From a virus: a stretch of DNA of 64,000 nt. A model generated the notes under the pieces. That model was not told where the DNA came from, searched no databases, and saw only the letters and a program-made list of their open reading frames with translations. How positions within the stretch are numbered: the stretch's first letter is position 1; the number at the start of each line of letters is the position of its first letter. Below, in pieces: positions 1-64,000 of this stretch. The stretch lies in the IMG/VR virus record IMGVR_UViG_3300033153_010718, positions 24,839 to 88,838 of that record. One strand, 5' to 3'. Both the position numbers and the translations under genes were made by a program.

Positions 1-187
1 GAAGCGGGATTACATGGACTCACGAATCGCTGTATAGACCCAACGGGAGTTGCACCCGTGCTGCAGGCTGACCCTGCGTGAACCTGTCGTCTCTACTGCC
101 TGTCCTTTGCCTCCTGTTACCTGTTCTCGATTTCTGCGCGGGATGCCCAGACGATGTCAGCGCCCAATGCGCGACACCCTGGAATCT

Positions 188-245
188 GCGGGGTTGGTGG
201 GTGGGTGCCGCGCTTTAGGCGCTTGTTGGCGTCCACCAACCCCGC
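188..245. repeat. 13-bp perfect inverted repeat with nested hairpin
   Basis: GCGGGGTTGGTGG at 188-200 pairs perfectly with 233-245 across a 32-nt loop that itself contains GCGC/GCGC arms. As RNA it would fold into a long stable stem. It could be a processing signal, terminator or the core of a small RNA; no direct evidence of function. Confidence 0.55.
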
Positions 246-402
246 TCGGTATCGAGCATGGGGTAGGCGAATGCGCGGCAATTCGACGAGTGAGCGGTCA
301 ACAGGGACTCGCCGCGCAACGCCTGTTCTAGGCGTCCTCGCGTGGTCTTCGGCTGTTGAATGCTTCTGGTCACTGAAAGCTCTACCTCGTCACTCACAAC
401 AC

Positions 403-427
403 TAGACGATCGAGCTGCTCGCGTCTA
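403..427. terminator. Hairpin, possible terminator of the Nudix operon
   Basis: TAGACG (403-408) pairs with CGTCTA (422-427) and CGAGC (411-415) with GCTCG (417-421), giving 11 pairs interrupted by an AT bulge. It lies 30 bp past the stop of the minus-strand gene. No T-run follows, so termination is inferred only from position. Confidence 0.4.
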
Positions 428-456
428 CAGGGGAACCAAAGAAAAGTGTGCAATCG

Positions 457-1806
457 TTAGTAAAGGCTGCTGTACGAGAGACCTGTCCCCGGCGGCTTAC
501 GCTTCTTGCCGGCTGACTGTTTCGGCGCCGGCCGGCGCGGGGCCCGCTTCCGCGGCGTACGCAACGACGACAGCGACTGCGGCTTCTGCTTCTTGCCGCC
601 CTTCGGCTTCCAGAGCTGCTCGATCGTGCGGAGCAGACCTTTGACGACCTCCGTCATGCGCGCGTTCAGGTTCGCCGCCCGGCCGAGCGGCAGCCACCTG
701 GCGTCCTGCATCTCCGCGCTCGGATGCTTGTTCGTGCACTCGGGCTTGCCGTGATCCACGTGCGACGTGTCCGGCTTGCCGCCGGTGTACTTCATGACGA
801 AGTAGTGCGTCGTGTTCCGCCACAGGAAGAACTTGCGGCAGAGCGCCTGCTTCTGATCTTCGATGAAGGCCAAGTCGTCCTTGTTGTTGCCGACTGCCTT
901 CCTGGCAGCCGCCATGACCGCGCCGATGTCGTACTTGCCGCTGTCGCCGAACGCGCTCTTGGTCACGTGCGCGTGCGAACCCGCGACCTTGGCTTTGACG
1001 CCGGCCTCCTCGCGCACCTCGCGCGCGGCCCCCTGCTTCAGCGACTCGCCCGGGTCGAGCCCGCCCTTCGGGAACACCCACTTGCCGCCGTACTTCTGCG
1101 CCGTCTTCGTCACGAGCACGGGCAGGTCCCACATGTTCTCCGACTCGAAGGTCTTGAACACGATCCCGCCAGCTGCGGTGCGGTCCAGCGACTCGCCCAT
1201 CTTCTTGATGATGCCGTAGAGCTTCGTCTCCTCGGGCGTGTACTTCTTGGGCTTGGGCTCGGGCGCCGGCGTATAGAGCGCGCTGCTCTTGCCCTTGCTC
1301 CCCCACCACGACGATGACGACGACTTCTTCTTCTTCTTCTTCTTCCAGTCGTCGTCGAAGTCGTCCCAGTCGTCGTCGCCGGCCAGCGCTGACAGCGCGA
1401 AGTTCTTGCCGCCCGGGATGTCCAGGTTCTTCGCGTGCGCGACGACCTTGCCCTGGGCGTTCACGATGTAGGCGTCCTTGATCTTGCGGTCGATCGGCTT
1501 GCCTTCCTTCGCGAGCGCGACGAGCGCGTTGTAGATGTTGGCGTCGGTCGCCGAGCCCCAGCGCTTCTTCCAGCGCGAGACGATCTCCTTGCCGACGCGG
1601 AGTCGGAGCTGCGACTTCTCCGTCTTCGTTGGCGCCTTCGGCTTGGCCCCGCCGCTGAACGAGCCGCCGGCCGCGAGCCACTTCTTCCACGACACGCCGG
1701 ACGGCTTCTTGCCCTTGTCCAGGTCCGCCTTCGTGATCTTGGGCGTCTTGAGCGGGCGGCGCGGGGTCAAGTGGCCGCGCGACTTCTTGGCTTCCAGCAT
1801 CGTCAT
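457..1806 (-). CDS. Nudix-domain protein with basic tails
   Basis: 449 aa. A full Nudix box (G-x5-E-x7-REVREEAG) sits near residues 246-268, so it probably hydrolyses a nucleoside-diphosphate-linked substrate; the substrate cannot be told. The N-terminal third is basic (KTPKITK) and is followed by an acidic D/W run and a K/S-rich linker, then the Nudix core, then a basic tail ending LSYSSLY. The tail motif SLSSLRTPRKR resembles the C-terminus of the 1305-aa protein at 5264 (SLKSLRTRKK), and RRPLKT near the N-terminus recurs at the end of the protein at 9669, so it may travel with the same virion set. Start chosen because TAGAAT lies 7 nt upstream of ATG 1806; ATG 1854 or GTG 1890 are alternatives. 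Confidence 0.85.
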   Translation of the reverse strand: MTMLEAKKSRGHLTPRRPLKTPKITKADLDKGKKPSGVSWKKWLAAGGSFSGGAKPKAPTKTEKSQLRLRVGKEIVSRWKKRWGSATDANIYNALVALAKEGKPIDRKIKDAYIVNAQGKVVAHAKNLDIPGGKNFALSALAGDDDWDDFDDDWKKKKKKKSSSSSWWGSKGKSSALYTPAPEPKPKKYTPEETKLYGIIKKMGESLDRTAAGGIVFKTFESENMWDLPVLVTKTAQKYGGKWVFPKGGLDPGESLKQGAAREVREEAGVKAKVAGSHAHVTKSAFGDSGKYDIGAVMAAARKAVGNNKDDLAFIEDQKQALCRKFFLWRNTTHYFVMKYTGGKPDTSHVDHGKPECTNKHPSAEMQDARWLPLGRAANLNARMTEVVKGLLRTIEQLWKPKGGKKQKPQSLSSLRTPRKRAPRRPAPKQSAGKKRKPPGTGLSYSSLY

Positions 1807-1813
1807 GCCCAGC

Positions 1814-1819
1814 ATTCTA
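1814..1819 (-). promoter_or_regulatory. TAGAAT -10-like element, leaderless spacing
   Basis: Minus strand reads GGCTAGAAT, then 7 nt, then ATG 1806. The match to the GGGGTAGAAC element is partial upstream of TAGAAT. Confidence 0.4.
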
Positions 1820-1966
1820 GCCGGACCGGCGCCCTGGCCGGTAGCACTCTCCATGGGAGCGCCGCGCGTGCGCCACGCCGATTGGCGCACGGCAGCGACT
1901 TGCTGTTCCGGGGGAGGGTCGCGAACCCCTAGCTGATCAGCCTAGCCGGCGCTCCCCGGGGGCGTA

Positions 1967-2305
1967 TCAGTCGTCGTCGTCGGAGTGCGGCCTGTCGTAC
2001 CCCTCGACGCCCTGGGTGGTGCGCTTGGCAGTGCGCTCGTCGTCCCACATGATCGCGTCTTCGAGGTGCCTGATGACGATGCTGTTCTCCCGGCAGCGGA
2101 AGCTCTTGTTCAACATCTTGTAACGCGCAAGGCAGATGCGCAGCACCTGCGGAAGCTGCACGCCGTTGATGCCAAACTCCTTCACCGGTCCGTTCTGGAA
2201 CTGGATCTGGAGATGGTCGCCGATGGCGACCTTGTCCCAATGACCGTTCGCATCGGCGTGCGTGTCGGGGGTGATATGAAACTCAGTCTTGAGCGTTTCG
2301 CTCAT
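1967..2305 (-). CDS. tad1: Tad1-like anti-Thoeris (cyclic nucleotide sponge) protein
   Basis: 112 aa. Residues about 28-103 carry the pattern I know from the Tad1 family: a strand IQFQNGPVKEFGINGVQ, a helix with CRENS, LEDAIMW, then ERTAKRTTQGVEGYD. The RT-x2-R-x3-GVEG ending is especially characteristic of the Acb2/Tad1 hairpin domain. Known members are small phage proteins that bind signalling molecules of Thoeris (and some CBASS cyclic nucleotides) and so block host abortive defence. This one has an extra ~20-residue N-terminus and an acidic DDDD tail. A GGAAAGG Shine-Dalgarno precedes ATG 2305. Family assignment is from memory of the motif, not from a search. Confidence 0.72.
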   Translation of the reverse strand: MSETLKTEFHITPDTHADANGHWDKVAIGDHLQIQFQNGPVKEFGINGVQLPQVLRICLARYKMLNKSFRCRENSIVIRHLEDAIMWDDERTAKRTTQGVEGYDRPHSDDDD

Positions 2306-2361
2306 GGTGAACTACCTTTCCGGCCCGTTGTTCGAGCCGGCGGGAAGGTAGCACAACCGGC

Positions 2362-2631
2362 CTACACCGTGTTGTTGTCCCGCCTGGCGTACAGCTTCAG
2401 CATCTCGCTCAGGACGCGCGCGTTCCTCACGGCGCCTACGCCCGAATCGAGTCCTGTTCGCAGGATGTGCGCCGCCACCAGCTTGATCTTGGTGTCGCCG
2501 TGCGCCCAGATCTCGCTCCGAAAGTACTCGGGCGTGCGCTTGTCCAGGTCTCGCAGTGCGTGCAGAATCTCGAAGGGCACGGGCCTCGCCGATGTGTTGA
2601 GCTGCTCTGTTGGAATGGGCGCTGCCGCCAA
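2362..2631 (-). CDS. Hypothetical helical protein
   Basis: 89 aa, mostly predicted helix, no motif I recognise. It lies immediately upstream of the Tad1-like gene on the same strand, 56 bp apart, so it may be co-transcribed. The reading frame opens at a TTG (2631), so the exact start is uncertain. Position makes an accessory or anti-defence role possible, but nothing in the sequence shows it. Confidence 0.55.
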   Translation of the reverse strand: MAAAPIPTEQLNTSARPVPFEILHALRDLDKRTPEYFRSEIWAHGDTKIKLVAAHILRTGLDSGVGAVRNARVLSEMLKLYARRDNNTV

Positions 2632-2675
2632 CCACCGGCGCCCTACAGGAGATTAGCGGCATGGTGCGCAGTGCG

Positions 2676-3203
2676 CTAGGCGTCTGGCAACCGTCCGAGC
2701 AAATCGACCGCGGATTCCAGCTCTAGCCGCAGCTTGATGATCTGCGCGTGCAGGGTCGCCGCCTCCTTCGCCGCGTCCGGCTTCCAGAACGTGCCGCACT
2801 TCGCGCAGATCTCGCCATCGATCGCGATCGATTGCCCGCCGGACATCCCGTCCACGTACGCCTTGGTAGCCCACCCGTCGCTGGCCCCGTTGTTTACGAG
2901 AGGATCGCCTTGGATGGCGTTGCCGCACTGGACGGCGCTAATGGGAACGCCGACACCGGCGCCGGTGACGGGAACGCCGACGCTGGTGCCGCCGCCACCG
3001 CTAATGCCGCCGGCCAGCTGGATCGTCTTGCTGCCCTGTACCGACAGCCCCTGCCCCGCCTGGATAGGCGGGATCTTCTTCGGCAGCCTGGCCTTCTTGT
3101 CCAGAAGCTCGTCTCGGACGCGATGGAGCTTGTCCAACGAGACCCGATACCCGCAGGACGGGCACGGCGGGCCTGGCTCCACGCGTCCGAGGGGATCGCT
3201 CAC
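2676..3203 (-). CDS. Zinc-ribbon protein with Gly-rich middle and AVD tail
   Basis: 175 aa. Two CxxC knuckles (CPSC near residue 13 and CAKC near residue 132) flank a Gly/Val-rich segment with repeated GVPV/GVPI, so the ribbon halves are split by a low-complexity insert. It ends ESAVDLLGRLPDA, an early example of the AVD tail. GTG start overlaps the stop of the previous gene by four bases. Confidence 0.75.
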   Translation of the reverse strand: MSDPLGRVEPGPPCPSCGYRVSLDKLHRVRDELLDKKARLPKKIPPIQAGQGLSVQGSKTIQLAGGISGGGGTSVGVPVTGAGVGVPISAVQCGNAIQGDPLVNNGASDGWATKAYVDGMSGGQSIAIDGEICAKCGTFWKPDAAKEAATLHAQIIKLRLELESAVDLLGRLPDA

Positions 3204-3793
3204 GCGCCGGAGAGCCTCGCGAGGCGGGTGGGCGCCATGGCCTTCTGAACGGCTTCGGGGAGTCGCCCGAGGTTGTAGTTGGCGTGGAGCTTCTCCACGT
3301 AGGCGCGCAGCGTGCCCAGGTTCTCCTCGACCGCCAGCCGGTTGGGCCGCCCCGTCGTGCGGTTCTGCCTGCAGCCGAGCGTGAAGGCCACGTTGCGAAC
3401 CGTCGTGTAACCGACCGTCCGCTCCCGCGTCTCGACGAGCTTGCGCGTTGCCGAAACGATCTGTCGCCTGTCGCGCTTGCCGAAGGTCAGCAGGAAGCCC
3501 ATCGACGACCAGCCGCCCAGCTCGTGCCAGACCACCTCCTCCGGGAACAAGATGAACGCGCGCGCCGCGCGCGAGAGCATCTTGGCCGTGGCGCCGTGGG
3601 TTCCCATGTGGCTCACGCACCACGTGCGGAACTGCATGTCGCCGCTGCCGCCCCTCGGGAACTCCTGCCGGACCTCGTGCGCGAGGCCGGCCGTCTCGAA
3701 ATCCACCTTCGTCTGGAGCTTGGACAGTTCCCGCCATCGCTTGATGAACCGCCTCGCCTTGGCCCCGTCAATCTCCTGTTGCTTCTCTGCCAC
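3200..3793 (-). CDS. Hypothetical basic helical protein (DUF3102-like layout)
   Basis: 197 aa. An N-terminal helix rich in K/R, then a region with FRTWCVSHMG and AARAFILFPEE that recalls phage proteins of the DUF3102 type, in which a helical domain precedes a helix-turn-helix-like part. This resemblance is weak. GTG 3793 is favoured by a GGAGGAG site 7 nt upstream. It is translationally coupled to the zinc-ribbon gene downstream. Confidence 0.75.
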   Translation of the reverse strand: MAEKQQEIDGAKARRFIKRWRELSKLQTKVDFETAGLAHEVRQEFPRGGSGDMQFRTWCVSHMGTHGATAKMLSRAARAFILFPEEVVWHELGGWSSMGFLLTFGKRDRRQIVSATRKLVETRERTVGYTTVRNVAFTLGCRQNRTTGRPNRLAVEENLGTLRAYVEKLHANYNLGRLPEAVQKAMAPTRLARLSGA

Positions 3794-3865
3794 GATCTCC
3801 TCCTGCCGTGTTAGTTGGTTCTGTCGTCCTGCTCCTCGCAATCGGAGCAGGCGGAATCTAGCTCC

Positions 3866-4345
3866 TTAGCTGCCGAAACGGAAGTCGGCGAAATTGCCGC
3901 CCGCGCCTTTGTGCGCTCGTAGGGCTGCGCACACCAGCTCGCCCTGCTCGGTGAGCTTGACGACTGGGTAGAGTCCGGTGCCGCCGACCTCGATCAAGCC
4001 GACGGCCTCCGCATCGTACATGGCATCCCAATCATCATGATCGGCCAGGTCCACGCCGCACGTGAGGCGCGTCGGGTACTTCGTCTCGTTGCCGTGCTCG
4101 TCCTCGAAGATTCGGAACGCGAGCCCCGGGTGCCGGTCGGCGTCGGTTCGCATGTGCTGCTTGGCCGGTACGCCCTTGTGGTCCACGGTGCGGCACTCCA
4201 GGTAGGCCAGCGTTGAGAAGTGGTCCTTCCCCCAGAGGGCCATCGGCACCGGCTTCCGGTCCGGCCACTCGCCGAGCGCGTCGGCCTGGACCTGGATTGC
4301 GGCTTTCGTGACTGCCCGAGGCTTACGCTTCTTGGTCTTTGGCAT
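3866..4345 (-). CDS. Conserved-looking hypothetical protein
   Basis: 159 aa. Starts with a basic PKTKKRKPR patch, then a compact domain with LWGKDHFSTLAYLE and a DRHPG segment, and ends with a short alpha/beta part that looks like a winged-helix wing (VKLTEQGELVCAAL). That ending hints at a DNA-binding or transcription-related role, unproven. A long GAGGAGAGGAAG Shine-Dalgarno precedes ATG 4345; the gene overlaps its upstream neighbour by 23 bp. Confidence 0.72.
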   Translation of the reverse strand: MPKTKKRKPRAVTKAAIQVQADALGEWPDRKPVPMALWGKDHFSTLAYLECRTVDHKGVPAKQHMRTDADRHPGLAFRIFEDEHGNETKYPTRLTCGVDLADHDDWDAMYDAEAVGLIEVGGTGLYPVVKLTEQGELVCAALRAHKGAGGNFADFRFGS

Positions 4346-4541
4346 CTGGCTTCCTCTCCTCATCGCACTCGACCACGAACGGTCTGCGCTCGGTGTTCTC
4401 TAACCGCTGCCAGCCCGACCACAAGCCCGACGTCACGCGGTTGAGCACGTGCGAGATCGCCTCAGCGCCGGTCTCGGCAGACGTCCTGACGACAATGCTC
4501 TCGGACACCTCGCGCTGGAGCTTAATCGCCCAAACCGGCAT
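4323..4541 (-). CDS. Hypothetical small protein
   Basis: 72 aa, beta-alpha-like (PVWAIKLQREVSESIVV then helix), ending in a charged DEERKPDAKDQEA tail. No recognised family. Overlaps both neighbours by about 20 bp, as compact phage operons do. Confidence 0.65.
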   Translation of the reverse strand: MPVWAIKLQREVSESIVVRTSAETGAEAISHVLNRVTSGLWSGWQRLENTERRPFVVECDEERKPDAKDQEA

Positions 4542-4731
4542 CTGGATTCTCCTTGTCGTTGCGCACGATCTCAGCCAATTCGTCCACCGCCGACGCCTTC
4601 GGGCACGGGAAGGCCAACCTGCCCCAACCGCCGGGCACCTGATCGGTCGCGCCGCACTTCTCGCAGATCTCGTCGAAGGAGCTGGCGCCGAACGAGAATC
4701 GCGTCTTGTGGCTCGGGTGGAGACCGCTCAC
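4522..4731 (-). CDS. Small zinc-ribbon protein with internal AVD motif
   Basis: 69 aa. A CEKC pair and a later Cys give a partial ribbon. SAVDELAEIVRND begins at residue 47 and is followed by a further polar ~12 residues, so the motif is near but not at the C-terminus. GTG start 4 bp after the dUTPase stop. Confidence 0.7.
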   Translation of the reverse strand: MSGLHPSHKTRFSFGASSFDEICEKCGATDQVPGGWGRLAFPCPKASAVDELAEIVRNDKENPDAGLGD

Positions 4732-4735
4732 GGCG

Positions 4736-5218
4736 CTAGTCCGTTCCCGTGTGACCGAAGCCGCCCTCGCCGCGGAGCGTGGTGGACAGCTTCTCGCCTG
4801 GCGCGAGCCGCGCGACGTGGGCGCGCGCGACGGGCGCGACCACGAGCTGCGCGATACGCATGCCGTGCTCGACCGCGAATGGGGTGGCGCCGTGGTTGAT
4901 CAGGATGACCTGGATTTCGCCACGGTAGTCGCTGTCGATGGTTCCCGGGGCGTTGGCCACGGTGATCCCGTGCTTGAGCGCCAGACCGCTGCGCGGCCTG
5001 ATCTGGCCCTCGAACCCGTGGGGGATCGCCATCCGCAATCCGGTCGGAATGAGTGTGCGCTCGCCGACGTAGACCTTGGGAACGAGCACGCTGAGTGGGC
5101 CTTTGGGCCTCAGAGCGGCCCGCAGGTCGAGCCCAGCTGCCCCTCCGGTCTTGTAGCTGGGCGGCTCCAGCCCCTCGGCGTGCGGCAACATCTCGATCAG
5201 CAGCTCAGGTTCGGGCAT
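4736..5218 (-). CDS. dut: dUTP diphosphatase (dUTPase)
   Basis: 160 aa, the usual length for the trimeric family. All five motifs are visible in order: AGLDLRA (I), RPRSGLA (II), [11 protein letters not shown] with the catalytic Asp (III), RIAQLVV (IV) and [10 protein letters not shown] (V, the P-loop-like C-terminal lid). It hydrolyses dUTP to dUMP and pyrophosphate, keeping uracil out of DNA and feeding dTMP synthesis. A TAGAAC promoter lies 17 bp upstream with GGAGGG between it and the start. Confidence 0.97.
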
Positions 5219-5234
5219 TGGCCCTCCGGGGTGT

Positions 5235-5240
5235 GTTCTA
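5235..5240 (-). promoter_or_regulatory. GGGGTAGAAC promoter element (dut)
   Basis: Minus strand GGGGTAGAACAC, with a Shine-Dalgarno GGAGGG between element and ATG 5218. Gives a transcript with a short ordinary leader. Confidence 0.65.
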
Positions 5241-5263
5241 CCCCGGTCGAGCGTTTCCGAGAG

Positions 5264-8200
5264 CTATTTCTTGCGTGTGCGCAGCGATTTGAGCGACCGC
5301 CGCTTGAGCCCCTCCGGTGCCTGCTCCCCAACGATCACCCGGTCGAACAGCGACTCCTCCGAGAGCTTGTCGAGGATGGTCGTCCGCCACTTGCCGGTCT
5401 TCTTGCTGCCGTAGTTGTAGGCCCCGGCGCGCTTGTGGCGATCGAACAGGGCGCCATCGCGCATGTCGCTGGCGCCGCCGGTCCCCTGGAGCGGCGTGTC
5501 GAAGTCGATGAACAGCCCGTGCGCGCCACTGAGCGGCGACACGCGGCCTGTGAACTCCTGCCCCAGGAAAACGCCCTTGATGCGGTCACCCTTGCTCAAG
5601 GTGCCCTGGTAGCCTCCCTCCTTCTCGGCCTTGATCTTCAGCTTGAGGGTCTTGAGAGCATCGGCCACGGTCTTGCCGGCCTTGCTGACCGCGAGCAGGT
5701 AGTTGGGCTCGCCTTTGGGCGAGAGCTGCACAGCCCACCGCCGCGGTCCCAGGTTCAGGACCGAGAGCACGTAGAGGTTCCCGTAGGCCAGCTTGGTCGA
5801 GCCGGTCGGCACGAGGTACGCGCTGTAGCTCGTCTTTGACCCGTAGGAGGGGTGCCCCGGCGACATCTTCATGTCGAGCTTGAGCCGCTTCTTGATGATC
5901 CCGACGATGTTCTTGTCGAGCCACGCCTTCGCGGAGTCGGGCAGGAAGTCGGTGGCCTCGGTCAGCCCGACATCCTGCTCCGACAGCCTCAGCGAGTTCA
6001 TGTAGGCGTCTGCCCATATCTCCGCAAGCTGTTCCACGACGGCGACACCCTTGGGCGTAAGAGTGAAGACCGTGTAGGTGCCTTTGTCGTCTTGAGGACC
6101 ACCAGCGAATTCTCGCGTCCCCAACCCACGTTGCTGCATCGAACTCGCGAACGTGTCGTGCACCTCGATCTTCTTGCGCTTGTGCCCCGGCTGCGTAAAC
6201 CCGCGCAGGACTGCGCGCAATTCGTAGATAGCGAGCAGGCCGGCGACCTGCTTGGCGGTCAGCTTGTGCGACTTGGCGAGCTTGCTCTTGCTCGCCGCTG
6301 CGTCGGCGATCTTCAGCGCTGCGCGCTTTGCGTTGAACGACGCTTTGACGCCTTTCGCCCTACCGTAGAGAACATCTGCCTCGGTCAGCGCTGACGCGTC
6401 GAGTTCCAGCTCCTCCATCGTGCGGTCCAGATTCGCCGGCATTGATCGTTCTCCGGTCGGTTGGTCGATGGCCGTCTTACCCAGCAGCGTGCGATACTTC
6501 TCCCAGCCCCAGACTTCAAGCTCGGTCACGCGCCAGGAGCCTTCGGGCCTCGGCCCCTTGTAGGGCAGCTCATCCGCGTCCACGTAGGCCAGCGTCGCAT
6601 GGGTCTTGAACTGCTCGGCGTAGGGCAGCTCAGCCTCTTCGGGCCCGTAGGTGTGTGCGATCGGGATTCCGGCCGCCTCCGCTGCCATGCGCAGATCAGA
6701 GTGCAGGCCGCCCAGGTTCGGCGTCGCGCCCATGTGCGGAATCGTCTGCCCGTCGTTATTCACGAACTCGCTGTAGTGCTTCATGGTCATCGTGAACGGC
6801 TCGTACCCGCGCGAGACGCGCCTGACGACCTTGACCAGCTTGTCGTAGTCCGCGGCCGACAGGTCACCGGCGAACAGCAGCGTGTAGTGCGGAACCGAGT
6901 CGTCCTCTTCGCTCTTGTCCGGGAACAGCCGGGCGATGTTGTGCGGCACCGGCAGGAAGACGCCGCAGGTCGTGTTGTCGTTGGCGTCGGCCTCGCGTTC
7001 TTCGTCCAGCACGTCCAGCTCCTCGTCTTCTTCCGACTCGCGCACCTGCCCGAACAGCCGCCGCACCATCGCCTGCAGGAACTCCGACGGCTTGCGCCCG
7101 CGCTTGCTTCTCGCGCGACGCAATAGCGTACCGGTCACGGCCTCGGGCCACGCCTCCCTCGGCGTCGCGTTGGCGTAGTTGGTCGGCAGCTCATCGGTGT
7201 GCTTCTTCTTCTCCAACCAGGCGACAAGGTAGTCGTAGTCTTGGTAGGCGTACTGGTCCTGGAACCACCAGGACAACGACCCTACGAGCGTGGCGTCGTC
7301 GCCTTTCAGGCTGTAGTCACGGCCCCAGGAAGACGGAACGGTGTCCATTACCTTGAAACGGTCGTCCTTCCGGCGTTTGGCCACGTCGGTCACGATGCCG
7401 AGCTTCATGTCTCTGGTGAGCGGCTTGCCCATCGCCCAGAGCATCTTGTTCCAGAAGTTCCGACCGTTCGCCGACAGCCCCTTGTAGTAGACCCGGTGTG
7501 CCAGCTCGTGCACGAGCGTCCAAGAGGCGTCCGCTATACCAACATCGCGAACCTTTCCGTCCGCAAGACCGATCTGGTCCGCGTAGACGATCAGCCGATT
7601 CGTACTGCTGCTGTAGCGGCCGGCTGAGCCGTCGGTCTTGTCGCGCCACATGAGCGTTACCGGACCGGCCAACCCCTTCGACCCGACGCCCGCTTGCTGG
7701 TAGAGCTTCAACGCTAACCCGCAGGCGTGGCGGAAGAAATCGTAACTCTTCCGCAACTCGTCACCGTCGGCTTCGAGCTGGCGTTGGCCGAATTCGGCGT
7801 AGAGCAGCATTGGGCCGGCGCGCCCTAGTTCCACGCGATGCCGCTTCGTATCGGCAACCTTCTTCGCGAAAAACGGATACGCCCGGTGGAGCCAGTCGAT
7901 ACCAAAGTCAACTGCGCGTCGGATTTCGTGCACGCGCTGCATGACAGTCGTCTCGACGACGTACCAGTTCAGTTTGTAGTAGGCTTTCTGCTCGCCACCA
8001 CCTACGCGGTCGCCGATTTCTCGTAGATGCTTGGAACCTTCGCCCAGCCGCTCGATAGCCCACTCCAGCGGTCCGGTGGAGTTGCTGCCGTAGCTGATAC
8101 CAATGACGCTCTGGACACCGCGGTGAAAGATCATCCACAGGTCGCTTGCGGGGCTGCCGTGCCCAGCAGCGGCCAGGACATTGCGCGGCGTTCGCATGTC

Positions 8201-9181
8201 GTAGAGCTTGACCGCCGCCGCATCAAGCGAAGCCAGCGGCGAATTGGCCTTGTCAATCACATCGGCAGCGCTGTGCGCCCACGCTTTGAATACCTGCTGC
8301 CACTTCTCCTCTGTGCCAGCTTCGTGACCGCCAAACGCATAGCCGGGAGGACTGGGAAGCGACTTGTTGAGCTTCTTGATCGCAGTCTCGAATTCGCGTG
8401 CCGCTTTCACGCCCTTGCGCGCGGGCGCGAGTATCGCCTTCCAGTCCTTCGGCAGATCGCCGGCCTTCGCGCGCGGGTATTTCTTGAGGAGCTGCTTGTC
8501 GGACTTGTCGGCCTCGATCAGCGTAGTCGGCCGCGGCTCGCCAGCTGCGCGGGCGAAGAGGTTGACCGCATCGAGCGCGGCCTCCTGCTTTGGCGAGTAG
8601 CTGTTCTGTACCCGGAGTCGGCCGGCCTTCTTCCGAACAGGCTCCTCGTAGTGAACCCAAACCACGTCGTTCGACTTCTTCGCCGCGAACGCCTGAGCAT
8701 CCTTCTTGTGCCGGAAGGCGACGATGCCGCGGCCGTCGGCCCAGAGCATGACGAACGCCTTGCCCTCCTCGGCGGTCGCCGGCCACTCCGGCTTGAAGTC
8801 GGCGCTCTCCGCGTGAATGAGCGGAGCGCCCCGCGCGAACTTCTTCTGCGTCTGCATGTCGTCCATGCGCGCCGAGATCGGGTCGGCGCACGCCTGGCAG
8901 AGGTAGGACCACCTGCCCCACGCGCCCTTACGCATCGTGGTCGCCGCAATCTGGCCCCGTCCCGCGTGCCGGCACTTCTCGCACCCCGCCCCGCTCGGCG
9001 GCACCGCCTCGACGACGCCCTCCCGCTTGACGCCGGGAATCCCTCCCCGGTGCCCCCAAAGGCGCGCGCGGACCTCTTGCCACATCTCGCTGTTGACTTC
9101 CCGGGAAGCGCCCACGATGTCATCGGCGAGCTTCTGGTCCTCGGAACTCAGATCCTCGGTCAGCCGCGCGAAGAGGCTCAC
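5264..9181 (-). CDS. Giant multidomain protein: zincin motif plus 2H phosphoesterase
   Basis: 1305 aa, from GTG 9181 (MSLFARLTE), overlapping the upstream stop by four bases. About residues 55-85 hold a four-Cys zinc site (CEKC, then CQAC). HELAH at about 558-562 is a metallopeptidase-type HExxH. Residues about 740-885 look like a 2H phosphoesterase / 2'-5' RNA ligase domain, with the paired H-x-T signatures HYT (H765) and HAT (H861). The C-terminal third is basic and repetitive and ends SLKSLRTRKK. LTE sites at residues 6-8, about 930 and 1073 match the T4-type prohead protease consensus LxE, so it may be a processed virion or ejected protein. Such 2H domains can cleave cyclic or linked nucleotides. 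Confidence 0.85.
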   Translation of the reverse strand: MSLFARLTEDLSSEDQKLADDIVGASREVNSEMWQEVRARLWGHRGGIPGVKREGVVEAVPPSGAGCEKCRHAGRGQIAATTMRKGAWGRWSYLCQACADPISARMDDMQTQKKFARGAPLIHAESADFKPEWPATAEEGKAFVMLWADGRGIVAFRHKKDAQAFAAKKSNDVVWVHYEEPVRKKAGRLRVQNSYSPKQEAALDAVNLFARAAGEPRPTTLIEADKSDKQLLKKYPRAKAGDLPKDWKAILAPARKGVKAAREFETAIKKLNKSLPSPPGYAFGGHEAGTEEKWQQVFKAWAHSAADVIDKANSPLASLDAAAVKLYDMRTPRNVLAAAGHGSPASDLWMIFHRGVQSVIGISYGSNSTGPLEWAIERLGEGSKHLREIGDRVGGGEQKAYYKLNWYVVETTVMQRVHEIRRAVDFGIDWLHRAYPFFAKKVADTKRHRVELGRAGPMLLYAEFGQRQLEADGDELRKSYDFFRHACGLALKLYQQAGVGSKGLAGPVTLMWRDKTDGSAGRYSSSTNRLIVYADQIGLADGKVRDVGIADASWTLVHELAHRVYYKGLSANGRNFWNKMLWAMGKPLTRDMKLGIVTDVAKRRKDDRFKVMDTVPSSWGRDYSLKGDDATLVGSLSWWFQDQYAYQDYDYLVAWLEKKKHTDELPTNYANATPREAWPEAVTGTLLRRARSKRGRKPSEFLQAMVRRLFGQVRESEEDEELDVLDEEREADANDNTTCGVFLPVPHNIARLFPDKSEEDDSVPHYTLLFAGDLSAADYDKLVKVVRRVSRGYEPFTMTMKHYSEFVNNDGQTIPHMGATPNLGGLHSDLRMAAEAAGIPIAHTYGPEEAELPYAEQFKTHATLAYVDADELPYKGPRPEGSWRVTELEVWGWEKYRTLLGKTAIDQPTGERSMPANLDRTMEELELDASALTEADVLYGRAKGVKASFNAKRAALKIADAAASKSKLAKSHKLTAKQVAGLLAIYELRAVLRGFTQPGHKRKKIEVHDTFASSMQQRGLGTREFAGGPQDDKGTYTVFTLTPKGVAVVEQLAEIWADAYMNSLRLSEQDVGLTEATDFLPDSAKAWLDKNIVGIIKKRLKLDMKMSPGHPSYGSKTSYSAYLVPTGSTKLAYGNLYVLSVLNLGPRRWAVQLSPKGEPNYLLAVSKAGKTVADALKTLKLKIKAEKEGGYQGTLSKGDRIKGVFLGQEFTGRVSPLSGAHGLFIDFDTPLQGTGGASDMRDGALFDRHKRAGAYNYGSKKTGKWRTTILDKLSEESLFDRVIVGEQAPEGLKRRSLKSLRTRKK

Positions 9182-9672
9182 CTGACCTCCATCCTGAAAG
9201 GCCCATCGCCGTCGATGCCGAAGCGCTTGCGATACTGCCGGTCGTCGGGGTCCACAACGACCTCGAACGAGTGGCCAACACCGGCGGTGTCGCGAATGTA
9301 CTCCAGGAGCTTCCGCAAGCCGCCCTCGTCGCCGCGCACGGAGACCTTGAAGCTCGTGTCCCACTCCTTCTCTTCGATGACGATCGGCGTACCCCGCTCA
9401 CCGCGCTTGACCTTGAACACCGCGTCGCCGCCGGTGCTGACGTAAGCGCCCTCAACGAACGGCCGACCCAACAAGCTCTTGAGCTTGGCGAAAATACGGT
9501 CACGAACCTGGCCCTGGTTGAACCCTTCCTCGGTTCGCGGCCCCAGAATCTCCGTCCACTCCTCGTGGTTGAACAGGTAGCACGGGTCCACGACGATCAC
9601 CGACCCGGTGTCCACCGGCACGTCGTACTGGCCGAACTCTCCTTCGCACAGCACGCGATCGTAGAGGCTCAT
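9178..9672 (-). CDS. Virion-set protein, DUF4241-like/unknown
   Basis: 164 aa. It begins MSLYDRVLCEGEFG, the same leader pattern as MSLFARLTE in the next gene and MNLHSRLMTEGE at 10298, and LCE fits an LxE processing site. The body is beta-rich (GSVIVVDPCYLFNHEEW, KVSVRGDEGGL), recalling proteins that coordinate a ligand in a jelly-roll-like fold; no family is assigned. Coupled to both neighbours by ATGA and GTGA overlaps. Confidence 0.75.
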   Translation of the reverse strand: MSLYDRVLCEGEFGQYDVPVDTGSVIVVDPCYLFNHEEWTEILGPRTEEGFNQGQVRDRIFAKLKSLLGRPFVEGAYVSTGGDAVFKVKRGERGTPIVIEEKEWDTSFKVSVRGDEGGLRKLLEYIRDTAGVGHSFEVVVDPDDRQYRKRFGIDGDGPFRMEVR

Positions 9673-10298
9673 TTCGCCGCCTTCTTCTTGATGGTCTTGA
9701 GCGGCCGGCGCTCTGGCCAGCTGGACTCTTGCCGGTTCCGCTTTCTGGCCCGGTTCCGCTTGGCGAGCCACTTCTCGTAGACCTTGGTGCCCGGCTTGAG
9801 CAGGCTCACGGCCACGGAACCGCAGCGCTCGGCGCGCTCCTCGGACCACTGGCGTTTCTTGGAGCCCCTCTTCTCGCGCGCGCTGATGGCCGCGTCGAGC
9901 TTGCGCCTGAGCGCCGCCGCCTGAGCCGCAGTCTCCGGTCCCTGCTTGCCGGAGTTGAGCCGCTGGAGCTGCGAAAGCACCCGACTGACGTCATCCTCAC
10001 CGAGCCGCCCGCACCCGCCGACGTCCTCAGCCAGCTTCGACGCCATCTCGATCAGCTTCACGATCGGCACCACGTAGTCGAGGCCCGTCATGTAGCGCAA
10101 GCGGTGCTTGCGGATCTCGTCGGCCAGCTTCGGGTAGTCCTTGCAGCACTCCTCGGCGGCCTCGGCCATGTGACCAACGGCGAGCCACCGGTGCGCGGGA
10201 TAGTCCTGCCGCGTCTCGGACATCAGCGCGGCGGCTTGGCCGAGGTGCTTCAAAACACAAAGGAGGCAACTTTCCCTTAGCTCCTGGAGAACCTTCAT
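9669..10298 (-). CDS. Helical protein with basic RRPLKT tail
   Basis: 209 aa. Almost all helix: a Cys-containing N-terminal helix (ESCLLCVLKHLGQ), a central bundle, then a strongly basic C-terminal third (KKRQWSEERAERC, KRNRARKRNR) ending ERRPLKTIKKKAAK. RRPLKT also occurs in the Nudix protein at 457. Probably nucleic-acid-binding or packaged with DNA; inference from charge and neighbours only. Confidence 0.75.
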   Translation of the reverse strand: MKVLQELRESCLLCVLKHLGQAAALMSETRQDYPAHRWLAVGHMAEAAEECCKDYPKLADEIRKHRLRYMTGLDYVVPIVKLIEMASKLAEDVGGCGRLGEDDVSRVLSQLQRLNSGKQGPETAAQAAALRRKLDAAISAREKRGSKKRQWSEERAERCGSVAVSLLKPGTKVYEKWLAKRNRARKRNRQESSWPERRPLKTIKKKAAK

Positions 10299-10561
10299 CA
10301 GTGCGCCCCCATGGCGGCTTTCGCGAGGTGAACGAGCGAAGCGGCAGTCTCGCTGTCCTTGTAGGTGCTCTTGGCCTGACCGGCGATGGTCGAGAGCACG
10401 GCGCGGGAGATGTAGGCGTTCTGCATCTCCGGCGTCAGGCGCGCCCAGCCTGCTCCCCACTGCGCCTTCGCGCTCTTGCGCGCCGCGCCAACGGTCTGGC
10501 CGATCCAAGCCTTGTCCGGCTGCGCTTCGCCCTCGGTCATGAGCCTGCTGTGGAGATTCAC
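10298..10561 (-). CDS. Small helical protein of the virion-like set
   Basis: 87 aa. Starts MNLHSRLMTEGEAQ, sharing the L-x-x-R-[LV]-x-x-E-G-E leader with the two genes downstream; the rest is amphipathic helix. First gene of the four-gene string ending at 5264. GTG start with GGGGGCG upstream. Confidence 0.7.
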   Translation of the reverse strand: MNLHSRLMTEGEAQPDKAWIGQTVGAARKSAKAQWGAGWARLTPEMQNAYISRAVLSTIAGQAKSTYKDSETAASLVHLAKAAMGAH

Positions 10562-10622
10562 GGGATCGCCCCCTTAGCCGCTCCCATGTTCTCTGCTGGA
10601 GGCGTCGGAGGCAAGCAAAGGC

Positions 10623-10871
10623 TCAAGCCAGCTCGCCCAGCATGTCCACGGCGCTTCTGGCCTTGACCGGCACCCAGTCGTCGTGGTCGTAGACGCCTTT
10701 GAACGGCACGCGCTGGGCCCGGTCCGCGGCCGGGTTGTCCCGGTTCCGGTTGAAGGCGCGCGCTTGGCCGCTCGACAACCGCTGTACGAAGTCGGGCTCA
10801 GGCCAAAATCCGGCCGTGCGGCGTTCAGCGCAGTTCACGGTGCTGCAGTCGCAAGCCCGGTCCCACTTCAC
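10623..10871 (-). CDS. Small Cys-containing protein with AVD tail
   Basis: 82 aa. N-terminal CDCSTVNC cluster may bind metal; the middle is Arg/Asn-rich (RAFNRNRDN). Ends ARSAVDMLGELA. Last gene of the 10.6-18.7 kb minus array. Confidence 0.75.
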   Translation of the reverse strand: MKWDRACDCSTVNCAERRTAGFWPEPDFVQRLSSGQARAFNRNRDNPAADRAQRVPFKGVYDHDDWVPVKARSAVDMLGELA

Positions 10872-11215
10872 GACAGCCGGGCCAGCCGCTCTACCGCCGA
10901 CGTCCCGACGTGCTCGTCGAGGCGGTCGATTCTGAGCTGCAGCGCCTTGCGTATCTGCATTTGCGGGCAGCAGGCGCGCGCATCGCGCAGGATGTCGCGG
11001 AGGACCACGACGTAGGACGGCGGCCACGTCGTCACGTCAATCCGAACCTCTCCGCGGCTGGTCTCGTCGCTGTCGTCCAGCGCCTTCGCGATCTGGAGCA
11101 GCGCGGCGTAGGGCGGCGGGCGGCCGAGCAGATCGCGCCAAAGTCCGGCGTCCGTGCGTTCCCGCAGGCGCGGCCGGATCTCGGCGCAGATTCGTTTGGT
11201 CAGGTGCAGCTTCAC
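10868..11215 (-). CDS. Helical protein with AVD tail
   Basis: 115 aa. Its N-terminus (MKLHLTKRICAEIRP) is paralogous to that of the next gene upstream (MKVHLATKISAIHV). Ends GTSAVERLARLS. GTG start overlaps the upstream TGA and has GAAGAG as Shine-Dalgarno. Confidence 0.75.
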   Translation of the reverse strand: MKLHLTKRICAEIRPRLRERTDAGLWRDLLGRPPPYAALLQIAKALDDSDETSRGEVRIDVTTWPPSYVVVLRDILRDARACCPQMQIRKALQLRIDRLDEHVGTSAVERLARLS

Positions 11216-11655
11216 AACTCTTCGGCGTTGTAGTAAATATCGGCGATGCGCTGGCACTTCCACTCCCGGCCCTCGCGCATGTCCAGCTCTTTCTTACGAT
11301 CCGTGATCCTGCGCTGCCGCGAGACCAGCTGGTCGTCGCCGCCGAGGTCGGCCAACATCGTGATCGGATCGCCGCGGTCCAACGGTTCCCAATCGTCCAG
11401 CTTCTTGGCCAGTACCAGAGCCATCGGAGTGCCGCTGTAGTTGTAGACGCGCGTCTCGTAGACCGGCTCGTCGGTCTCCAGATCGAACTTCACCAGGTTG
11501 CTGGCGGCGATGAACGGCTGCTCCCAGGCCCGGTGCTCTTGCTCGAACTCCGGCGTGCGGCGGTGAATGCCCCACGTCTCGTTCTTGGGGCCCAGCAGGA
11601 ACGGCCTGATCGCAACGTGGATCGCGCTTATCTTGGTCGCCAAATGCACCTTCAT
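11212..11655 (-). CDS. Hypothetical protein with internal tail-like motif
   Basis: 147 aa. Beta-strands in the middle (VKFDLETDEPVYETRVYNY) and a variant motif DPITMLADLGGDD near residue 95, followed by ~40 charged residues. DPIT-x-LADL closely matches the DPITRLGDLA endings at 58.2 kb, so the motif here is internal. Confidence 0.7.
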   Translation of the reverse strand: MKVHLATKISAIHVAIRPFLLGPKNETWGIHRRTPEFEQEHRAWEQPFIAASNLVKFDLETDEPVYETRVYNYSGTPMALVLAKKLDDWEPLDRGDPITMLADLGGDDQLVSRQRRITDRKKELDMREGREWKCQRIADIYYNAEEL

Positions 11656-11909
11656 GCCACAACTCGCACGAGATCGCCCATGGTCGAGATGACATCACCG
11701 TCCTCTAGCTCGACCTCTGTGCAACCAATCGGCCGATCGGGGTCGGAAACCGGGGCGACGACGATGACCGGCGCAAGGTCCAGCCGTTTCGGGTCGCCGA
11801 TGATCTTCACCACAAACCCGTTCTGGCCCACGACGTTCGGCCGAATCGGCCGCGGCCACGCCTTCTGCAACTTCCTGATCCGCACGAGCGAGCCAATCTC
11901 GATCTTCAT
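11652..11909 (-). CDS. SH3-like small barrel protein
   Basis: 85 aa. Reads as a KOW/SH3-like barrel (IGSLVRIRKLQ, NGFVVKIIGD, CTEVELEDGD) and ends DVISTMGDLVRVVA, a divergent AVD tail. TAGAAC sits 6 nt before its ATG, so the mRNA could start at the A of the start codon. Confidence 0.72.
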   Translation of the reverse strand: MKIEIGSLVRIRKLQKAWPRPIRPNVVGQNGFVVKIIGDPKRLDLAPVIVVAPVSDPDRPIGCTEVELEDGDVISTMGDLVRVVA

Positions 11910-12262
11910 ACGGTTGTTCTACCCAGGTCGATCGAACCCAGCCGCTCAACACCGCCCATCCCCTCCAGCATCTCGGCGCGTTCGCGCAGCGCCTTGCCGG
12001 TGCCGGAGAGCGCCGGAAACTCCGACACCAGCCGAAAGGCGCGCGCGTAGGCGTCGTGCATGAGCACCGGCACGCGGATCGTGCGAACCTTGATCCCGTC
12101 GAGGTGGATGCGCGGCGATTCCAGCGGCGGGCGCGGCAGCGCTCGCATGACGGAGGCCAGCTCCTCATCGTCCGGGTTCTCCCACAGGATGTGAGCCAGC
12201 CCGCAGCGCAGCATCATGAGCTGAACACCGGTCAGCTTGATCGGTGTGCCGGATTTCTTCAC
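11906..12262 (-). CDS. Helical protein, divergent tail
   Basis: 118 aa. Starts at GTG 12262, 6 nt after TAGAAC. Helical N-terminus (LTGVQLMMLRCGLAHIL), and near the end GGVERLGSIDLG resembles a weak AVD tail. No family. Confidence 0.68.
   Translation of the reverse strand: MKKSGTPIKLTGVQLMMLRCGLAHILWENPDDEELASVMRALPRPPLESPRIHLDGIKVRTIRVPVLMHDAYARAFRLVSEFPALSGTGKALRERAEMLEGMGGVERLGSIDLGRTTV
11916..11921 (-). promoter_or_regulatory. GGGTAGAAC element, 6 nt from ATG
   Basis: Minus strand GGGTAGAAC, 6 nt, ATG 11909. It lies inside the last codons of the upstream gene (LGRTTV), so an internal promoter. Confidence 0.65.
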
Positions 12263-12268
12263 GACCCT

Positions 12269-12274
12269 GTTCTA
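12269..12274 (-). promoter_or_regulatory. GGGGTAGAAC element, 6 nt from GTG
   Basis: Minus strand GGGGTAGAAC, 6 nt, GTG 12262, showing that the spacing also holds for GTG starts. Confidence 0.65.
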
Positions 12275-12310
12275 CCCCGGCTCTTGCCCATCACCGGCCG
12301 ATCTGTGAGC

Positions 12311-12823
12311 CTAACCACAGGAAGAGTCGTCGCTACCGTCGTCTGGCGCCAGCGCGGCCAAAGCGTCGATCACGGACACGTGCGCCAGGATCGCGGCACA
12401 GACCGCCTCGAACGCACGACCTTCCCACTTGGCAATGCGCTTCACCGCCGCTCGTCCCATCTCCACGAAGTTCTCGCCGCTGTTGAATTGCTCCTTCAGG
12501 ATGACGCAGACGTACGGCTTGTATCGGTAGCGCTTGCCTTTGGGTGGATAGTACTGGTGATAGCCGCCGGAGCCGCAAGAGCGCCGCCAGTCGGTGGCGA
12601 GCATGTAGCTCTTGATCCACGTCCAGTCCAGGCTCTCGATGAGCTGCGCTCGGCGGTCGTCGCGGTAGACATCCGCGAGCCACTCGGCAACATCGTCCTT
12701 CGAGTGCGCCTTCTCGTCCGAGAACGCGAGCATTAGCTTGCGAACGATCGGCACGAGCGCCGGCCGCAGATCGATCTCGGTCGCGCCAGCTGGAACTTGC
12801 ACAACGAACGGATCCCCGGTCAC
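12311..12823 (-). CDS. Hypothetical protein with AVD tail variant
   Basis: 170 aa. Contains a Tyr/Gly/Lys-rich middle (GGYHQYYPPKGKRYRYK) and a helical C-terminus with VSVIDALAALAPDD near the end. Coupled by GTGA to the gene before it. Unknown role. Confidence 0.72.
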   Translation of the reverse strand: MTGDPFVVQVPAGATEIDLRPALVPIVRKLMLAFSDEKAHSKDDVAEWLADVYRDDRRAQLIESLDWTWIKSYMLATDWRRSCGSGGYHQYYPPKGKRYRYKPYVCVILKEQFNSGENFVEMGRAAVKRIAKWEGRAFEAVCAAILAHVSVIDALAALAPDDGSDDSSCG

Positions 12824-13113
12824 GTCCCCCACGCCTCCTCGGACAGCCGCGCCTTTTCGCGCAGCCAACGCCAGTAGCCGTCCTCCGTTCGCTTGCCGAT
12901 CATCATGTAGTGCGGCGCGTGCGTCCCGTCGATGACCTTCTGCTCCATCGCGGTCAGGCCCATCACACAATCGCCTTCGTGGTCTCTCGCGCGTACGCAA
13001 CGCGACCACGCGGGCGAGCCGACGTAAAAGGCAAGAGACGTCGCGCTGCCGTCCCCGCACCGGAAGAGGTGGGCCAGGCGATCGACAGCGCTCTTGACCT
13101 CCTCAGTCATCAT
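12820..13113 (-). CDS. Small protein with the AVD motif at its N-terminus
   Basis: 97 aa. The motif is at the start (EEVKSAVDRLAHLFRCGDG, residues 4-22) instead of the end, followed by a Cys-containing domain (SRCVRARDHEGDC) and WRWLREKARL. A relocated copy of the motif is strong evidence that it is a portable module. Confidence 0.75.
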   Translation of the reverse strand: MMTEEVKSAVDRLAHLFRCGDGSATSLAFYVGSPAWSRCVRARDHEGDCVMGLTAMEQKVIDGTHAPHYMMIGKRTEDGYWRWLREKARLSEEAWGT

Positions 13114-13315
13114 CCTCCCGCACCAGGTCCCCGAGTTGATCTACGGCCGAGCGCGGCGGGCCGAACGCCGTCACGGTAATCTCGTCGTGGATAGTGGAGA
13201 ACACCGGGCCGAGCTTCGTGACCCCGGCCGTCGCGATCTTCATCGAGGCGGCTAGGCGCTTGAAGGCCGGGAGCAACTGCGCGAAGGCGTCGGAGGTGTT
13301 GGTCTGCCGGCTCAT
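13103..13315 (-). CDS. Small protein with canonical AVD tail
   Basis: 70 aa; helical N-terminus and a short beta part (DEITVTAFGPP) then RSAVDQLGDLVREDDD. Start overlaps the upstream stop (ATGA). Confidence 0.75.
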   Translation of the reverse strand: MSRQTNTSDAFAQLLPAFKRLAASMKIATAGVTKLGPVFSTIHDEITVTAFGPPRSAVDQLGDLVREDDD

Positions 13316-13584
13316 GGTTCCACCACCCGCGCCAGCCGGTCTACCGCAGACCAGGGCTCGTAGACCGGCTCCAGATGCGAGTCCAGCATGCCCTCCCCGA
13401 GCCGGAACGTGATGTTGAACCGCTGCACCAACGAGGGGCACGTCTCGCGCAATCGTAGGATCGTGCCGAACGCGACGCGCTGCCAGTCCCAGGGCGCCAA
13501 GCCGTCCGCCGGCTCCAAGCACTCGCACTCCTCGATCGTTCGGGCCACCAGAACTTTCTCGGCGTGGGTCGGTTCTTCGGTCAC
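13312..13584 (-). CDS. Small protein with AVD tail
   Basis: 90 aa from GTG 13584 (GTGA overlap). CECLEP segment, then a beta-rich part, ending WSAVDRLARVVEP. No family. Confidence 0.73.
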   Translation of the reverse strand: MTEEPTHAEKVLVARTIEECECLEPADGLAPWDWQRVAFGTILRLRETCPSLVQRFNITFRLGEGMLDSHLEPVYEPWSAVDRLARVVEP

Positions 13585-13868
13585 GGTACGACCCGCCACG
13601 GCAAGCGCGGAGGCGAGGGCGCGCCGGGCCGCACCAGATCTGCGAGCCGGTCTACCGCCGAGCGCCGGTCCTGGTAACAGGCCATGGCCATGGCCGTCGC
13701 CATGTAGTTGACCGCGTCGTTCGCCTCCCGCCGCATCCTGTCAACACGGGTCTCGAAGTGTTGGAGTTCGGCGGCGAAACTGGGGGACGCCGGCTCCATG
13801 AAATGCGCCGGCACCACGAGCGCCTTGCTCATCATCAGATTGCGCAGGCGCTCGTATTCCTCCCTCAT
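13581..13868 (-). CDS. Coiled-coil-like protein with AVD motif
   Basis: 95 aa. Long helices (EEYERLRNLMMSK, ETRVDRMRREANDAV) then RRSAVDRLADLVRPG, followed by a Pro-rich 12-residue extension. ATG start in an ATGA overlap. Confidence 0.75.
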   Translation of the reverse strand: MREEYERLRNLMMSKALVVPAHFMEPASPSFAAELQHFETRVDRMRREANDAVNYMATAMAMACYQDRRSAVDRLADLVRPGAPSPPRLPWRVVP

Positions 13869-14212
13869 GGTTCGTTCCTCCCAACATCGCCCAGCAGGTC
13901 CACCGCGCTGATGCCGATAAGATCGGCCACGTCTCGCGCGATCCGCGCCATCTCGGCGCGGTGCTCATCCGGGCCGTGCACCACAGCGAAGCGCGCGAGC
14001 CAGTAGAGCGGTTCGACGAACGACGCGCGCTTGACCATCGTCCCCTCCGCGCGCCCTTGGCCCTGGAACAGCAGAAGTTCTGCGTCGGCGAGCGAGTAGA
14101 CCATCAGATGGCCGGGAACCGCCTCGCGAATCTGCTCCTCCCGGCAGACGGACATCAGGTCGAGCAGGTAGGCGCAGGCGGCAGCGCTGACCGGCACTCC
14201 ATCAGTCGGCAT
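13865..14212 (-). CDS. Helical protein with AVD tail
   Basis: 115 aa, hydrophobic helices in the first half, ends GISAVDLLGDVGRNEP. Unknown. Confidence 0.74.
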   Translation of the reverse strand: MPTDGVPVSAAACAYLLDLMSVCREEQIREAVPGHLMVYSLADAELLLFQGQGRAEGTMVKRASFVEPLYWLARFAVVHGPDEHRAEMARIARDVADLIGISAVDLLGDVGRNEP

Positions 14213-14465
14213 CGGCTAGCCCTCCCAGCAGGTCAACCGCGCTAGCCTCCAAGTACTCCTTCAGCATCCAATCGGCGTCTCGGTGCGCGAACGAGCGCAT
14301 CAGCTGTTTGTTGATCCGCGCCATGCGCTCCTCTGGGCACACGATCTCGAACAACTCCTGCCGTACCTTGGTATCGCCCGAGCGGGCGCGCTCGGTCAGT
14401 TCTGGATTCTCCTCGCACGCGGCGCACACACGCGCGGACCACGGCTCGCCCTTCCGCCAGGTCAC
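14202..14465 (-). CDS. Small protein with CxxC and AVD tail
   Basis: 87 aa. CAAC near residue 14 and a lone Cys, then helices, ending EASAVDLLGGLADAD. GTG start in a GTGA overlap. Confidence 0.74.
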   Translation of the reverse strand: MTWRKGEPWSARVCAACEENPELTERARSGDTKVRQELFEIVCPEERMARINKQLMRSFAHRDADWMLKEYLEASAVDLLGGLADAD

Positions 14466-14701
14466 GACACCAGCTCGCCGAGTTGATCCACCACGGAAAC
14501 GAGCACCAGACCGCCAGAGCGCCGATTGCCGGGCACGTGGCTCGCCACGCGTCCGTTATCGTCCCTGCGCGCACTCACGACAACCCTGTGCGGTTGAACA
14601 TCGACCGCGGTCACCGTTCCCATGCGCCGCCCGTAGGTTTCCCTGTGAACCTCCCCGGACCAGTAACACCAGGACACGCGGTCTCCAACGCGGAAGGTCA
14701 C
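14462..14701 (-). CDS. SH3-like barrel with AVD tail
   Basis: 79 aa. VGDRVSWCYW, then GTVTAVDVQPHRVVVSAR looks like the strands of a small barrel, ending SVVDQLGELVS. This barrel-plus-tail plan recurs through the window. Confidence 0.77.
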   Translation of the reverse strand: MTFRVGDRVSWCYWSGEVHRETYGRRMGTVTAVDVQPHRVVVSARRDDNGRVASHVPGNRRSGGLVLVSVVDQLGELVS

Positions 14702-14934
14702 ACCAGCTCCCCCAGCTTGTCCACAACGCCGAGCGGCCGGAGCAGGCCGACCACCTCGTGCGCGGGGTGGTCCGGCGTATCGTCGAAGCGGACTACGCAC
14801 GTCGCGCCCGCCTTCTCGGAGTAGCCGAGCACCGTGCCGCGCCGCCCGCCGAGAGACGCCGACTCTGGAATGCCCTCGACGCGGTCGCCGATCTTGAAGC
14901 GGTACCAGTAGTCGTCGCTGGGACGATCTTTCAT
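14698..14934 (-). CDS. SH3-like barrel with AVD tail
   Basis: 78 aa. FKIGDRVEG, GGRRGTVLGYSEKAGATCVVRFD (barrel strands), ending RPLGVVDKLGELV. Same layout as its downstream neighbour. Confidence 0.77.
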   Translation of the reverse strand: MKDRPSDDYWYRFKIGDRVEGIPESASLGGRRGTVLGYSEKAGATCVVRFDDTPDHPAHEVVGLLRPLGVVDKLGELV

Positions 14935-15338
14935 CGAGGCAGCGCCAGACTACCGAGCGCATCCACGGCCTGCAGACCGGTCGCGTTGATCATCTCCGTG
15001 ATGCGCCGCTCCAGGGCCGCGCGCACCTGCGGATTGGTCACCGGCTTCCGGTGCTGCGTCGGGCAGTCGTGCGAGTGGTCCGGCTCGTCCAGCGTGGACC
15101 TGATCAGCGAGAGCAAGAGCCGCACGCTCGGCAACGGCCACCCGTCGATGTCCTTGTAGACGCTGCCGCCGTACGTGCCCTTGTGAGAGCCGCTCATGAT
15201 GAAGCTGCTGACCCGCTGATAGTGCTCGTCGCCGGAGCGGGTATCGGTCGGACGTCCGTGCCAGTCCCATGAGCCGAACGTGCGCTTGAGCGCGCGACAC
15301 TGCGTCTTGCTGAACCGGACCTCGGTCTTAGGTCTCAT
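14931..15338 (-). CDS. Hypothetical protein with AVD tail
   Basis: 135 aa. Ser/Gly/Tyr-rich centre (MSGSHKGTYGGSVYKD), a Cys-His patch (DHSHDCPTQH), and GLQAVDALGSLALPR at the end. Unknown. Confidence 0.74.
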   Translation of the reverse strand: MRPKTEVRFSKTQCRALKRTFGSWDWHGRPTDTRSGDEHYQRVSSFIMSGSHKGTYGGSVYKDIDGWPLPSVRLLLSLIRSTLDEPDHSHDCPTQHRKPVTNPQVRAALERRITEMINATGLQAVDALGSLALPR

Positions 15339-15543
15339 CGACCAGCTCCGCCAGTTGATCGACCGCGGGCGCGGGCGCGAGACGATCGGGCGAGAAGACC
15401 CCGCCCTCTCCGTTGTTGAACTTCACGAACCAGCCGCCAGGTCCGTCACCGCCGCGGCTCGTGTCGCGGAGGATCCGACCGAGCATGCTCTGGTACTTCC
15501 CGCGCCGGCCGGTGTAGATGACCAGATCGCCCTCTTTCAGCAT
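15328..15543 (-). CDS. SH3-like barrel with AVD tail
   Basis: 71 aa. EGDLVIYTGRRGKYQSMLGRIL and GGWFVKFNNGEGGVF form barrel-like strands; ends APAVDQLAELVDET. Start taken at ATG in a TGATG overlap. Confidence 0.77.
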   Translation of the reverse strand: MLKEGDLVIYTGRRGKYQSMLGRILRDTSRGGDGPGGWFVKFNNGEGGVFSPDRLAPAPAVDQLAELVDET

Positions 15544-15755
15544 CACGCCTCCTCCCGAACGATGTTGGCCAGCTGGACCACGGCGGGCTCCGGCTCCAGC
15601 ACTTCCTCATCGAGTGTGTACGTCCACGACGCGTCGCACGCGACGCGATAGGCGTGAGCGGCTCCCCAGTCGTAACAGTCAACGACGGTTCCCGGACCGG
15701 CGACCGGCTCCACCACGCGGTCACCGACCTTGAATCTTCCCTTGCGCTTACTCAC
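15543..15755 (-). CDS. SH3-like barrel with divergent tail
   Basis: 70 aa. FKVGDRVVEPVAGPGTVVDCY, ends EPAVVQLANIVREEA, where Asp is replaced by Val. GTG start. Confidence 0.75.
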   Translation of the reverse strand: MSKRKGRFKVGDRVVEPVAGPGTVVDCYDWGAAHAYRVACDASWTYTLDEEVLEPEPAVVQLANIVREEA

Positions 15756-15975
15756 GGGCCAACCTGGCGAGCCGGTCTATGGCCGGCTCCGGCCACAGGG
15801 CCTCCTCGACGAGGGTAATCCGCTCCTCGAAGAAGGGGGCGGTGATGGGGAGATCGAGCAGGAGTTGGTAGCTCCAGCCGATGTTCTGGTCCAGGTAGAA
15901 GAACTCGATGACCGCGGCACCGTAGAGGTAAGTCACTACGCGGTCGCCGATCTTGAAGCGCGCCGGCTCAGGCAT
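15748..15975 (-). CDS. SH3-like barrel with AVD tail
   Basis: 75 aa. FKIGDRVVTYLYGAAVIEFFY, ends EPAIDRLARLARE. Overlaps both neighbours by eight bases. Confidence 0.76.
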   Translation of the reverse strand: MPEPARFKIGDRVVTYLYGAAVIEFFYLDQNIGWSYQLLLDLPITAPFFEERITLVEEALWPEPAIDRLARLARE

Positions 15976-16183
15976 CGTCCCCCACGATCGCGGCGAGCTG
16001 GACTACAACCGATTCCGGCTCCAACGCCCCCTGAACGTACTGGACCAAGGGCGCCGGGCGGTCGAGCGCGACCGTGTAGATCGGGCCGATAACACGGCCC
16101 TGGTAGTAGGTCTTGATCTTGCCGGAGCCGTGATGCGCGGTCACCACGCGGTCGCCGACCGCAAAGTGTGCCGGGCTAGGCAT
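15968..16183 (-). CDS. SH3-like barrel with divergent tail
   Basis: 71 aa. VGDRVVTAHHGSGKIKTYY, ends ESVVVQLAAIVGDDA. Paralogue of the two barrels downstream, sharing the V-V-Q-L variant with the one at 15543. Confidence 0.76.
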   Translation of the reverse strand: MPSPAHFAVGDRVVTAHHGSGKIKTYYQGRVIGPIYTVALDRPAPLVQYVQGALEPESVVVQLAAIVGDDA

Positions 16184-16388
16184 CGGCCAGCTCCCCGAGC
16201 AGATCGATCGCGGATCTCGGCACGACCTTCTCGACCGGCACCTCCTTGAGAATCCCGTTCGTGAACGAGAGATCGTAGGACGCGCGTCCGCGCACATTCC
16301 CGCGCACGGCCCAGATCGTCGCCCGCCAGCGCTCCTGCGCGCCTTCCACAGTCTCGTGCAGGTAGTAGACCTTGTCGCCAACCTTCAT
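16176..16388 (-). CDS. SH3-like barrel with AVD tail (operon head)
   Basis: 70 aa. VGDKVYYLHETVE, WRATIWAVRG, ends PRSAIDLLGELADA. First gene after a TAGAAC element 6 nt before ATG 16388. TNGILKEVPVEKV is close to NSLLKEVPLSHI in the plus-strand gene at 20414, so the two arrays share ancestry. Confidence 0.78.
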   Translation of the reverse strand: MKVGDKVYYLHETVEGAQERWRATIWAVRGNVRGRASYDLSFTNGILKEVPVEKVVPRSAIDLLGELADA

Positions 16389-16394
16389 ACCTAC

Positions 16395-16400
16395 GTTCTA
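16395..16400 (-). promoter_or_regulatory. GGGGGTAGAAC element, 6 nt from ATG
   Basis: Minus strand GGGGGTAGAAC, 6 nt, ATG 16388; upstream 63 bp to the previous stop, so a clear operon boundary. Confidence 0.7.
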
Positions 16401-16451
16401 CCCCCGCTCTTGCGCTGCGGTGCACACGCATAGACCATGAAAGCGGAAGAG

Positions 16452-17045
16452 TCAGTCGCTACCCCGCTCGCGCGGCGCCAGCTTCGCGAGCAGCTCCACC
16501 ACGCTCGGCATGCCGGCCTCGTTCAGGTCCACGTAGATGCTGGACGCCATGCCGTCGGCCTCGAACACGACTAGCCGCAGGCAGTTCAGGTGCGCCCTCG
16601 GCTCGCACGCGCACACCCAGTGCTTTGCCCGGCGCCTCCAGCGGCGATAGCCGGCGCCCGATTCCATGCCCTCGGGCGGGTCCGTGCTGTTCCAGTAGGG
16701 GTAGTCCTCCACGAAGTCGGGCAGCTCCAGCTCGTGCCGCGTCAGGTACTCGCCCCAGGGCACCGTGTAGGCCCATCTGCCCCGCGGCCACCAGATCCGC
16801 CAGCCGCACTCCAGATCGAGAAGCGGGGTCCGGTGGGACTCTGCCGCCACCTTCCTGAAGATGTCGGTGATCTTCCGCGTGCGCGCGTGCCAGGTATTCT
16901 TGTCCAGCACCTCCGGCTTGATCGCCGCGGCCAGGTGCCGCGCCTGCTCCAGGATGAACGCGTAATGCGCCGGCCGCACGGTGTCTACGAATTCGCCGAG
17001 CTTCGTCTTGGGGAAGCGCTTGCCCTCGAAGATCTTGGTACTCAC
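16452..17045 (-). CDS. Hypothetical protein with AVD motif near end
   Basis: 197 aa. Trp-rich centre (CGWRIWWPRGRWAYTV, YPYWNSTDPP), a CACEP patch, and MPSVVELLAKLAPRERGSD at the end. GTG start in a GTGA overlap. The largest protein of the array carrying the tail. Confidence 0.75.
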   Translation of the reverse strand: MSTKIFEGKRFPKTKLGEFVDTVRPAHYAFILEQARHLAAAIKPEVLDKNTWHARTRKITDIFRKVAAESHRTPLLDLECGWRIWWPRGRWAYTVPWGEYLTRHELELPDFVEDYPYWNSTDPPEGMESGAGYRRWRRRAKHWVCACEPRAHLNCLRLVVFEADGMASSIYVDLNEAGMPSVVELLAKLAPRERGSD

Positions 17046-17266
17046 CCGACAACCTCCGCGAGTAGATCGACAGCCGACATCGGACGTATATGGTCTGGGC
17101 GCACCCCGATGATGCGGGCCCGACCGACGCCGCGCGTGACCAAAGCGAGGATGGTGTAGCCGGCGTAGTTGGGCGGCGGGCAGCGCTCGATGGTCGCGTA
17201 GAGCCGGCGACCGGACTTCCAGCGCGGATCGTACATCACCCGGTCGCCGGTCTCGAACCCGCTCAT
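17042..17266 (-). CDS. SH3-like barrel with AVD tail
   Basis: 74 aa. FETGDRVMYDPRWKSGRRLYATIE, ends RPMSAVDLLAEVVG. DPRWKSG matches DPRQWHG in the next gene upstream: adjacent paralogues. Confidence 0.77.
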   Translation of the reverse strand: MSGFETGDRVMYDPRWKSGRRLYATIERCPPPNYAGYTILALVTRGVGRARIIGVRPDHIRPMSAVDLLAEVVG

Positions 17267-17490
17267 CGGACGATGTCCGCAAGAAGCTCTACGGCCGACA
17301 GCGGCTCCAGCTGGCCGACCAACGCGCGCCTGGGCTGCCGCGGCACGCCCCCTAAACCGGGCCCGTCCATTCGGATGACGTAGCCTCCGTCATGGCACGG
17401 CCCGCTCACGGTTGCCCGCTCACGGTTGCCGTGCCACTGGCGCGGGTCGTAGATCACCCTGTCTCCAGGCTCATACGAGGTCAGGCTCAT
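17263..17490 (-). CDS. SH3-like barrel with AVD tail
   Basis: 75 aa. YEPGDRVIYDPRQWHGNRERATVSG, ends EPLSAVELLADIVR. A 14-bp tandem duplication (CCCGCTCACGGTTG) lies in its coding sequence near 17401. Confidence 0.77.
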   Translation of the reverse strand: MSLTSYEPGDRVIYDPRQWHGNRERATVSGPCHDGGYVIRMDGPGLGGVPRQPRRALVGQLEPLSAVELLADIVR

Positions 17491-17864
17491 AGGAGGCCGG
17501 GCTCGCGCGCGACCATGGCCAGCGCCGTGACTGCGTCCATGGTCTTGAGCATCTCCTTGCGCATCGCTTTGGCGAAGAACGCCTGCGCAACCTTGAGCCC
17601 TTCGGCGTGTGCGGTCTCGGCGGCGGCGGCCTCGGCGTTCTTGTACACCACGCGATGCTCCTCGCAGCAGAACAGCCGCGGGAGCACGTCCGCGTCGTAG
17701 TGTCCGTGCTGCCACTCTGTGTAGAGCTTCGCAACCGAGTCGCCGACGTGGACGCTGCGCGCAACCCACGGGGCCGGCAGCTCGATCTTATCGCGCAGCG
17801 CGGCCCCGATCTCGTGAACCGTGAAGCAGAGCTGGCAGCGGAGCACGAGCGCCAGGCCCTTCAT
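17487..17864 (-). CDS. Cys-rich helical protein with divergent tail
   Basis: 125 aa. CQLC and CCEEH patches suggest metal binding; long Ala-rich helix; MDAVTALAMVAREPGLL at the end resembles the DAVT form of the tail. Leaderless-type promoter upstream. Confidence 0.72.
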   Translation of the reverse strand: MKGLALVLRCQLCFTVHEIGAALRDKIELPAPWVARSVHVGDSVAKLYTEWQHGHYDADVLPRLFCCEEHRVVYKNAEAAAAETAHAEGLKVAQAFFAKAMRKEMLKTMDAVTALAMVAREPGLL

Positions 17865-18184
17865 GACGCCGTTCTACCCAGGTCCGCGAGACGGTCCACG
17901 GCGCTCCGCTGCTCCTCAAGAAGCTCGTCCAGATCCGAGAAGCCCGCCTCCTCGATCTTCTCTTCGGCGTCGAGCGCCCCTTTGGCGATCTCCAGCAGCT
18001 CGAACAGCGTGCTGTCGGTCAGCGCTTCAAAGAGGTTGGCCTCGTCATCGTCGGTAGTGCGTGCCAACAGCTGGTCGTGTACGTCGGTGATCTCCCACGA
18101 ACCGTAGCGCAGCCTGCTGAACCGCTTGCCGCCGGCCATGCGCGCTGCGAGCAGCTCCAGCGCGGCGATCTTGCCTCTAGTCAT
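17861..18184 (-). CDS. Acidic helical protein with AVD tail
   Basis: 107 aa. Acidic helices (EANLFEALTDSTLFELLEIAK), ends QRSAVDRLADLGRTAS. Start ATG 18184 overlaps the previous stop by eight bases. Confidence 0.74.
   Translation of the reverse strand: MTRGKIAALELLAARMAGGKRFSRLRYGSWEITDVHDQLLARTTDDDEANLFEALTDSTLFELLEIAKGALDAEEKIEEAGFSDLDELLEEQRSAVDRLADLGRTAS
17871..17876 (-). promoter_or_regulatory. GGGTAGAAC element, 6 nt from ATG
   Basis: Minus strand GGGTAGAAC, 6 nt, ATG 17864; overlaps the last codons of the upstream gene (ADLGRTAS), so transcription can restart inside the array. Confidence 0.65.
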
Positions 18185-18428
18185 CGTCGGCAACCTCCCC
18201 GAGCAATGTCACCGCGTCCAGCGGCACCAGGCAGAACACAAACGTCCTCAACGGCGGCGCGCCGCCACTGTCGTCGTAGTCCACCGAGACTTGGGCCACG
18301 AGCTTGCCGTCCATCCAGGTCCCGAAGAAGGGCACCGAGACCACAGTCCCAACGCGACCCGAGCGCGGCCCTCGGAACGCCCGCACGCGCACGCCCTCCT
18401 GCGCCCACGTGTCGATCGAAACGAGCAT
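18177..18428 (-). CDS. Beta-rich small protein with AVD tail
   Basis: 83 aa, barrel-like strands (GRVGTVVSVPFFGTW, KLVAQVSVDYDD), ends VPLDAVTLLGEVADDD. TGATG overlap. Confidence 0.74.
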   Translation of the reverse strand: MLVSIDTWAQEGVRVRAFRGPRSGRVGTVVSVPFFGTWMDGKLVAQVSVDYDDSGGAPPLRTFVFCLVPLDAVTLLGEVADDD

Positions 18429-18739
18429 CAGACCAGATCCGCCAGGCGGTCCACCGCCGGCAGCGCCACCAGGTAGCGCTCCTCCGTGCCGAGGAGCCGC
18501 TCGGTCGTGCGCGGAAGCGGGCGCAGGTTGTAGGTCCACCAGCCAAAGCCGAAGTGGGCGCGCTCCTTCAGCGACGAGTAGAGGTTCACCTCCTCGACCT
18601 CGAACCGCCGGCCGTAGCAGTATTTGCGCAAGACCACGTCGCCAACGGCGAACAGCGGGTAGCCGGCTTCCTCGGGAACGCGAACGCTCCCGCGCGTTCC
18701 GGCGTGCCACCGCCACCCCGCTTTTCCGACGTCGTTCAT
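18428..18739 (-). CDS. SH3-like protein with AVD tail (array head)
   Basis: 103 aa. LFAVGDVVLRKYCYGRRFEVEEV then a Trp-rich strand, ends LPAVDRLADLV exactly at the stop. First gene of the minus array, 6 nt after TAAAAC. Confidence 0.76.
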   Translation of the reverse strand: MNDVGKAGWRWHAGTRGSVRVPEEAGYPLFAVGDVVLRKYCYGRRFEVEEVNLYSSLKERAHFGFGWWTYNLRPLPRTTERLLGTEERYLVALPAVDRLADLV

Positions 18740-18745
18740 ACAGCT

Positions 18746-18751
18746 GTTTTA
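18746..18751 (-). promoter_or_regulatory. GGGGTAAAAC promoter of the minus array
   Basis: Minus strand GGGGGGTAAAAC, 6 nt, ATG 18739. Back to back with the plus-strand element 27 bp away, making a divergent promoter pair. Confidence 0.7.
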
Positions 18752-18777
18752 CCCCCCTCGTGCGCCGGCAGCGGGGG

Positions 18778-18783
18778 TAGAAC
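18778..18783 (+). promoter_or_regulatory. GGGGGTAGAAC promoter of the plus array
   Basis: Followed by a 19-nt leader with AGGAG and GTG 18803. This member uses a conventional Shine-Dalgarno, unlike its divergent partner. Confidence 0.7.
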
Positions 18784-18802
18784 AACACCAGGAGCAACCG
18801 CC

Positions 18803-19186
18803 GTGACGATCATCACGACCAAAAGCGACATTGACGTCCTCGACCTGTTCGTCCACGACCGCTACGACGCCGGCAACCTGGACGAGCGCGAACTGGCCGC
18901 AGCGCTCACCGCGCACATCCAGACAGCACTGACCAAGCACCTGAATTCCTGCCCGATGGACGAATGGGAACGGCTCACCAACCTCAAGGTCCAGGCGCCG
19001 GACGAGACCAACCTCGACCGCTTCGTGTTGGGCAACATCGCCGAACGCTGCAGCTCGTGGGACGCGGTCGAGGCGACGTGGGCAAGAGCCGGACTACCTG
19101 AGACGATCTCCAATTCGCTAGCGAGCCTGCAGCAGAGCGGCGCGACCTGGCGGCTGGTGGACGGAAAGCTGAAGAGGATTCGATGA
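18803..19186 (+). CDS. Hypothetical protein (plus-array head)
   Basis: 127 aa. Helical, acidic (DIDVLDLFVHDRYDAGNLDERELAAALTAHI) with a C-terminal basic patch. No AVD tail. Unknown. Confidence 0.75.
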   Translation: MTIITTKSDIDVLDLFVHDRYDAGNLDERELAAALTAHIQTALTKHLNSCPMDEWERLTNLKVQAPDETNLDRFVLGNIAERCSSWDAVEATWARAGLPETISNSLASLQQSGATWRLVDGKLKRIR

Positions 19187-19545
19187 CCGACCACAAGTTC
19201 GAGCCGGGCGACCGGGTGCGCACGAGCTTCGAGGGCGAGGAGTTCCCCGGCGTCTACGAGATCGTGGGCTTCGACGCCGGCAACGGACCGGGCGCGCTGC
19301 TCGAATCCGCCGATGGCGATAAGACCTGGTGCCCGATCTCCGATCTGCACCTGGTCACAGAGCCGCAGCCCGCGCTCTCGCCCCGGCAGAAACGGAAGGT
19401 GCTCGACTTCGCCACCTTCTTCGCCAACCTGAAGCTGGCGCCCGCCGAAGCAGCGCTGACCTTGCTCAAAAGCCTGCTCTGCCTCGCCTGCGGCACTCCG
19501 CTCACAGAGAAGCACCCCGTCTGCTACTGCGAGAGGGACGATTGA
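19183..19545 (+). CDS. SH3-like domain plus zinc knuckle
   Basis: 120 aa. N-terminal barrel (FEPGDRVRTSFEGEEFPGVYEIVGF) fused to a helical linker and a C-terminal CLACGTPL...CYC ribbon. ATGA overlap. Confidence 0.75.
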   Translation: MTDHKFEPGDRVRTSFEGEEFPGVYEIVGFDAGNGPGALLESADGDKTWCPISDLHLVTEPQPALSPRQKRKVLDFATFFANLKLAPAEAALTLLKSLLCLACGTPLTEKHPVCYCERDD

Positions 19546-19655
19546 CCTCAGAACCAAGCCCCTACGCGCCCAAGTTCCCCTGCTGCCGGTGCGGCAAGCC
19601 GGTGCACGTCAAAGGCGCCTACTGCGACGAGTGCTACCGCGCGAGGAACAAATGA
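19542..19655 (+). CDS. 37-aa zinc-ribbon miniprotein
   Basis: Starts at TTG 19542, overlapping the previous TGA (TTGA). CCRCGKPV...CDEC gives a complete four-Cys knuckle in 37 residues. Part of the coupled string; too short to be listed by most gene finders. Confidence 0.65.
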   Translation: MTSEPSPYAPKFPCCRCGKPVHVKGAYCDECYRARNK

Positions 19656-19984
19656 CAGCGCCCAGCTACTCAACGAACGACCCCAAGGGTTGGTGCGGCG
19701 ACCCGCGCCGCGGCGCTGCGATGGGGCGTCCGACGGTCCAGGATGGCCAGCCCGAGGGCGAGCTGTTCCTGCGCCGCGTCCACCTGCGCGACGGCTACGA
19801 CACCAACGGGACCTACTTCGGAGCGTGCATCAACGGCGTGCCGCCCCTCTGGTGGTACGCGGACGAGAACGGCAACGTGGACGCCATGCTGCGGGCGCGC
19901 AGCGCGGAAGACGCCATCGCCCAGCTGATCAAGCTCTACCCCAACGCCAGGATCAAGGTCGCCACCGCGGTAAGGCACAAGTGA
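19652..19984 (+). CDS. Conserved-type phage hypothetical protein
   Basis: 110 aa. GWCGDPRRGAAMGR near the N-terminus and a C-terminal alpha/beta part (PPLWWYADENGNVD, EDAIAQLIKLYP) are patterns seen in many phage proteins of unknown role. ATGA overlap. Confidence 0.75.
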   Translation: MTAPSYSTNDPKGWCGDPRRGAAMGRPTVQDGQPEGELFLRRVHLRDGYDTNGTYFGACINGVPPLWWYADENGNVDAMLRARSAEDAIAQLIKLYPNARIKVATAVRHK

Positions 19985-20214
19985 GCTTCGCCGCTGGCGA
20001 CCGCGTGATGTGGATTGACCCGGAGACCTCCGTGCCGCCGGTCATTCGCCTTCCGGGCACGATCGTGTGGGTTGCCCCAGACGAAGGCCCCGGCCGGCAT
20101 TGGCGACGCGTGCGCATTCGGCTCGATGAGAACCACCGGCCCTTCACGGTCACCGTTGACGAGATCGAGCCGATGTCGGCGGTCGAGCAGCTCGGCGACT
20201 TGGTCCACGAATGA
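19981..20214 (+). CDS. SH3-like barrel with AVD tail
   Basis: 77 aa. FAAGDRVMWIDPE, LPGTIVWVAPDEG, WRRVRIRLD, then EPMSAVEQLGDLVHE. GTG start in a GTGA overlap. Codons used for SAVEQLGDLV differ from those in other copies. Confidence 0.78.
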   Translation: MSFAAGDRVMWIDPETSVPPVIRLPGTIVWVAPDEGPGRHWRRVRIRLDENHRPFTVTVDEIEPMSAVEQLGDLVHE

Positions 20215-20417
20215 GCGGCAGCCCGACGAGCAAGTACCAGTGCGTGTCGCGCCCAGGCAAGTGCAAGTTCGAGTGGACCTGCGGACCGTGCTGCGCGTGC
20301 CACGTCCCCAGCTCGCCCAAGTCCAAGGCGAACGAAGCGGAGGCCGAACGTAGGCAGGCGCGGTGGCGGGCGAAGGATGCCGTGACGAAGCTCGGCAACG
20401 TGGTGAGTCCGCCGTGA
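20211..20417 (+). CDS. Cys-rich small protein with AVD tail
   Basis: 68 aa. CGPCCACHVP and two further Cys look like a compact metal site; basic helix; ends KDAVTKLGNVVSPP. Confidence 0.74.
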   Translation: MSGSPTSKYQCVSRPGKCKFEWTCGPCCACHVPSSPKSKANEAEAERRQARWRAKDAVTKLGNVVSPP

Positions 20418-20632
20418 CCGCCAACGAAGCGCTCGCGCTCAAGAACGGCGACACCGTGATGATGCGCGGGCTAGCCGATTGGCGTCGCGTCCGGGTGGCC
20501 CACAAGCGCCTCCGCAAAGACGGCTCGGTCCGCGCTATCGACCTGACCTGGCCGAACTCGCTCCTCAAGGAAGTGCCGCTGTCGCACATCGCCGCACTGT
20601 CGGCGATCGATCGCCTCGGAGATCTGGCGTGA
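20414..20632 (+). CDS. SH3-like barrel with AVD tail
   Basis: 72 aa. LKNGDTVMMRGLADWRRVRVAHK, ends LSAIDRLGDLA at the stop. NSLLKEVPLSHI parallels the minus-strand gene at 16176. Confidence 0.77.
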   Translation: MTANEALALKNGDTVMMRGLADWRRVRVAHKRLRKDGSVRAIDLTWPNSLLKEVPLSHIAALSAIDRLGDLA

Positions 20633-20859
20633 TGGCGAAGGCGAGATCGGCCCCCTTCTTCAAGCGCGGCGACCGTGTGCTGCTCCTGACCAAGCACTGG
20701 CGCGGCAAGGACCAGCGCGGAACAGTGAAGAAACACGGGTGGTGTGTCGGCGCTTGGCGCTACGCCGTACGGCTCGATGGCCGGCGGGGGCTGACCCGCT
20801 ACAACCGCACGTCGCTCCGCTTGCTGAACGCCATCGAACTGCTGGGGGAGCTGACATGA
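20632..20859 (+). CDS. SH3-like barrel with AVD tail
   Basis: 75 aa. FKRGDRVLLLTKHWRGKDQRGTVKK, ends LLNAIELLGELT. GGGGGAG inside the tail codons serves as Shine-Dalgarno for the next gene. Confidence 0.77.
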   Translation: MAKARSAPFFKRGDRVLLLTKHWRGKDQRGTVKKHGWCVGAWRYAVRLDGRRGLTRYNRTSLRLLNAIELLGELT

Positions 20860-21095
20860 CCGAGCCCGACTACGGCAAGCCCATCACCCGCTACGACCTC
20901 CTGCTGTCCCGCCCGCACCGAGCGTTTCTCGATGCGTTGGACGACGCCTTTGATGAGCCCGGCGCCTTCACGGCCGAACACGCAGACGACGAGTTCTGGC
21001 TGGAGACCAAGAAGGGGACTCGCGTGCTCCTGATCGCGCACGCGGTCTACCCGCCAGCGCCACCAAAGCCCAAGAAGCCGGAGAGCCTGACATGA
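20856..21095 (+). CDS. Hypothetical protein
   Basis: 79 aa, acidic helix (FLDALDDAFDEPGAF), short beta part and Pro/Lys-rich C-terminus (PPAPPKPKKPE). No tail. Confidence 0.72.
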   Translation: MTEPDYGKPITRYDLLLSRPHRAFLDALDDAFDEPGAFTAEHADDEFWLETKKGTRVLLIAHAVYPPAPPKPKKPESLT

Positions 21096-21487
21096 AGTTC
21101 GGAGAATACGACGACGGCTACGACGAGCAGCCAGAGATCGACGGCCGCGTCACGCTCTACGTCATGGGAGCAATCGACGAGCTGCGGGCCATCGGCATCA
21201 TCGAGACGATCGCCGGCGACCCGCCGCTCACGAACCACAAGCAGCGGAAGCTCTACCGCGAGCTGAAACTGGACGGCTTCAAGCCAACGCTTGACGAGGC
21301 CGAGGCGGTGCTCAGCAGGTCCGTGTGCGCCGACGACCAGGCCCTCTTCCTGCGCCTGTTCCAAGGCATCATCGAGGACGGCTGGAGCAAGATCCGCCGG
21401 ATCCACGCCGAGCAGAAGGTGCAGGAGGCCCGCGATGACGAGGTCCGTCGCACCTACGGCTGGCCGGACAACTGGATTCCGCTATGA
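21092..21487 (+). CDS. Hypothetical helical protein
   Basis: 131 aa, helical with Asp/Tyr-rich N-terminus (GEYDDGYDEQPE) and basic C-terminal helices. No family or tail. Confidence 0.74.
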   Translation: MKFGEYDDGYDEQPEIDGRVTLYVMGAIDELRAIGIIETIAGDPPLTNHKQRKLYRELKLDGFKPTLDEAEAVLSRSVCADDQALFLRLFQGIIEDGWSKIRRIHAEQKVQEARDDEVRRTYGWPDNWIPL

Positions 21488-21768
21488 CCCGCTCTCCCAA
21501 GCACTCCGGTGTTCCCCAACGGGTGGCGATTGAGCTGCTAACAACGCGGAAGAAGAACAGGTTCAAGGCTCTTTCGCGCTACAAGCAAGACGGCTGGCGG
21601 ATCATCGCCGGAGCAATAATGGTCGTTCCTCAGAAGAACGGCCGCTACAGCATCGTAGACGGCGCGCTTCGCTACTACGCAGCAAAGAGATTCAAGATGC
21701 CGACGATGATGTGTCTGGTGTTCCCCTCCCGAGCACTGGCGCTGGAGTACTTGAGCGTATGGACATGA
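21484..21768 (+). CDS. ParB/Srx-like N-domain protein (possible)
   Basis: 94 aa. GRYSIVDGALRYYAAKRFKMP reads like the core of a ParB/sulfiredoxin-type domain (strand, DG-x2-R, helix). Whole ParB proteins are longer and have an HTH; this is a free-standing domain, so role uncertain (nucleotide binding or DNA nicking are known for relatives). Confidence 0.6.
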   Translation: MTRSPKHSGVPQRVAIELLTTRKKNRFKALSRYKQDGWRIIAGAIMVVPQKNGRYSIVDGALRYYAAKRFKMPTMMCLVFPSRALALEYLSVWT

Positions 21769-21974
21769 CGGTGCGCGGATTCTTCGACGGCCACTGCACC
21801 AAGTGCGGCGCCCGGATCGGCTGGGCCGGAACGGTAGCGGACAGGCCGCCCTGCCACGCCTGCGGGTTCCAGCAGGATCCGAAGGAACTGGCCGCCGCCC
21901 AGAAGGCGATGGACGACGCTCGGAAGGCGATGACCAAGGCGATAGAGGCGCGCGCGAAGGAGCCCGATGACTGA
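21765..21974 (+). CDS. Zinc-ribbon protein
   Basis: 69 aa. CTKCGARI...CHACGF is a full ribbon, then a long Ala/Lys helix. ATG 21765 is the ATGA-overlap start; ATG 21759 is an alternative. Confidence 0.73.
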   Translation: MTVRGFFDGHCTKCGARIGWAGTVADRPPCHACGFQQDPKELAAAQKAMDDARKAMTKAIEARAKEPDD

Positions 21975-22185
21975 GCCGGATTACAAGATCGGCGATCGGG
22001 TCGTGGTAGCTGTTCATCAGCCGGGGCACCGCCGGGAAGGAAAGATCGAAAAGCTGCCCACCGAATGGCCACAGCTCTACGGGACGTGCTACCTGGTGCG
22101 GTTCCCGTCCGGCGCGACGGCTATGCTCACTGCGAGCGAAATCAACCACGTCGATGTCGTGACGCGTCTCGCGGAGCTGGCATGA
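21967..22185 (+). CDS. SH3-like barrel with AVD tail
   Basis: 72 aa. YKIGDRVVVAVHQPGHRREGKIEKL, ends HVDVVTRLAELA. Overlaps the previous gene by eight bases. Confidence 0.77.
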   Translation: MTEPDYKIGDRVVVAVHQPGHRREGKIEKLPTEWPQLYGTCYLVRFPSGATAMLTASEINHVDVVTRLAELA

Positions 22186-22487
22186 GTCTGCTCGGAACCA
22201 AAGACAAACGAGAGGGACTGTGGAAGTGGGCGCGCGGGCAGCAGCACAAGCTCAAGAACGAGCGCGGCAAGCTCGAAGATCGGATCAAGGCCATCGACTT
22301 CGACCTGGAGCGCTTCGCGCAGATCGAGTACGCGGCCAAGCCGAACCCGTGCAAGGCGTGCGACGGGCTCGGCAAGATCCGTCACTGGATCGCTCAGGAT
22401 GAGAGCGAGGTCAAGGACTGCCGCACCTGCAGAGGCTCCGGCGAAGGCCCGGATGTGGTGACTCAGCTGGGCAAGGTGGTGTCGTGA
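22182..22487 (+). CDS. DnaJ-type zinc knuckle protein with tail
   Basis: 101 aa. Coiled-coil helix, then CKACDGLGK and CRTCRGSGE, the CxxCxGxG repeats of DnaJ zinc centres, then GPDVVTQLGKVVS. Such pairs stabilise protein-protein or nucleic-acid contacts. Confidence 0.77.
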   Translation: MSLLGTKDKREGLWKWARGQQHKLKNERGKLEDRIKAIDFDLERFAQIEYAAKPNPCKACDGLGKIRHWIAQDESEVKDCRTCRGSGEGPDVVTQLGKVVS

Positions 22488-22768
22488 ACCACGACCCCGG
22501 CCTGTGGGGACCGCCGATGCCCTTCTACGAGGCGGTCGGGTTAAGCCGGGATGGCGTAGCCGGCCTGTTCGATGAGCTGCCCGACGACTACCCCGAGGAT
22601 GCCCCGGGCACCGTGCTGAACGTCACGCTCCACGAGGGCGAGCCGCGCGCGATCAACGGCAACCACTACCAAGCCCTGTGGCTCGACGAGCACGTCCGCG
22701 AGTGCAAGGACTGGCGCGCCTTTCACCCCAAGGATGCCGTAACCCGGCTCGGCGAGGCAGCACCATGA
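22484..22768 (+). CDS. Hypothetical protein with AVD tail
   Basis: 94 aa from GTG. Acidic middle (FDELPDDYPEDAP), ends HPKDAVTRLGEAAP. No family. Confidence 0.73.
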   Translation: MNHDPGLWGPPMPFYEAVGLSRDGVAGLFDELPDDYPEDAPGTVLNVTLHEGEPRAINGNHYQALWLDEHVRECKDWRAFHPKDAVTRLGEAAP

Positions 22769-23193
22769 AGCGCGGCGATCTGGTCCGGGTCAGGCAGGAC
22801 TGTGGCTTCACCAACGACGGGTTCTTCAGGCGCGGTCAGACCGGCAGGCTCGTGACGACCCCCGAGGAAGTTTGCGTTGACTGGCACAAGGGCCACTTCG
22901 AGACGAGCTGCCAGGTCCGCTTCGGCCCAGGCGACACCGCCACGATCGACAAGGACGATCTGGAGCCGATCGACGACGTCGTCTCGGCGCTCGCGCAGCT
23001 CGGGCACTTCCTGCCGACCGACGCTGACATCGGCCGCGGCGTGATCTACACCCCGCCGCACGGCGGACCGTCTGAGGACGGCGCGATCACCGGCTTCAAC
23101 GATCAGTACGTGTTCGTGCGCTACCAGGACCAGCACCCGAGCGCGTCCGGCAAGGCCACGCTCCACGCGGATCTGAGGTGGCTGTCCCAATGA
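22765..23193 (+). CDS. Tandem SH3-like protein with internal motif
   Basis: 142 aa. Two barrel-like halves, KRGDLVRVRQDCGF and GVIYTPPHGGPSEDGAITGF, with EPIDDVVSALAQLGHF between them at about residue 72. It looks like a fusion of two barrel genes in which the first tail became a linker. Confidence 0.74.
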   Translation: MKRGDLVRVRQDCGFTNDGFFRRGQTGRLVTTPEEVCVDWHKGHFETSCQVRFGPGDTATIDKDDLEPIDDVVSALAQLGHFLPTDADIGRGVIYTPPHGGPSEDGAITGFNDQYVFVRYQDQHPSASGKATLHADLRWLSQ

Positions 23194-23438
23194 AATACGA
23201 AGGCCCGCCCTACTACGTCGGCGACATAGTGAACTGGCTCGGCTGGAAGAACAAACTCAACGGCTTCCCGCGCGTGCGCCGCGGGCACGTGTGGCGCATC
23301 AAACCGGCGCGATCGATGCACGGTCCGACGCTCTACGTGCGCGCACTAGACGGGTTCGGCAACGCGACGCTGCTGCCCGGCCTGCACGGCGTCAGCAAGG
23401 TCTCGGCCGTGGACGCGCTCGCGGAGCTGGGACGATGA
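23190..23438 (+). CDS. SH3-like barrel with AVD tail
   Basis: 82 aa. YYVGDIVNWLGWKNK, RRGHVWRIKPARSM, ends SKVSAVDALAELGR. Confidence 0.77.
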   Translation: MKYEGPPYYVGDIVNWLGWKNKLNGFPRVRRGHVWRIKPARSMHGPTLYVRALDGFGNATLLPGLHGVSKVSAVDALAELGR

Positions 23439-23569
23439 CCGTCGTAGACACGCTGCTCGCGATCATCGCCGCCACGCAGTCCGGCATTGAGACCATGCCC
23501 ATCGCGCGGGCGCTTCGCCAAGCGGCGATCCGGCGTCTGGCAGAGGAGCTGGCGAATGAAACTCCCTGA
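23435..23569 (+). CDS. 44-aa helical miniprotein
   Basis: Single helical hairpin (VVDTLLAIIAATQSGIE, IARALRQAAIRRLAEEL). ATGA start and a 14-bp overlap with the next gene. VVDTLLAIIA at the N-terminus weakly resembles a relocated tail. Confidence 0.6.
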   Translation: MTVVDTLLAIIAATQSGIETMPIARALRQAAIRRLAEELANETP

Positions 23570-23798
23570 CCTCAAGCCTGGCGATTGGCTGCGGTGCACG
23601 CTGCCCGAACTCACCTCGATCTACGGCACCTACTGCCGGGTCATTCGCCTGCCGGACCCGGTCGCGCGGCGGGGAGCGTTCGTCGCGTTCCCGCCCATGC
23701 GCGAGGGCTGGAAGCCTTACCGCACTGCGCTGGACGACGGGCATTGGGTAAGACCCGACGACGCCGTGACGCTGCTGGGATGGGTCGCCGCACGATGA
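23556..23798 (+). CDS. SH3-like barrel with AVD tail
   Basis: 80 aa. LKPGDWLRCTLPELTSIYGTYCRVIRL, ends RPDDAVTLLGWVAAR. Confidence 0.76.
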   Translation: MKLPDLKPGDWLRCTLPELTSIYGTYCRVIRLPDPVARRGAFVAFPPMREGWKPYRTALDDGHWVRPDDAVTLLGWVAAR

Positions 23799-24244
23799 AG
23801 ACCGTCGAGCGCGTCCTCTGTCTCTTCGGTCACCACGACTGGCACGTGGACAAAGAGGAAGACCGGTTCGACCCCGACCACTTCGCCGACAACCACGACA
23901 GCCCCAACTGGTGGGGTATTGTCGGTGTCGGCGTTGCGGTGTTGCTCGCCTTCGTCGGCCTGATCGGGACCATCGTCATTGTGGCCAAGCCCGCCGACGG
24001 CCCGCACAACCTCTTCCTCGGGTTCCTCGTGCTCGGCGCCGTCTGGGGCTGGGTCGCCTCGTTCATCTACCGCCACAGGAAACGGCGCGACGCCGTCTGC
24101 ATTCGGTGCGGCAAGAAGCGCATGGAGTTCACCGACCGTCAGCAGCAGTTGAAGAACGCAAAGCTGTTCTTCACAAGCCTGCGCGAAGTGGAGGATTGGG
24201 ACGACGATGACGCCCGCCAGAGGCCACCGAAGGTGAAGGCGTGA
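23795..24244 (+). CDS. Membrane protein, DUF1660-like
   Basis: 149 aa. CLFGHHDW at the N-terminus and CIRCGKK after the membrane part resemble DUF1660-type prophage proteins. Two strong transmembrane helices (WWGIVGVGVAVLLAFVGLIG and LFLGFLVLGAVWGWVASF) joined by a short loop; both ends would lie on the same side. Confidence 0.75.
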   Translation: MKTVERVLCLFGHHDWHVDKEEDRFDPDHFADNHDSPNWWGIVGVGVAVLLAFVGLIGTIVIVAKPADGPHNLFLGFLVLGAVWGWVASFIYRHRKRRDAVCIRCGKKRMEFTDRQQQLKNAKLFFTSLREVEDWDDDDARQRPPKVKA

Positions 24245-24720
24245 ACAAGACCAAGGTACGCCTCTTCGCGGACTGGTCCCGTCCCAACAACAACAACGGG
24301 GTCGGATTCGCCGCCATCGGACGGCCCAATCCCGGCGGCGTCGAGTTCCACATCGACTTCGCGGACTGGACCCGTAGCGACGACAAGATCTCGATCGGTT
24401 TCACCATCATTCAGGAGCCCGTCAACGAGCCCAGCGACGACCTGTTCATCGTGAAGCTCGTCATCCCGGACGACCCCGAGGAGGACGGCGCGGTGAACCA
24501 GCTGGGCGAGCTGGCCGGCGGTAACGCCTGGCACCGGGTCCAACGCGTGATCGGGCAGCAGGCTCCCGGCGGCTCCAAGCTCGAACGCGGCGTGCTCTAC
24601 AACGTGATGCCCAACGTGCAGTGCATCGTCGAGCTGGACCCGCGCGGTCTCATCGAAACCGGCGTAGCCGATGGAGGGCTCACGATCATCCCGACCGTCT
24701 ACAAGGTCGTGGAGCCGTGA
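24241..24720 (+). CDS. Beta-rich protein with internal AVD motif
   Basis: 159 aa from GTG. N-terminal beta domain (FADWSRPNNNNGVGF, repeated as FADWTRSDDKISIGF, an internal duplication), then EDGAVNQLGELAGG at about residue 84, then a second barrel-like half. Probably a tail-linked fusion. Confidence 0.74.
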   Translation: MNKTKVRLFADWSRPNNNNGVGFAAIGRPNPGGVEFHIDFADWTRSDDKISIGFTIIQEPVNEPSDDLFIVKLVIPDDPEEDGAVNQLGELAGGNAWHRVQRVIGQQAPGGSKLERGVLYNVMPNVQCIVELDPRGLIETGVADGGLTIIPTVYKVVEP

Positions 24721-24980
24721 AGCGCTACAAGCTGGCCGCGGGACTGCTCAAGCTCACCAGCGCCCTCGCCCGCGCCCTGCCAAAGAAGTGGTCGCTGACC
24801 ATCCTCAACGGCCAGGTCTACGCCTACAAGGACGACCAGTACTGGGTCTACCTGGACGACCCCGTCTCCAGGCTGGCGAGCGTCCTCGACGAATCGTCGC
24901 GGGCCGGCGCGCCGGACATCACGCACCTACCCGACAGGGGCGCCTGGCGCCGGGCCGAGTCGCTGCCGGAACGGCGATGA
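24717..24980 (+). CDS. Small protein with internal tail motif
   Basis: 87 aa. Basic helix, YVY-type strands, DDPVSRLASVLDESS at about residue 45, and a basic end. GTG start, GTGA overlap. Confidence 0.73.
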   Translation: MKRYKLAAGLLKLTSALARALPKKWSLTILNGQVYAYKDDQYWVYLDDPVSRLASVLDESSRAGAPDITHLPDRGAWRRAESLPERR

Positions 24981-25360
24981 TCTGCAAGTGGTGCAAGCGC
25001 AACCGCGCGCCCGCAAAGAGCGGCGGGCTGGGCTGCGCGGCATGTTTGCGCCAACGCGGGCGCCACCCGCGCTGTGCGCTATGCGACGGCCCAACCTACG
25101 GCACCGCCCCCGATCCGCGCTATCGGTTCTGCCCAACCTGCTCGCCGCGGAAACCAGCCCGTGCCCCCAGAGCCGACGAAATCGCCATCGTCCTGGTCAA
25201 TCCGGTCGGCGAGGAGCGCGAAGTCTACCGCACCAGGAAAAGCACGCTCCCAACCCATTTCCGCGACGGCGCGCTGGTTCGCAACAAGTCGGTCTCCGGG
25301 CTTACCCCGCAGGTACTCGACACGACTTGGCAAGCCTGGGCCACAGCGCGAGCGCTTTGA
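24977..25360 (+). CDS. Double zinc-ribbon protein
   Basis: 127 aa. CKWCKR, CAAC, CALCDG and CPTC make two four-Cys sites; the C-terminal half is beta-rich and lacks the tail. Nucleic-acid contact is a fair guess. Confidence 0.75.
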   Translation: MICKWCKRNRAPAKSGGLGCAACLRQRGRHPRCALCDGPTYGTAPDPRYRFCPTCSPRKPARAPRADEIAIVLVNPVGEEREVYRTRKSTLPTHFRDGALVRNKSVSGLTPQVLDTTWQAWATARAL

Positions 25361-25383
25361 TAGCCTGGGGACAGGAGGGCGCC

Positions 25384-25584
25384 ATGAACACCATCAGGCT
25401 ATACACGCGCGACGGCCGCATGGTCACCGAGGTCCAGGTACCGCCGTGGAATTCCGCGCCCGAGGTCTACGTGTGGGGCGAGCGAATCTTCGTCCTGCAC
25501 ACCAATGGCCGTTACGAAGAGGCGGCCGGCGTCTTCTTCATCCCGCCACAGATCGCCGAGCCCGACGCGCCGACACCGGGGTAG
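25384..25584 (+). CDS. Small beta-rich protein
   Basis: 66 aa; strands (IRLYTRDGRMVTEVQV, IFVLHTNGRYEEA). An ACAGGAGGG Shine-Dalgarno lies 5 nt upstream, and TTTGATAGCCTGGGGA before it resembles the TTTGAAACCTGGGGTA elements at 44.6-45.2 kb. Confidence 0.72.
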   Translation: MNTIRLYTRDGRMVTEVQVPPWNSAPEVYVWGERIFVLHTNGRYEEAAGVFFIPPQIAEPDAPTPG

Positions 25585-25587
25585 AAC
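25582..25587 (+). promoter_or_regulatory. GGGGTAGAAC promoter element
   Basis: 21-nt spacer with AGGAGGA before ATG 25609; overlaps the stop of the previous gene. Confidence 0.65.
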
Positions 25588-25608
25588 CAGAGGGCCAGGA
25601 GGAACACC

Positions 25609-25899
25609 ATGGCCCTGACGCCTAAAGAGCTGCTCAAGCCGGACCCCGAGCAGGTAGAACTGCTGAAGACGATCGAAACGCTCATCGACTGCAAGCTGAG
25701 CACGTACGAGATGGAGCAGGGCAAGGTGCTCTCGTTTTCCTTCGAGGACGTGAAGCCTCGCGCAAACCCGGCCACCATCAAAGCGCTCAAGCGGCTCTAC
25801 ACGAAGGCCGGCTGGCGCGACGTTCAGATCAACACCACGCACAGCATCATCACCATGACCTGTCCGCGTTACCGGGGCGGCCGTGGCCCCTGCGTCTGA
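25609..25899 (+). CDS. Hypothetical protein
   Basis: 96 aa. Helical N-terminus, then an alpha/beta end (ATIKALKRLYTKAGWRDVQI, SIITMTCP). Strong Shine-Dalgarno. No tail. Confidence 0.73.
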   Translation: MALTPKELLKPDPEQVELLKTIETLIDCKLSTYEMEQGKVLSFSFEDVKPRANPATIKALKRLYTKAGWRDVQINTTHSIITMTCPRYRGGRGPCV

Positions 25900-26212
25900 G
25901 CCCAAGTTCAAGATCGGCGACCGCGCCACGGCTTTTGGCCATATCGGGACCGTTGTCGCCGTCGGCTGGACGCCAATGGCCGAGCCAACCGCCGTCTACC
26001 GGTTGAAGCTGGAGTACGAGAACCCGTGGGCGACGGACCCGTGGCCGCGCCCGATCAGCAGCGGTCCGTACGGCGAGACCGTGCTCCCTGGTCTGCTAAA
26101 GAACGGCGAGCGCGACTTTCACGAGACGTATCTCACAGCCTACGGCTCTGCCGTAGACCGACTCGGCGATCTCGTCCGGCCGGGGCAAGACCTGGGTAGA
26201 ACAAGGGCATGA
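25883..26212 (+). CDS. SH3-like barrel with AVD tail
   Basis: 109 aa from GTG. FKIGDRATAFGHIGTVVAVGW, Pro-rich loop, YGSAVDRLGDLVRPG, then QDLGRTRA encoded by DNA that also contains the next TAGAAC element. Confidence 0.76.
   Translation: MAPASEPKFKIGDRATAFGHIGTVVAVGWTPMAEPTAVYRLKLEYENPWATDPWPRPISSGPYGETVLPGLLKNGERDFHETYLTAYGSAVDRLGDLVRPGQDLGRTRA
26197..26202 (+). promoter_or_regulatory. GGGTAGAAC element, 6 nt from ATG
   Basis: GGGTAGAAC, 6 nt, ATG 26209; inside the 3' end of the previous gene. Leaderless spacing. Confidence 0.68.
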
Positions 26213-26589
26213 TCCACGAGCCGCACCGACACCGGGTCCGCTTCAAGAAGGTCAAGCACACCGGCAGCCACCAGGACTACCGGATCCTGCTGAACGACAC
26301 GCACGTCGGCAACATCCGCGCCGGGTTCAAGAACGCGCGCGGGCGTGGGCGCACCAAGAACTGGACAGCGCGCAGCGATGTAGAGGGCGTCGAGATCACC
26401 GTCCGCGGCGCCGGACCGCGCTGGTCCATCGCGCAGAAGCTCATCCGGTGCCTGAGCGAGCTGGGCGCGTTCCGCGCCTACCCGCCGCCCAAGTTCATGC
26501 AGACGACGCGGGATGTCGGCGCCGACGAGAAACCGCAGCGGACACCGGTCTCGGCCGACTACCTGGCCAAGTGCAAAGCGAGGCGCTAA
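26209..26589 (+). CDS. Basic hypothetical protein
   Basis: 126 aa. His/Lys/Arg-rich, beta then helix; ends YLAKCKARR. Probably nucleic-acid-contacting by charge; no family. Confidence 0.73.
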   Translation: MIHEPHRHRVRFKKVKHTGSHQDYRILLNDTHVGNIRAGFKNARGRGRTKNWTARSDVEGVEITVRGAGPRWSIAQKLIRCLSELGAFRAYPPPKFMQTTRDVGADEKPQRTPVSADYLAKCKARR

Positions 26590-27212
26590 TGAGCTTCCAG
26601 CTGGAGATCGAAGCCTGGTTCGAGCATACCGATTTCGACGTCGTCGCCCCGCTCATCAGCTCGGGCTCGGAGTTCCACATCGACGTGAACGTCCGCACCG
26701 AGTTCCGCGGCGAGCACAACATCAAGCTCCAGCTCAACGAGACGAACGCGCGCGCCTTGCGCGACGATCTGACCGAAGCGCTCAAGAAGTGCTACTACGA
26801 GCACGAGCGGGTGCACAGCGAGGAGCCGCCGCTCGTAGACCGGTCGCCGCAGAAGGCTGACGGTCTCGTTCAGCGGAATCCGGGCCCCGGCCCTGGCACC
26901 AGCTGCAGAATGCTGCCCTGGCACCAAGAGGCCCACTCGCTCGGCTCGACGTGCCCGTCTTGCGGGGGCAGCCATTGGGATACGGAGGAGGCCGACATCG
27001 CCTGCAGTACCCCGAGCTGCGGAAACGCGCGGGCTCCTGGCGGCGGCTACTGCCGGATCTGCATAGCGGACGCCGAGGCGCGCCGCGCGCCGCCGGCCGA
27101 TGGCCTGCCGCAGTGCTTCCGGCACCCGGAGTTCGGCGCAGGCGACTGCCCGCTCTGCGATGTCGGAGAACCGCCCAGCGACGGCGACACCGCCCCGGAC
27201 GTCCCGTTTTGA
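26589..27212 (+). CDS. Beta domain fused to zinc ribbons
   Basis: 207 aa. An alpha/beta N-domain (FHIDVNVRTEFRGEHNIKLQL) is followed by Cys pairs CPSCGG, CSTPSC, CRIC and CPLC: two or three ribbons. Shares TAATG stop/start with the previous gene. Confidence 0.75.
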   Translation: MSFQLEIEAWFEHTDFDVVAPLISSGSEFHIDVNVRTEFRGEHNIKLQLNETNARALRDDLTEALKKCYYEHERVHSEEPPLVDRSPQKADGLVQRNPGPGPGTSCRMLPWHQEAHSLGSTCPSCGGSHWDTEEADIACSTPSCGNARAPGGGYCRICIADAEARRAPPADGLPQCFRHPEFGAGDCPLCDVGEPPSDGDTAPDVPF

Positions 27213-27409
27213 TCACCGCAATCATCGTCTGGCTAATCCTGCTCACCATCGCGTGGATGGTCCTCTTCTGCTGGGTAATCTCGGGCTTCGCCCGGTGCCT
27301 CGGCGTCCACCGCGAGGTGCGCATAGTGCGCGAAGACCTGCTCGAACTGGCCAAGCTCTGCGCCGAAACGGACGCGGGGTGCGGCGGAAAGAAGTGTGGC
27401 GATGTCTGA
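27209..27409 (+). CDS. Single-pass membrane protein
   Basis: 66 aa from TTG (TTGA overlap). Residues 3-27 form a transmembrane helix (AIIVWLILLTIAWMVLF), then a charged helix and a CGGKKC end. Type I/II orientation uncertain. Confidence 0.66.
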   Translation: MITAIIVWLILLTIAWMVLFCWVISGFARCLGVHREVRIVREDLLELAKLCAETDAGCGGKKCGDV

Positions 27410-27707
27410 CCTCGATCAACACGATCTCCAAGTAGGCAGGTGCCTTCTCCATCCGCAGCAGCAGGCGCACGGCTGCCCGGAGTGCGCCAGGATGCGCGCC
27501 TACCCGGTCACGCCCTGCCCGCGATGTAAGCAGCCCATGCTGCAACCGTGGGACGGCATCTGCACCCGCTGCCACAAGATGCAGGACAAGCAAAAGCGCC
27601 TCAACTACGACAGGCGCTACCGCGATCTGGTCTGGAAGAACCGAGACGTGATCGACTTTGCCGGCTACGAGGACATCCGCGCCGATCTCAAGGAAGCTCG
27701 CGGATGA
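27402..27707 (+). CDS. Double zinc-ribbon protein
   Basis: 101 aa. C-x7-H, CPEC, CPRCKQPM and CTRCHKM; the second is a clean rubredoxin-like knuckle. C-terminal basic helix. Confidence 0.75.
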   Translation: MSDLDQHDLQVGRCLLHPQQQAHGCPECARMRAYPVTPCPRCKQPMLQPWDGICTRCHKMQDKQKRLNYDRRYRDLVWKNRDVIDFAGYEDIRADLKEARG

Positions 27708-27805
27708 GGCGCTTCCGGTTCGACTGGGACAGCGACAACTGCGGCGACAACAACGGCCACTGCGAGTGCAACCCGCCCTGGGCCGCCTACAGGATCAAGG
27801 CATGA
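27704..27805 (+). CDS. 33-aa Cys-containing miniprotein
   Basis: ATGA-linked at both ends. FDWDSDNCGDNNGHCEC is acidic and Cys-rich. Kept because of its coupling; function unknown. Confidence 0.55.
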   Translation: MRRFRFDWDSDNCGDNNGHCECNPPWAAYRIKA

Positions 27806-28779
27806 GCTTCGTGCTGCAAGGCATCGACTTCGGGCCAGTCCACTGCGCCTCGGGCGCCCAGGGCTGGTTCGGCGAGGGCTACTGGTTCCACCGGTGGGTT
27901 CCCGGCCTCGACTGGACGAACTGCGCATTCGTCGCCAAGACGACGACCCTCGCCGCGTGCGCGGGGAACATGCCGCTCGCGCACGTGCCGCCGCCCTCGC
28001 GCTACTACGAGCCGCGGGAGCTGTTCCCCAAGTGCATCGTGGTCAAGCTCCTCCGCGGCGTCATCCTCAATTCCGTGGGCCTGTCTGGACCCGGAGCGTA
28101 CGCCCTGTTCGAGACGGGGCGGTGGCAGAAGCGCACCGAACCGTTCTTCCTGAGCTTCATGTCCGTCGCCGATTCGGCTGAGGAGCGCTACAACGAGGCC
28201 GCCGCGTTCGCCATAATGCTGGAGATCCGCCGCCCTTGGTTCGCGGCCCCGTTCGGGCTCCAGGTCAACCTCTCCTGTCCCAACGCCGGCCATGCGCCAG
28301 CTGAGATCGCGGCCGAGGCCGAGAGCATCCTCGGCGTCTTCCAGCAGCTCCGCGCGTCCGGCGTCCCCATCGTTCCCAAGTTCAACGTGCTGTCCTCGCC
28401 AGACGCCGTGCAGCGCCTCCAAGGACTCTGCGATGCGGTCTGCGTGAGCAACACGATCCCGTGGGGCATGCTGCCCGAACGGATCCGCTGGTCGAGCCTC
28501 TTTCCGGGAAGTCAGATCTTCGGCTCGCCGCTCGCGCACCTGGGCGGCGGCGGGCTCTCCGGCCGTCCGCTGCTACCGCTCGTTGCCGAGTGGGTGCGGG
28601 AAGCCAAGCGGGCCGGCCTTGTAGTCCCGGTCAGCGCTGGCGGCGGCATTCTGCACCCGATGGACGTGGACTTCCTGGTCAACGCTGGCGCCGACAGCGT
28701 CTTCCTGGGGTCGATCGCGATGCTGCGCGGCTGGAGACTGTCGCGAACGATCCAACGCGCACACGAAAGGTTGACATGA
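27802..28779 (+). CDS. Dihydroorotate dehydrogenase-like flavoprotein
   Basis: 325 aa. Class hallmarks visible: NLSCPN at 156-161 (FMN/substrate loop; usual N-x-S-C-P-N), VPKFNVLSSPD with the phosphate-region Lys, GGLSG (FMN phosphate loop) and SAGGGI...DVDFLVNAGADSVFLGS near the end (GGI plus second phosphate site). The family oxidises dihydroorotate in pyrimidine synthesis, so with dUTPase it may feed nucleotide pools; other FMN TIM-barrel dehydrogenases (dihydrouracil type) are possible. No tail. By far the largest gene in this array. Confidence 0.82.
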   Translation: MSFVLQGIDFGPVHCASGAQGWFGEGYWFHRWVPGLDWTNCAFVAKTTTLAACAGNMPLAHVPPPSRYYEPRELFPKCIVVKLLRGVILNSVGLSGPGAYALFETGRWQKRTEPFFLSFMSVADSAEERYNEAAAFAIMLEIRRPWFAAPFGLQVNLSCPNAGHAPAEIAAEAESILGVFQQLRASGVPIVPKFNVLSSPDAVQRLQGLCDAVCVSNTIPWGMLPERIRWSSLFPGSQIFGSPLAHLGGGGLSGRPLLPLVAEWVREAKRAGLVVPVSAGGGILHPMDVDFLVNAGADSVFLGSIAMLRGWRLSRTIQRAHERLT

Positions 28780-29000
28780 GTCTCAAGAGACACGAGCTGT
28801 CCGTGATCGCCGACCTCCTGGAGTTCGCGTCCGGCGACTTCTGCTCGAAGGGCTGTTCCGACTACCTCATCGAGTCGAAAGCCGAGAAGCTGGTGGCCCG
28901 CGACATGGGCCAGGCCGGCGAGGACATCCTGCTCGGCGAGGACATCGCCGATCACCTGGAGAAGCGGGTCAGGCGGGAGCTGAAGAAGGCGAAGACATGA
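28776..29000 (+). CDS. Helical small protein
   Basis: 74 aa, all helix (ELSVIADLLEFASGDF, AEKLVARDMGQAGEDIL), two Cys. ATGA overlap with the DHODH-like gene, which suggests a partner. Confidence 0.73.
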   Translation: MSLKRHELSVIADLLEFASGDFCSKGCSDYLIESKAEKLVARDMGQAGEDILLGEDIADHLEKRVRRELKKAKT

Positions 29001-29155
29001 ACGGCTCCAATCTGCGGCACTGGCTCGGCGACCTGAACAACGAATTCATGCCGGTCGTCGTGCGCGTCGGCGACAAGAACATCGCGGTCGTGGACGCCAA
29101 GGAAGAGGGCGGGAAGATCATCCTGCTCGTCAAGCCGGAGGACCCCGATGCCTGA
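28997..29155 (+). CDS. 52-aa beta-rich protein
   Basis: Reads as strands (FMPVVVRVGDKNIAVVDAKE, GKIILLVKP). ATGA overlap upstream and an eight-base overlap downstream. Confidence 0.62.
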   Translation: MNGSNLRHWLGDLNNEFMPVVVRVGDKNIAVVDAKEEGGKIILLVKPEDPDA

Positions 29156-29474
29156 CCCCGACGGACTGCCCCCCGAGCTGCTCGCCCAAATCGAGGCCAA
29201 CTGCGAGGCCGAGACCGTGATCCACAGGATTCGCGTCATCCTGGGCAGTACGACCCGCCCGGGGTGCTTCGGCGGCCTGCCCGCCCCCGGCATGGACTAC
29301 TCCGAGGCCCTGGCGAAGATCCGAGCCCTCTTCCCGGCCGCCCGCACCCCGCTTGAGGCTTACCTGCGGCGCGCGCTCCTGCCGGGCAAGTGCGCGGAGT
29401 GCGGCGAGGAGCGCTTCAGGACAGCCGAAGGCGCGATCTGTGCCCTCGGGCACGAGGACACCGGACCGACGTGA
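29148..29474 (+). CDS. Helical protein with C-terminal zinc knuckle
   Basis: 108 aa. Helices, then CAECGEERF and a lone Cys. No tail. Confidence 0.73.
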   Translation: MPDPDGLPPELLAQIEANCEAETVIHRIRVILGSTTRPGCFGGLPAPGMDYSEALAKIRALFPAARTPLEAYLRRALLPGKCAECGEERFRTAEGAICALGHEDTGPT

Positions 29475-30133
29475 GCGACGACGAGCTGCGCGAGGCCGAG
29501 CGTCACCGCAACGACAACCAGGCGCGGTACCTCAAGGCTCGCCTCCGCGCCGGCACCCTGACGCGCGGCCAGCTGGCCATCGCCGCCTACGTCGGCCACG
29601 AGCCCGCGGGCGAGGTCATCGGCGAGATGCCGGACCGGTCGCTGCCGCAGAGCGCCACCAAGTGGCATCCGACCTCGCGCTTCCACGCGTTCGTGAAAGA
29701 CCTTCCCGCGCCGGCAGCGCTGACCGCCGCCATCGCCGCGGCGCGCGCCGTCCAGCTCGCGACCTGCTTCGAGCACCGGCGCGACTGCACGCGCTCGCGC
29801 TGCGTCCCGATCCGCGCCGTCATCGATGCCGCAACGCGTTATCGCGACGACCAGACGGACGATGCCCAGACCGAGTGGGACACGGTGTGCACGGACATCG
29901 GCAACGACATGGCCCTGTGGCTGCCCGTGCCCTATTGCACCGAGAAGCTCTACCGGGCGAACGTCCTGACGGCCTGCGATGAGGCCGGGGTCTACCCGGT
30001 CCGCCGCGAGGTGTGCCGCCAGATCATCGAGTGGGTGCTGGGTGACCCCGGACCGTGCCGCCAGGCGGTCAGGTGGGCGCTGCATGGTGTCCCTGAGCCA
30101 CACACGGCCGTCAGGAGCGACGATCCTGTCTAA
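29471..30133 (+). CDS. Conserved helical protein, paralogue of 54571
   Basis: 220 aa. RLRAGTLTRGQLAIAAYVGHEPA is a helical repeat seen in many proteins of myxobacteria-like genomes; the same unit plus EWLPVPY/LWLPVPY and the C-terminal layout recur in the gene at 54571. Contains CFEHRRDCTRSRC. This copy lacks the N-terminal AVD motif of its paralogue. GTG start. Confidence 0.76.
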   Translation: MSDDELREAERHRNDNQARYLKARLRAGTLTRGQLAIAAYVGHEPAGEVIGEMPDRSLPQSATKWHPTSRFHAFVKDLPAPAALTAAIAAARAVQLATCFEHRRDCTRSRCVPIRAVIDAATRYRDDQTDDAQTEWDTVCTDIGNDMALWLPVPYCTEKLYRANVLTACDEAGVYPVRREVCRQIIEWVLGDPGPCRQAVRWALHGVPEPHTAVRSDDPV

Positions 30134-30375
30134 GTCGGCCGCCTGACCCCGGTCGGCGGGGTCAGGGCATCCGATCCCCTAACTCCAGTCGGCGGCGCAG
30201 GGGGCTCCAGGGCTCGGCGACGGTACGGAAAGACCAGCAGCTCCTGGATCTCGCCCGGAACAGCGGACAGGATAATCGAGACGCCTTCCCGGCCGCCCTC
30301 GTGGCAGCGCACCACGGCTTCCGCCGGCAGCTTCGAGAGAGTATCACCTTCGTGCGCGCGCCCGTAGACTTCCAC
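30130..30375 (-). CDS. Hypothetical protein, PPTGVR repeat
   Basis: 81 aa from GTG 30375, chosen because TAGAAT lies 7 nt upstream. Strands VVRCHEGGREGVSIIL, and two copies of PPTGVR at the end encoded by the terminator stem. Unknown. Confidence 0.58.
   Translation of the reverse strand: MEVYGRAHEGDTLSKLPAEAVVRCHEGGREGVSIILSAVPGEIQELLVFPYRRRALEPPAPPTGVRGSDALTPPTGVRRPT
30142..30166. terminator. Bidirectional terminator hairpin
   Basis: CCTGACCCC (30142-30150) pairs with GGGGTCAGG (30158-30166) over a 7-nt loop, between convergent genes whose stop codons overlap. No T-run; stem lies in the last codons of the minus-strand gene. Confidence 0.6.
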
Positions 30376-30382
30376 AGGCCCG

Positions 30383-30388
30383 ATTCTA
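30383..30388 (-). promoter_or_regulatory. TAGAAT element, 7 nt from GTG
   Basis: Minus strand GGATAGAAT, 7 nt, GTG 30375. Independent case of the spacing rule with a better -10 hexamer. Confidence 0.5.
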
Positions 30389-30739
30389 TCCGACGTGTGC
30401 CGCCGACCCGGACACCGGATTTTGAGGAAGCGCGGCGATGTACGTCTGCAGCGCCTCCAGCAGGTCGCCGTCCCTGGTGCAGGGGACCATGAGGTACTGC
30501 TCCGCGCCGAGGCCCTCGGCCTCGCGGCAGGTGTCGCAAAGGAAAGCGCCCAGCCGGAGCGGGAACTTCCTCGGGTACTTGAAGCCCGGCTTCCAGAGCA
30601 CGAGCACCCCGAGCCGGATCTCGTCCATCTCGGCTTCGCAGATGTTGCAGTAGGGCAGTTCAAGCTCGACGCCGCCTTGGCCTTTGACCGTGCGCGTCTT
30701 GATGGGGTGCGATCCGTCTCGTGCGAACGCTCGTGCCAT
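30386..30739 (-). CDS. Zinc-site hypothetical protein
   Basis: 117 aa. CNIC near residue 31 and CDTC near residue 68 form one four-Cys site. GGGAGGA Shine-Dalgarno before ATG 30739. Confidence 0.75.
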   Translation of the reverse strand: MARAFARDGSHPIKTRTVKGQGGVELELPYCNICEAEMDEIRLGVLVLWKPGFKYPRKFPLRLGAFLCDTCREAEGLGAEQYLMVPCTRDGDLLEALQTYIAALPQNPVSGSAAHVG

Positions 30740-30754
30740 GATTCCTCCCCGCAG

Positions 30755-31012
30755 CTACAGCATAGCCGAGATGTTCTTGGCGGCCGACGCGATCTCGCTG
30801 AGAGCGACCTCGCGCGCCTTCCAACGCGCGACACGCCCGGCCGCTTCCCCGTCAGGATCGCCGAGGGCGGCCAGCTGGTCCACGGCAGACGGCTCGTACG
30901 GCTCGAAACAGCTCGACTGGCGCAACGCCTTCCTGTGCTTCGCGCTGTCCATCATCGGCTTGATGCTCATGAGCACGTTCCACAGGCCCGACATCAGCCG
31001 CAGCAGCGTCAC
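30755..31012 (-). CDS. SAVDxLAALxDPxG-family protein A
   Basis: 85 aa. PSAVDQLAALGDPDGEAAGRVARW at about residues 41-64, then a helical end. The motif is internal and extended by a conserved D-[PS]-x-G-x-A-A-x4-[RL]-W block. First of three tandem relatives. Confidence 0.74.
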   Translation of the reverse strand: MTLLRLMSGLWNVLMSIKPMMDSAKHRKALRQSSCFEPYEPSAVDQLAALGDPDGEAAGRVARWKAREVALSEIASAAKNISAML

Positions 31013-31329
31013 TCGTCACCGCCGAAGCCGCCCATGAAACTGATCGACCATCGCATCTCCTCCTGGTGCTCGTCCCACAGCTTGATGTTCTCGGCCGCGG
31101 CCCCGTCGGGATCGACCAGCGCGGCCAAGCGATCGACCGCGGACGGCTCCCGAGCCGCGAACATCGCCCGTCTGTGGGCCGCCTTCGCCGCCCGTTCCGC
31201 CTTCCGCGCCTTCCGCTCGTCGCGGATGGCCTTCCGCCGGTCGTACTCGGCCTTCTGCGCCGCCGATCTCGCCTTCGCCGACCGCGACTTGGGCGTCTTG
31301 GTCGCTTGCCGGCGCGATCGGCCTCTCAC
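31009..31329 (-). CDS. SAVDxLAALxDPxG-family protein B, basic
   Basis: 106 aa from GTG. Very basic N-half (KTPKSRSAKARSAAQK, RKARKAERAAKAAHRR), then PSAVDRLAALVDPDG and IKLWDEH. The basic arm suggests nucleic-acid binding. Confidence 0.74.
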   Translation of the reverse strand: MRGRSRRQATKTPKSRSAKARSAAQKAEYDRRKAIRDERKARKAERAAKAAHRRAMFAAREPSAVDRLAALVDPDGAAAENIKLWDEHQEEMRWSISFMGGFGGDE

Positions 31330-31517
31330 GACAGCCACCCATCGAACCACCGGGCGCGGTCCGAAGCCTCCGCAGCCTGGTACTCCTCCCAGCGCGCGAC
31401 TTTCTTGGCAGCCGCGCCGCAGGAATCCTCCAGAGCGGCCAGCCGGTCAACCGCGGAAGGCTCGGGCACCGGCCGCGAGAGAATCCTGTCGTCGTCGTAG
31501 ATCTTGTCGTCGATCAC
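31326..31517 (-). CDS. SAVDxLAALxDPxG-family protein C
   Basis: 63 aa. Acidic start, PSAVDRLAALEDSCG and VARWEEY, Trp-rich end. A fourth relative lies at 58809. Confidence 0.73.
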   Translation of the reverse strand: MIDDKIYDDDRILSRPVPEPSAVDRLAALEDSCGAAAKKVARWEEYQAAEASDRARWFDGWLS

Positions 31518-31723
31518 GGCAGGTTGTCGTCCAGGATCTGCACAGCAGCGCTGACCGTCGCCGTAGCCTGCGCCTTCGCCTTGCCGATGCCGGCCTGCAG
31601 AACCGTGCGCGCCGCTCGCATCGCCGTGTGCGCCTTGGTCAGCTCCAGCGCGAGCATCTGCTCGCCGTCGCCGTCCCGCACGATGGAATTCATGAGCCCC
31701 GCGTCGGCCTTCTTCGCGGTCAT
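31514..31723 (-). CDS. Ala-rich helical protein
   Basis: 69 aa, one long helical hairpin (MLALELTKAHTAMRAARTVL, AKAQATATVSAAVQIL). ATGA overlap. Confidence 0.7.
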   Translation of the reverse strand: MTAKKADAGLMNSIVRDGDGEQMLALELTKAHTAMRAARTVLQAGIGKAKAQATATVSAAVQILDDNLP

Positions 31724-32031
31724 CGTTCCCCGAGCGCCTTCAGCGCCTTTCGGATCCTGGTGTCCCCGCTCATGGTCATGTCGCACGTGAACTGGAACCG
31801 GCCGGTGGGGAGAAAGTGGGCCGACCACGTCCCGTGCCGCGGACTGCCGTCTACTCGAACGCCGCCGCGGATCGTGGCGAACGCCTCTACGCCGTCCTCG
31901 TACTTGAGACCGTCGAGGAATTTGAGCGCCCTCTTGATGCTCGACTTGGCCACCGCGCCCCACTCGAACACGGGCTCCTGCAACGCCGTCTCAAGCTCGG
32001 CCATGACCGCGTCTACGCTGCGCCTGGTCAT
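31720..32031 (-). CDS. Hypothetical protein
   Basis: 103 aa. Helical start (TRRSVDAVMAELETAL), then strands with GTWSAHFLPTGRFQFTCDM. Directly downstream of the barstar-like gene and coupled to it. Confidence 0.73.
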   Translation of the reverse strand: MTRRSVDAVMAELETALQEPVFEWGAVAKSSIKRALKFLDGLKYEDGVEAFATIRGGVRVDGSPRHGTWSAHFLPTGRFQFTCDMTMSGDTRIRKALKALGER

Positions 32032-32405
32032 TCGAGGCGCAGCTCGATCAGCGGGTGCTCGCGGATGATGTTCACCAGCCAGTCGAAGACCGTCGGTCCA
32101 ATCCTGGCCTCTGCCGCCGCCAGATCGTGGCTCACCGCCGACCGCGACCCCGGGTGACACCGCCGCAGCCGCAGCTTGAGGCGCCACACGGTCTCCTCGT
32201 AGCCCAACCGCTTGGCCGATTCGATGGCGTTCTTCCACACGAGCACGAAACCGCCGGACGGCGTGCCCCATTCACCCCGCAGGACATCGTTGAACGCGTC
32301 GAGGTTGCGGCCCCACGCGGCAGGCTCGATCTCCAGCACGCGCTCGATCTCGTCGTAGAAGCCGTTGAGGCCCTGGAACCGTGCGCCGTCGATCTCGTAC
32401 ACCAT
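32028..32405 (-). CDS. Barstar-like ribonuclease inhibitor
   Basis: 125 aa. YEIDGARFQGLNGFYDEI, then AWGRNLDAFNDVLRG-x-WGTPSGGFVLVW, and a C-terminal FDWLVNIIREH-x-LIELRLE: the whole barstar pattern, with a ~25-residue polar insert before the last helix. Barstars bind and block barnase-type RNases; in a phage it may neutralise a host toxic RNase or the RNase of a rival element. GGAG is 6 nt before ATG 32405. No barnase gene is visible here. Confidence 0.85.
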   Translation of the reverse strand: MVYEIDGARFQGLNGFYDEIERVLEIEPAAWGRNLDAFNDVLRGEWGTPSGGFVLVWKNAIESAKRLGYEETVWRLKLRLRRCHPGSRSAVSHDLAAAEARIGPTVFDWLVNIIREHPLIELRLE

Positions 32406-32433
32406 CAGTCGCTCCAGCGTTGTTGGGCCATGC

Positions 32434-32619
32434 CTACCCTCCCGCCTCCTCAACCTCTGCCGTGTTCATGCCAAACGCCTCGGCAATCACGATCGCGCCC
32501 TGACGAGCAAAGTGCCCCGCCCGGTCCGCCGCGTCACAGTGCACGGACGTTAGTAGGAACAAAGTGGCGTCAATGAGGGCCTCGGCCTGATCACGCGACA
32601 GCTCCACGTGCTTGCTCAT
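32434..32619 (-). CDS. Small helical protein
   Basis: 61 aa, helical hairpin with SRDQAEALIDATLFLLTS; single base gap from the upstream stop. Unknown. Confidence 0.68.
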   Translation of the reverse strand: MSKHVELSRDQAEALIDATLFLLTSVHCDAADRAGHFARQGAIVIAEAFGMNTAEVEEAGG

Positions 32620-32620
32620 C

Positions 32621-33100
32621 TCAGTCGCTCCATCGCTTGCCGCAGTCGAGGCAGAGGAGGTGCTCGACAGACCCTTGGCTCCAGCCGGTCGTCTCGCGGT
32701 TGAGGTGCCGGCAGCGCGCCTGCACGTCGCGCGTCGCGAGCTGCTCGGGCAAGCCGCGCATCGGTGTCAGGAGATCGTGCCGCCACAGATGCGGCCAGCC
32801 CAGTGACGAGCGCTCGCTGGAGAAGCTCATGGTCACGATCTCACCGTCGGGCCGCTCCAGGCTCCAGCTCTCGCTCTCCCAGACCACGTGATAGCGCCAG
32901 TGGTTGCGCGACTCGCTCTCGGCCTGACCGTAGTTGACGCCTCCCACGACACCTACGACACACACCCCGGAACCGCGCCACGGGTTCGGATCGTCGCTCT
33001 CGCGGAAGCGCTCCATCGTCATGGCCACGACGGTCACCGGCTCGATGGGGATCTCGGGCGGCAGCGGCAGCGTGGGGTGCAGTTGGTGCGGCACCGTCAC
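32621..33100 (-). CDS. Paralogue of 34173 with added zinc ribbon
   Basis: 159 aa from GTG. GVVGGVNYGQAESESRNHWRYHVVW matches GVVAGVNYGRAEGEPRNYWRYRVVW in the gene at 34173. Unlike that gene it has a C-terminal C-x-H...CLDCGKRW ribbon. The homology extends upstream of this GTG (YDDERTAV), into DNA read in another frame by the next gene, so the true N-terminus may be encoded there. Confidence 0.72.
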   Translation of the reverse strand: MTVPHQLHPTLPLPPEIPIEPVTVVAMTMERFRESDDPNPWRGSGVCVVGVVGGVNYGQAESESRNHWRYHVVWESESWSLERPDGEIVTMSFSSERSSLGWPHLWRHDLLTPMRGLPEQLATRDVQARCRHLNRETTGWSQGSVEHLLCLDCGKRWSD

Positions 33101-33743
33101 CGCGGTCCGCTCGTCGTCGTAGCCAACCCAGCCGCTCGATCGCGCTAGCGCTCTCGGCGATGTACTCGGCGTTGTCGAAGGTGAGGAACCCCGAGTCCAC
33201 GCCCGAGTAGTGCCGCGCCGCGACCTCCTCCCCCGTCAGCCGCCTGGGCCCGGCCGGCTCGGGGCCGTAGATGAGCAGCGTGTTGGCCCGGTTCGGCGCG
33301 TGAGCGATCAGCTCCCGCCGACCGAGGCACTCGAAGAGGCCGGGCCACCCGCACGCCGACCCGTCGGTGTTCTGCCCCAGGTAGATGACGACCTCGGCGC
33401 GGTCCAGGATCCCCAGCAGCCCAGGCATCGGGCGGTTGGCTGGCCAGCTGAGGAACGCGACGCTGGGCACGGGACCGTCGTAGTGCTCGAAGTAGCTCTG
33501 GACGAACTGAATCTTGTCGGGCACGGGATTGCTCCCTACCAGCCAGACGGCCCCGCCTTCGAGATCAACGTCGAGGCGTTCCGGCGGATTGCGGTCCACC
33601 GCGATGACGCGCCCAACGTCGCAGTGCGCCACGAGGAACTTCGACCAGCCCAGGTCCCCGCATCCCAGGTCGATCACCTCGCAACCGCGCACCGCCACCT
33701 TCACGTGGTCCCGCTGATAGGCGCTCAAGCGGCCGTAGGTCAT
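32841..33743 (-). CDS. Class I SAM methyltransferase-like ORF, frame disturbed at end
   Basis: ORF of 300 aa; residues 1-205 are convincing. VIDLGCGDLG (motif I, SAM binding) and VIAVDRNP (acidic motif II end) identify a Rossmann methyltransferase; substrate unknown. Near residue 205 SASAIERLGWL, an AVD-like motif, appears where the protein ought to end, yet the frame stays open 260 bp further through the next gene as Arg-rich junk. A one-base indel near 33130 would either terminate it or join it to the next gene. Confidence 0.7.
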   Translation of the reverse strand: MTYGRLSAYQRDHVKVAVRGCEVIDLGCGDLGWSKFLVAHCDVGRVIAVDRNPPERLDVDLEGGAVWLVGSNPVPDKIQFVQSYFEHYDGPVPSVAFLSWPANRPMPGLLGILDRAEVVIYLGQNTDGSACGWPGLFECLGRRELIAHAPNRANTLLIYGPEPAGPRRLTGEEVAARHYSGVDSGFLTFDNAEYIAESASAIERLGWLRRRADRGDGAAPTAPHAAAAARDPHRAGDRRGHDDGALPRERRSEPVARFRGVCRRCRGRRQLRSGRERVAQPLALSRGLGERELEPGAARR

Positions 33744-33961
33744 GGCGCGCGGTCCGAGCCTTTTCGGTAAGGCCCGGGGTGCTGGTCGTAGCGGTCGCGC
33801 ACGCGAAGGCCGTCCGCCTCGCTCGCCTTCATGGAGTCGAACCGCAGGCCGCTCATGCCGTGCTCGCCGTGGCAACGGAAAGCCACGCCAGACTCGGTAA
33901 CGGTCACGCGAACGGCGGGTCCTCCACAGTAAGGGCAGTCTACGTTCATGCGCTTGGCCAT
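33740..33961 (-). CDS. Zinc-ribbon protein
   Basis: 73 aa. CPYCGGPAVRVTVTESGVAFRCHGEHG is a ribbon of the topoisomerase/primase type (CxxC, strands, C-x2-H). ATGA into the methyltransferase. Confidence 0.75.
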   Translation of the reverse strand: MAKRMNVDCPYCGGPAVRVTVTESGVAFRCHGEHGMSGLRFDSMKASEADGLRVRDRYDQHPGPYRKGSDRAP

Positions 33962-34176
33962 CACGCCTCCGGGTGCACGCGGCAGTGAACCCGCTTCTTC
34001 AGGAGCTTCTTGCACGTCTTGCAGGTGACCTTCTTCGCGTCCCGCGTCGCGTTGCCCTCGCGCTTGATCTTCCGAGCCCGATCTCCCGAGCAGCACGCCG
34101 CCCAGCCGCCGATGATGTGCGTCGTCGAGCGCACCGCGGCGTAACAGATCGCGCCGGAGTAGTGGATTGCGCTCAC
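33961..34176 (-). CDS. Basic Cys protein related to 49216 N-terminus
   Basis: 71 aa. ICYAAVRSTTHI and VTCKTCKKLLKKRVHC parallel MNSTTVVGDVTCKNCKK in the gene at 49216. GTG start in a GTGA overlap. Likely a small nucleic-acid-binding knuckle. Confidence 0.72.
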   Translation of the reverse strand: MSAIHYSGAICYAAVRSTTHIIGGWAACCSGDRARKIKREGNATRDAKKVTCKTCKKLLKKRVHCRVHPEA

Positions 34177-34622
34177 GCCTGCGCCGCCCCCGGCAACCCC
34201 CGCATGACCACCAGCATGTCGTGCCGCCACGGATGCGGCCAGCCCGGCAGCCCAGGCTCGCTGGAGAAAGCCATCGTGATGACCTCGCCGTCCGGCCGCG
34301 TCATCTCCCAGCCCTCGAACTGCCAGACCACGCGGTACCGCCAGTAGTTCCTCGGCTCGCCCTCGGCCCTGCCGTAGTTGACGCCGGCCACGACGCCCAC
34401 CGCCGACACGCCGGAGTCCCGCCACAGTTCGCGGCTCTCGTCGTCGTGCTGGAAGTAGAGCGCCATCGGCATGGCCACCGTAGCCCCCGGCGGAATCGGC
34501 ACCTCGGGCGGCAGCTGAGCAGTCACCGCATGCGGGTGCGGGCACGCAGCCCGCTCCGCGTCGTATTGCCGCAGCGCGTTGATCACGGCGGAACTCAAAC
34601 CAGGTTCGTCTTCGTATTTCAT
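34173..34622 (-). CDS. Paralogue of 32621
   Basis: 149 aa. Starts MKYEDEPGLSSAVINALRQYD, where SSAVINALRQ looks like an N-terminal form of the AVD motif, then the shared GVVAGVNYG and RPDGEVITMAFSSEP blocks. Leaderless-type promoter upstream. Confidence 0.75.
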   Translation of the reverse strand: MKYEDEPGLSSAVINALRQYDAERAACPHPHAVTAQLPPEVPIPPGATVAMPMALYFQHDDESRELWRDSGVSAVGVVAGVNYGRAEGEPRNYWRYRVVWQFEGWEMTRPDGEVITMAFSSEPGLPGWPHPWRHDMLVVMRGLPGAAQA

Positions 34623-34831
34623 GTCTCTGTTCTACCCAGCTCTGCCAACGCGAGCACCGCAGGCTGCTCGATGTAGCAGCCGTCGGCGTGACGACTCAGG
34701 CGATGGCCCTCGCACGTGTGCCACGCCCAGACCTCGCCGTCGCCTCCCAAGATCAGCTCGCCCCAGCACGGCCTGCCCGAAGCACCGCGGTCGCTGAGCG
34801 TGCTTACCCAGCACTCGGGCTGCTCAGGCAT
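34619..34831 (-). CDS. CWG/CEGH tandem family, copy 1
   Basis: 70 aa. C-x7..., RPCWGELI, HTCEGHRL, YIEQPAVLALAELGRTET. The three Cys plus His probably form one metal site; PAVLALAELA is a variant tail. Last of five consecutive paralogues. Confidence 0.75.
   Translation of the reverse strand: MPEQPECWVSTLSDRGASGRPCWGELILGGDGEVWAWHTCEGHRLSRHADGCYIEQPAVLALAELGRTET
34629..34634 (-). promoter_or_regulatory. GGGTAGAAC element, 6 nt from ATG
   Basis: Minus strand GGGTAGAAC, 6 nt, ATG 34622; inside the last codons (AELGRTET) of the upstream paralogue. Confidence 0.66.
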
Positions 34832-35060
34832 CAGCCAACTCCGCAAGCGCGAGGACAGCAGGCTGTTCGACGTAGACCTGCTGGTCGTAGAGCAGCCGGT
34901 GACCCTCGCACGCGTAGACCGCGTGCGAGGAGAAGGGCTTCCCCGACTTCCAGTTCGTCCTGATCGTCGCTGCGACCTTCACCACTCCCCAGCACGGTCC
35001 GCCGAGCTGCCCGCTGACCAGCGAGTTGTCCACGTCCCTCGTCCAGCACTTCTCAGTCAT
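34824..35060 (-). CDS. CWG/CEGH tandem family, copy 2
   Basis: 78 aa. GPCWGVV, YACEGHRLLY, YVEQPAVLALAELADA. Eight-base overlap with copy 3. Confidence 0.75.
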   Translation of the reverse strand: MTEKCWTRDVDNSLVSGQLGGPCWGVVKVAATIRTNWKSGKPFSSHAVYACEGHRLLYDQQVYVEQPAVLALAELADA

Positions 35061-35256
35061 CGACAAGATCCGACAGCGCGATGACGGCCGGCTTCTCGAC
35101 GTAGGGTCCGCCGCTGTAGACCAGCCGATGGCCCTCGCACGCGTAGATCGGATCGAGAGCTTCGACGATGAGGATGCGGCGAGCCTCCCCGATCGCGCCC
35201 CAGCACGCCCCCAGCTTGTCATCAGCCGCCCGGCACCCGCGCCCCGGCTCAGTCAC
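35053..35256 (-). CDS. CWG/CEGH tandem family, copy 3
   Basis: 67 aa. GACWGAIGEA, YACEGHRLVY, YVEKPAVIALSDLVDD; the tail here is closest to the canonical D-L-V form. Confidence 0.75.
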   Translation of the reverse strand: MTEPGRGCRAADDKLGACWGAIGEARRILIVEALDPIYACEGHRLVYSGGPYVEKPAVIALSDLVDD

Positions 35257-35446
35257 GGGCTAGCTCCGCGAGAGCGAGCACAGCCGGCTGTTTGATGTAG
35301 TCGTCGCCGCGCCACGTGTTCCGGTGACCCTCGCACGCGCAGAGAACCTCCTCGTCGAGCCGGACCGGATCCACGCGTGTCACCGCGCCCCAGCACGGCC
35401 CCCCGTAGCGGCCCCCGTACACGCAGCACTCGGGCTTCTCAGGCAT
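35249..35446 (-). CDS. CWG/CEGH tandem family, copy 4
   Basis: 65 aa. GPCWGAV, CACEGHRNTW, YIKQPAVLALAELARD. Confidence 0.75.
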   Translation of the reverse strand: MPEKPECCVYGGRYGGPCWGAVTRVDPVRLDEEVLCACEGHRNTWRGDDYIKQPAVLALAELARD

Positions 35447-35789
35447 CAGCCAGCTCGGCCAAAGCCACGACCGCGGGCTTCTCGATGTAGGCGCCCTGCT
35501 CGTAGAACAGCTGGTGCCCCTCGCACGCGTAGATCTCGTGCGCGACGTCGCGATCCCCCTCCTCGTAGTCGCAGTAGGGCTCCGAGACCAGTCGATCGAT
35601 CTTGACCGTAGCCACGCACCGCGTCGCGCCCCAACACGGCCCACCGATCACGGTCAGGTCCAGGTCCCGGTCCGACCAAGCGCACTCCGGCGCGCAAGGC
35701 TCGCGGTGGACAGCGTAGAGGTCAGGCCATTTTGGGTATTTTGCCAGCCCTTCCACACCGCCCTCCCGCGTTACAGAACCGTTACTCAC
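35439..35789 (-). CDS. CWG/CEGH tandem family, copy 5 (long)
   Basis: 116 aa. An extra N-terminal segment (PDLYAVHREPCAPECAW) precedes GPCWGATR, YACEGHQLFY and YIEKPAVVALAELADA. Probably the parent copy of the tandem expansion. Confidence 0.74.
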   Translation of the reverse strand: MSNGSVTREGGVEGLAKYPKWPDLYAVHREPCAPECAWSDRDLDLTVIGGPCWGATRCVATVKIDRLVSEPYCDYEEGDRDVAHEIYACEGHQLFYEQGAYIEKPAVVALAELADA

Positions 35790-35991
35790 CAGCCCCAGCC
35801 GCCGTCCGACAGCTCGCACACATGGCCGTCAACACCGGACCCGGCGGCCCGATGGTAATCCCCTGTCCCGGAACCGCCTCGATCTTCAATCTCGGCACGT
35901 TCGGATCCTCGCACGGCACCCATCGCCACCCTTCCGGCAGCTCGGCACCCTCGTGCTCGACCTCCCGCCGACACGGCCCGCCGCAGCGCAC
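35782..35991 (-). CDS. Cys-rich small protein
   Basis: 69 aa from GTG overlapping the ATPase stop. CGGPC at the start, CASC at the end, beta strands between. CGGPCRREVEHEGAELP recalls the GGPCWG core of the tandem family downstream. Confidence 0.68.
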   Translation of the reverse strand: MRCGGPCRREVEHEGAELPEGWRWVPCEDPNVPRLKIEAVPGQGITIGPPGPVLTAMCASCRTAAGAGE

Positions 35992-37268
35992 TACTTGCCG
36001 GTCTTCGGGACCTTCATGAGATCCAGGCACGCCAGCGGGAAGATCGCCTCACCCGCGCCACCGTTCTCGCGGAACCACGCCACGTCCGCGGTCGCCGACG
36101 CTCGGCAGTTGTCCGTCGCCGTGGTCCGCGTCACGCTCGTCACCGTCATGAACGGCCCGCCCGACTTCAGCCGCACGATGTCGCCAGCCTTGATCTCGGG
36201 AGTCGCATCAGCGCCCGGCCCCTGACCGCACGTGTGCGGCGCGTTGTCGCCAGCGCAACCGCGGCACAGCCCGCCCCCCGAGAGCATCTTACCCAGGCCG
36301 GTCAAGCCGGCCTCGCGTTCCTCTGCCATTGCACTCTCCTCGGTCTTCTTGGGCTTCTTCGCCTTCTTGGTCTTGGCGTTGTCCACGTTCGTCTCGTCCA
36401 CCGCCACGCCGGCCATGTCGCGCAGCGACCCGCGCAGGTCCGCCTCGAAATCCCGCCGCAGCTCCTCGGGCACGGCGATGATCTTCAGGCCGGGATCGTC
36501 CGCCGGACCCTCGCCACCTTCCAGGATCCTGCTGACCTTGATCCTTACCGGCGTAGCGCCCTTGGGGTAAATGGCCACGCGAAAGTTCTTCTTGGACCAC
36601 GCCGCCGGGTTCGCGTCCCACGCGGCCATGGACACGTAGGTCGCACCGTTCTCCGCAATAGCGCGCGTGTTCCTGTACCCCGACCCGGTCACGACTATCG
36701 CGCCCGGCAGCGGAACGCAGCCGACGTTGGCCACGGTGCTGCGCCGATGCAGGTCGTGCGCGGTCGCGGCCAGCCTCTTGCCGTCAATGCCGGAATCGTT
36801 GGCGTTGTCCACGATCAGCCCCACCACGTTGAGCCCCATGATCGCCGGATCGTCAGCCGGCGCCGCGATCACGACGACGTTGTCGGGAAACTCCAGCGTG
36901 TTCTTGGTCGCGACGTACCTGCCGTTGAAGTAGGGCGCGGTGCGCAACAGCGCGTCCAGGAGCTGCACCATGTTGTTGCCGCACAGGACCACGTGCAGCT
37001 TCTCGCTCTTGCTGATCCCGTAGGCCCGCGCCCCGCCGACCTCCATCAGCTCGTACAGCAGGCGCAGAGCGACCAGCTGGCAGAACGTGGTCTTGCCGGT
37101 CGCCAGCGCACCGTCCACGACGAGCGGTTGGTGCCTGTAGGGCTGGCCGAATACCACGGCGAAGAGGTCAATCCAGCCGGGGTAGACCGTGCCCGCCAGC
37201 TTTCCGCTGAACTCGGACAGCGACAGGAACTCCCCGAGGCTCGCCAAATCGCGCTCGATCTTCAACAT
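35991..37268 (-). CDS. Terminase-like ATPase fused to a YodC-like domain
   Basis: 425 aa. Walker A G-x4-GKT (GALATGKT, 53-60) and NTLEFPDNVVVIAAPADDPAIMGLNVVGLIVDN (about 123-155) match the ATPase core of large terminases (strand, target-recognition loop, Walker B). The Walker B acidic pair is D-N instead of D-E, which would impair hydrolysis. No nuclease domain follows; instead a K/E-rich linker, a CRGC/C site and a C-terminal AGDIVRLKSGGPFMTV segment of the YodC/DUF2158 type. So a packaging-like motor derivative, not a complete terminase. Confidence 0.72.
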   Translation of the reverse strand: MLKIERDLASLGEFLSLSEFSGKLAGTVYPGWIDLFAVVFGQPYRHQPLVVDGALATGKTTFCQLVALRLLYELMEVGGARAYGISKSEKLHVVLCGNNMVQLLDALLRTAPYFNGRYVATKNTLEFPDNVVVIAAPADDPAIMGLNVVGLIVDNANDSGIDGKRLAATAHDLHRRSTVANVGCVPLPGAIVVTGSGYRNTRAIAENGATYVSMAAWDANPAAWSKKNFRVAIYPKGATPVRIKVSRILEGGEGPADDPGLKIIAVPEELRRDFEADLRGSLRDMAGVAVDETNVDNAKTKKAKKPKKTEESAMAEEREAGLTGLGKMLSGGGLCRGCAGDNAPHTCGQGPGADATPEIKAGDIVRLKSGGPFMTVTSVTRTTATDNCRASATADVAWFRENGGAGEAIFPLACLDLMKVPKTGK

Positions 37269-37287
37269 GTTCTGCCTCTTCTCTCTT

Positions 37288-37548
37288 CTAGCTGTTAATG
37301 ATCAGGCACGCGCGCGGGAACGTGTGCGTCTGTACCAGCCCGTCGTCGTTGATCCAGACCACGTCCACGCGCGGTGGCAGAGACGGCCCCGGGCCGTCGG
37401 CCAGCGTTCGGGCCAACTGCATCACGCCCGTCACCGTCATGATCGGTCCGCCGCTTTTGAGCCTCACGGTGTCGCCGACGAAGACAGGCTCCAGCTTCTC
37501 GGGCGGCTTGTCGGCAGGCTTCTCGGTCTCTTCGGACACGTTGTCCAT
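37288..37548 (-). CDS. YodC-like (DUF2158) protein
   Basis: 86 aa. Pro/Lys-rich start, then VGDTVRLKSGGPIMTVTGV and a VDVVW...TFPRACL end, nearly the same as the C-terminus of the ATPase next door. One probably arose from the other by duplication and fusion. Confidence 0.82.
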   Translation of the reverse strand: MDNVSEETEKPADKPPEKLEPVFVGDTVRLKSGGPIMTVTGVMQLARTLADGPGPSLPPRVDVVWINDDGLVQTHTFPRACLIINS

Positions 37549-38435
37549 CAGTCCCTCAGTTCCGCCACGCAGATGCTCTTGGGATTGGTGATGACAACCT
37601 TCTGCCGCAGGACCATGCTCATGCCGTTCTTCTTCACAGCGTCGTTCGGCAGGAACTGGAACACGTAGGGCACCCACGCGATACTGCCGAACAGCGCCGC
37701 GTGCGCGCCCTTGTTCAAGAGCAGCAGCCGATCGCCCGGGAAGTGGTGCTGCGGCATGACGCGCACGATCTGCTGATTCTGCAGCCCCGCAGCCCGCGCG
37801 TGACTGCACACCGCGACATTCGGCAGGAGACCCGAACGACTGAAGCCCTTCTGCCGCTCCAGCTCGGCAATGTCAACCAGCGTCTGGCCCATGGTGACAC
37901 GGGTGTTCGGCTCCTCCACCACCTCCAGAGCTTGGGCCAGCGCGCTGTGCATGCAGAAGGTGATCGCCTCGTCGAACAGGTACTCCAGGATCGGGGCGTG
38001 CAGCTCACTCAGGTAGGTCGGCAGCCACGTGAGCCTGGTCGGCAGATCGAGCGGGTCCACGGACACCGCCTCGGTCTCCACGCGGAACGCGAGATCGAGA
38101 CGCGCATCACCAGTCGGCTTCGCGGCCGGATCGTCCGGGTCCAGCCGCGTCAGCAGCGGCAACCCGTAGCACGGCTGCGAAGCAGGGTGTACTGCGAAGA
38201 GATCGTGCACCTGGTGCCTGGCGAAGGCGAAGCCCAGGCCCTTCATGATCAAGTTCTTCCAATCCCCGCCGAGCAGCTCCTCCAAGGGATCGGTCGAGCG
38301 CTCGTCGAGCCGCCCGAAGTAGGCGAACTGGCTCGACAGGAGCCGCGCTGTTGCTGCGGCCCTCGTCACCGATGTATCGCGCGGGATGCAATGCTCCCAC
38401 GCGTCCGCTTCGTTGCCCCAGTAGCTCGGTCGCAT
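37548..38435 (-). CDS. Hypothetical structural-like protein
   Basis: 295 aa. Helical N-half, then beta-rich C-half (FPGDRLLLLNKGAHAALFGSIAWVPYVFQ and GMSMVLRQKVVITNPKSICVAEL). The ending recalls capsid- or sheath-like beta domains but no family is certain. Good GAGGAGGG Shine-Dalgarno and a TAGAAC promoter: head of the ATPase operon. Confidence 0.72.
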   Translation of the reverse strand: MRPSYWGNEADAWEHCIPRDTSVTRAAATARLLSSQFAYFGRLDERSTDPLEELLGGDWKNLIMKGLGFAFARHQVHDLFAVHPASQPCYGLPLLTRLDPDDPAAKPTGDARLDLAFRVETEAVSVDPLDLPTRLTWLPTYLSELHAPILEYLFDEAITFCMHSALAQALEVVEEPNTRVTMGQTLVDIAELERQKGFSRSGLLPNVAVCSHARAAGLQNQQIVRVMPQHHFPGDRLLLLNKGAHAALFGSIAWVPYVFQFLPNDAVKKNGMSMVLRQKVVITNPKSICVAELRD

Positions 38436-38458
38436 GTCGGCCCTCCTCGCCTGGCGCT

Positions 38459-38464
38459 GTTCTA
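38459..38464 (-). promoter_or_regulatory. GGGTAGAAC promoter element
   Basis: Minus strand AGGGTAGAAC, leader with GAGGAGGG, ATG 38435. Confidence 0.66.
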
Positions 38465-38649
38465 CCCTGGTTCGCGGACTCTGCGCAGTCCTCGGTTCCC
38501 GGATCTGGACTTGGTGTTGATGTGAAGGCGGGCTCTTAGGAGTCCCGATGTTGCCGAGGCGGCGGGGTAGGGGGTCGGCGTGGCGGACCTCGACAGCAGC
38601 CACCATTCTGTGCAGGAGCTTGCGCAGTCCGCCGTGCTACTCTGGATGG

Positions 38650-39015
38650 ATGGCCGACGATCGAGACAGGCTGTCTAAACTGAAGATCCTCCGGGACAGG
38701 ACCGACAACGCTGGCGAAAGAGCTGCAGCAGAGGCTGCACTCCAGCGCGGACTCCGTCGAGCTGGCTTGGTCGAGGCAGACCTGGTGCCGCCCACACCAG
38801 CTCGGCCTCCTGGCGCTCCCCCCGTTGGCGCGCGAGTGATGACGCCGTTCGGGGTCGGGACGATGATGCCTGATGGTCGGATCCGGCTGGACGGCCCGCC
38901 ACCAATGCCGCAGCCGATCATCCAGGTGCGGGTGTTCGGTGGCGGCTTCGGCGGCTTCAGCGCGACGTCGGCGAGTACCGACACCGGCACGAGCGGATTC
39001 AGCTTCAACTTCTAA
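38650..39015 (+). CDS. Hypothetical protein with DUF2786-like N-terminus
   Basis: 121 aa. DRDRLSKLKILRDRTDNAGERAAAEAALQRGL resembles the helical DUF2786 segment; the rest is Pro-rich then Gly/Phe/Ser-rich (FGGGFGGFSATS). ATG choice weak; GCTACTCTGGATGG just before it shares the CTCTGGA core of the operators at 42.8 and 43.7 kb. Confidence 0.6.
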   Translation: MADDRDRLSKLKILRDRTDNAGERAAAEAALQRGLRRAGLVEADLVPPTPARPPGAPPVGARVMTPFGVGTMMPDGRIRLDGPPPMPQPIIQVRVFGGGFGGFSATSASTDTGTSGFSFNF

Positions 39016-39064
39016 GGCCCGGCGTTGGCGTCTGCCCCAGCTTCCGGTTCTGCCCCGCAGCGTT

Positions 39065-39105
39065 GGTATCCGATGTATCCGAACGGGGGCCGGATTTCGG
39101 ATACC
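39065..39105. repeat. Nested inverted repeat
   Basis: GGTATCCGA (39065-39073) pairs with TCGGATACC (39097-39105), and inside it ATCCG (39077-39081) with CGGAT (39091-39095). Looks like a folded RNA or a protein-binding site after the previous gene. Confidence 0.55.
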
Positions 39106-39265
39106 TTCGGCGCTGGTGCACCTACTGTCGGGGCAGCCGGCGCCCCGAACTGCGAACTGCGCACCATCTGGGAAATCCAACATCCAGGTCACACCTGCCC
39201 CTCACGCCTTTCACAGCGTCACAGCCCGGTGCAACGCAGGAAGGGGGCGGCCTCCAGCCCCCTCT

Positions 39266-39277
39266 CCCCCGCTAGGG
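39266..39277. repeat. CCCCGCTAGGGG family, copy 1
   Basis: CCCCCGCTAGGG. CTAG is rare in much high-GC DNA, so recurrence is notable. Confidence 0.6.
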
Positions 39278-39316
39278 TAGGGCCTTGCTCACCCCTGCTC
39301 CTGCCAGCCGAAAACG

Positions 39317-39328
39317 CCCCGCTAGGGG
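39317..39328. repeat. CCCCGCTAGGGG family, copy 2
   Basis: Exact 12-mer, 51 bp from copy 1. Confidence 0.65.
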
Positions 39329-39378
39329 CCTATGCAGGAGGGGACTGGGGCCCGGTAGGCCGGGGCGCACAGTCGGGA

Positions 39379-39402
39379 GTCGCCGAGCCGTAGCTCGGCG
39401 AC
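39379..39402. terminator. 10-bp hairpin with CGTA loop
   Basis: GTCGCCGAGC pairs perfectly with GCTCGGCGAC. No T-run, so intrinsic termination would be atypical. Confidence 0.5.
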
Positions 39403-39445
39403 GTCCCCATGCCAGCTGCGGTGACGGTGGCCCGCTCCGGCCCCC

Positions 39446-39469
39446 GGACCGGCGGATCGCCGCCGGTCC
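39446..39469. terminator. 10-bp hairpin with ATCG loop
   Basis: GGACCGGCGG pairs perfectly with CCGCCGGTCC. Second of a close pair; 97 bp before the gene at 39566. Confidence 0.5.
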
Positions 39470-39565
39470 GCCAGGTCGGCCCCACCTGCACCTGCGCCTG
39501 CATGTCAGACCCGGCTGCTACGGTAGGCGCGCCTGTTCCCTCACTACCAACCCGGAGCCCATGCC

Positions 39566-39937
39566 ATGCTCGACGTCACCACCTACGATCCCCGCGTCCA
39601 CGGCTCGCCCGTGTGCGACGGCTGCGGTCGCCCTCACCTTCTGCCCGGCAACCACCTCTACGTGCTCGACACGCGGCTCATGATCTCGTGTGGCTGCGTG
39701 ATCGAGCCCAGCGTACGGCTCACTCGTGTCGTGTGCTCGGCCCTGTCAGCCGCAGACTTCGCCCTGCTGATCGGCGCCCTGTGCAGTGACGCGCACCTGA
39801 CGCGTGCGATCACCGCGCGGCAGGGGGTCGTGGTCGTGCAGGCGTGCGGCCTGTGCAACGCCCCGCTCGGCCGCGCCATCGGTGACGATGGCAACGACCT
39901 CTGCGAGTTCTGCGCGGCTGCACTGCGCGGCTGGTAG
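39566..39937 (+). CDS. Double-knuckle zinc protein
   Basis: 123 aa. CDGCGRPHLLPGNHLYVLDTR at the start and CGLCNAPLGR...CEFC at the end; helix between. A nucleic-acid or protein adaptor by look. Converges with the minus-strand gene 3 bp away. Confidence 0.72.
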   Translation: MLDVTTYDPRVHGSPVCDGCGRPHLLPGNHLYVLDTRLMISCGCVIEPSVRLTRVVCSALSAADFALLIGALCSDAHLTRAITARQGVVVVQACGLCNAPLGRAIGDDGNDLCEFCAAALRGW

Positions 39938-39940
39938 CGG

Positions 39941-41140
39941 CTACGCCTCGGCCGTCTCCTCGTCGGCGTCACCGTCGTCGGCGTCGGAGGCGGACGCCTC
40001 CTCCTGCTCCTCCGTCTCCGTCTCCTCGTCCCCGGTCGCGTCGTCATGCACTGCCGCCGCCCACTCGTCCAGGCAGTCACGTGGTGCGTCCAGGGCCAGG
40101 TCGATGTGCACGTGTCGTGGCGCGTCGGGGTCGAGCGCTGTTGGCAGCAGCCCGGCCTCGATCATGGCATCCGCCTGCTCGGTCAGCTCCGCGAGCTGCT
40201 CGGCCAGCGCTGACTCGCCGTCTTCGCCTTCAACCACGAACGACCCGCCGCCCTTCACGAATGGGCTCGTCGCCTTGCTCATCTGCCAGGCGTGGGCGTC
40301 ACCCTTCGCGCGGAACGCTGCGACCAGACCGACCTGGTCGTCGGCCGACAGCATCCAGACCTTGTGCTTGAGCTGCGTCAGCGAGCCCTTCTTCTTCTTC
40401 TTGGCCTCGGTCAGCGCGGACTCGTCGTCCTCGTCTGCGTCCTCGCTGTTGATGTTGATGGTCGCGAACTCCACGAACCGATCGACGAACTTGGTCCACG
40501 CCTTCGCGACGCTAGTGTGACTCGCGAACGCTCGCAGTACTACCTTGCGTGCGCCACCCGAGTAGACCGTGCTCAATGGCTTCGCAAACCTGTTCACGAG
40601 CCCATCGTTGAGCGCCTGCCGAATGGCGTCGGGCGCCGGCGACGGCACCGGCGTAGCCTCGGTCAGACCGGCCAGCTTCTCGAAGCGGCTCGTGGCCTCG
40701 ACTACGTCCCCGCTAGGGGCCTCTTCGTCTTCGCCCAGCTTCATGATGTTGGCGACGGCCTTCTGTGCCTTGGCCAGCAGCTTCTTCGTGTAGGGCGCGA
40801 GCGGCGGCCCTCCTATCGACCCGGACTGAAGCTCCTTCGCCAGATCACGGAGCGCCGTGCTGGCGGCCATCGCGTGCTGGTGCAGTGGGCTGTCGCGGCC
40901 TTCGGTCAGCGCGGACTCGGCGGCTTCGTCTTCGGTCACCAGCGCGCCCATCGCATGGCGCTTCACCCCGATGTTCTTCACGCCGTTCCGCCGAAGGTAG
41001 CGTTCGACGGTGAGCGGGTTGTCGTTGACGACGAAGCCCTTCTCTCGCTCGTCCCAGTCGAACTCCGACTTCGCCAGCGCCGAGCGCACGGCACTGCCCT
41101 TGGCTTCCACCAACCCGCTCATCTCGTCGAAGCGTCCCAT
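39941..41140 (-). CDS. Acidic protein with repeated LTE sites
   Basis: 399 aa. Starts MGRFDEMSGLVEAKGS and carries SALTEG, AGLTEA, SALTEA, ESALAE and ELTEQA, each fitting LxE before a small residue, as cut by T4-type prohead proteases. Helical between sites, with a very acidic C-terminus (EETETEEQEEASASDADD). This is the profile of a scaffold/core or ejected internal head protein. Promoter TAGAAT with GGAGGA upstream. Confidence 0.78.
   Translation of the reverse strand: MGRFDEMSGLVEAKGSAVRSALAKSEFDWDEREKGFVVNDNPLTVERYLRRNGVKNIGVKRHAMGALVTEDEAAESALTEGRDSPLHQHAMAASTALRDLAKELQSGSIGGPPLAPYTKKLLAKAQKAVANIMKLGEDEEAPSGDVVEATSRFEKLAGLTEATPVPSPAPDAIRQALNDGLVNRFAKPLSTVYSGGARKVVLRAFASHTSVAKAWTKFVDRFVEFATININSEDADEDDESALTEAKKKKKGSLTQLKHKVWMLSADDQVGLVAAFRAKGDAHAWQMSKATSPFVKGGGSFVVEGEDGESALAEQLAELTEQADAMIEAGLLPTALDPDAPRHVHIDLALDAPRDCLDEWAAAVHDDATGDEETETEEQEEASASDADDGDADEETAEA
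40708..40719. repeat. CCCCGCTAGGGG family, copy 3 (inside a gene)
   Basis: Exact 12-mer encoding A-P-S-G-D in the acidic protein, showing the element is not limited to intergenic DNA. Confidence 0.6.
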
Positions 41141-41165
41141 CGTGTCCTCCGTGTGTGTGCCCGCG

Positions 41166-41171
41166 ATTCTA
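41166..41171 (-). promoter_or_regulatory. TAGAAT promoter element
   Basis: Minus strand GAGTAGAAT, then a leader with GGAGGA before ATG 41140; overlaps the stop of the upstream gene. Confidence 0.55.
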
Positions 41172-41378
41172 CTCGGCGGCCGGCGGCGACTCCACATCTT
41201 GGACGCGAATCGTGAACGGCCCGCGGCACATCACGCAGACCAGACTGCCGTGCGACATGCGCGCGAAGTGGAACTTGAGCAGCCACGCGGTCGCCGCGCT
41301 TCGCGCTACCAGCGCGCTGTCAGCCGGGTGCGGGCAGCTTGTCCTACCGCACTCGCAGTGCGCGAAGGCTCTCATCAT
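41169..41378 (-). CDS. Cys/His small protein
   Basis: 69 aa. CECGRTSCPH and CVMC flank a helix (VARSAATAWLLKFHFARM). ATGATGA start overlap with the upstream stop. Confidence 0.68.
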   Translation of the reverse strand: MMRAFAHCECGRTSCPHPADSALVARSAATAWLLKFHFARMSHGSLVCVMCRGPFTIRVQDVESPPAAE

Positions 41379-41644
41379 GTTGGCTCGCCTGCGCCAGGGC
41401 TCTGTGTGGCAGGCGGCCTGCCGGCGATCCAGAAGCCCGCCGCCTTGAGGCACCACGAGCAGATCCACTTGTTGTCGTAGGTCAGCTCGATCTCGCCGCG
41501 CTTCGCGAAGACTTTCGTGACGGTCTCCAGCGCGAGGTTCAGCGGCACGCCGTGCAGGTTGATAGTCCGATTACGATCGCACTCGCACGTGACGCCGCCT
41601 TCCCAAACGGTCTCGGTCTCGGCGTCTTCGACGTGGTCAGTCAA
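41375..41644 (-). CDS. Cys-pair hypothetical protein
   Basis: 89 aa. TCECDRNR...ICSWCLKAAG: a CxC plus CxxC site with a helix between (LNLALETVTKVFAK). TTG start (TTGA overlap). Confidence 0.68.
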   Translation of the reverse strand: MTDHVEDAETETVWEGGVTCECDRNRTINLHGVPLNLALETVTKVFAKRGEIELTYDNKWICSWCLKAAGFWIAGRPPATQSPGAGEPT

Positions 41645-41865
41645 CGCTGACCTCCGTCACGATACGCGAGCAGCTCGCCCTCGCACGTCTCGCAGATCAG
41701 CTTGCCCTCCACCTCGTAGTACGACCGGCTGTCGCCGACCGCGCTCTTGAGGATCGCGAGCGGCCCGACCTCGCGCGTGCCGATCAGGACGATGTCGTCA
41801 ACAGTCCCGCAGCCGCACTCGACCCGCCCGCTCCACGACCCCGTGATCCGCTCGCTCTCGCCCAT
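41641..41865 (-). CDS. Cys-pair hypothetical protein, paralogue of 41375
   Basis: 74 aa. VECGCGTVDDIVLIG...ICETCEGELLAYRD, the same CxC/CxxC layout as the next gene. ATG 41865 chosen because TACAAT lies 7 nt upstream; ATG 41874 is an alternative. Confidence 0.66.
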   Translation of the reverse strand: MGESERITGSWSGRVECGCGTVDDIVLIGTREVGPLAILKSAVGDSRSYYEVEGKLICETCEGELLAYRDGGQR

Positions 41866-41872
41866 GGCCGCC

Positions 41873-41878
41873 ATTGTA
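41873..41878 (-). promoter_or_regulatory. TACAAT element, 7 nt from ATG
   Basis: Minus strand CCTACAAT, 7 nt, ATG 41865. CCCCTAGCGGGG lies 10 bp upstream, a possible operator. Confidence 0.45.
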
Positions 41879-41888
41879 GGACCGCAGT

Positions 41889-41900
41889 CCCCGCTAGGGG
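41889..41900. repeat. CCCCGCTAGGGG family, copy 4
   Basis: Exact 12-mer just upstream of the TACAAT element at 41873. Confidence 0.65.
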
Positions 41901-41960
41901 AGGACGCTCCTGGGCGCGTACGATGCCAACCGTGCAAGAATTCGCATGGTCAGCGCCGGC

Positions 41961-41977
41961 GCCCCGACCGTAGGGGC
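41961..41977. repeat. GCCCC-GACCATA-GGGGC palindrome, copy
   Basis: GCCCCGACCGTAGGGGC, 5-bp arms around a 7-nt loop, 10 bp before the next TAGAAC. Confidence 0.6.
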
Positions 41978-41986
41978 AGCTCCGGG

Positions 41987-41992
41987 TAGAAC
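41987..41992 (+). promoter_or_regulatory. GGGTAGAAC element, 6 nt from ATG
   Basis: GGGTAGAAC, 6 nt, ATG 41999, in genuine intergenic DNA, so no coding explanation for the element. Confidence 0.72.
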
Positions 41993-41998
41993 GTAGGC

Positions 41999-42211
41999 AT
42001 GAGGATCTTCGAGAAGGGCGACCGCGTCTGGTTCCGCCGCGACCGCGACCGTGAGCGGCGGCCACCGCGGCTCGCCACGGTCGTGCGCGCCAGCCACGTA
42101 CTCGTCGAGATCCAGCTCGACGAGGGCGGCGGCGTCGATCACAAGATCCTCGCCCGCGAGTACGAGGTCTGGCCCCTGTCCGCAGTCGAGCTGCTGGCCG
42201 AGCTGGCCTAA
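41999..42211 (+). CDS. SH3-like barrel with AVD tail
   Basis: 70 aa. FEKGDRVWFRRDRDRERRPPRLATVVRAS, ends WPLSAVELLAELA at the stop. A lone example outside the arrays with its own promoter: here the tail cannot be explained by a following coupled gene. Confidence 0.8.
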   Translation: MRIFEKGDRVWFRRDRDRERRPPRLATVVRASHVLVEIQLDEGGGVDHKILAREYEVWPLSAVELLAELA

Positions 42212-42223
42212 CGACCCCCGCAA

Positions 42224-42261
42224 GTGCCCCGATCACAGGGGCACCAGCAGGCCCTGTGATC
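42224..42261 (+). promoter_or_regulatory. Two mutually exclusive hairpins
   Basis: Stem A: GTGCCCC (42224-42230) with GGGGCAC (42238-42244). Stem B: GATCACAGGG (42231-42240) with CCCTGTGATC (42252-42261). They share 42238-42240 and cannot form together, like an attenuator downstream of the barrel gene. Confidence 0.5.
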
Positions 42262-42292
42262 TGACGCTTAAATAAGGAGCTGGCCGGCCCAC

Positions 42293-42315
42293 GGATCCGA
42301 TTGGCATTCGGACCC
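42293..42315. repeat. GGATCCGATTGG repeat, copy 1
   Basis: GGATCCGATTGGC then ATTCGGACCC, an imperfect dyad (CCGA/TCGG). Confidence 0.55.
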
Positions 42316-42354
42316 CTCGCCAGCGCCTCTACCACGGGGGCGGCAGCCCGCCAT

Positions 42355-42379
42355 GGATCCGATTGGCTGATTCGGACCC
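42355..42379. repeat. GGATCCGATTGG repeat, copy 2
   Basis: Same as the copy 62 bp upstream with TG inserted in the middle. Confidence 0.55.
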
Positions 42380-42436
42380 ATCAGCCCTGCTGGTGCACCT
42401 ACCACAGGGGCACTTCGCGGGTCGATCGGTGTGGCA

Positions 42437-42459
42437 GGTGCCCCGACCATAGGAGCACC
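42437..42459. repeat. GCCCC-GACCATA-GGGGC palindrome, copy
   Basis: GGTGCCCCGACCATAGGAGC and ACC; one mismatch in the right arm. Confidence 0.55.
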
Positions 42460-42547
42460 AGCAGCCAAACCGTCAGCAGCTGCATCCGCCGCGGTCTACC
42501 CTAAGAGGGCCGCCCGGAATCCCCTAACCGCTGTCTGCAGACCCGGG

Positions 42548-42553
42548 TAGAAC
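42548..42553 (+). promoter_or_regulatory. GGGTAGAAC promoter element
   Basis: Leader of 26 nt containing GGAAGA before GTG 42580. Confidence 0.6.
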
Positions 42554-42579
42554 AGTGGGCGCGGAAGACTCGGGGTACC

Positions 42580-42786
42580 GTGGACGGCGGACGTCGGCAA
42601 CTCAACCTGGCCCAACAAGCGCGCGTCGCCACCAGCCTCTCCCAGCGCAGGTTCGCCAAGCTCCTCGGCGTCTCGGCCTCGGTGGTCTCCCGATGGGAGT
42701 CCGGCGCGGCCCCGAGCGGGCCTGCTCTAGCCCTGCTCAGGGTCATCCGGGACCACCCTGGGCGCGTCCTCGATACGCTCGGGTAG
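42580..42786 (+). CDS. XRE-type HTH regulator (short)
   Basis: 68 aa from GTG. RVATSLSQRRFAKLLGVSASVVSRWESGAAPSG is a standard helix-turn-helix (LSQ...LLGVS...V-x-RWE-x-G). Nearly the whole protein is the DNA-binding domain. Related to the larger regulator at 42900. Confidence 0.88.
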   Translation: MDGGRRQLNLAQQARVATSLSQRRFAKLLGVSASVVSRWESGAAPSGPALALLRVIRDHPGRVLDTLG

Positions 42787-42828
42787 TGCCGTCCGCGGCC
42801 CTGCATGGTTGTGGGCCTGCAGCCGGCC

Positions 42829-42864
42829 CATACTCTGGAGTATGTCGTTATACTCCCAGAGTAT
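42829..42864. promoter_or_regulatory. Paired operator ATACTCTGG(G)AGTAT
   Basis: Site 1 CATACTCTGGAGTATG (42829-42844) and, inverted, site 2 ATACTCCCAGAGTAT (42850-42864), about 20 bp centre to centre (two helical turns). They abut the TATAAC promoter of the XRE gene at 42900, as expected of autorepression. Confidence 0.75.
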
Positions 42865-42876
42865 GGATGTCGGGGG

Positions 42877-42882
42877 TATAAC
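42877..42882 (+). promoter_or_regulatory. GGGGGTATAAC promoter
   Basis: GGGGGTATAAC, then GGAGG and ATG 42900. A variant of the GGGGTAGAAC element placed just after the operators. Confidence 0.62.
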
Positions 42883-42899
42883 GCTGAACTGGAGGTCTT

Positions 42900-43313
42900 A
42901 TGTTCGCCACGAACCTCGCGAAACGCGCCCGCAAGGCGATCGGGCTGTCCCAGGCCAAGCTGGCGCGCCTGCTGGGCGTCAAGCAGCCGCTGCTCTCCAA
43001 GTGGGAGGGCGGCTCCAAGATGAGCAAGCTGGCGGTGACCCTCATGAAGATCATCGAGCGGGAGCCCGAGGCGGCGCTCCGGGCCCTAAAGGCCGACGGC
43101 GCCACACCAGGCTACGCCGGGGACGGCGGCCCACCACCCCAGCGTACAAGCACCCACGCCCACGGCCCGATGGTGGACGAGCACGGCTTCGTCATGGCCG
43201 AGGGTGAGCGCCCCGAGGAGGGCCTCGGCTTCGACGCCGGCGAGCTGGACCTGCCCGAGGCCGACTTCGAGTTCGACGAGGACGATCCCCTCGCCTACCG
43301 GCCGGTGTTCTAG
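42900..43313 (+). CDS. XRE-type HTH regulator with acidic C-terminus
   Basis: 137 aa. RARKAIGLSQAKLARLLGVKQPLLSKWEGGSKMSK is a helix-turn-helix closely similar to the gene at 42580; a Pro/His linker follows, then an acidic stretch (EADFEFDEDD). Could act as repressor through the paired operators in front of it; the acidic part could contact polymerase or a partner. Confidence 0.88.
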   Translation: MFATNLAKRARKAIGLSQAKLARLLGVKQPLLSKWEGGSKMSKLAVTLMKIIEREPEAALRALKADGATPGYAGDGGPPPQRTSTHAHGPMVDEHGFVMAEGERPEEGLGFDAGELDLPEADFEFDEDDPLAYRPVF

Positions 43314-43410
43314 CGACAGCGCTCGGCGTTGGCGCCAACACCCAGCATCGGGGGCCCGGTCGGCAACATCGTGGCTGAGCTAAGCCCTGCAGCAGCAGGG
43401 GCTATGGACT

Positions 43411-43441
43411 AGTTAAGCTCGAAGCGAGTCCGAGCTTAACT
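43411..43441. terminator. 11-bp hairpin after XRE gene
   Basis: AGTTAAGCTCG pairs perfectly with CGAGCTTAACT over a 9-nt loop. AT-rich relative to its surroundings; plausible terminator or binding site. Confidence 0.5.
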
Positions 43442-43585
43442 AAGGAATACGGCCCGCGCAACCCTCAGCGCATCGAGAAGCTGCGATGTCAGCGGCTGCA
43501 CCGATGAAGCAGCACGCGACTGCTTGACCCGGCTGACCCAACTCACACAGGCGTGCTCGAAATTCCCCGGCCGCGGCCGTTTCCA

Positions 43586-43620
43586 CTCTGGAGCGGATTG
43601 GCGTCCGCTCTGGAGCGGAT
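43586..43620. repeat. CTCTGGAGCGGAT tandem pair
   Basis: Copies at 43586 and 43608, 22 bp apart, share CTCTGGAG with the operators at 42829 and 43737; may be weak operator sites. Confidence 0.45.
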
Positions 43621-43736
43621 CGGCCTGCCAGTGCCCCTATGGTGGGGGCGCCAGGGGCGCCGTCACGATGTCCAGGTGCACGTCAGCCGCGGTCGGGTCA
43701 GCGACAAGCCCCGCCGTTGCAGCCCTGCGGCCGGCC

Positions 43737-43773
43737 TATACTCTGGAGTAACACACTATACTCTGGGAGTATG
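43737..43773. promoter_or_regulatory. Second paired operator
   Basis: TATACTCTGGAGTA (43737-43750) and ATACTCTGGGAGTAT (43758-43772), both on the plus strand, about 20 bp apart. Preceded by CCGGCC as at 42825, so the region is a partial duplicate. It overlaps the 3' end of the HTH gene at 43756 (HTPRV codons). Confidence 0.68.
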
Positions 43774-43938
43774 CAAGCGCTTGAACCTGGGATGCACGGG
43801 CTTCGACAGAGCGCGGGCTACCGTCTGGCCGCGGGCCAGGCGGTAGCGCAGAGTGCTCTCGCGCATGCCAAGCTCCCGGGCCCACGCCCGCAGCGACTGA
43901 ATCCGACCTCGGTACTCGATGTTCTTCGCGGCGGCCAT
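43756..43938 (-). CDS. HTH protein, paralogue of 57631
   Basis: 60 aa. SLRAWARELGMRESTLRYRLARGQTVARAL is the same helix-turn-helix unit as MTMAEWARQTGIQKRTIRERL at 57631. Such units accompany phage and homing-endonuclease proteins. GGAGAGGAGCG Shine-Dalgarno and a TAGAAC promoter upstream. Confidence 0.78.
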   Translation of the reverse strand: MAAAKNIEYRGRIQSLRAWARELGMRESTLRYRLARGQTVARALSKPVHPRFKRLHTPRV

Positions 43939-43956
43939 GCTCTCGCTCCTCTCCCT

Positions 43957-43962
43957 GTTCTA
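43957..43962 (-). promoter_or_regulatory. GGGGTAGAAC promoter element
   Basis: Minus strand CGGGGTAGAAC, leader GGGAGAGGAGCGAG, ATG 43938. Confidence 0.65.
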
Positions 43963-43987
43963 CCCCGCGCCGCGCCCCGCGAACAGG

Positions 43988-43999
43988 CCCCGCTAGGGG
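43988..43999. repeat. CCCCGCTAGGGG family, copy 5
   Basis: Exact 12-mer, 26 bp upstream of the TAGAAC element at 43957 on the minus strand, again near a promoter. Confidence 0.65.
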
Positions 44000-44217
44000 T
44001 ACTAGACAGCGGCCTACAGAGGCTCTGGATGGCGGGGTGCGCAGTCCCCAGGTCCCCGTCTGGCGCGGCGGCCGAAAATCTCGTCCCGCTAGCGCGATTT
44101 GGGGGTGGTGGGGTAGTGATTTGGGGGGTGGCGGGGGTCGATCTCACCACCCGATTTGGGAGTGGCGGGGGCTCGGGGCGGGGGCTCGGAGGGCGGCCCC
44201 GGCACCGCGATGCTGGA

Positions 44218-44237
44218 GTGCCCCTATGGTCGGGGCA
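44218..44237. repeat. GCCCC-GACCATA-GGGGC palindrome, copy
   Basis: GTGCCCCTATGGTCGGGGCA, the opposite orientation of the copies at 42437 and 45318. Confidence 0.6.
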
Positions 44238-44419
44238 GATGCACCGCTGAATCTTGCATCTCGATGATCATAACCCCTTGCCCTGTAAGGCCCACCATAA
44301 CCCCTTCATCGTAGCCAACGTGATTGCTTGACTTATGATTGCCGCGACGCCGATGCTTGCTGCGAAACGACTTGCAGAACCTGTGTGCTGGTAGCAGGAC
44401 TTACGCCGCCATAACACCT

Positions 44420-44442
44420 GGACGTTGCCGGAGGCAACGTCC
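44420..44442. terminator. 10-bp hairpin with GGA loop
   Basis: GGACGTTGCC pairs perfectly with GGCAACGTCC. Isolated from genes; role open. Confidence 0.45.
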
Positions 44443-44602
44443 CGCTCACGGGCACACGCCGAGGTCGAACGGCGGCCCTGCGGCAGGTGATCGAGGGGTG
44501 CGTCGAAGCGCCTGGGTGTGCGGGGGATGGGAGCGGAATGGGAGTGGATCTGAACGGGATTGGCTTCCCCTTCCTTCCCCCCTTCGGCCTCGGACCTGAC
44601 AG

Positions 44603-44631
44603 GTGGATTTGAAACCTGGGGTAAGGATTGG
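44603..44631 (+). repeat. 29-bp direct repeat, promoter-like, copy 1
   Basis: Contains TTTGAAACCTGGGGTAAGG; identical to 44884-44912. GGGGTA followed by purines makes it a relative of the GGGGTAGAAC element. Confidence 0.65.
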
Positions 44632-44689
44632 CCGGTGGACGCCCACATCGGCAGCCGGCCGGGAGGGATAGGGAGAGGTGGAGGCCCCC

Positions 44690-44893
44690 ATGAATGACCC
44701 GCACGACCGGCTGCACGACCGGCTCGCCTACGGCTTCGAGCTGCTCTCCGACGACCCTCCCGATGAGCCGAGCCTGGAGCGCCGACCCGACCCTCTCCCT
44801 CCTGACCCTCGGGGAGTACCGGCAGCTCCTACCTGGTCGAGGTGGTGGCGGACTGCTGGGGGGCGTTGGCTCCCTCTTGAGTCGTGGATTTGA
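44690..44893 (+). CDS. Hypothetical protein, possibly frameshifted
   Basis: 67 aa. MNDPHDRLHDRLAYGFELLSDD is protein-like, but after about residue 35 this frame becomes Pro/Arg-rich while the +1 frame gives TLGEYRQLLPG, which looks more like a real continuation. Perhaps a decayed gene between two copies of the repeat. Confidence 0.4.
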   Translation: MNDPHDRLHDRLAYGFELLSDDPPDEPSLERRPDPLPPDPRGVPAAPTWSRWWRTAGGRWLPLESWI

Positions 44894-44912
44894 AACCTGG
44901 GGTAAGGATTGG
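44884..44912 (+). repeat. 29-bp direct repeat, promoter-like, copy 2
   Basis: Identical to 44603-44631; both are followed a few bases later by GGTGGACG. Confidence 0.65.
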
Positions 44913-44977
44913 ATGGTGGACGGGCGGTGATGACATTGGCCTGGACCTGGCCCGCCGGGGGTGCCACGGTCGGGGGC

Positions 44978-45220
44978 ATGGACGACCTCGACGACCTCTT
45001 GGGACGAGTACCCGAAGCGCTCCGCGTGGAGCTTGAAGCCGTGGACTGCGGTCGCGCGCTCGACCTGGCCCGCCAGTTCGTCTCCAGCAACGAAGAGGAC
45101 CAGGCCGGCATGATGGCCTTCATCGAGAGCGCTGGCCCGCGGCGGGTTCACGAGCTGAAGGTCAACCACCGGGACGGGACGCCGACTTCGGCTGATCTGG
45201 CAAGTTGGCCGTGCGTTTGA
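44978..45220 (+). CDS. Small acidic protein
   Basis: 80 aa. DDLDDLLGRVPEALRVELEAVDCG is acidic helix. GGGGG Shine-Dalgarno before ATG 44978; ATG 44930 is an alternative. A third TTTGAGACCTGGGGTA copy overlaps its stop. Confidence 0.55.
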   Translation: MDDLDDLLGRVPEALRVELEAVDCGRALDLARQFVSSNEEDQAGMMAFIESAGPRRVHELKVNHRDGTPTSADLASWPCV

Positions 45221-45443
45221 GACCTGGGGTAGAGCGCGCCAGCCAGCTGGTCCGCGCCCGCGCGGCGGGAGTCCGCGCTGACCTGCGAGTTAAGCTGTGG
45301 CTTACGAGACCGCTGGCGCCCCGACCATAGGGGCACCAGCAGGGTGGGATGGCCCGTACGGGGTAGTGGCCGGACCGGTCGGTGGTTACTCTGCTGCTGC
45401 TACAACGAGCGGGGTCGGCGTCGTGGCTTGACTGCGGCGCCGA
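45221..45443. other. Gene-free stretch
   Basis: Holds one palindrome-family copy (45318-45334) and nothing else recognised; separates the sparse region from the next minus array. Confidence 0.55.
45318..45334. repeat. GCCCC-GACCATA-GGGGC palindrome, copy
   Basis: Perfect GCCCCGACCATAGGGGC followed by ACCAGCAGG, as at 42238-42250 and 42457. Confidence 0.62.
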
Positions 45444-45713
45444 CTACGCCAGCTCCGCGAGCCGATCGATCGCCGAGCGGTGCCTGACGGCGACCAGCTC
45501 GAAGGTCCAGACCTTCTTGGCGGTGTCGTAGATCGAGCCTGCGCTCAGCCAGCAGCGGACCGGGGCATCGTTGGTCACGTCGATACCGACTACCGTGGCC
45601 GGGTGCCAGCCGACGCCACCGCCCCGGAGCGAGGTGTGCACCTCGACGCGGTCTCCGATCTCGTAGGGCGGAAGCTCGAAGGTCTCGTCGTCGATCGTGA
45701 TCGTGCGGCTCAT
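45444..45713 (-). CDS. SRTITI-type SH3-like barrel with AVD tail
   Basis: 89 aa. MSRTITIDDETFELPPYEIGDRVEV, HPATVVGIDV, RCWL, ends RHRSAIDRLAELA. Member of a paralogous set sharing the short N-terminal hairpin, YEIGDRV and ATVVG-[VI] (also at 45710, 45997, 46323, 47745, 51689, 54075, 59031). Confidence 0.8.
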   Translation of the reverse strand: MSRTITIDDETFELPPYEIGDRVEVHTSLRGGGVGWHPATVVGIDVTNDAPVRCWLSAGSIYDTAKKVWTFELVAVRHRSAIDRLAELA

Positions 45714-46000
45714 GCCAGCTCCGCGAGCTGGTCGATGGCTGGCAGGGGCCGGACGGCGGTCAGCGCGAAGTCCCAGACCGTGCGGCCGTCCGCGTCGTCC
45801 AGCCAGCATCGGAGCATGGGAGAGGCGTCGTTGGTGACTGCGATGATGCCGCCGTTGCCGACCGCGCTGACTCCGACGACCGTGGCCCGGCACCAGCCGA
45901 GGTGCGGGATGCCGAGGCCGGCCAAGACCTCGACACGGTCACCGATCTGGTAGGGCGGGACGGGAATGACCCTGTTGCCGATCGTGATCGTGCGGCTCAT
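45710..46000 (-). CDS. SRTITI-type SH3-like barrel with AVD tail
   Basis: 96 aa. VPPYQIGDRVEVLAGL, CRATVVGVSAV, RCWLDD, ends RPLPAIDQLAELA. ATGA-coupled on both sides. Confidence 0.8.
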   Translation of the reverse strand: MSRTITIGNRVIPVPPYQIGDRVEVLAGLGIPHLGWCRATVVGVSAVGNGGIIAVTNDASPMLRCWLDDADGRTVWDFALTAVRPLPAIDQLAELA

Positions 46001-46326
46001 GCCAGCATCGCGAGCTGCTCGACCGCCGGCATGGGCCGGAGCCGGTCGGGCGGCACCGTCTGGACGCGGTCGATGTATCGGTCGCCCACGCCTCGCCCCG
46101 CCACCACGTGCGTGTTGCCGATCGCGACCACGCTGATTCCGCCGCCGCTCCCGTGCACGGGGAGTACGACGCCGACCACCATGGCCGGCGACCAGCCTGT
46201 GACCAGCTGGTCGCACGAGCTGTTACCGGCGTCCTCGAACCATTCGCGGTAGTGAAGCTGCACCCAGTCGCCGACCTCGTAGGGCACCTCGAAGGTCTTG
46301 TCCAGCAGCTTGATCGTGCGGCTCAT
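45997..46326 (-). CDS. SRTITI-type SH3-like barrel with AVD tail
   Basis: 109 aa. VPYEVGDWVQLHYREW, a longer central loop with GSGGG, ends RPMPAVEQLAMLA. Confidence 0.8.
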   Translation of the reverse strand: MSRTIKLLDKTFEVPYEVGDWVQLHYREWFEDAGNSSCDQLVTGWSPAMVVGVVLPVHGSGGGISVVAIGNTHVVAGRGVGDRYIDRVQTVPPDRLRPMPAVEQLAMLA

Positions 46327-46580
46327 GCCAGCTCCCCGAGCCGGTCGATCGCGGACCTCGGCCGAACATCGCGGGGAGCGAGGTCGATCTGCCGTGCTCC
46401 CGGGCCGTCCAGCCAGACGCGGACGTGGTTCAGGGAGACGCCGATGACGACGCCCGGCAGCCAGCCGAGCACCTTGCGCGCGGCGGCGTCGCTGTAAGCG
46501 TGGTGGACCTCAACCTGGGCGCCGAGGTCATAGCCCGGCGCCTCGTAGGTCTCGCCGCGGAGCGTGATCGTGCGGGTCAT
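46323..46580 (-). CDS. SRTITI-type SH3-like barrel with AVD tail
   Basis: 85 aa. APGYDLGAQVEVHHAY, LPGVVIGVSLNHVRVWLDG, ends RPRSAIDRLGELA; the cleanest example of RVWLDG preceding the tail. Confidence 0.8.
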   Translation of the reverse strand: MTRTITLRGETYEAPGYDLGAQVEVHHAYSDAAARKVLGWLPGVVIGVSLNHVRVWLDGPGARQIDLAPRDVRPRSAIDRLGELA

Positions 46581-46798
46581 GGGACCAGGTCCGCCAGCCG
46601 ATCGATCACCGAGCGGGGTCGGATCTCGACCGCGAGGTCACGAGCGTAGACAGTGCAGTACGTGCCGTCGTCGAGCAGAACCTCTGCGCCCAGTCCTGGG
46701 GTCTCGGGGTAGACGTTGCTGATCGTGGCGCGCCGCGGCGGCTGGGGGGCTGGCCACGTGCGGCAGAACCAGACGGGGTCGCCGATCGCGTGGCTCAC
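46577..46798 (-). CDS. SH3-like barrel with AVD tail
   Basis: 73 aa from GTG. IGDPVWFCRTW, PRRATISNVYP, AEVLLDDG, ends RPRSVIDRLADLVP. Confidence 0.79.
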   Translation of the reverse strand: MSHAIGDPVWFCRTWPAPQPPRRATISNVYPETPGLGAEVLLDDGTYCTVYARDLAVEIRPRSVIDRLADLVP

Positions 46799-47031
46799 GA
46801 GACCAGGTCCGCGAGCCGCTCGACAGCCGACAGTGGGTAGACCTGGTCCTCGGCCAAGGTCATCAGGAGATCGTGGGCGAGGTCAGGCCGCACGTGGTAG
46901 TAGCGGCCCTGGTGGTCCGGGTCCAGGCGCTTCATGATCTGGCCGCGGTGCCGGCCGGCCAGCAGGTTGCTGCCGCCGCTGTCCCAGGTCGGGACGTGGA
47001 ACACGACGCGGTCGCCGACCTCGTAGCTCAT
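46795..47031 (-). CDS. SH3-like barrel with AVD tail
   Basis: 78 aa. YEVGDRVVFHVPTW, RGQIMKRLD, YYHVRPD, ends YPLSAVERLADLVS. Confidence 0.79.
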   Translation of the reverse strand: MSYEVGDRVVFHVPTWDSGGSNLLAGRHRGQIMKRLDPDHQGRYYHVRPDLAHDLLMTLAEDQVYPLSAVERLADLVS

Positions 47032-47249
47032 CGCACCAGCTCGCCGAGCTGGTCAATCACGGGCAGGGGGCGGATCTGGTTCCCGGACACGGTCGTCCAG
47101 CGCCCGGTGGCGTTGTCGAGCCGTACCTTGTAGTAGACGTAGCTCCAGCCGCTCCCCAGGACCCGCATGACCGTGGCCCGGAACCAGGCCGGCCGGTTCC
47201 GCCACAGCGTTCGGAACAGGACGCGGTCGCCGACGTAGTAGATCTCCAT
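47028..47249 (-). CDS. SH3-like barrel with AVD tail (array head)
   Basis: 73 aa. YYVGDRVLFRTLWRNRPAWFRATVMRV, YYKVRLDN, ends RPLPVIDQLGELVR. Head of a seven-gene barrel string behind a leaderless-type promoter. Confidence 0.8.
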   Translation of the reverse strand: MEIYYVGDRVLFRTLWRNRPAWFRATVMRVLGSGWSYVYYKVRLDNATGRWTTVSGNQIRPLPVIDQLGELVR

Positions 47250-47255
47250 GCCTAC

Positions 47256-47261
47256 GTTCTA
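47256..47261 (-). promoter_or_regulatory. GGGTAGAAC element, 6 nt from ATG
   Basis: Minus strand CGGGTAGAAC, 6 nt, ATG 47249; its TAG is also the stop of the small membrane protein upstream. Confidence 0.7.
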
Positions 47262-47363
47262 CCCGGGGATGAAGAGGTAGCTGATCCCAACCGCCCAGAT
47301 CGCCGCGACTACGACGGCGAAGACGCAGAGGGCCAACACGTCGCTCTTGGTGTCGGGGTGCAC
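47259..47363 (-). CDS. 34-aa single-pass membrane miniprotein
   Basis: GTG start, then HPDTKSDVLALCVFAVVVAA and IWAVGISYLFIPG: one transmembrane helix with a short polar N-terminus. GAGG lies 6 nt upstream. Holin-accessory or membrane-anchor roles are possible but unsupported. Confidence 0.5.
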   Translation of the reverse strand: MHPDTKSDVLALCVFAVVVAAIWAVGISYLFIPG

Positions 47364-47401
47364 GCCTCGATCTTCGCGCAGCGGAGCCGCGCAGGCCAGG
47401 G

Positions 47402-47407
47402 TAGAAC
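47402..47407 (+). promoter_or_regulatory. GGGTAGAAC promoter element
   Basis: 18-nt spacer containing GGGAG before ATG 47426. Confidence 0.66.
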
Positions 47408-47425
47408 AGCTGGCGGGAGCACACC

Positions 47426-47737
47426 ATGCACGACCGCAAGCTGACGTTCGGCGAGCTGGCAGTCGGCGAGCGGTTCATCTGCTGGCCGTCGTCTGGCGAC
47501 AACTCCGGCCACGGCGGCTACAAGATCGCCATGCGCGTGTTCACCAAGATCTCGCCGGTCAGGCCGGCGCGAGCGCACCTCTACCGCGCCGACTACTTCG
47601 AGAACGGCGCGCGTGAAGGCGACGGCGTCCTCTCGCGCTTCACCGACGGCATGAAGGTCATCAAGCTCTGTCCGCCGGCGGGCGCCCGGGATGCAGTAAC
47701 CCGGCTCGGGCGGCTGGCCGGCTCAGGCCAGCGCTGA
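47426..47737 (+). CDS. Barrel-like protein with AVD tail
   Basis: 103 aa. GELAVGERFICWPSSGDNSGHGGYKIAMRVF and ARAHLYRADYF are strands; GARDAVTRLGRLAGSGQR ends it. Monocistronic plus-strand gene inside a minus array; again the tail has no following coupled gene on its strand. Confidence 0.77.
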   Translation: MHDRKLTFGELAVGERFICWPSSGDNSGHGGYKIAMRVFTKISPVRPARAHLYRADYFENGAREGDGVLSRFTDGMKVIKLCPPAGARDAVTRLGRLAGSGQR

Positions 47738-47744
47738 CCGCGGT

Positions 47745-48050
47745 CTAGTCGCGAACCAGGTCGGCCAGCTGCTCGACCGCGGACATCGGCCTGACCGCGT
47801 CGGCGCTGACGTAGTAGCCGTGCCACGTGTGCAGCTCGCAGTCCGGCAGAACGCACAGGCGCTTGGCGCGCGCCTCGCCGATGTTGACGCCAACGACCGT
47901 GGCAGGCTCCTCGTCGGCAAGACCAACGATCGTGCCCACCGCCGGATCACCGTGGCCGGCGCGGATCGCGACTTCCGTGAGCATGACCACGCGGTCGCCG
48001 ATCTCGTACGGCACCTCCAGCGTCTCCCCGGCGATCCTGACCGTTCGCAT
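47745..48050 (-). CDS. SRTITI-type SH3-like barrel with AVD tail
   Basis: 101 aa. RTVRIAGETLEVPYEIGDRVVML, two ATVVG/GTIVG strands, ends RPMSAVEQLADLVRD. Confidence 0.79.
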   Translation of the reverse strand: MRTVRIAGETLEVPYEIGDRVVMLTEVAIRAGHGDPAVGTIVGLADEEPATVVGVNIGEARAKRLCVLPDCELHTWHGYYVSADAVRPMSAVEQLADLVRD

Positions 48051-48055
48051 GGCGC

Positions 48056-48316
48056 CTAGTCCTTCAGCTCCAGCTTGCGTACAAACACGTAGGACGGCCA
48101 GCTGGCGCCCCGGTCCTCGCGCCGGCACCAGGCGAACACGTCCGGGGCTGGTCCGTGAGGGTAGCTTGGCGGGATCTCGGTGAAACCGCCGCCGCGCTTC
48201 TCGCCCTCGGTCAGCGCTGCCTCGCGCGCCGAAGCCTCGGCCCGTCGCAGTCCGAGCAGCGTGGTGCGCGCGCCACGCTCGTGGAACACGCCGTAGACGT
48301 GGGTCAGCTCAGCCAT
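48056..48316 (-). CDS. Hypothetical protein with LTEG site
   Basis: 86 aa. Strand MAELTHVYGVFHE, helix, AALTEGEKRGGGF (an LxE-type site), then CRREDRGASWPSYVFVRKLELKD. Its start and end look like a small alpha/beta fold. No tail. Confidence 0.7.
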   Translation of the reverse strand: MAELTHVYGVFHERGARTTLLGLRRAEASAREAALTEGEKRGGGFTEIPPSYPHGPAPDVFAWCRREDRGASWPSYVFVRKLELKD

Positions 48317-48569
48317 CCGCGCTCTCCTCTGCTAGTGCGGCCAGCCTACCGACCGCCGAGTCGTCCACCCAGCCCAATGGATCGACGTAGACGGTGGCTC
48401 TGGGGCAGGAGCTGGTCGCCGGTCGCGGCTCCTGTTCGTGGATGCACACGGTGCGCGGTCCGCCGAAGCGGACGCCGCACGAACGAATGTAGGCATCGAC
48501 GGCCAAGGCCAGCTCGTCGCCGGTCAGCCGAATGTACACCAGGCCATCGCCGCGGCGCTCAACATCCAT
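48309..48569 (-). CDS. Alpha/beta small protein with AVD tail
   Basis: 86 aa. GLVYIRLTGDELALAVDAYIRS, then RTVCIHEQE, ends DDSAVGRLAALAEESADG, where Asp of the motif is Gly. Confidence 0.72.
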   Translation of the reverse strand: MDVERRGDGLVYIRLTGDELALAVDAYIRSCGVRFGGPRTVCIHEQEPRPATSSCPRATVYVDPLGWVDDSAVGRLAALAEESADG

Positions 48570-48846
48570 CGGTCGCCTCCGCGAGAGCGGCCAGCGCATC
48601 GACGGCGCTGACCGGTTCCGTGCGCTTGAACCGCGGGTGCCGGTCCACCTGGGAACCGTCGTCCGCCCGTATGCGCGCGGTCCCGTCGTTGAAGACGTAG
48701 CGCACCCAGCCGTAGATCCACGGGTTGTCGTCGTCGTCGTCGGTGACCACGTACCAGCACCCATCCGGTCCGCGCACCCGGTCCCCCGCCTGGAACGGTA
48801 CCGGCGTGTCCTGCTCGCGCCAGCGCACTCGATCGCCCGGCTTCAA
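48559..48846 (-). CDS. Double SH3-like barrel with AVD tail
   Basis: 95 aa from TTG (TTGA overlap). KPGDRVRWREQ then QAGDRVRGPDGCWYVVTD: two GDRV repeats, ends EPVSAVDALAALAEATDGC. D-rich loop DDDDDN. Confidence 0.74.
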   Translation of the reverse strand: MKPGDRVRWREQDTPVPFQAGDRVRGPDGCWYVVTDDDDDNPWIYGWVRYVFNDGTARIRADDGSQVDRHPRFKRTEPVSAVDALAALAEATDGC

Positions 48847-49076
48847 CTGAACGCCGCCCAGCCGCACGAGCAGGCCCTGGTGCCGCGCATGATCCCACCG
48901 CCCGTGCGGGCGAACGTCGGTCGCCCGCACCGGGGGCACGGGGCGCTTGAGGAGCGTCGGCGTCGGCGAGGCTTGGGCTGGTGATGGTGGCAGTAGCGCC
49001 CGTGGACCAGGCGTCGGCAGCGCCGACCTGAGCCGGCGGCGGTGCCCGCGCATTGGGTCGGGAGCTGGGTCCTCAT
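48843..49076 (-). CDS. Basic Cys/His-rich zinc protein
   Basis: 77 aa. CAGTAAGSGRRC, RYCHHHQPKPRRRRR, CPRCGRP and CSC: one or two zinc sites embedded in a very basic chain. Likely nucleic-acid contact. Confidence 0.68.
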   Translation of the reverse strand: MRTQLPTQCAGTAAGSGRRCRRLVHGRYCHHHQPKPRRRRRSSSAPCPRCGRPTFARTGGGIMRGTRACSCGWAAFS

Positions 49077-49219
49077 GACCACCAACCCGCCCACGCGCCG
49101 AGCATCGAGAACAGGACGAGAGCCAGAAGACAGCCGCCGCAGCAGCCGAAGCCGATGACCGTCGTCGCCCGCTCGTCGTCGCTCGACTCAGGCGGGGTAC
49201 CGTCGGGCTGCTCGCTCAC
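49073..49219 (-). CDS. 48-aa Cys-rich membrane miniprotein
   Basis: GTG start (GTGA overlap with the gene at 49216), acidic N-terminus (EQPDGTPPESSDDE), then CCGGCLLALVLFSMLGAWAGWW, one membrane helix with a Cys cluster that could be acylated. Confidence 0.6.
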   Translation of the reverse strand: MSEQPDGTPPESSDDERATTVIGFGCCGGCLLALVLFSMLGAWAGWWS

Positions 49220-50073
49220 CGTCGCGCACCGTGCAGCGCCCGCTTCTTCTCGCGGTTCTCCCTGTAGATCTTGAGCATACCGTTGGCCGACTCCAGGTCG
49301 ATCTTCAGCCGGTCCCGCTCCAGGGTGAGCTGCCGGATCTCCTCATCGCGCGGGTCCTTGAGCGCGCCGTCGTTGTTGAACCGCTCCAGCCCGGCCGTCG
49401 CGCCGTCCCAGCCGTCCGCGCCTTCGTGCGTCATGCGCAGGCTGCGGTAGAGCGTGACGAGCGAGATCGGCCGCGCGGCGAGCCAGTCTGCGCGCGCCTC
49501 GTATGACCGGAGTCGGCCCTCCGCTGCAGCCGTGTTCGGCGTGACGACGCCCGACCGCGCGAGCGCGATCAGTGCCGCCTTGAGGTCGTCCTTGATCGTC
49601 CGGCGTCGATCGTTGGCGTAGGACATGCCGCCCATCGCGTGCACGAACACCTTGCCGTGCGCGTCGGGCAGCACCTCGCGAGTCCAGAACGCGCACTCGA
49701 CGAGGTCGTCCCAGACCATCTGGAACAGCTTGTTGAACGACGTGGGCTTCGTCGGGCTCAAGTAGCGCAGCGCCAGCGCCTGTAGGGCGCCTTTGGGCTC
49801 GTACTGGATCTCCCAGCTGCGCTTCGGGCCTGCGGGCAGCTTGGCCGGCGGCTTAGCGGCCCTCTTCTTCTTCTTCTTCGTGGCCTTCTCGGCGGCCTTC
49901 TTCCTCTTCTTCGCCAGCAAGAACGCTTGGTGCTTCTTGCAGTTCTTGCACGTGACGTCGCCCACGACCGTCGTCGAGTTCATGGCGTACGCGTTGGCGC
50001 ATCCGAACACCATCGGCACCGTCGCCGACTTGTAGTGCACCTTCAGTCCGTTCGGCCTTCCAGTGATGCTCAT
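49216..50073 (-). CDS. Modular protein: zinc knuckle, Lys-rich linker, helical domain, coiled coil
   Basis: 285 aa. VTCKNCKKHQAF (about 40-51) is the knuckle shared with 33961; a KKRKKAAEKATKKKKK linker; an alpha-helical domain of about 120 residues with TIKDDLKAALIALARSGVV, winged-helix-like; and a coiled coil EEIRQLTLERDRLKIDLESANGML at the end. Looks like a DNA- or RNA-binding factor. No tail. Confidence 0.75.
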   Translation of the reverse strand: MSITGRPNGLKVHYKSATVPMVFGCANAYAMNSTTVVGDVTCKNCKKHQAFLLAKKRKKAAEKATKKKKKRAAKPPAKLPAGPKRSWEIQYEPKGALQALALRYLSPTKPTSFNKLFQMVWDDLVECAFWTREVLPDAHGKVFVHAMGGMSYANDRRRTIKDDLKAALIALARSGVVTPNTAAAEGRLRSYEARADWLAARPISLVTLYRSLRMTHEGADGWDGATAGLERFNNDGALKDPRDEEIRQLTLERDRLKIDLESANGMLKIYRENREKKRALHGARR

Positions 50074-50074
50074 G

Positions 50075-50374
50075 CTATTCCTTCTCTCGTGCCAGATCGC
50101 CCAGCCGCTCGATCGCGTCCATCGGCCGGACGTCGATCACGCCGCAGGTAAAGCTGCGCTTCGGCAGAGCGTCCAGCACGATGCGCAGAAGCTGGTGTGG
50201 AGGCTTGATCAGGTCAATGCCGATGATGGTGGCCGGTCCGCCTATCGCCGACGCCGGTCGCCCATCGCCCATGCGCGGCATGAATATGCGCTTGTTGGTC
50301 AGGACCACGCGTTCGAGTAGCGCGACGAGAGGCAGCTCGTAGAGATTGCCTTGGACCGTGACCGCGCGCGACAT
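50075..50374 (-). CDS. SH3-like barrel with AVD tail
   Basis: 99 aa. SRAVTVQGNLYELP hairpin, GGPATIIGIDLIKPP, RIVLDAL, ends VRPMDAIERLGDLAREKE. Confidence 0.78.
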   Translation of the reverse strand: MSRAVTVQGNLYELPLVALLERVVLTNKRIFMPRMGDGRPASAIGGPATIIGIDLIKPPHQLLRIVLDALPKRSFTCGVIDVRPMDAIERLGDLAREKE

Positions 50375-50376
50375 CT

Positions 50377-50613
50377 TCACGCCACATCGCCCAGCTGATC
50401 GATCGCCGACTCGGGGCTCGCCCACGGGCCGCGCGTGGCCGGCGGCACGAACGTCAGCCCGCTCGGGCTTCCGGTGTCGGTGCTCACCTCCAGCAACCAG
50501 CCGTGCCCGATCCACGTCCGGTGGATGCAGCCATCGCCATCGGATGCGATCTGCTCCCAGTCCTTGCTGTCGATCCAAGGTGGCGGGCGCGGTGGCGTCG
50601 CCGGTATGGTCAC
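50377..50613 (-). CDS. Small protein with AVD tail
   Basis: 78 aa from GTG. WIDSKDWEQIASDGDGCIHRTWIGHGWLLEVS, ends SPESAIDQLGDVA. Beta-rich, no family. Confidence 0.74.
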   Translation of the reverse strand: MTIPATPPRPPPWIDSKDWEQIASDGDGCIHRTWIGHGWLLEVSTDTGSPSGLTFVPPATRGPWASPESAIDQLGDVA

Positions 50614-50777
50614 CCGCGGCACCTGAGCTGGAGCCCGAGCAGGACCAGCGCAACGCCAGTCGTGAAGAACGAGATGTGCGCGTCTCTGAACTGACCGCCC
50701 ACCGTGTAGCAGCAGATGAGCAACCAGCCGAGGCCGAGCAGCGGATAGACGGCCGGGTTGCGCCGCTCGTCGCTCAT
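50610..50777 (-). CDS. 55-aa two-helix membrane protein
   Basis: YPLLGLGWLLICCYTVGG and FFTTGVALVLLGLQL are two membrane helices with a short hydrophilic turn. ATGA/GTGA coupled. Size and topology fit a holin- or spanin-accessory, unproven. Confidence 0.63.
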   Translation of the reverse strand: MSDERRNPAVYPLLGLGWLLICCYTVGGQFRDAHISFFTTGVALVLLGLQLRCRG

Positions 50778-51250
50778 TCCGACCACCGCTCCAGGCCGCC
50801 GATGACCGCGCTGATCCGAGCGAGGTCGGCCTGCCCAGCCGCGACGACGTTGCGGATGGCCTCTTCGGCAGTGTCCCCGTGCTCTGCCCACCGGCCGCCG
50901 GACGAGTCAGGGTCGCCCAAGTACGCCGAGTAGTAGTCCGGCACCAGCTCGGCCAGCTGGTCGATGATGTCCGCCTCTTCGTCGGCGCGGCGCCAGTCCT
51001 CGTGCAGCTTGATCCGGCCACACGGCGAGACGACGTTGTAGTGCCAGCCCATGTTCTCGTGCACTCGGATCGTCCAGCCCTTGCCCATGCGCTTGGCGAG
51101 CGCGTTAGCCCGGCGCTTGGCGAGCTTGTACGCGGCCCAGGTGCAGTCGGCGCCGCACGCCGGCGCGCAGTAGATCTTGCCCTTGCGCCTGGCCTTCCAG
51201 GAGAGCTTCTTGGGCTTGGTCTTCTTCGGCCTGGTCTTCGTCGCTGGCAT
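50774..51250 (-). CDS. Basic Cys protein with internal AVD motif
   Basis: 158 aa. KTRPKKTKPKKLSWKARRKGK, then CAPACGADC, a helix-strand middle (WTIRVHENMGWHYNVV), EADIIDQLAELVPDYY at about residue 92, and a C-terminal helix RISAVIGGLERWSE. SAV-x-GL is a second echo of the motif. Confidence 0.74.
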   Translation of the reverse strand: MPATKTRPKKTKPKKLSWKARRKGKIYCAPACGADCTWAAYKLAKRRANALAKRMGKGWTIRVHENMGWHYNVVSPCGRIKLHEDWRRADEEADIIDQLAELVPDYYSAYLGDPDSSGGRWAEHGDTAEEAIRNVVAAGQADLARISAVIGGLERWSE

Positions 51251-51275
51251 GGTCTCGCGTCCCTTCGCTCTCTTG

Positions 51276-51281
51276 GTTCTA
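51276..51281 (-). promoter_or_regulatory. GGGGGTAGAAC promoter element
   Basis: Minus strand GGGGGTAGAAC, 25-nt leader containing GAAGGGA, ATG 51250. Confidence 0.64.
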
Positions 51282-51362
51282 CCCCCGTCGCTGGCTGGCG
51301 GATTTGAAATCAGGGGTAAATCTCAGAAATCACACTTGGTTCGGGGACAGACGACGCCCTAG

Positions 51363-51381
51363 TGATCAGGAGACCTGATCA
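51363..51381 (+). promoter_or_regulatory. Hairpin enclosing the Shine-Dalgarno
   Basis: TGATCAGG pairs with CCTGATCA around AGA; the stem ends on the A of ATG 51381 and GGAG is partly in the stem. Ribosome access would need melting or binding of a factor. Confidence 0.6.
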
Positions 51382-51581
51382 TGACCGACTACTTCGAGGA
51401 CGAGCCGACCGCGTGCGCGAGCTGCGAGACCTACCTCCCCAAGAGGCACATCGAACGCCGCAGCATCTGCGAGGGGTGCCGCCGCCTCTTCTGCCTCGCG
51501 TGCTTCCCGCGGCAGCGCGCTTGGCCGCCGCGGCGAGCGGATCTGTGCTGGGACTGCCGGGAGGCCGCCGGCCGAGGGTAG
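51381..51581 (+). CDS. Zinc-ribbon protein under hairpin control
   Basis: 66 aa. CASCETYL, CEGCRRLFCLAC, CWDC give six to eight Cys in two knuckles (RING/DnaJ-like spacing is not clear). Upstream lies TTTGAAATCAGGGGTAAAT, a relative of the 44.6 kb repeat, then the RBS hairpin. Confidence 0.75.
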   Translation: MTDYFEDEPTACASCETYLPKRHIERRSICEGCRRLFCLACFPRQRAWPPRRADLCWDCREAAGRG

Positions 51582-51688
51582 GCGAGGGTTGGCCGGGGCA
51601 GGGGCTGCCAGTCCCCGGTGGCGGCCGTTGGCTTGGTCCACCCGAGCACGACCCCGGCTTCACCCTCTCAGGTACCTGTCTCTACGTT

Positions 51689-51943
51689 CTACCCCGGTGC
51701 CAGCTCCGCGAGCTGGTCAATCACCGAGAGCGGCGCGACGTCCTCGACACCGCAGTGCCAGGCGCCAAGCCACGGGCCCGTGTCGAACCAGACGCACAGG
51801 CGGCGGTAGCGGTCGCCGGCGACGATGTTGACGCCAACGACCGTGGCCAGCGCCGCCTTGCCGTTGTGCGTCGCCATCACCCGGTCGCCGATCTCGAACG
51901 GCGGCACCCCGAACTCTCTCCCGCGAATCGTGACCGTCTTCAT
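51689..51943 (-). CDS. SRTITI-type SH3-like barrel with AVD tail
   Basis: 84 aa. KTVTIRGREFGVPPFEIGDRVMA, LATVVGVNIVAG, LCVWFDTG, ends APLSVIDQLAELAPG. Its TAG stop is part of a GGGGTAGAAC element that has no start codon 6-7 nt away, perhaps a relic of a lost downstream gene. Confidence 0.79.
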   Translation of the reverse strand: MKTVTIRGREFGVPPFEIGDRVMATHNGKAALATVVGVNIVAGDRYRRLCVWFDTGPWLGAWHCGVEDVAPLSVIDQLAELAPG

Positions 51944-52245
51944 CTGTCCAGCCTCCCGAGCCGCGAGACGGCATCGGGCGCGAAGTCGCCGCGCGCCACG
52001 GTGACCACGCCACGGCCACGACCGCCGCACTTGGGGCACGGCGCCACGGTGACGGTCAAGTAGCCGCGGCGCTCCAGCGCGCGCATGGTCGCGGGGAGGG
52101 TGTGAACCCAATCGCAACAGCCGCCAGCTGGGAAGTATTCCTCGTCCCGCCCCGAGCCCTCCAGCCCGGCGTTGGCCATCTTCTGCCACTTGGCGATCCG
52201 CCCGGCGGCTACCCGCATGGACTGCGAGAGCTGCTGAACGCTCAC
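51940..52245 (-). CDS. Zinc-knuckle protein with AVD tail, paralogue of 54326
   Basis: 101 aa from GTG. LPATMRALERRGYLTVT and CPKCGGRGRG, ends FAPDAVSRLGRLDR. The gene at 54326 shares the helix ARALERRGIVTIT and FHPDAISRLGAL but lacks the Cys. Confidence 0.75.
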   Translation of the reverse strand: MSVQQLSQSMRVAAGRIAKWQKMANAGLEGSGRDEEYFPAGGCCDWVHTLPATMRALERRGYLTVTVAPCPKCGGRGRGVVTVARGDFAPDAVSRLGRLDR

Positions 52246-52403
52246 GGCATTGCCGCGGCGTTGGCGCGATCGAGCGCGTCCCAGACCTCGTCCCAAGGAA
52301 TCGTGATGATCCGGCCGTCCACAACCACGACCATGCCCGTCTTCTCCTCGTACCACCAGGCGTTCTCGTCAACGTGATGTGGTTCGCGCTGGAGCGGATC
52401 CAT
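52242..52403 (-). CDS. 53-aa beta-helix miniprotein
   Basis: Starts ATG 52403, 6 nt after TAGAAC. WWYEEKTGMVVVVDGRIITIPWDEVWDALDRAN: strands followed by a helix. Coupled to the next gene by GTGA. Short but both signals support it. Confidence 0.65.
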   Translation of the reverse strand: MDPLQREPHHVDENAWWYEEKTGMVVVVDGRIITIPWDEVWDALDRANAAAMP

Positions 52404-52409
52404 GCCGTG

Positions 52410-52415
52410 GTTCTA
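52410..52415 (-). promoter_or_regulatory. GGGTAGAAC element, 6 nt from ATG
   Basis: Minus strand TGGGTAGAAC, 6 nt, ATG 52403, in front of a 53-aa ORF too short to be found by length alone. Confidence 0.66.
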
Positions 52416-52448
52416 CCCAAGTAGCGCCTAGCTTGGGCAGACATCTTC

Positions 52449-52511
52449 CGTTACCCCCCATGAGCACACCCATAAGGCTTTCGCGTCCCGATTCGTTACC
52501 CCACATGAGCA
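52449..52511. repeat. 18-bp direct repeat CGTTACCCC-CATGAGCA
   Basis: Copies at 52449-52466 and 52494-52511, one mismatch, 45 bp apart, between divergent genes. On the minus strand they read GGGGTAACG, near the promoter element. Confidence 0.55.
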
Positions 52512-52527
52512 ACTACGGGGAGACGAA

Positions 52528-52761
52528 GTGAACAACGAACGACCGAAGCTCGCGTGGACGTCCGACTGCGACTGCTCGCGGTGCCGGGACATGCTCCAGC
52601 GCGTCCACCGGGAGTGGGTCTGCCGCTTTCGCATGCCGGCCGTGGACTTCCTCACGGAAGAGTTCGGCCTGGAGCGGGTCGCGCGCATGATGGCCAACGA
52701 GCGCGACGCGTTCGAGGCCGCCGTCCGCGACATGATCGCCGGAGTCGTCTCCAGGCAGTGA
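52528..52761 (+). CDS. Hypothetical Cys-containing helical protein
   Basis: 77 aa from GTG with GGGGAG upstream. CDCSRCRDML then helices (VDFLTEEFGLERVARMM). Converges with 52762 without a gap. Confidence 0.72.
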   Translation: MNNERPKLAWTSDCDCSRCRDMLQRVHREWVCRFRMPAVDFLTEEFGLERVARMMANERDAFEAAVRDMIAGVVSRQ

Positions 52762-53010
52762 CTACCGCTTCATCACGACAATCGTGTCCAGCTCCCAGGG
52801 CTTCTCGCCGACGGGGTTCTTCAACCAGGCGCACAGCTCCTCGACTCGCTCGGCCAGCGTGCAGCCGTCCGCGTGCACGAACTCGTCCTGCTCGCAGTCG
52901 GGGCACCAGGTGAGGTCAAACGCGTGGCGCTCTAGGATCAGGCCAAGGCCGGTGTCGCGTGCCACGGCGACGCTCAAACGGATGGCTTCCTGTCGGTTCG
53001 GTGTGCTCAT
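52762..53010 (-). CDS. Cys-pair hypothetical protein
   Basis: 82 aa. CPDCEQDEFVHADGC and helices; ELDTIVVMKR at the end. Leaderless-type promoter; single-gene operon. Confidence 0.74.
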   Translation of the reverse strand: MSTPNRQEAIRLSVAVARDTGLGLILERHAFDLTWCPDCEQDEFVHADGCTLAERVEELCAWLKNPVGEKPWELDTIVVMKR

Positions 53011-53016
53011 GACCCC

Positions 53017-53022
53017 GTTCTA
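53017..53022 (-). promoter_or_regulatory. GGGGTAGAAC element, 6 nt from ATG
   Basis: Minus strand CGGGGTAGAAC, 6 nt, ATG 53010; intergenic, not overlapping any coding sequence. Confidence 0.72.
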
Positions 53023-53096
53023 CCCCGACCGCGGCAGAGCGGGCCGACCGCCGCCCCGCCAGAGGACAAAGGCCGTTAGTAATCCCGCACGCGGGG

Positions 53097-53102
53097 TAGA
53101 AC
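53097..53102 (+). promoter_or_regulatory. GGGGTAGAAC element, 6 nt from ATG
   Basis: GCGGGGTAGAAC, 6 nt, ATG 53109; intergenic and divergent from the element at 53017. Confidence 0.72.
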
Positions 53103-53108
53103 GAGGGC

Positions 53109-53609
53109 ATGCGCGCGATCCAGCTGACCCCCGGCCCTCTTCGCAAGTCCGGCCCCGGTTGCCGCACCAAGCGGTGCACGATCGAGCTGGACCTGGGGGC
53201 GTTCGACGCGCGACTGCGTAAGGCAGCGCTGACTGCGGCCGACTGGCACATCAACACGCTTGCGGCTGAACCGGGAGCGCACGGCGCCGCGCTGTCCGAG
53301 CGCGACCGCCTGAGCACGTGGTGGTGGCGGCACCTGGCCATCGGCATCGCCGACCCGAGCGGCTGCACGGTGATCTGGCACGGCTGGTACTTCCTCACCG
53401 CCTCGCCGGGCTCGCGCAAGATCTGCGCAATCCTTCTCGGCGAGGAGACGGACGACGCCATCCTTGACCTGTTCGACGGGCGCGTCTCTCGCGAGGGGCG
53501 GTTGGCTCGGGCGCGAGATGCGCTGAAGGCTGCGTGGGACTCACGCTCGACGGTAGTCGATAGGCTGGGCTCCCTGCTTTCGGAATCGGGGGTAGAACAA
53601 GGGACATGA
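53109..53609 (+). CDS. Hypothetical protein with AVD tail
   Basis: 166 aa. RKSGPGCRTKRCTIELDLGAFD, Trp-rich middle (STWWWRHLAIGIAD), then SRSTVVDRLGSLLSESGVEQGT. Head of the last plus array. Confidence 0.75.
   Translation: MRAIQLTPGPLRKSGPGCRTKRCTIELDLGAFDARLRKAALTAADWHINTLAAEPGAHGAALSERDRLSTWWWRHLAIGIADPSGCTVIWHGWYFLTASPGSRKICAILLGEETDDAILDLFDGRVSREGRLARARDALKAAWDSRSTVVDRLGSLLSESGVEQGT
53593..53598 (+). promoter_or_regulatory. GGGGTAGAAC element, 7 nt from ATG
   Basis: GGGGGTAGAAC, 7 nt, ATG 53606; read in a different coding frame from the other intragenic copies, so the DNA and not the peptide is conserved. Confidence 0.66.
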
Positions 53610-53959
53610 CCAACCTCGACTACTGCAAGCTCGGCTGCTGCTCTTGCGCGAAGTGCTCCGAGTGCGAGCAGCCCGTGCACGGACACGCCACCGGTCCCGC
53701 GAAGCACGAGGACGGCGAGTGCCCCGACTGGATGGACGTGCCGATGCCGTTCGCGTTCCCGCTCCAGTGCGCGAACGGACGTTGGGAAACGAACGAGCAG
53801 GGGGGCAAGGTAAAGCGCGGGTGCACCGTAATGGGGATGCACGGCGGCCCGTTCCCCAAGACGCCGCGCCAGTACGTCAAGGAAGCCGAGGAGATGGGCT
53901 GGACCTGCGAGCTGATCGGCAAGAAGGCGAAGTTCACCTGCAAGAAGTGCCAGGCATGA
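53606..53959 (+). CDS. Cys-rich zinc protein
   Basis: 117 aa. CCSCAKCSECEQPVHGH cluster, a central loop, and CKKC at the end. At least two metal sites. ATGA into the next gene. Confidence 0.75.
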   Translation: MTNLDYCKLGCCSCAKCSECEQPVHGHATGPAKHEDGECPDWMDVPMPFAFPLQCANGRWETNEQGGKVKRGCTVMGMHGGPFPKTPRQYVKEAEEMGWTCELIGKKAKFTCKKCQA

Positions 53960-54078
53960 GCGAAATCGACGAGCGCATCGAACGCCTGCTCGCCGCCGCC
54001 GAGCGCCTGGAGCGGCGCGCGGCCGAGATCCCCGCGTGGCAGAAGGGGACCATCGTGTTCGCAGAGCTGGACCAATGA
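53956..54078 (+). CDS. 40-aa coiled-coil miniprotein
   Basis: ERIERLLAAAERLERRAAE is a heptad-like helix, then GTIVFAEL. ATGA-linked on both sides. Possibly an oligomerisation partner. Confidence 0.58.
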   Translation: MSEIDERIERLLAAAERLERRAAEIPAWQKGTIVFAELDQ

Positions 54079-54329
54079 GCCGCACGCCGCGCACGGTTCG
54101 CCTGCTCGGAGTGGACATGCCGGTCCCGTACTACGAGATCGGCGAGCGCGTCGAGGTGCGCAGCTACCAGGGGTGGACGCCGGCCCTGGTCATCGGCATC
54201 AACCTCCTACCGACGATACGCGACCAGCACCTGAGCATCCTGCTCGATGGCCGGGTCACGCCTATGGGCGTGCCCATGAGTGCCGTGAGACCACTGTCCG
54301 CCGTTGAACAGCTGGCGGGGCTGGCATGA
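54075..54329 (+). CDS. SRTITI-type SH3-like barrel with AVD tail
   Basis: 84 aa. RTVRLLGVDMPVPYYEIGERVEV, TPALVIGINLL, LSILLDG, ends RPLSAVEQLAGLA. Confidence 0.79.
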   Translation: MSRTPRTVRLLGVDMPVPYYEIGERVEVRSYQGWTPALVIGINLLPTIRDQHLSILLDGRVTPMGVPMSAVRPLSAVEQLAGLA

Positions 54330-54574
54330 GCACCAAGCTCTCGCCGGCCATGCAGCGGGCCATCGACTTCCTGCCGCAGTTCTTCGACCACCAGCCCTAC
54401 CCGGCGGTCGTCGGCCTCGACATCATCGAGAGCACTGCGCGCGCCCTGGAGCGCCGCGGGATCGTCACGATCACCTACCAGCAGCTGGCCGCGTCCCGCC
54501 GGCCCGTCATCCGCCCCGAGAACTTCCACCCGGACGCCATCTCGCGCCTGGGCGCGCTGTCGGAGCGGACATGA
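54326..54574 (+). CDS. Helical protein with AVD tail
   Basis: 82 aa. IESTARALERRGIVTITYQ is a winged-helix-like segment; ends FHPDAISRLGALSERT. Paralogue of 51940. Confidence 0.75.
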   Translation: MSTKLSPAMQRAIDFLPQFFDHQPYPAVVGLDIIESTARALERRGIVTITYQQLAASRRPVIRPENFHPDAISRLGALSERT

Positions 54575-55239
54575 AAGCCGCCCGCTCGTCGGTGGACCAG
54601 CTAGCCGACATCGGCCGACGCGAGATCGCAATCGCCGCGCTGCTCGCCCGCGTGAAGACCGGCGAGCTGACCAGGGAACGGCTAGAGCTGGCCGCCTACC
54701 TGGGCGACCCGATCGCGCGCGGGGCGCTCGGTAACGTCATCGACCGCGAACGCGACTCTCTCGACGTCTGGTGCCAAGAGTTCCGCCGCCTGGCCACCGC
54801 TTGCGGGTTCGAGTGGATGGCGGCCATGCGGGCTTCGCTGGCCGCGGCGCACGAGGTGTTCGATGCGTGGCACGACTCACCTGCCCGCGACTGCGGCTGC
54901 CCGGCTGACCCCGGCATCCACGGGTGCATACCGCAGCCCGAGACCGTGAGGGACGTCTCGCGCGTACTGGACGCTGCCGAGTGCTACGCCGACGAACCAA
55001 GCAGAGTGGCCGAGAGAGTGTGGAGCAACGCCTGCAACCAACTGGAGTACGAGGATCTGTCCGAGTGGTTGCCGGTGCCCTACGTCAACGCGCGGCGCTA
55101 CATGACAGACGTCGTGTCGTCTGCTGACCTGGCCTACGAGCCGCACGTGCGCTTGGCCATTCGGAAGGATCTTGTGCCGTGGGTGCTCAACGCCTGGGTG
55201 GGCCCAGGATTCGAGATCAGGGGTAGAACAGGACCATGA
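54571..55239 (+). CDS. Conserved helical protein with N-terminal AVD motif
   Basis: 222 aa. ARSSVDQLADIGRRE at residues 4-18, then ARVKTGELTRERLELAAYLGDP, then Cys patches and EWLPVPYVNARRYM. Same architecture as 29471, but with the motif added at the front: a clear gain of the module in one paralogue. Confidence 0.78.
   Translation: MKAARSSVDQLADIGRREIAIAALLARVKTGELTRERLELAAYLGDPIARGALGNVIDRERDSLDVWCQEFRRLATACGFEWMAAMRASLAAAHEVFDAWHDSPARDCGCPADPGIHGCIPQPETVRDVSRVLDAAECYADEPSRVAERVWSNACNQLEYEDLSEWLPVPYVNARRYMTDVVSSADLAYEPHVRLAIRKDLVPWVLNAWVGPGFEIRGRTGP
55224..55229 (+). promoter_or_regulatory. GGGGTAGAAC element, 6 nt from ATG
   Basis: TTCGAGATCAGGGGTAGAAC, 6 nt, ATG 55236; upstream bases match the TTTGAAATCAGGGGTA at 51303. 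Confidence 0.7.
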
Positions 55240-55427
55240 GACTCTCGACCGCGGATCGCGGACTCACTCACCTCATCGTTCGCAGAGACCACATCCTCTG
55301 CACGATCTGCAAGACGGCCATACCGATCCACCCCGGCGACGGGACTCCTTTGGGCTCCTACCTGATGGCGCTCAAGGGGGCGATACTCGGCCACCCCGTC
55401 AAAGAGCACACATGCCCAAGGCCCTGA
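55236..55427 (+). CDS. Small Cys protein
   Basis: 63 aa. LCTICKTAIPIHPGD (CxxC, strand) and a final HTCPRP; one zinc site with an insert. ATG 55236. Confidence 0.72.
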   Translation: MRLSTADRGLTHLIVRRDHILCTICKTAIPIHPGDGTPLGSYLMALKGAILGHPVKEHTCPRP

Positions 55428-55831
55428 CCGAAGGCATGAAGTACAGCCTGCGCAAGCTGTCCAAGGCCGACCCGAAGAGAGGCCGCACCGCGCGCGGCAT
55501 GGGCGCGAAGTCATCGATTGCCCAAGCGCTAGTGCACCGCGGCCTCGCCGAACGCTCCTGCCTGGACGGCGACCGCGACACCTACTGGATCACCGCGAAG
55601 GGGCGCAAGGCGGCCAACGCCCTGCTCGGGATCGGCGAGCGCTGGGAGCAAGGCATCCCCCACGATCCGCGCTCGGAGGAGATCATCAGGGCCATGGCCA
55701 AGATCGACTTCGAGGAATGCGACGACTCGTTGCAGATCAACGTCGGCGGCGACGGGGACAACGGCGAGACGATGATGTACATCCTCGACTGCTACTTCGC
55801 CCGGCGCGACTGCGAGGGGGGATCCGGTTGA
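55412..55831 (+). CDS. Winged-helix-like protein
   Basis: 139 aa. SLRKLSKADPKRGRT, then SIAQALVHRGLAERSCLDGDRDTYWITAKGRKA reads as helix, helix, wing. An acidic C-terminal part follows. Possible regulator. Confidence 0.72.
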   Translation: MPKALTEGMKYSLRKLSKADPKRGRTARGMGAKSSIAQALVHRGLAERSCLDGDRDTYWITAKGRKAANALLGIGERWEQGIPHDPRSEEIIRAMAKIDFEECDDSLQINVGGDGDNGETMMYILDCYFARRDCEGGSG

Positions 55832-56469
55832 GCGACACCTCCCTCAAGCGCGCCATGCTCCAGTTCTGCGCCGGCGGCGCGTCCGGGTTCTCGGTCGATG
55901 AGCTGGAGCGGATCGCCGACGCGGCCCGGGGCACGCGCCAGGCAAAGGAGAATGCCGACAAGACGCGCGAGGCCGAGGCCGACGCCGAAGAAGCGCAGCG
56001 CCACATGGGCAAAGGCTGGACACACGTCCGCCTCGTGCTCAACAAGCGCGACGAGGACACAACCTTGTGGGAGTACCCGGTCACGGTCGCCCTCTTCGCC
56101 CCGCCGCGCGGTTACCTGCTGCACGTCTTCGAGGGCCCGACCGAGCACGGGACTGCCCAAGCGCTCTGCGGAGAACTGCGAAGCGCGACGCTGGAGCACG
56201 TGCGCGACACCTTCGTGGCGGTGACCGCGCCGGTGCGCCGTCTCGGCCGTGGGCGCTACGGCTTTGGCCTGAACTTCTGCGAAGCCTGCGTTCGCAGCCG
56301 CGCGCCCTACACGCTGCGCTGGCTCCCGCCGCAGCCGAAACCGGTTGATGACTTCCTCGCGCGGCAAGCGGCAGCGGCCGACCCGGACTGCGACATCTGC
56401 GATGGCGTCGGACTCGTCGGCGATGACGGTACAGCGTGCGCGTGCGTTCGGATGAGGAGCAGCTCGTGA
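55828..56469 (+). CDS. Hypothetical protein with coiled coil and zinc pair
   Basis: 213 aa from TTG (TTGA overlap). Coiled coil (KENADKTREAEADAEEAQR), a beta domain, then CEAC and CDICDG...CAC at the end. No tail. Confidence 0.73.
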   Translation: MSDTSLKRAMLQFCAGGASGFSVDELERIADAARGTRQAKENADKTREAEADAEEAQRHMGKGWTHVRLVLNKRDEDTTLWEYPVTVALFAPPRGYLLHVFEGPTEHGTAQALCGELRSATLEHVRDTFVAVTAPVRRLGRGRYGFGLNFCEACVRSRAPYTLRWLPPQPKPVDDFLARQAAAADPDCDICDGVGLVGDDGTACACVRMRSSS

Positions 56470-56753
56470 GTTACTTCTGGGAGCACGGCGGCGACCTGTC
56501 GCGTCCGCCCGAGCAGAACGAGCTGAAGCGCCGTCGCCCTTGGGGCGACTACTGGGAATCGGGCGCGCCGAACGCGGAGACGGCCCTGGAACTCTTCTGG
56601 CTCAAGTGGCATCGCAAGACCGGCAAGGAGTACCCGCGCACGCCGCCCAAGGGCAAGGCGGCACCGGCCGTCGGGTTCGTCGGCAACCGGGTGAGCGTAT
56701 CCCGGCGGCCCGATCACCACGGCGAGAAGAAGAAACAGGACGCGAACGAATGA
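56466..56753 (+). CDS. Hypothetical protein
   Basis: 95 aa from GTG (GTGA overlap). Trp/Arg-rich centre (RRPWGDYWES, ELFWLKWHRKTG) and a basic end. Unknown. Confidence 0.7.
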   Translation: MSYFWEHGGDLSRPPEQNELKRRRPWGDYWESGAPNAETALELFWLKWHRKTGKEYPRTPPKGKAAPAVGFVGNRVSVSRRPDHHGEKKKQDANE

Positions 56754-57079
56754 CGCCCAAGCAGCAGCTCGTAATCGAGGAGCTGGCGACTGGCGCTGTC
56801 CTGCACCCGCCGAACTACACCTTCTACGCGACCGGGTTCCTGACCAGCGCGTCCGACACGTGGAAGAACAGATCGAGGGCAGCGCAGCGCATCGCGGACA
56901 CGACGCGAGATGCCATTCGTCAGCGGCTCTGCGCCCTGTGCCGGCCAGGCGCGCGCCTGTCGGACGTGGTCTTCGTCCACCCGGCCACCGTAAGCGCCCG
57001 CCTCGCCGCGGGCTGGGTCAAGGCTCACCACACCGATCGCGACGTGAAGCGCTACGAAGAAGCGCGGCGGGAATCGTGA
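56750..57079 (+). CDS. Helical protein
   Basis: 109 aa. Helices with a CALCRPG pair and basic ends. Unknown; ATGA coupled. Confidence 0.72.
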   Translation: MTPKQQLVIEELATGAVLHPPNYTFYATGFLTSASDTWKNRSRAAQRIADTTRDAIRQRLCALCRPGARLSDVVFVHPATVSARLAAGWVKAHHTDRDVKRYEEARRES

Positions 57080-57252
57080 ACGCTAACCAAGTGGCCGCAG
57101 AAGCGCTGGGCGTGGCCCACCAACAGGTCCAAGCCCGCAAGCTGCTCGGGTATCCAGCTGCTGTGCTCACCCTGCAAGAGCTGCTGGCGCACGCTTGGCT
57201 GTGCGGCGCCATCGACGTGCTCACGGCGCAGGCCAAGGCGCCCCAGCCGTGA
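57076..57252 (+). CDS. 58-aa helical miniprotein
   Basis: GTG start. NQVAAEALGVAHQQVQARKLLGYP is helix-turn-helix-like, then a hydrophobic helix. Could bind DNA; unproven. Confidence 0.62.
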   Translation: MNANQVAAEALGVAHQQVQARKLLGYPAAVLTLQELLAHAWLCGAIDVLTAQAKAPQP

Positions 57253-57494
57253 CCGCACTAAAGGCCGGTCTCATGTGGTCTACGCGCCACCGCACGGATC
57301 GGAAGACGCACGTCTACCTGAATGACGCGTCCGTCAATCCGATCTGCAACGCGCCGGGCGCAGACCGGCTTCTGTGGGACGCGGACGAGGCGACCGAGAC
57401 GCCGGCCGAGCTGATAGAACGAATCGAGCGCACCGACGCGGACCGGCTCGTCTGCCGGACGTGCCTGCGATCACTGAAGGCGCGGTTGCGATGA
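57249..57494 (+). CDS. Knuckle-ended small protein
   Basis: 81 aa from GTG. HVYLNDASVNPICN and CRTCLRSLKARLR; relative of 57945, 58268 and 58534 by the C-terminal C-x-TC helix, but it has lost the tail. Confidence 0.7.
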   Translation: MTALKAGLMWSTRHRTDRKTHVYLNDASVNPICNAPGADRLLWDADEATETPAELIERIERTDADRLVCRTCLRSLKARLR

Positions 57495-57640
57495 CCACAA
57501 GCGAACGGTGGGGCGGATTCAGCAAGCGGGGCATGGGGAAGCTCAGGCTGGGCTGGTGGCGCCTGCTACTGCCGGCGGTCGCGGCCCTGCTGATCCTTGC
57601 GATAGCTGCCATCGTGAATGCGGTCTGGCCATGCACCTGA
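57491..57640 (+). CDS. 49-aa single-pass membrane protein
   Basis: Basic, Trp-rich N-terminus, then LLLPAVAALLILAIAAIVNAV. N-in topology by the positive-inside rule. Confidence 0.64.
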   Translation: MTTSERWGGFSKRGMGKLRLGWWRLLLPAVAALLILAIAAIVNAVWPCT

Positions 57641-57948
57641 TCACCTTCGGGAACCGCACGCTGTCGCTGCGCCAGTGGAGTCAAGAGACCGGCATCAACG
57701 TAAGCACGCTCTACTCGCGCGTGAAGGCCGGCTATTCGGCCAAGGAGCTACTCGACCCGAACTCTGGGCGGCGTCGCCAGCTGGCCGCGCTCGCCGAGGG
57801 GCGCGTTGCGTCCGAGAAGCTGCTGACCTGCGGCGGCGAGACCATGACGATGGCCGAGTGGGCGCGGCAGACCGGCATCCAGAAGCGAACGATCCGCGAG
57901 CGGTTGCGCGCCGGCTGGACGGTAGAGAAAGCGCTCGGTCGCGCGTGA
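57631..57948 (+). CDS. Double HTH protein
   Basis: 105 aa. Two tandem units: LSLRQWSQETGINVSTLYSRV...SAKELLDP and MTMAEWARQTGIQKRTIRERL...VEKALGRA. Each is a short HTH common beside HNH endonucleases and phage regulators. Paralogue of 43756. Confidence 0.82.
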   Translation: MHLITFGNRTLSLRQWSQETGINVSTLYSRVKAGYSAKELLDPNSGRRRQLAALAEGRVASEKLLTCGGETMTMAEWARQTGIQKRTIRERLRAGWTVEKALGRA

Positions 57949-58271
57949 GCGTCCTGACCGTCACGGTACGGCGATCCGACCACGCCATCGTGGACGCGTG
58001 CCCGAGGTCATGGGATGGCCCTGTGGTGATGAGCCTGCGCCTGCCGGACGACGACCACGTTCACGTCGGCAAGCGGCACGTCTCTTCCCGCCTCTACGAA
58101 AACCGCTTCTCTTCACTGTGCGGCAAGTTCTGGCGCGGCATCTGGGGATTCCCCACCAACATCGAGCCAGCTGTCCGAACGCTCGCGGAATGCAATGACC
58201 CCTGCCCGACCTGCGCGGAGAAGCTGGCCGAGCTGCGCGATCCGATCACGCGCTTGGGGGACCTGGCATGA
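57945..58271 (+). CDS. Cys-knuckle protein with DPITRLGDLA tail
   Basis: 108 aa. Beta strands with HVHVGKRHVSSRL, then CNDPCPTCAEKLAELRDPITRLGDLA. First of three tandem paralogues whose knuckle runs straight into the tail. Confidence 0.77.
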   Translation: MSVLTVTVRRSDHAIVDACPRSWDGPVVMSLRLPDDDHVHVGKRHVSSRLYENRFSSLCGKFWRGIWGFPTNIEPAVRTLAECNDPCPTCAEKLAELRDPITRLGDLA

Positions 58272-58537
58272 CCGCGCCGTGCGAGGACACGAAAGTCACG
58301 TTGGGCTACCTGCAACCAGACCACCATAGGCTGCACGTAGGCCAGTGGCAGCACGGCGTGGGGAACGTCGCGTTGTGCAAGCGCTACCCCATCGAGGGGA
58401 CCTGGGGCTCGCCCGTCACTCCCAAGGTGGCGTGGCGCAACATGCAGCAGCGCAGCACGCGACCGGTCTGCGCGACCTGCCGCGACCTGCTCGTCGCCAT
58501 GCTCGACCCGGTCACCAGACTCGGGAACCTGACGTGA
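58268..58537 (+). CDS. Cys-knuckle protein with DPVTRLGNLT tail
   Basis: 89 aa. HHRLHVGQWQHG, VALCKRY, PVCATCRDLLVAMLDPVTRLGNLT. Confidence 0.77.
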   Translation: MTAPCEDTKVTLGYLQPDHHRLHVGQWQHGVGNVALCKRYPIEGTWGSPVTPKVAWRNMQQRSTRPVCATCRDLLVAMLDPVTRLGNLT

Positions 58538-58812
58538 ACGTCGCGCTGGGCATCCCCTTCCGCTACAGCGAGGACGACGCGAGCCTGCACGCGGGCTTGC
58601 GTACACAGGGCGGCTACGTGGCGCTCTGCAACGACATGGACGAGATCGACTTGCGTTACGGCGGCTGGGGCACCTGGGCAGCCGAGATCTCCGTCGAGGT
58701 GGCGGCGCGACGACTGCGCGAAGCCGATGAGGCGAGGCCGATCTGCCGGACCTGCCTCGCGCGCCTGCAAGACCTGCGCGATCCGGTCACGCGGCTGGGC
58801 GAGCTGTCATGA
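58534..58812 (+). CDS. Cys-knuckle protein with DPVTRLGELS tail
   Basis: 92 aa from GTG. DASLHAGLRTQGG, VALCNDM, RPICRTCLARLQDLRDPVTRLGELS. Third of the tandem set. Confidence 0.77.
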   Translation: MNVALGIPFRYSEDDASLHAGLRTQGGYVALCNDMDEIDLRYGGWGTWAAEISVEVAARRLREADEARPICRTCLARLQDLRDPVTRLGELS

Positions 58813-59012
58813 ACCGGCCACCGCGCGACCGCTACAACGACTGGCGAGCCAACACGGCAGCGCACGTACCCGGGCCGCCCTCGGCCGTAGAACGCCTGGC
58901 CGCTCTCGAAGATCCTGTGATCGCAGCGCGCATCAAGGCGTGGGACGAGCACGTCAACTTCGGAAGCCTGTACCGCGCCGAGTTCCCGCAGCGGCGCACC
59001 GGCCAGCGCTGA
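58809..59012 (+). CDS. SAVDxLAALxDPxG-family protein D
   Basis: 67 aa. PPSAVERLAALEDPVIAARIKAWDEH in the middle, like the three tandem minus-strand genes at 30755-31517; GSLYRAEF at the end. Confidence 0.75.
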   Translation: MNRPPRDRYNDWRANTAAHVPGPPSAVERLAALEDPVIAARIKAWDEHVNFGSLYRAEFPQRRTGQR

Positions 59013-59018
59013 CCAGGG

Positions 59019-59024
59019 TAGAAC
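59019..59024 (+). promoter_or_regulatory. GGGTAGAAC element, 6 nt from ATG
   Basis: AGGGTAGAAC, 6 nt, ATG 59031; just downstream of the previous stop, not inside coding sequence. Confidence 0.7.
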
Positions 59025-59030
59025 ACACGC

Positions 59031-59285
59031 ATGAACCGCACGATCGACATCGACGGCGAGCCTCACGAGATACCGCCGTACGCGTTGGGCGACCGCGTGC
59101 TGTACCACGGCCGACCGGCCACGATCGTCGGCGTCAACCTGCTCGGGCTGTCGGCGCAGCGGTTGCGCGTCTGGCTCGACGCCAATCGACGGGGAGCGCG
59201 GCCCTACTCCAACGGCTTCACCTGCAGCATCGAATCGGTCGCGCCCATGCCGGCGGTGGACCAGCTCGGGAGCCTGGCGACATGA
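59031..59285 (+). CDS. SRTITI-type SH3-like barrel with AVD tail
   Basis: 84 aa. RTIDIDGEPHEIPPYALGDRVLY, ATIVGVNLLG, LRVWLDAN, ends APMPAVDQLGSLAT. Confidence 0.79.
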   Translation: MNRTIDIDGEPHEIPPYALGDRVLYHGRPATIVGVNLLGLSAQRLRVWLDANRRGARPYSNGFTCSIESVAPMPAVDQLGSLAT

Positions 59286-59575
59286 GTCCTGCCAAGCTAC
59301 GCGCGGCTCTGAGCGTCGTGAAGCGGCTGGCCCAAGCGGCTGCCGCCGGCGCCCCGGTCGATCAACTGGACAACCTCGCCGGCCGCGCCATCCAGCACCT
59401 CGGCGCCTTCCGCAACTCGATCCGGGTGAGCCTGGTGCACCGGCGCTCGGTCCTGGCCGAGATGGGCTACGACGGCTCGGCGTGCCTCGACACGGGCGGC
59501 GAGCTGACCGAGGACGCGGCCCGGGTTACCTGTCCTAAGTGCAAGTCCCACAATGATTCTGGGAATTCCGTGTAG
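59282..59575 (+). CDS. Helical protein with N-terminal AVD-like motif
   Basis: 97 aa. APVDQLDNLAGRAIQHLG at about residues 23-40 is a variant AVD motif inside a helix; CPKCKSHND at the end with an earlier Cys. Its stop overlaps the next promoter. Confidence 0.73.
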   Translation: MSPAKLRAALSVVKRLAQAAAAGAPVDQLDNLAGRAIQHLGAFRNSIRVSLVHRRSVLAEMGYDGSACLDTGGELTEDAARVTCPKCKSHNDSGNSV

Positions 59576-59609
59576 AACTTTGGGCCAGCGTTGTTGGCGG
59601 GGTTGGAAA
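59571..59609 (+). promoter_or_regulatory. TGTAGAACTT leader, copy 1
   Basis: TGTAGAACTT followed by GGCCAGCGTTGTTGGC (imperfect dyad GCCA/TGGC) and a GGAAAGAGAGAA Shine-Dalgarno before ATG 59621. Same block at 62268 and 62558. Confidence 0.72.
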
Positions 59610-59620
59610 GAGAGAACCCC

Positions 59621-60229
59621 ATGACCGAGACCATGACCGAGACCAACCTGCTGATGATCGACGGCTGCTACGTTGTCCCCGGCCGCGCGGCCGTCACCGG
59701 CGCGCGTCCCATGCGCGACCAGGTGTACCGCCTGCCCACCAGGATCGAGCTGCATCTCAGCAGCGCCCCGCTCAAGGGCTTCGCCAAGAAGATCAAGGCC
59801 GCGGGCGGACGCTACAGCGAGTGCCGTGGCGACAGCAACTTCAAGCGCTTCGTGACCATCCCGACCGCCGAGGTCGAGCTGGCCGACGCTCTGATCTCCG
59901 CTGTTGGCCACAAGCGGACGACTGCGGTAGTGCGCTGCGGCTACAAGGATCACGTGCTCAGGATCGGCTCGATGGCCGAGGCTCAGGAAAAGCTCGACGC
60001 CCTGCACCGCGCCTGGGCCACGATGCGCGGTCGTCTGGTCACCGAGGCCGATCTGGTCGCCGACGACGAGCGCGTCGAGCGCGAGAAGCACAACCGCACC
60101 TGCGAGCGCCTGAAAGACGCGCTCGACCGGTCACTGGGGCTGATCGCGGATACCGGCGTCGCCTTCTCCTGCGAGGAGCGCAAGGTCATCGACGCCTTGA
60201 TCGCACGCGCCGGGAAGGCCAAGCGCTAA
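59621..60229 (+). CDS. Hypothetical protein (long-leader class)
   Basis: 202 aa. Alpha/beta N-half (RIELHLSSAPLKGFAKKIKAAGG, ELADALISAVGHKR) and a helical C-half (ERVEREKHNRTCERLKDALDRS). First of the genes driven by the shared TGTAGAACTT leader. No tail. Confidence 0.76.
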   Translation: MTETMTETNLLMIDGCYVVPGRAAVTGARPMRDQVYRLPTRIELHLSSAPLKGFAKKIKAAGGRYSECRGDSNFKRFVTIPTAEVELADALISAVGHKRTTAVVRCGYKDHVLRIGSMAEAQEKLDALHRAWATMRGRLVTEADLVADDERVEREKHNRTCERLKDALDRSLGLIADTGVAFSCEERKVIDALIARAGKAKR

Positions 60230-60258
60230 GAAGACATGGGTTGTTTCTTTCCAAGCGC

Positions 60259-60285
60259 GGGCGGTCAGGATGGTCCTGGCCGCCC
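60259..60285 (+). terminator. Terminator hairpin after 59621
   Basis: GGGCGGTCAGGA pairs with TCCTGGCCGCCC (12 pairs, one G-U) over a 3-nt loop, followed by GTGTCTCCTT. Confidence 0.65.
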
Positions 60286-60306
60286 GTGTCTCCTTCGGAG
60301 CCCCGC

Positions 60307-60498
60307 GTGAACGAGACCGATCGCAACACGCGCCGTCAGATCAAGCGCTGTCACGTCATGGGGCTGAAGTCGGTTTGCAAGGCGACGGGCCTGACCGAGG
60401 AAGAAGCTCTGGCCAGCCTGAAGAGGCTGATCAAGGCGGGCGAGGCGTTCAAGAAGAAGCGTAAGGGCGGCTACGTCGTCTACAGCGCGTACAGGTAG
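60307..60498 (+). CDS. Winged-helix-like small protein
   Basis: 63 aa from GTG. CHVMGLKSVCKATGLTEEEALASLKRLIKAGEAFKKKRKGGYVVY reads as helix-turn-helix then wing. Short regulator. Confidence 0.72.
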   Translation: MNETDRNTRRQIKRCHVMGLKSVCKATGLTEEEALASLKRLIKAGEAFKKKRKGGYVVYSAYR

Positions 60499-60505
60499 GA
60501 GCAGC

Positions 60506-60874
60506 ATGGACAGCCGCACGTTTCGCCTCTACGTCATGAGAACCCAGCAGGCCATGCAACAAGTGGCCGACGAGTTCGAGGTCGGGGGTTTGGAATTCGA
60601 TGACCACCTGACCTTCTTTCTGGCAGAGCACGTCGAGGTCACGGGCGACTCCCCGCCCGAGGTCGAGCCGCTGCCCGATCAGGCCCTCGCGATTCTGGAG
60701 TCGCTGCTGAGAGCCGGGCCCCGCATCATCGACTCGGCCTGGGCCCAGGCGGACATCTCCTACCTGCACGAACGCCAGCTGATCCGGCCGATGGAGGGCA
60801 CGACCGGAGCTACCGTATGGCAGCTCACGCGCGCCGCGCAGAACTACGTCACCGTCGCGCCCAAGGAGGGCTAA
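60506..60874 (+). CDS. Hypothetical protein
   Basis: 122 aa. Helical, acidic; the C-half (ADISYLHERQLIRPMEGTTGATVWQLT) looks like a winged helix. AGGAG before ATG 60506. Confidence 0.72.
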   Translation: MDSRTFRLYVMRTQQAMQQVADEFEVGGLEFDDHLTFFLAEHVEVTGDSPPEVEPLPDQALAILESLLRAGPRIIDSAWAQADISYLHERQLIRPMEGTTGATVWQLTRAAQNYVTVAPKEG

Positions 60875-60875
60875 C

Positions 60876-61580
60876 GTGGCAACGCTACTGGAGAAGGCCG
60901 AGAAGCTCGGCGCGAAGATCGGCAAGAGAAAGCTGTGCGGTTACGCGGTCTACCGCATCATCTGTTCAGCGTGCCCGAAGCTAGGCACACGGGAAGGGCA
61001 GGTCGGCACCAACTACTCCAGCGCGGACATCCGCACCGCCATGAATGATCACGCGCGCGGCCACATCGACGGCGCGAAGGCGTTCAGGAAGCCGGAGCCG
61101 CTCAAGCGCGAGTGCACGCTCAAGCACTACCAGGTGGCGATCACGCCCGACCAGTACCTCGCAATCGAAGCCTACGACCGGGCCAAGGGCAACTACGTTT
61201 TCCAGCGCACCGGACTGGCTGCCGAGCTGGACGAGCTGGATGGCGTGAACGACGCCGACTACAACGGCCACTTCGGCGCGTTCGTTTTCCTGCAGATCGA
61301 GACGGAGCATGACACGCCGGCGCGCTGGGAGGAGATCGAGAAGCTGATCCGGCAAGCCGTTGCGCACAGGGAACCGAAGGTCGGCGATGTCCTCCCGCTG
61401 CGCATTCGGCCGGCGTGGGAGAAGGGACACCGGCCAGCTGGCGGGGGCGATGTAGGAACGCTCGTGAAGGTGACCGAGGTCCGCCCAGGCGACACCGACA
61501 AAGCCAGGTTCGTCGTCACGACCGAGGACGGCGGACAGACGTGCGTTCCTCTCGCGTTCCTCGTGGACCTGGAAGCATGA
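60876..61580 (+). CDS. Hypothetical zinc/beta protein
   Basis: 234 aa from GTG. Basic start with CSACPKLG, an alpha/beta middle, and a C-terminal barrel-like part (GGGDVGTLVKVTEVRPG, KARFVVTTEDGG). The end resembles the SH3-like proteins but has no tail. Confidence 0.74.
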   Translation: MATLLEKAEKLGAKIGKRKLCGYAVYRIICSACPKLGTREGQVGTNYSSADIRTAMNDHARGHIDGAKAFRKPEPLKRECTLKHYQVAITPDQYLAIEAYDRAKGNYVFQRTGLAAELDELDGVNDADYNGHFGAFVFLQIETEHDTPARWEEIEKLIRQAVAHREPKVGDVLPLRIRPAWEKGHRPAGGGDVGTLVKVTEVRPGDTDKARFVVTTEDGGQTCVPLAFLVDLEA

Positions 61581-61846
61581 ACCTCACGACCTTCGGCGCG
61601 CTCCCGCGCGGGGCGATCTTCTTCTACCGCTCGCGCTTCTACGAGAAGCGCCTCATCGGCTGGCTGCACGGCGAGAACGAGCGAACCGTCGGCGCGCGCG
61701 CCCTGCGCGGTCCGATGATGCGCGACCTGAGCCCGGACGCGCCCGTCTGGATCGAGCCGGGCGAGGCTGATCGGCAGGAATACGACCGCGGCCGGGACGA
61801 GAAGCGGGGCCGGGGCTGGCCATCATCCACCCCCGCGCAGCCGTGA
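61577..61846 (+). CDS. Hypothetical beta-rich protein
   Basis: 89 aa. LTTFGALPRGAIFFYRSRFYEKRLIGWL then a charged end. TFGALPRGAIFF resembles the LTFGELAVGERFI start of 47426. Confidence 0.71.
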   Translation: MNLTTFGALPRGAIFFYRSRFYEKRLIGWLHGENERTVGARALRGPMMRDLSPDAPVWIEPGEADRQEYDRGRDEKRGRGWPSSTPAQP

Positions 61847-61953
61847 GGGCCGCTCCAGCGCGTTAGCACGACACGCGGCCCCTCCAAGCGCCGTTAGCGC
61901 GCTGGCGGGGCCCCCGCGACGCCCAGGACCCGTTTCCTGCGCACGACCGGCGC
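61847..61953. other. Intergenic, convergent ends
   Basis: GC-rich, with a GAGGGCCGC/GCGGCCCCTC inverted repeat that may terminate both flanking genes. Confidence 0.4.
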
Positions 61954-62202
61954 CTAAAGCGCCCTGTACAGCCGCAACGTCTCGCGACCGCGCCCGTACC
62001 GCTCCAGGAACACCGGCAGCAGCCTCCCGATGGCTGACTGATCCCGGCTGTGCTTGGCGTCGGCTAGCGCAGCCACCAACGGATCCTCAATCGAGAACTG
62101 GATGGCGTCCAGCAGCGCCTCGGCGCGGCTGCGCCGGATGTTCTGCAGCCGGGCCCCCTCCATCGCGTGTGTCCCCTGCGGCGGACGCTTGTGCTTCTTC
62201 AT
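61954..62202 (-). CDS. Small helical basic protein
   Basis: 82 aa. KKHKRPPQG start, then helices (AEALLDAIQFSIEDPLVAAL). AGGAGGTG gives the start. Divergent from the HicA-like gene. Confidence 0.72.
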   Translation of the reverse strand: MKKHKRPPQGTHAMEGARLQNIRRSRAEALLDAIQFSIEDPLVAALADAKHSRDQSAIGRLLPVFLERYGRGRETLRLYRAL

Positions 62203-62267
62203 GAGCACCTCCTACTGGGTAAGGGGGGTCGGGATCAGCCCGCGGAACCAGAAATCTGGGATTCACC

Positions 62268-62306
62268 TGTAGAACTTCCGGCCAGCGTTGTTGGCGCAGT
62301 TGGAAA
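62268..62306 (+). promoter_or_regulatory. TGTAGAACTT leader, copy 2
   Basis: TGTAGAACTT then GGCCAGCGTTGTTGGC, AAGGAGG and ATG 62317 (HicA-like gene). Confidence 0.72.
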
Positions 62307-62316
62307 AGGAGGTCCC

Positions 62317-62541
62317 ATGAAGCTGAAGACTCTCAAGATTCGCGAGCTGCGACGTATCCTGCGCAAGCACGGCCTTGTCATTGCCGCCACCGGCAAGGGC
62401 AGCCACCGCGCGGTGCTGGACAAGAGCGGCAAGCGCGTCGCGACCATCACGGCGCACGGCAACGCGACCGAGATGTCTAAGTCGGTGCTCCGGCAGTTCT
62501 TCCGCAACGTGGGGATCGACCCCGAGGCGGTGCTCGGGTGA
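62317..62541 (+). CDS. hicA: HicA-family mRNA interferase-like protein
   Basis: 74 aa, the usual HicA size. IRELRRILRKHGLVIAATGKGSHRAVLD with the conserved G-SH and a TAHGN-x-TEM segment, then VLRQFFRNVGI; a dsRBD-like fold with catalytic His. HicA toxins cleave mRNA and normally pair with HicB; no HicB is adjacent. It may be a standalone toxin, a remnant, or an RNA-binding protein repurposed by the phage. Confidence 0.85.
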   Translation: MKLKTLKIRELRRILRKHGLVIAATGKGSHRAVLDKSGKRVATITAHGNATEMSKSVLRQFFRNVGIDPEAVLG

Positions 62542-62557
62542 GCGTTACGGAAAGGTG

Positions 62558-62596
62558 TGTAGAACTTTCGGCCAGCGTTGTTAGCGCGGGTAGAAG
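62558..62596 (+). promoter_or_regulatory. TGTAGAACTT leader, copy 3
   Basis: TGTAGAACTTTCGGCCAGCG, TTGTTAGC, then GGAAAGAGA and ATG 62610. Confidence 0.72.
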
Positions 62597-62609
62597 GAAA
62601 GAGACAACC

Positions 62610-63107
62610 ATGACAACCACCACGATCGCCGACCTGTTCGCCATCGAACCGACCTACAAGTCCAAGTCGGGCACCGGCCGCACCTGCAAGACCGTCCAAG
62701 GCTACAAGCTGGTCGGTCCCGTGCCCGCCGGCATCTTCAATCGGTACTCCGGCAAGAAGTCGCCCTGGTCCGACCTGAACAAGTGGCAGTGCTGGGCAAC
62801 GGGCAACGAGTCCGATCTGCCCCAAGGCTGGCGCGGCTACTACCGTTGCCAGACGCCAATCGACGCCGCGCCGGCCCAGACGCTCGATTGGCTCGTGCGA
62901 ATCCTCGGCGCGGACGGCGCCCCCGCAGCCGCGGCCGAGTTGGCCCGCCGACAGGACAATTCCGAGACCGCGACCAAGGCGCAGGCTGCGAGCGAAGCCG
63001 AGCAGGCAGCGCTGACCAAGCGCGTTCGCGAGACGCTCGCCGCCGCCGGCTTCACGCAAGCCGAGCTGACCCGCGTGTCGGTCTCGCTGAGGGCGGAACA
63101 GGCATGA
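62610..63107 (+). CDS. Hypothetical protein
   Basis: 165 aa. Thr-rich start, WQCWATG and YYRCQ in a beta part, and a long Ala-rich C-terminal helix. Third gene of the leader regulon. No family. Confidence 0.74.
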   Translation: MTTTTIADLFAIEPTYKSKSGTGRTCKTVQGYKLVGPVPAGIFNRYSGKKSPWSDLNKWQCWATGNESDLPQGWRGYYRCQTPIDAAPAQTLDWLVRILGADGAPAAAAELARRQDNSETATKAQAASEAEQAALTKRVRETLAAAGFTQAELTRVSVSLRAEQA

Positions 63108-63376
63108 TCTTCTCAACCCTGGACTTCTCGACGCCCGGTGACGCGGTTCCCAAGCTCAGGCTGGGCTCGCCCGCGCAGTTCCACAACAGCGTCTCCACCT
63201 ACACCGTCGTCAAGGTCACCCCGAAGGGCGGCACGGCCGTACTCCGGCGCGACCGCGACGGCAAGGAGGTCAAGGTGAAGCGGGCGCGCGTCAGCCGGCG
63301 CAGCATCCCGGCCGAGCTGGGCCTCTCCGACGTCACGCCGCGCTACCACGACCACCTGGGGAGGCAGGTACGATGA
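63104..63376 (+). CDS. SH3-like hypothetical protein
   Basis: 90 aa. SPAQFHNSVSTYTVVKVTPKGGTAVLRRDRDGK are barrel-like strands, basic. No tail. Confidence 0.72.
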   Translation: MIFSTLDFSTPGDAVPKLRLGSPAQFHNSVSTYTVVKVTPKGGTAVLRRDRDGKEVKVKRARVSRRSIPAELGLSDVTPRYHDHLGRQVR

Positions 63377-63636
63377 GCCGACTGCGCTCGCGCGACCCGG
63401 TCCACTTCTGCCCCGTCTGCGGCGTCAACTGGAACAAGCACCCGCGCGCCGCCGACAGCACCAAGGATCTGCGCAACGGACCGTGCAACCCCTCCGTGCT
63501 GCGGGGCATCGACGCGGCCAACACACGCGCCGCGCGCAGCGACGACATCGCCAGTGACAAGGCGTGGTACCCGGAACCGCGCGACTACCACGTCAGGCTC
63601 CGCGACGGGTTCCGCATGATGGGGGCAGGCGCGTGA
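63373..63636 (+). CDS. Cys-pair small protein
   Basis: 87 aa. FCPVCGVNWNKHP and a single later Cys; basic; ATGA/GTGA coupled. Confidence 0.72.
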   Translation: MSRLRSRDPVHFCPVCGVNWNKHPRAADSTKDLRNGPCNPSVLRGIDAANTRAARSDDIASDKAWYPEPRDYHVRLRDGFRMMGAGA

Positions 63637-64000
63637 AGAAGCCCAACAAGCCCTGGCGACGCGGACAACGCCTCGGTCCCGGCCTGATCGATCTGAGCGA
63701 GGGCACGCTGCCCGCGCACCAATACACCTGGAACTGCTGCCTCTGCGGCAGCAGCAACAAGGCGGCCTTCAAGGGCGTGAGGCCGCTGCCCGGAATATCG
63801 CGGAACAGCGAACCGGCCATCTGCCCGACCTGCCTGGCCGAGCGGGGCACCGGCCACTACTGCGCCGGCTGCGACAAGCCCCTGGTTGACTACAACAAGA
63901 AGACCGAGCCCGTGGGACTACCGGACGGCGCTGGCTGGAAAGCCGAGCTGGAGGTCGGCGGTCGCTTCACGGTTCATGTCTGCGCTGGCAGCGTTGAGTG
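63633..64000 (+). CDS. Zinc-ribbon protein (truncated by window end)
   Basis: At least 122 aa from GTG 63633, no stop before the window ends. CCLCGSSN, CPTCLA, CAGCDKP: three CxxC pairs, so at least one full ribbon and probably two. Confidence 0.75.
   Translation, partial: MKKPNKPWRRGQRLGPGLIDLSEGTLPAHQYTWNCCLCGSSNKAAFKGVRPLPGISRNSEPAICPTCLAERGTGHYCAGCDKPLVDYNKKTEPVGLPDGAGWKAELEVGGRFTVHVCAGSVE

Follow-up and report, generated by a model that had tools for sequence, protein, structure and literature searches.

The capsid targeting sequence (CTS) of phage T4 is N-terminal, and the palindromic elements of Rickettsia are in-frame mobile DNA repeats. As described in PMC3012670, the internal proteins of T-even phages are diverse defence proteins that have only the CTS in common. 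The encapsulation peptides of bacterial microcompartment (BMC) cargo are reported to be short helices that assemble into trimeric bundles and give rise to condensates (PMC12339742). For nucleus-forming jumbo phages, it is stated in PMC11087766 that a conserved import signal sequence was looked for and not found.

Here we describe a short peptide, hereafter the tag, that is shared by many proteins of a phage encoding a T4-like capsid and maturation protease. All coordinates refer to the window, the 64,000-nt stretch that was analysed (positions 24,839-88,838 of IMGVR_UViG_3300033153_010718). The full viral record of 120 kb comprises 266 gene models, 155 of them in the window and 43 in the interval 45444-59285, and it was compared with the related phage contigs G002 (207 gene models), G007 (405), G008 (87) and G005 (85).

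A family of small barrels ends in a common peptide

The initial annotation had proposed at least eight SRTITI-type paralogues in the interval. After removal of the C-terminal tags, an iterated profile recovered nine full-length members from the record, together with G007_142 from a relative (E < 0.005), and the alignment contained the signature blocks, namely the R-T-[IV] hairpin, G-D-R-V, A-T-V-V-G and R-P-x-[SP]-[AV]-[IV]-[DE]. On the minus strand these are g128 (45444-45713; tag RSAIDRLAEL, 45450-45479), g129 (45710-46000; LPAIDQLAEL, 45716-45745), g130 (45997-46326; MPAVEQLAML, 46003-46032), g131 (46323-46580; RSAIDRLGEL, 46329-46358), g137 (47745-48050; MSAVEQLADL, 47757-47786), g142 (50075-50380; MDAIERLGDL, 50093-50122) and g147 (51689-51943; LSVIDQLAEL, 51701-51730), and on the plus strand g155 (54075-54329; LSAVEQLAGL, 54294-54323) and g170 (59031-59285; MPAVDQLGSL, 59247-59276). 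All nine thus carry a C-terminal tag. A plain protein search with g129 as the query returned eight places in the record, itself counted, one of which was the short g134.

That further barrels lacking the first hairpin exist, as had also been claimed, is plausible but weak, since the roughly 20 additional proteins concerned match the barrel profile only at E 0.005-1. Among the short barrel-like proteins on the minus strand are g132, which has a GD-x-V segment and a weak barrel assignment (46577-46798; tag RSVIDRLADL, 46586-46615), g133 (46795-47031; profile E 0.03; LSAVERLADL, 46804-46833) and g134 (47028-47249; E 0.08; LPVIDQLGEL, 47037-47066), and g140 is likewise barrel-like (48559-48867, minus; E 0.17; VSAVDALAAL, 48583-48612). 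Elsewhere in the window, the short barrel-like g124 bears the tag LSAVELLAEL (42176-42205, plus), and a gene absent from the called models (14462-14698, minus) encodes a G-D-R-V barrel-like protein that ends in the tag VSVVDQLGELVS.

The AlphaFold2 model of g129, the sole member modelled, had a mean pLDDT of 80 and consisted of a hairpin, a barrel and a C-terminal helix. Compared with Tudor/chromo-barrel structures it gave a best Z of 9.0 (rmsd 2.2 over 68 residues), and Foldseek returned a best E of 0.03, with none at 0.001. The barrel sequences found no significant match among known families; the Pfam Agenet matches (E 0.05 and 0.09; 14.5 and 13.7 bits) fall below the gathering cut-off of 27. 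The SRTITI barrels are predicted to adopt a Tudor/chromo-barrel SH3-like fold, and the earlier assumption of a single fold is supported by this one model and its structural matches.

The tag recurs on proteins of many kinds

The final conserved block, P-x-S-A-[VI]-[DE]-x-L-[AG]-x-L, which the initial annotation had not set apart, does not belong to the barrel family and is found on about 100 proteins of the record with other bodies. The shared motif, [SPD]-[AVP]-[IV]-[DETS]-x-L-[AG]-x-[LVI], spans 9-10 residues with 10 informative columns. Its profile was passed by 115 of the 266 gene models of the record, an in-sample count because the profile was trained on this record, compared with 0.27 per proteome for shuffled proteins and 0/266 for reversed ones. 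The tag is present in 67/155 gene models of the window and 23/43 of the interval. A six-frame scan of the record yielded 98 C-terminal matches, 92 of them in called gene frames, and none in first-order Markov sequences. Out of sample, tags were found in 49/207 gene models of G002, 120/405 of G007, 16/87 of G008 and 24/85 of G005; in the collections scanned, the tag as a set was not found outside related phage contigs. Among 900 control genes, from loci preselected for a tag-like DNA pattern, 13 passed the profile, and 12 of these matches were not C-terminal.

Within the interval, tagged proteins with other bodies include, on the minus strand, g139 (48309-48569; DSAVGRLAAL, 48333-48362), g143 (50377-50613; ESAIDQLGDV, 50383-50412) and g148 (51940-52218; PDAVSRLGRL, 51949-51978), and, on the plus strand, g136 (47426-47737; RDAVTRLGRL, 47687-47716, of the D..T subtype) and g156 (54326-54574; PDAISRLGAL, 54530-54559), the body of which clusters with that of g148. 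The 158-aa g145 (50774-51250, minus) has an internal tag (ADIIDQLAEL, 50945-50974) that is also present in its orthologue G007_202, and the 222-aa g157 (54571-55239, plus) has an N-terminal one (RSSVDQLADI, 54583-54612). Three Cys-containing paralogues follow on the plus strand, g166 (58023-58271; RDPITRLGDL, 58236-58265), g167 (58268-58537; LDPVTRLGNL, 58502-58531) and g168 (58534-58812; RDPVTRLGEL, 58777-58806), and then a 67-aa ORF (58809-59012, plus) with an internal PSAVERLAAL and a conserved stretch after it, of which the called model g169 covers the 3′ part only.

Further tags occur across the rest of the window. On the minus strand these are g030 (ESAVDLLGRL, 2688-2717), g034 (ASAVDELAEI, 4567-4596), g040 (RSAVDMLGEL, 10629-10658), g041 (TSAVERLARL, 10874-10903), g042 (internal GDPITMLADL, 11344-11373, also in G007_297 and G002_137), g045 (VSVIDALAAL, 12350-12379), g046 (N-terminal KSAVDRLAHL, 13066-13095), g047 (RSAVDQLGDL, 13124-13153), g048 (WSAVDRLARV, 13324-13353), g049 (RSAVDRLADL, 13635-13664), g050 (ISAVDLLGDV, 13883-13912), g051 (ASAVDLLGGL, 14217-14246), g052 (LGVVDKLGEL, 14704-14733), g053 (LQAVDALGSL, 14946-14975), g054 (APAVDQLAEL, 15343-15372), g055 (EPAVVQLANI, 15561-15590), g056 (EPAIDRLARL, 15760-15789), g057 (ESVVVQLAAI, 15986-16015), g058 (RSAIDLLGEL, 16188-16217), g059 (PSVVELLAKL, 16479-16508), g060 (MSAVDLLAEV, 17051-17080), g061 (MDAVTALAMV, 17511-17540), g062 (RSAVDRLADL, 17879-17908), g063 (LDAVTLLGEV, 18192-18221) and g064 (LPAVDRLADL, 18434-18463), as well as the extended forms in g100 (PSAVDQLAAL, 30863-30892, 35 aa before the end), g101 (PSAVDRLAAL, 31117-31146) and g102 (PSAVDRLAAL, 31431-31460) and the variant in g114 (KPAVVALAEL, 35451-35480). 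Those on the plus strand are g068 (MSAVEQLGDL, 20173-20202), g069 (KDAVTKLGNV, 20373-20402), g070 (LSAIDRLGDL, 20597-20626), g071 (LNAIELLGEL, 20824-20853), g076 (VDVVTRLAEL, 22150-22179), g077 (PDVVTQLGKV, 22449-22478), with a CxxCxGxG-like body, g078 (KDAVTRLGEA, 22730-22759), g080 (VSAVDALAEL, 23400-23429), g082 (DDAVTLLGWV, 23757-23786) and g088 (GSAVDRLGDL, 26144-26173).

Part of the internal matches are surely chance or native helices. The weak match in the 1305-aa g036 (VAVVEQLAEI, 6017-6046, minus) is absent from its orthologues and may be chance, and the match in the DnaB-like protein G007_039 aligns to its orthologue without a gap. Other internal matches, all on the plus strand, lie in g079 (weak; DDVVSALAQL, 22972-23001), g084 (DGAVNQLGEL, 24484-24513) and g085 (weak; DDPVSRLASV, 24855-24884).

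When the tag was masked, the tagged proteins fell into 99 BLAST body clusters, the largest with nine members. Most carriers thus lie outside the barrel family, which indicates that the tag does not belong to barrels as such; the suggestion that the barrels present the tail holds to the extent that all nine bear it, and they are best read as one payload family among the tag carriers. The tagged proteins of G007 include ones with PolA, SF2 helicase, HNH, SNase, RNase H and zinc-finger domains. Two Pfam set scans of G007 covered 63 of its 125 proteins of at least 190 aa and identified a beta clamp; the RecA, clamp and methylase among the scanned proteins were not in the tagged set. The few tagged proteins that have a name are a small, biased sample from which to guess a destination.

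Presence or absence of the tag as a small insert is seen among close orthologues. In the staphylococcal-type nuclease G007_316 the tag lies in a loop, and it is missing from the orthologues in G002 and G005, whose flanks are 80% identical; in PolA, the G007 loop reads DPVTRLGDV and is aligned to an 8-residue gap in G008 (L164). These two are the few clear cases, the HNH insert being weaker because its last Leu is missing.

The tag is selected as a peptide

The best-match identity of tag DNA was 23.15/30, compared with 22.89 (sd 0.15) expected from peptide and codon usage, and codon usage within tags is much as in the genome. With little or no such excess in three records, a mobile in-frame DNA repeat was rejected. 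For 34 orthologue pairs, dN/dS was 0.19 in tags and 0.40 in bodies, and in another comparison, of 28 pairs, it was 0.25 and 0.66; tags and bodies were similar in synonymous divergence. The two helix-cap residues covary: S/P/T is paired with D/E in 68 tags, D/N with T/S in 28 and S/P/T with T/S in none, a pattern that repeats out of sample. Since the DNA likeness is only residue-driven, dN/dS is half that of the body or less and the cap covaries, the tag is selected as a peptide. It forms a helix in two AlphaFold2 models, confidently so in that of the barrel, and is predicted to be a short N-capped helix; almost every copy has Gly or Ala at the same packing position.

Two familiar motifs were also considered, and the tag fits neither. 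The beta-clamp binding motif is of the QLxLF type, with a conserved Gln and L-x-L/F spacing; the tag has Gln at that column in 28/115 copies, and its conserved Leu residues are three apart. An ssrA-like degron has a fixed free C-terminal end, and the tag, which is mostly C-terminal and less often internal or N-terminal, is followed by 1 to more than 12 residues.

Possible roles of the tag

We regard it as an even call that the tag is a docking or address motif, used proteome-wide on about 100 mostly small non-virion proteins in a clade of large T4-like phages and read by a putative receptor. Its apolar face (V/I, L, the obligatory Gly/Ala and L) would pack closely into a groove on a single shared receptor, which may gather the tagged proteins, including DNA polymerase, helicase and nucleases, at a single site or in a single complex of the infected cell, most likely the one in which phage DNA is processed. 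We infer both the docking and the destination; the selected helix could have a different function. The tag is probably used inside the cell, because none of the 23 gene models in the head region, the 20 kb at the start of the record that hold the capsid, protease and portal genes, has a tag. More tentatively, the receptor might be phage-made and read a nine-residue helix that between a quarter and nearly half of the genes have gained independently, at termini and in enzyme loops, with replication enzymes and small orphans gathered in one compartment, condensate or complex.

We think it improbable that the tag helices instead bundle with one another, drawing the tagged proteins into condensates with no separate receptor, in the manner of BMC encapsulation peptides. 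The near-constant Gly/Ala of a short amphipathic helix would suit such bundling, but the tagged proteins provide no linker or bundle evidence, and the tag is about half the 18 residues reported for those peptides (PMC12339742). Comparably improbable is common descent from a small barrel with a C-terminal helix, the tagged genes being diverged or recombined offspring and the helix a structural element packed on its own body. At E < 1 the barrel profile matches 31 proteins, nearly all of them tagged, and the tag is a confident helix of the barrel model; barrel-like bodies are also common among the carriers, so that descent may indeed account for the tag in part of the set. However, the PolA and SNase tags are small inserts missing from close orthologues, and the tag is more conserved than the body, which would be unexpected if the helix only packed on a fast-changing body.

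Unlikelier again is a second virion-packaging signal that marks an injected arsenal, like the T4 internal proteins with their shared CTS. Although the capsid and maturation protease of the phage are T4-like, most tags lie elsewhere than at the N terminus, PolA and a helicase are among the carriers, and a separate CTS-like N-terminal motif is apparently carried by other, untagged proteins. A turnover tag clearing small early proteins would fit C-terminal, hydrophobic peptides on small carriers, but is very unlikely given the residues that follow the tag and its internal and N-terminal copies, which leave no fixed C-terminal end. Finally, a by-product of gene packing, in which the end of a gene supplies the ribosome-binding site and start of the gene that follows, is largely refuted: CTG encodes the last Leu in 76% (genome, 51%), Gly is GGG/GGA more than usual and 74/93 genes with a C-terminal tag have a neighbour on the same strand at a distance of at most 8 bases, but 19/93 have no such neighbour, the other codons are near genome usage, the cap residues covary and copies also lie away from gene ends.

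Comparison with known systems

The small genes of large phages are mostly orphans without a functional clue, and here about 100 of them share one selected peptide, so that one experiment on binding or localisation could test for a common role. Should the tag prove to be an address label, it would give the phage proteins of the infection phase a linear sorting signal, of a kind reported as not found in nucleus-forming phages (PMC11087766), and a ready means to send proteins to a phage structure. Those jumbo phages resemble the proposed role in the phage-encoded sorting of many proteins, DNA enzymes included, but no conserved signal sequence was found for them (PMC11087766), in contrast to the explicit motif and T4-like head genes found here. 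The SRTITI barrels share their predicted fold, without a significant sequence match, with Tudor/chromo-barrel SH3-like domains. Like the Rickettsia palindromic elements, the tag is a short peptide gained inside many genes; those elements are DNA repeats, whereas the tag is conserved only as a peptide. Like BMC encapsulation peptides, it is a short amphipathic helix (by AlphaFold2 and cap covariation) at the terminus of functionally different cargo, but those are described as about 18 residues long, attached through a disordered linker and accompanied by shell proteins (PMC12339742), whereas the tag has 10 columns and also occurs in internal loops. Like the T4 CTS, it is a short peptide common to many diverse proteins of a phage with a T4-like head; the CTS directs proteins to the prohead core, whereas the tag is mostly C-terminal, starts within the first 10 residues in only 2/115 proteins of the record (g046 and g157), and is carried by far more proteins, replication enzymes among them.

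Results

The last helix of the SRTITI barrels is not barrel-specific: it belongs to a larger pattern across proteins, a helical motif of 9-10 residues ([SPD]-[AVP]-[IV]-[DETS]-x-L-[AG]-x-[LVI]), referred to here as the tag. Within the window, a strict pattern scan in all six frames placed it chiefly at the ends of open frames. The 266 gene models of the whole record come from our own simple codon-usage caller, not a published one, which overlooked at least one tagged gene (window 14462-14698) and shortened another (58809-59012); 6 of the 98 six-frame tags fall outside its models. Using a 10-column profile trained on the motif, with a threshold passed by 0.1% of shuffled proteins, 115 of the 266 models scored above threshold, compared with 0.27 expected by shuffling and none among the reversed proteins. 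These include 67 of the 155 models in the window and 23 of the 43 in the interval 45444-59285. The tag ended at most 12 residues from the C-terminus in 93 of the 115, and was frequent in proteins of up to 200 aa (111/236, versus 4/30 in larger ones), while none of the 23 models in the head-gene region, the first 20 kb, carried it.

Masking the tags left the tagged proteins in 99 BLAST clusters (E < 0.01), of which the nine barrels form the largest; since BLAST is insensitive, the real number of families is probably below 99. In the related 275-kb contig G007, the nameable tagged proteins include, besides PolA, an SNase and an HNH protein, an SF2 helicase, an RNase H and a zinc-finger protein; RecA, thymidine kinase, UDG, a beta clamp and a class II ribonucleotide reductase are other enzymes and factors encoded there. 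PADLOC, run on 111 of the 120 tagged G007 proteins, matched no more than a homing endonuclease and an SNase-like model, plus a third model weakly. TROVE/Ro60-type and VWA/metallopeptidase-like domains also occur among the G007 replication-region proteins (within database loci L149-L151, 1-60 kb). In our own record, g027 (window 457-1815; 452 aa) contains a Nudix hydrolase domain, and the portal gene g005 (record 5703-10415, outside the window) is swollen to 1570 aa; its matches to helicase, recombinase and HNH models are what inteins or other inserts would give.

The tag looks like an N-capped helix. Profile columns 1 and 4 (counted from 0) covary: S/P/T with D/E was found 68 times and D/N with T/S 28 times, the rarer combinations being D/N with D/E (5) and S/P/T with T/S (0), and the corresponding counts in G007 were 72, 25, 12 and 0. 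The Fisher values (3e-20 and 7e-16, respectively) are overstated because the tagged sequences are related; the split nevertheless persisted with one member per body cluster, and a regular expression with both cap positions free gave the same split in C-termini (98 cases in our own record). Directly following the invariant Leu, 114 of 115 tags have Ala or Gly and one has Ser, which argues for close packing.

Variants of the tag were also seen. Five tandem small genes, g110-g114 (window 34619-35756), end in Y-[IV]-[EK]-[QK]-P-A-V-[LIV]-A-L-[AS]-[ED]-L, a form without the acidic cap residue, of which only g114 passes the profile. In g100-g102 (window 30755-31517) and the gene at 58809-59012 the tag is extended: E-P-S-A-V-[DE]-x-L-A-A-L leads into a conserved D-P...W-x-E. 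This form lies about 35 residues from the C-terminus, is frequent too in G007 and in another related contig, G002, and may represent a tag with two helices. A separate N-terminal motif, M-S-L-[YF]-[DE]-R-[VIL], in many cases with E-[AG] coming next, resembles a capsid targeting sequence; it is present in g037 (window 9178-9672), g007, g008 and g250 (record 11185-11412, 11416-11775 and 113810-114727) and, in relatives, in G007_094, G003_003, G008_049, G002_094 and G002_117, and all of its bearers are outside the tagged set.

The tag is a feature of this phage clade, as far as searched. Our own record encodes a T4-like major head protein, maturation protease and portal; a search with the capsid protein found six IMG/VR contigs at 74-80% identity, and that of G007 is 81% identical. 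Tagged models numbered 120/405 in G007, 49/207 in G002, 24/85 in G005, 16/87 in G008, 3/52 in G001 and 3/18 in G003. When 111 of the 120 tagged G007 proteins were aligned, almost nothing except S-A-V-D-x-L-G-x-L emerged as a consensus. The motif's DNA pattern occurs in at least 117 IMG/VR stretches, and a C-terminal scan of the loci collected found many tags only in G002 and G007. Absence elsewhere rests on a narrower, stop-anchored pattern applied to IMG/VR and GTDB genome contigs: it matched four places in the window, G007 alone in IMG/VR (two places, our own record left out) and two GTDB stretches (L166 and L167) with single matches. Among 900 models from non-relative loci, themselves picked for a tag-like DNA pattern, 13 passed the profile, one of them C-terminally. 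In LR756511 (595 kb), the named record nearest by capsid, 0 of 52 models in 41 kb were tagged.

Judged by sequence comparison, the tag is selected as a peptide. Best-match identity of tag DNA over 30 bases was 23.15, compared with 22.89 (sd 0.15) expected from peptide and codon usage, and in a second and third record 22.92 versus 22.70 (0.15) and 22.02 versus 21.78 (0.23); only one pair shared 28 of 30 bases. A mobile DNA repeat as the tag's origin was rejected, since this similarity is barely above expectation. Tag codons in our own record are roughly as varied as in the rest, with a moderate shift for Val, Ser and Arg; the last Leu is CTG in 76% versus 51%, and Gly favours GGG/GGA, a bias that leans towards the ribosome-binding site of the next gene. 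A by-product of translation start was considered as an explanation and rejected. Between G002 and G007, both orthologues were tagged in 36 pairs and one in 6; the figures were 29 and 6 for G000 (apparently our own record) and G007, and 7 and 3 for G000 and G002. The dN/dS values for tags, flanks and bodies were 0.19, 0.46 and 0.40 over 34 pairs and 0.25, 0.66 and 0.66 over 28 pairs, with comparable synonymous divergence.

The alignments indicate that the tag can occupy loops and comes and goes between relatives. The G007 PolA (Pfam DNA_pol_A), which also holds an intein and an exonuclease domain, has two tag copies within the exonuclease region; the G008 polymerase (locus L164) shares the second and lacks eight residues at the first, the aligned pieces being 77-91% identical. 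A staphylococcal-nuclease homologue (PF00565) has a tag insert in G007 and G003 that is absent from G002, G005 and our own record; the sequence flanking the insert in G007 shows 80% identity with its G002 and G005 counterparts, and the SNase model has a short helix at residues 91-96. A G007 HNH protein has a degenerate copy ahead of its first domain and none ahead of its second. A PDB sequence search with the SNase and HNH proteins gave no match at E <= 0.001. The DnaB-like G007_039, initially read as carrying a tag insert, was dropped because its orthologue alignment is gap-free.

The initial annotation had proposed one fold for the SRTITI family, and this is borne out so far as a single model reaches. 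The AlphaFold2 model of g129 (mean pLDDT 80; 16 aligned sequences) has the hairpin first, then the barrel, and last a helix at residues 88-95, and among solved structures it comes closest to Tudor, chromo-barrel and PWWP domains (best Z 9.0); Foldseek gave a best E of 0.03 and none at 0.001, and no matches among viral models at E <= 0.001. A profile without the barrel C-termini recovered, from the IMG/VR record of 120,043 bp that includes the window, the nine paralogues, all situated in the interval 45444-59285, together with one relative's protein, at E < 0.005. The many further barrels also claimed there fared less clearly: about 20 further proteins match, most with G-D-R-V, but only at E 0.005-1. 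In a profile scan of viral contigs for barrel relatives, 37 stretches matched via the tag itself, none of which tblastn identified as a relative. Ten window proteins searched against Pfam and PHROG gave no convincingly scoring family.

Discussion

A short helix under selection that recurs on many unrelated bodies, terminally or within loops, and keeps a strictly small residue on its apolar side suggests a docking motif for a common receptor, a reading to which we give about an even chance. The helix would dock many unrelated proteins onto one partner. A replication site is our first guess at the destination, because the nameable tagged proteins, a small and biased sample, handle nucleic acids; any given destination is rated below docking itself. 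The remaining rivals are that the tag self-associates, descends from a barrel, signals packaging or marks proteins for turnover. A beta-clamp motif and an ssrA-like degron were considered as the identity of the tag and rejected.

Among possible precedents, PMC3012670 describes a capsid targeting sequence as the sole feature common to T-even internal proteins, PMC12339742 describes common short helices that condense microcompartment cargo, and PMC11087766 states that a conserved signal was not found in nucleus-forming phages. The tested features of the tag match none of these three systems. No title or abstract describing such a tag was found in an open-access literature search, which does not prove absence. 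Targeting by short tags is in itself long established; within that literature, a proteome-wide tag in a phage would be new.
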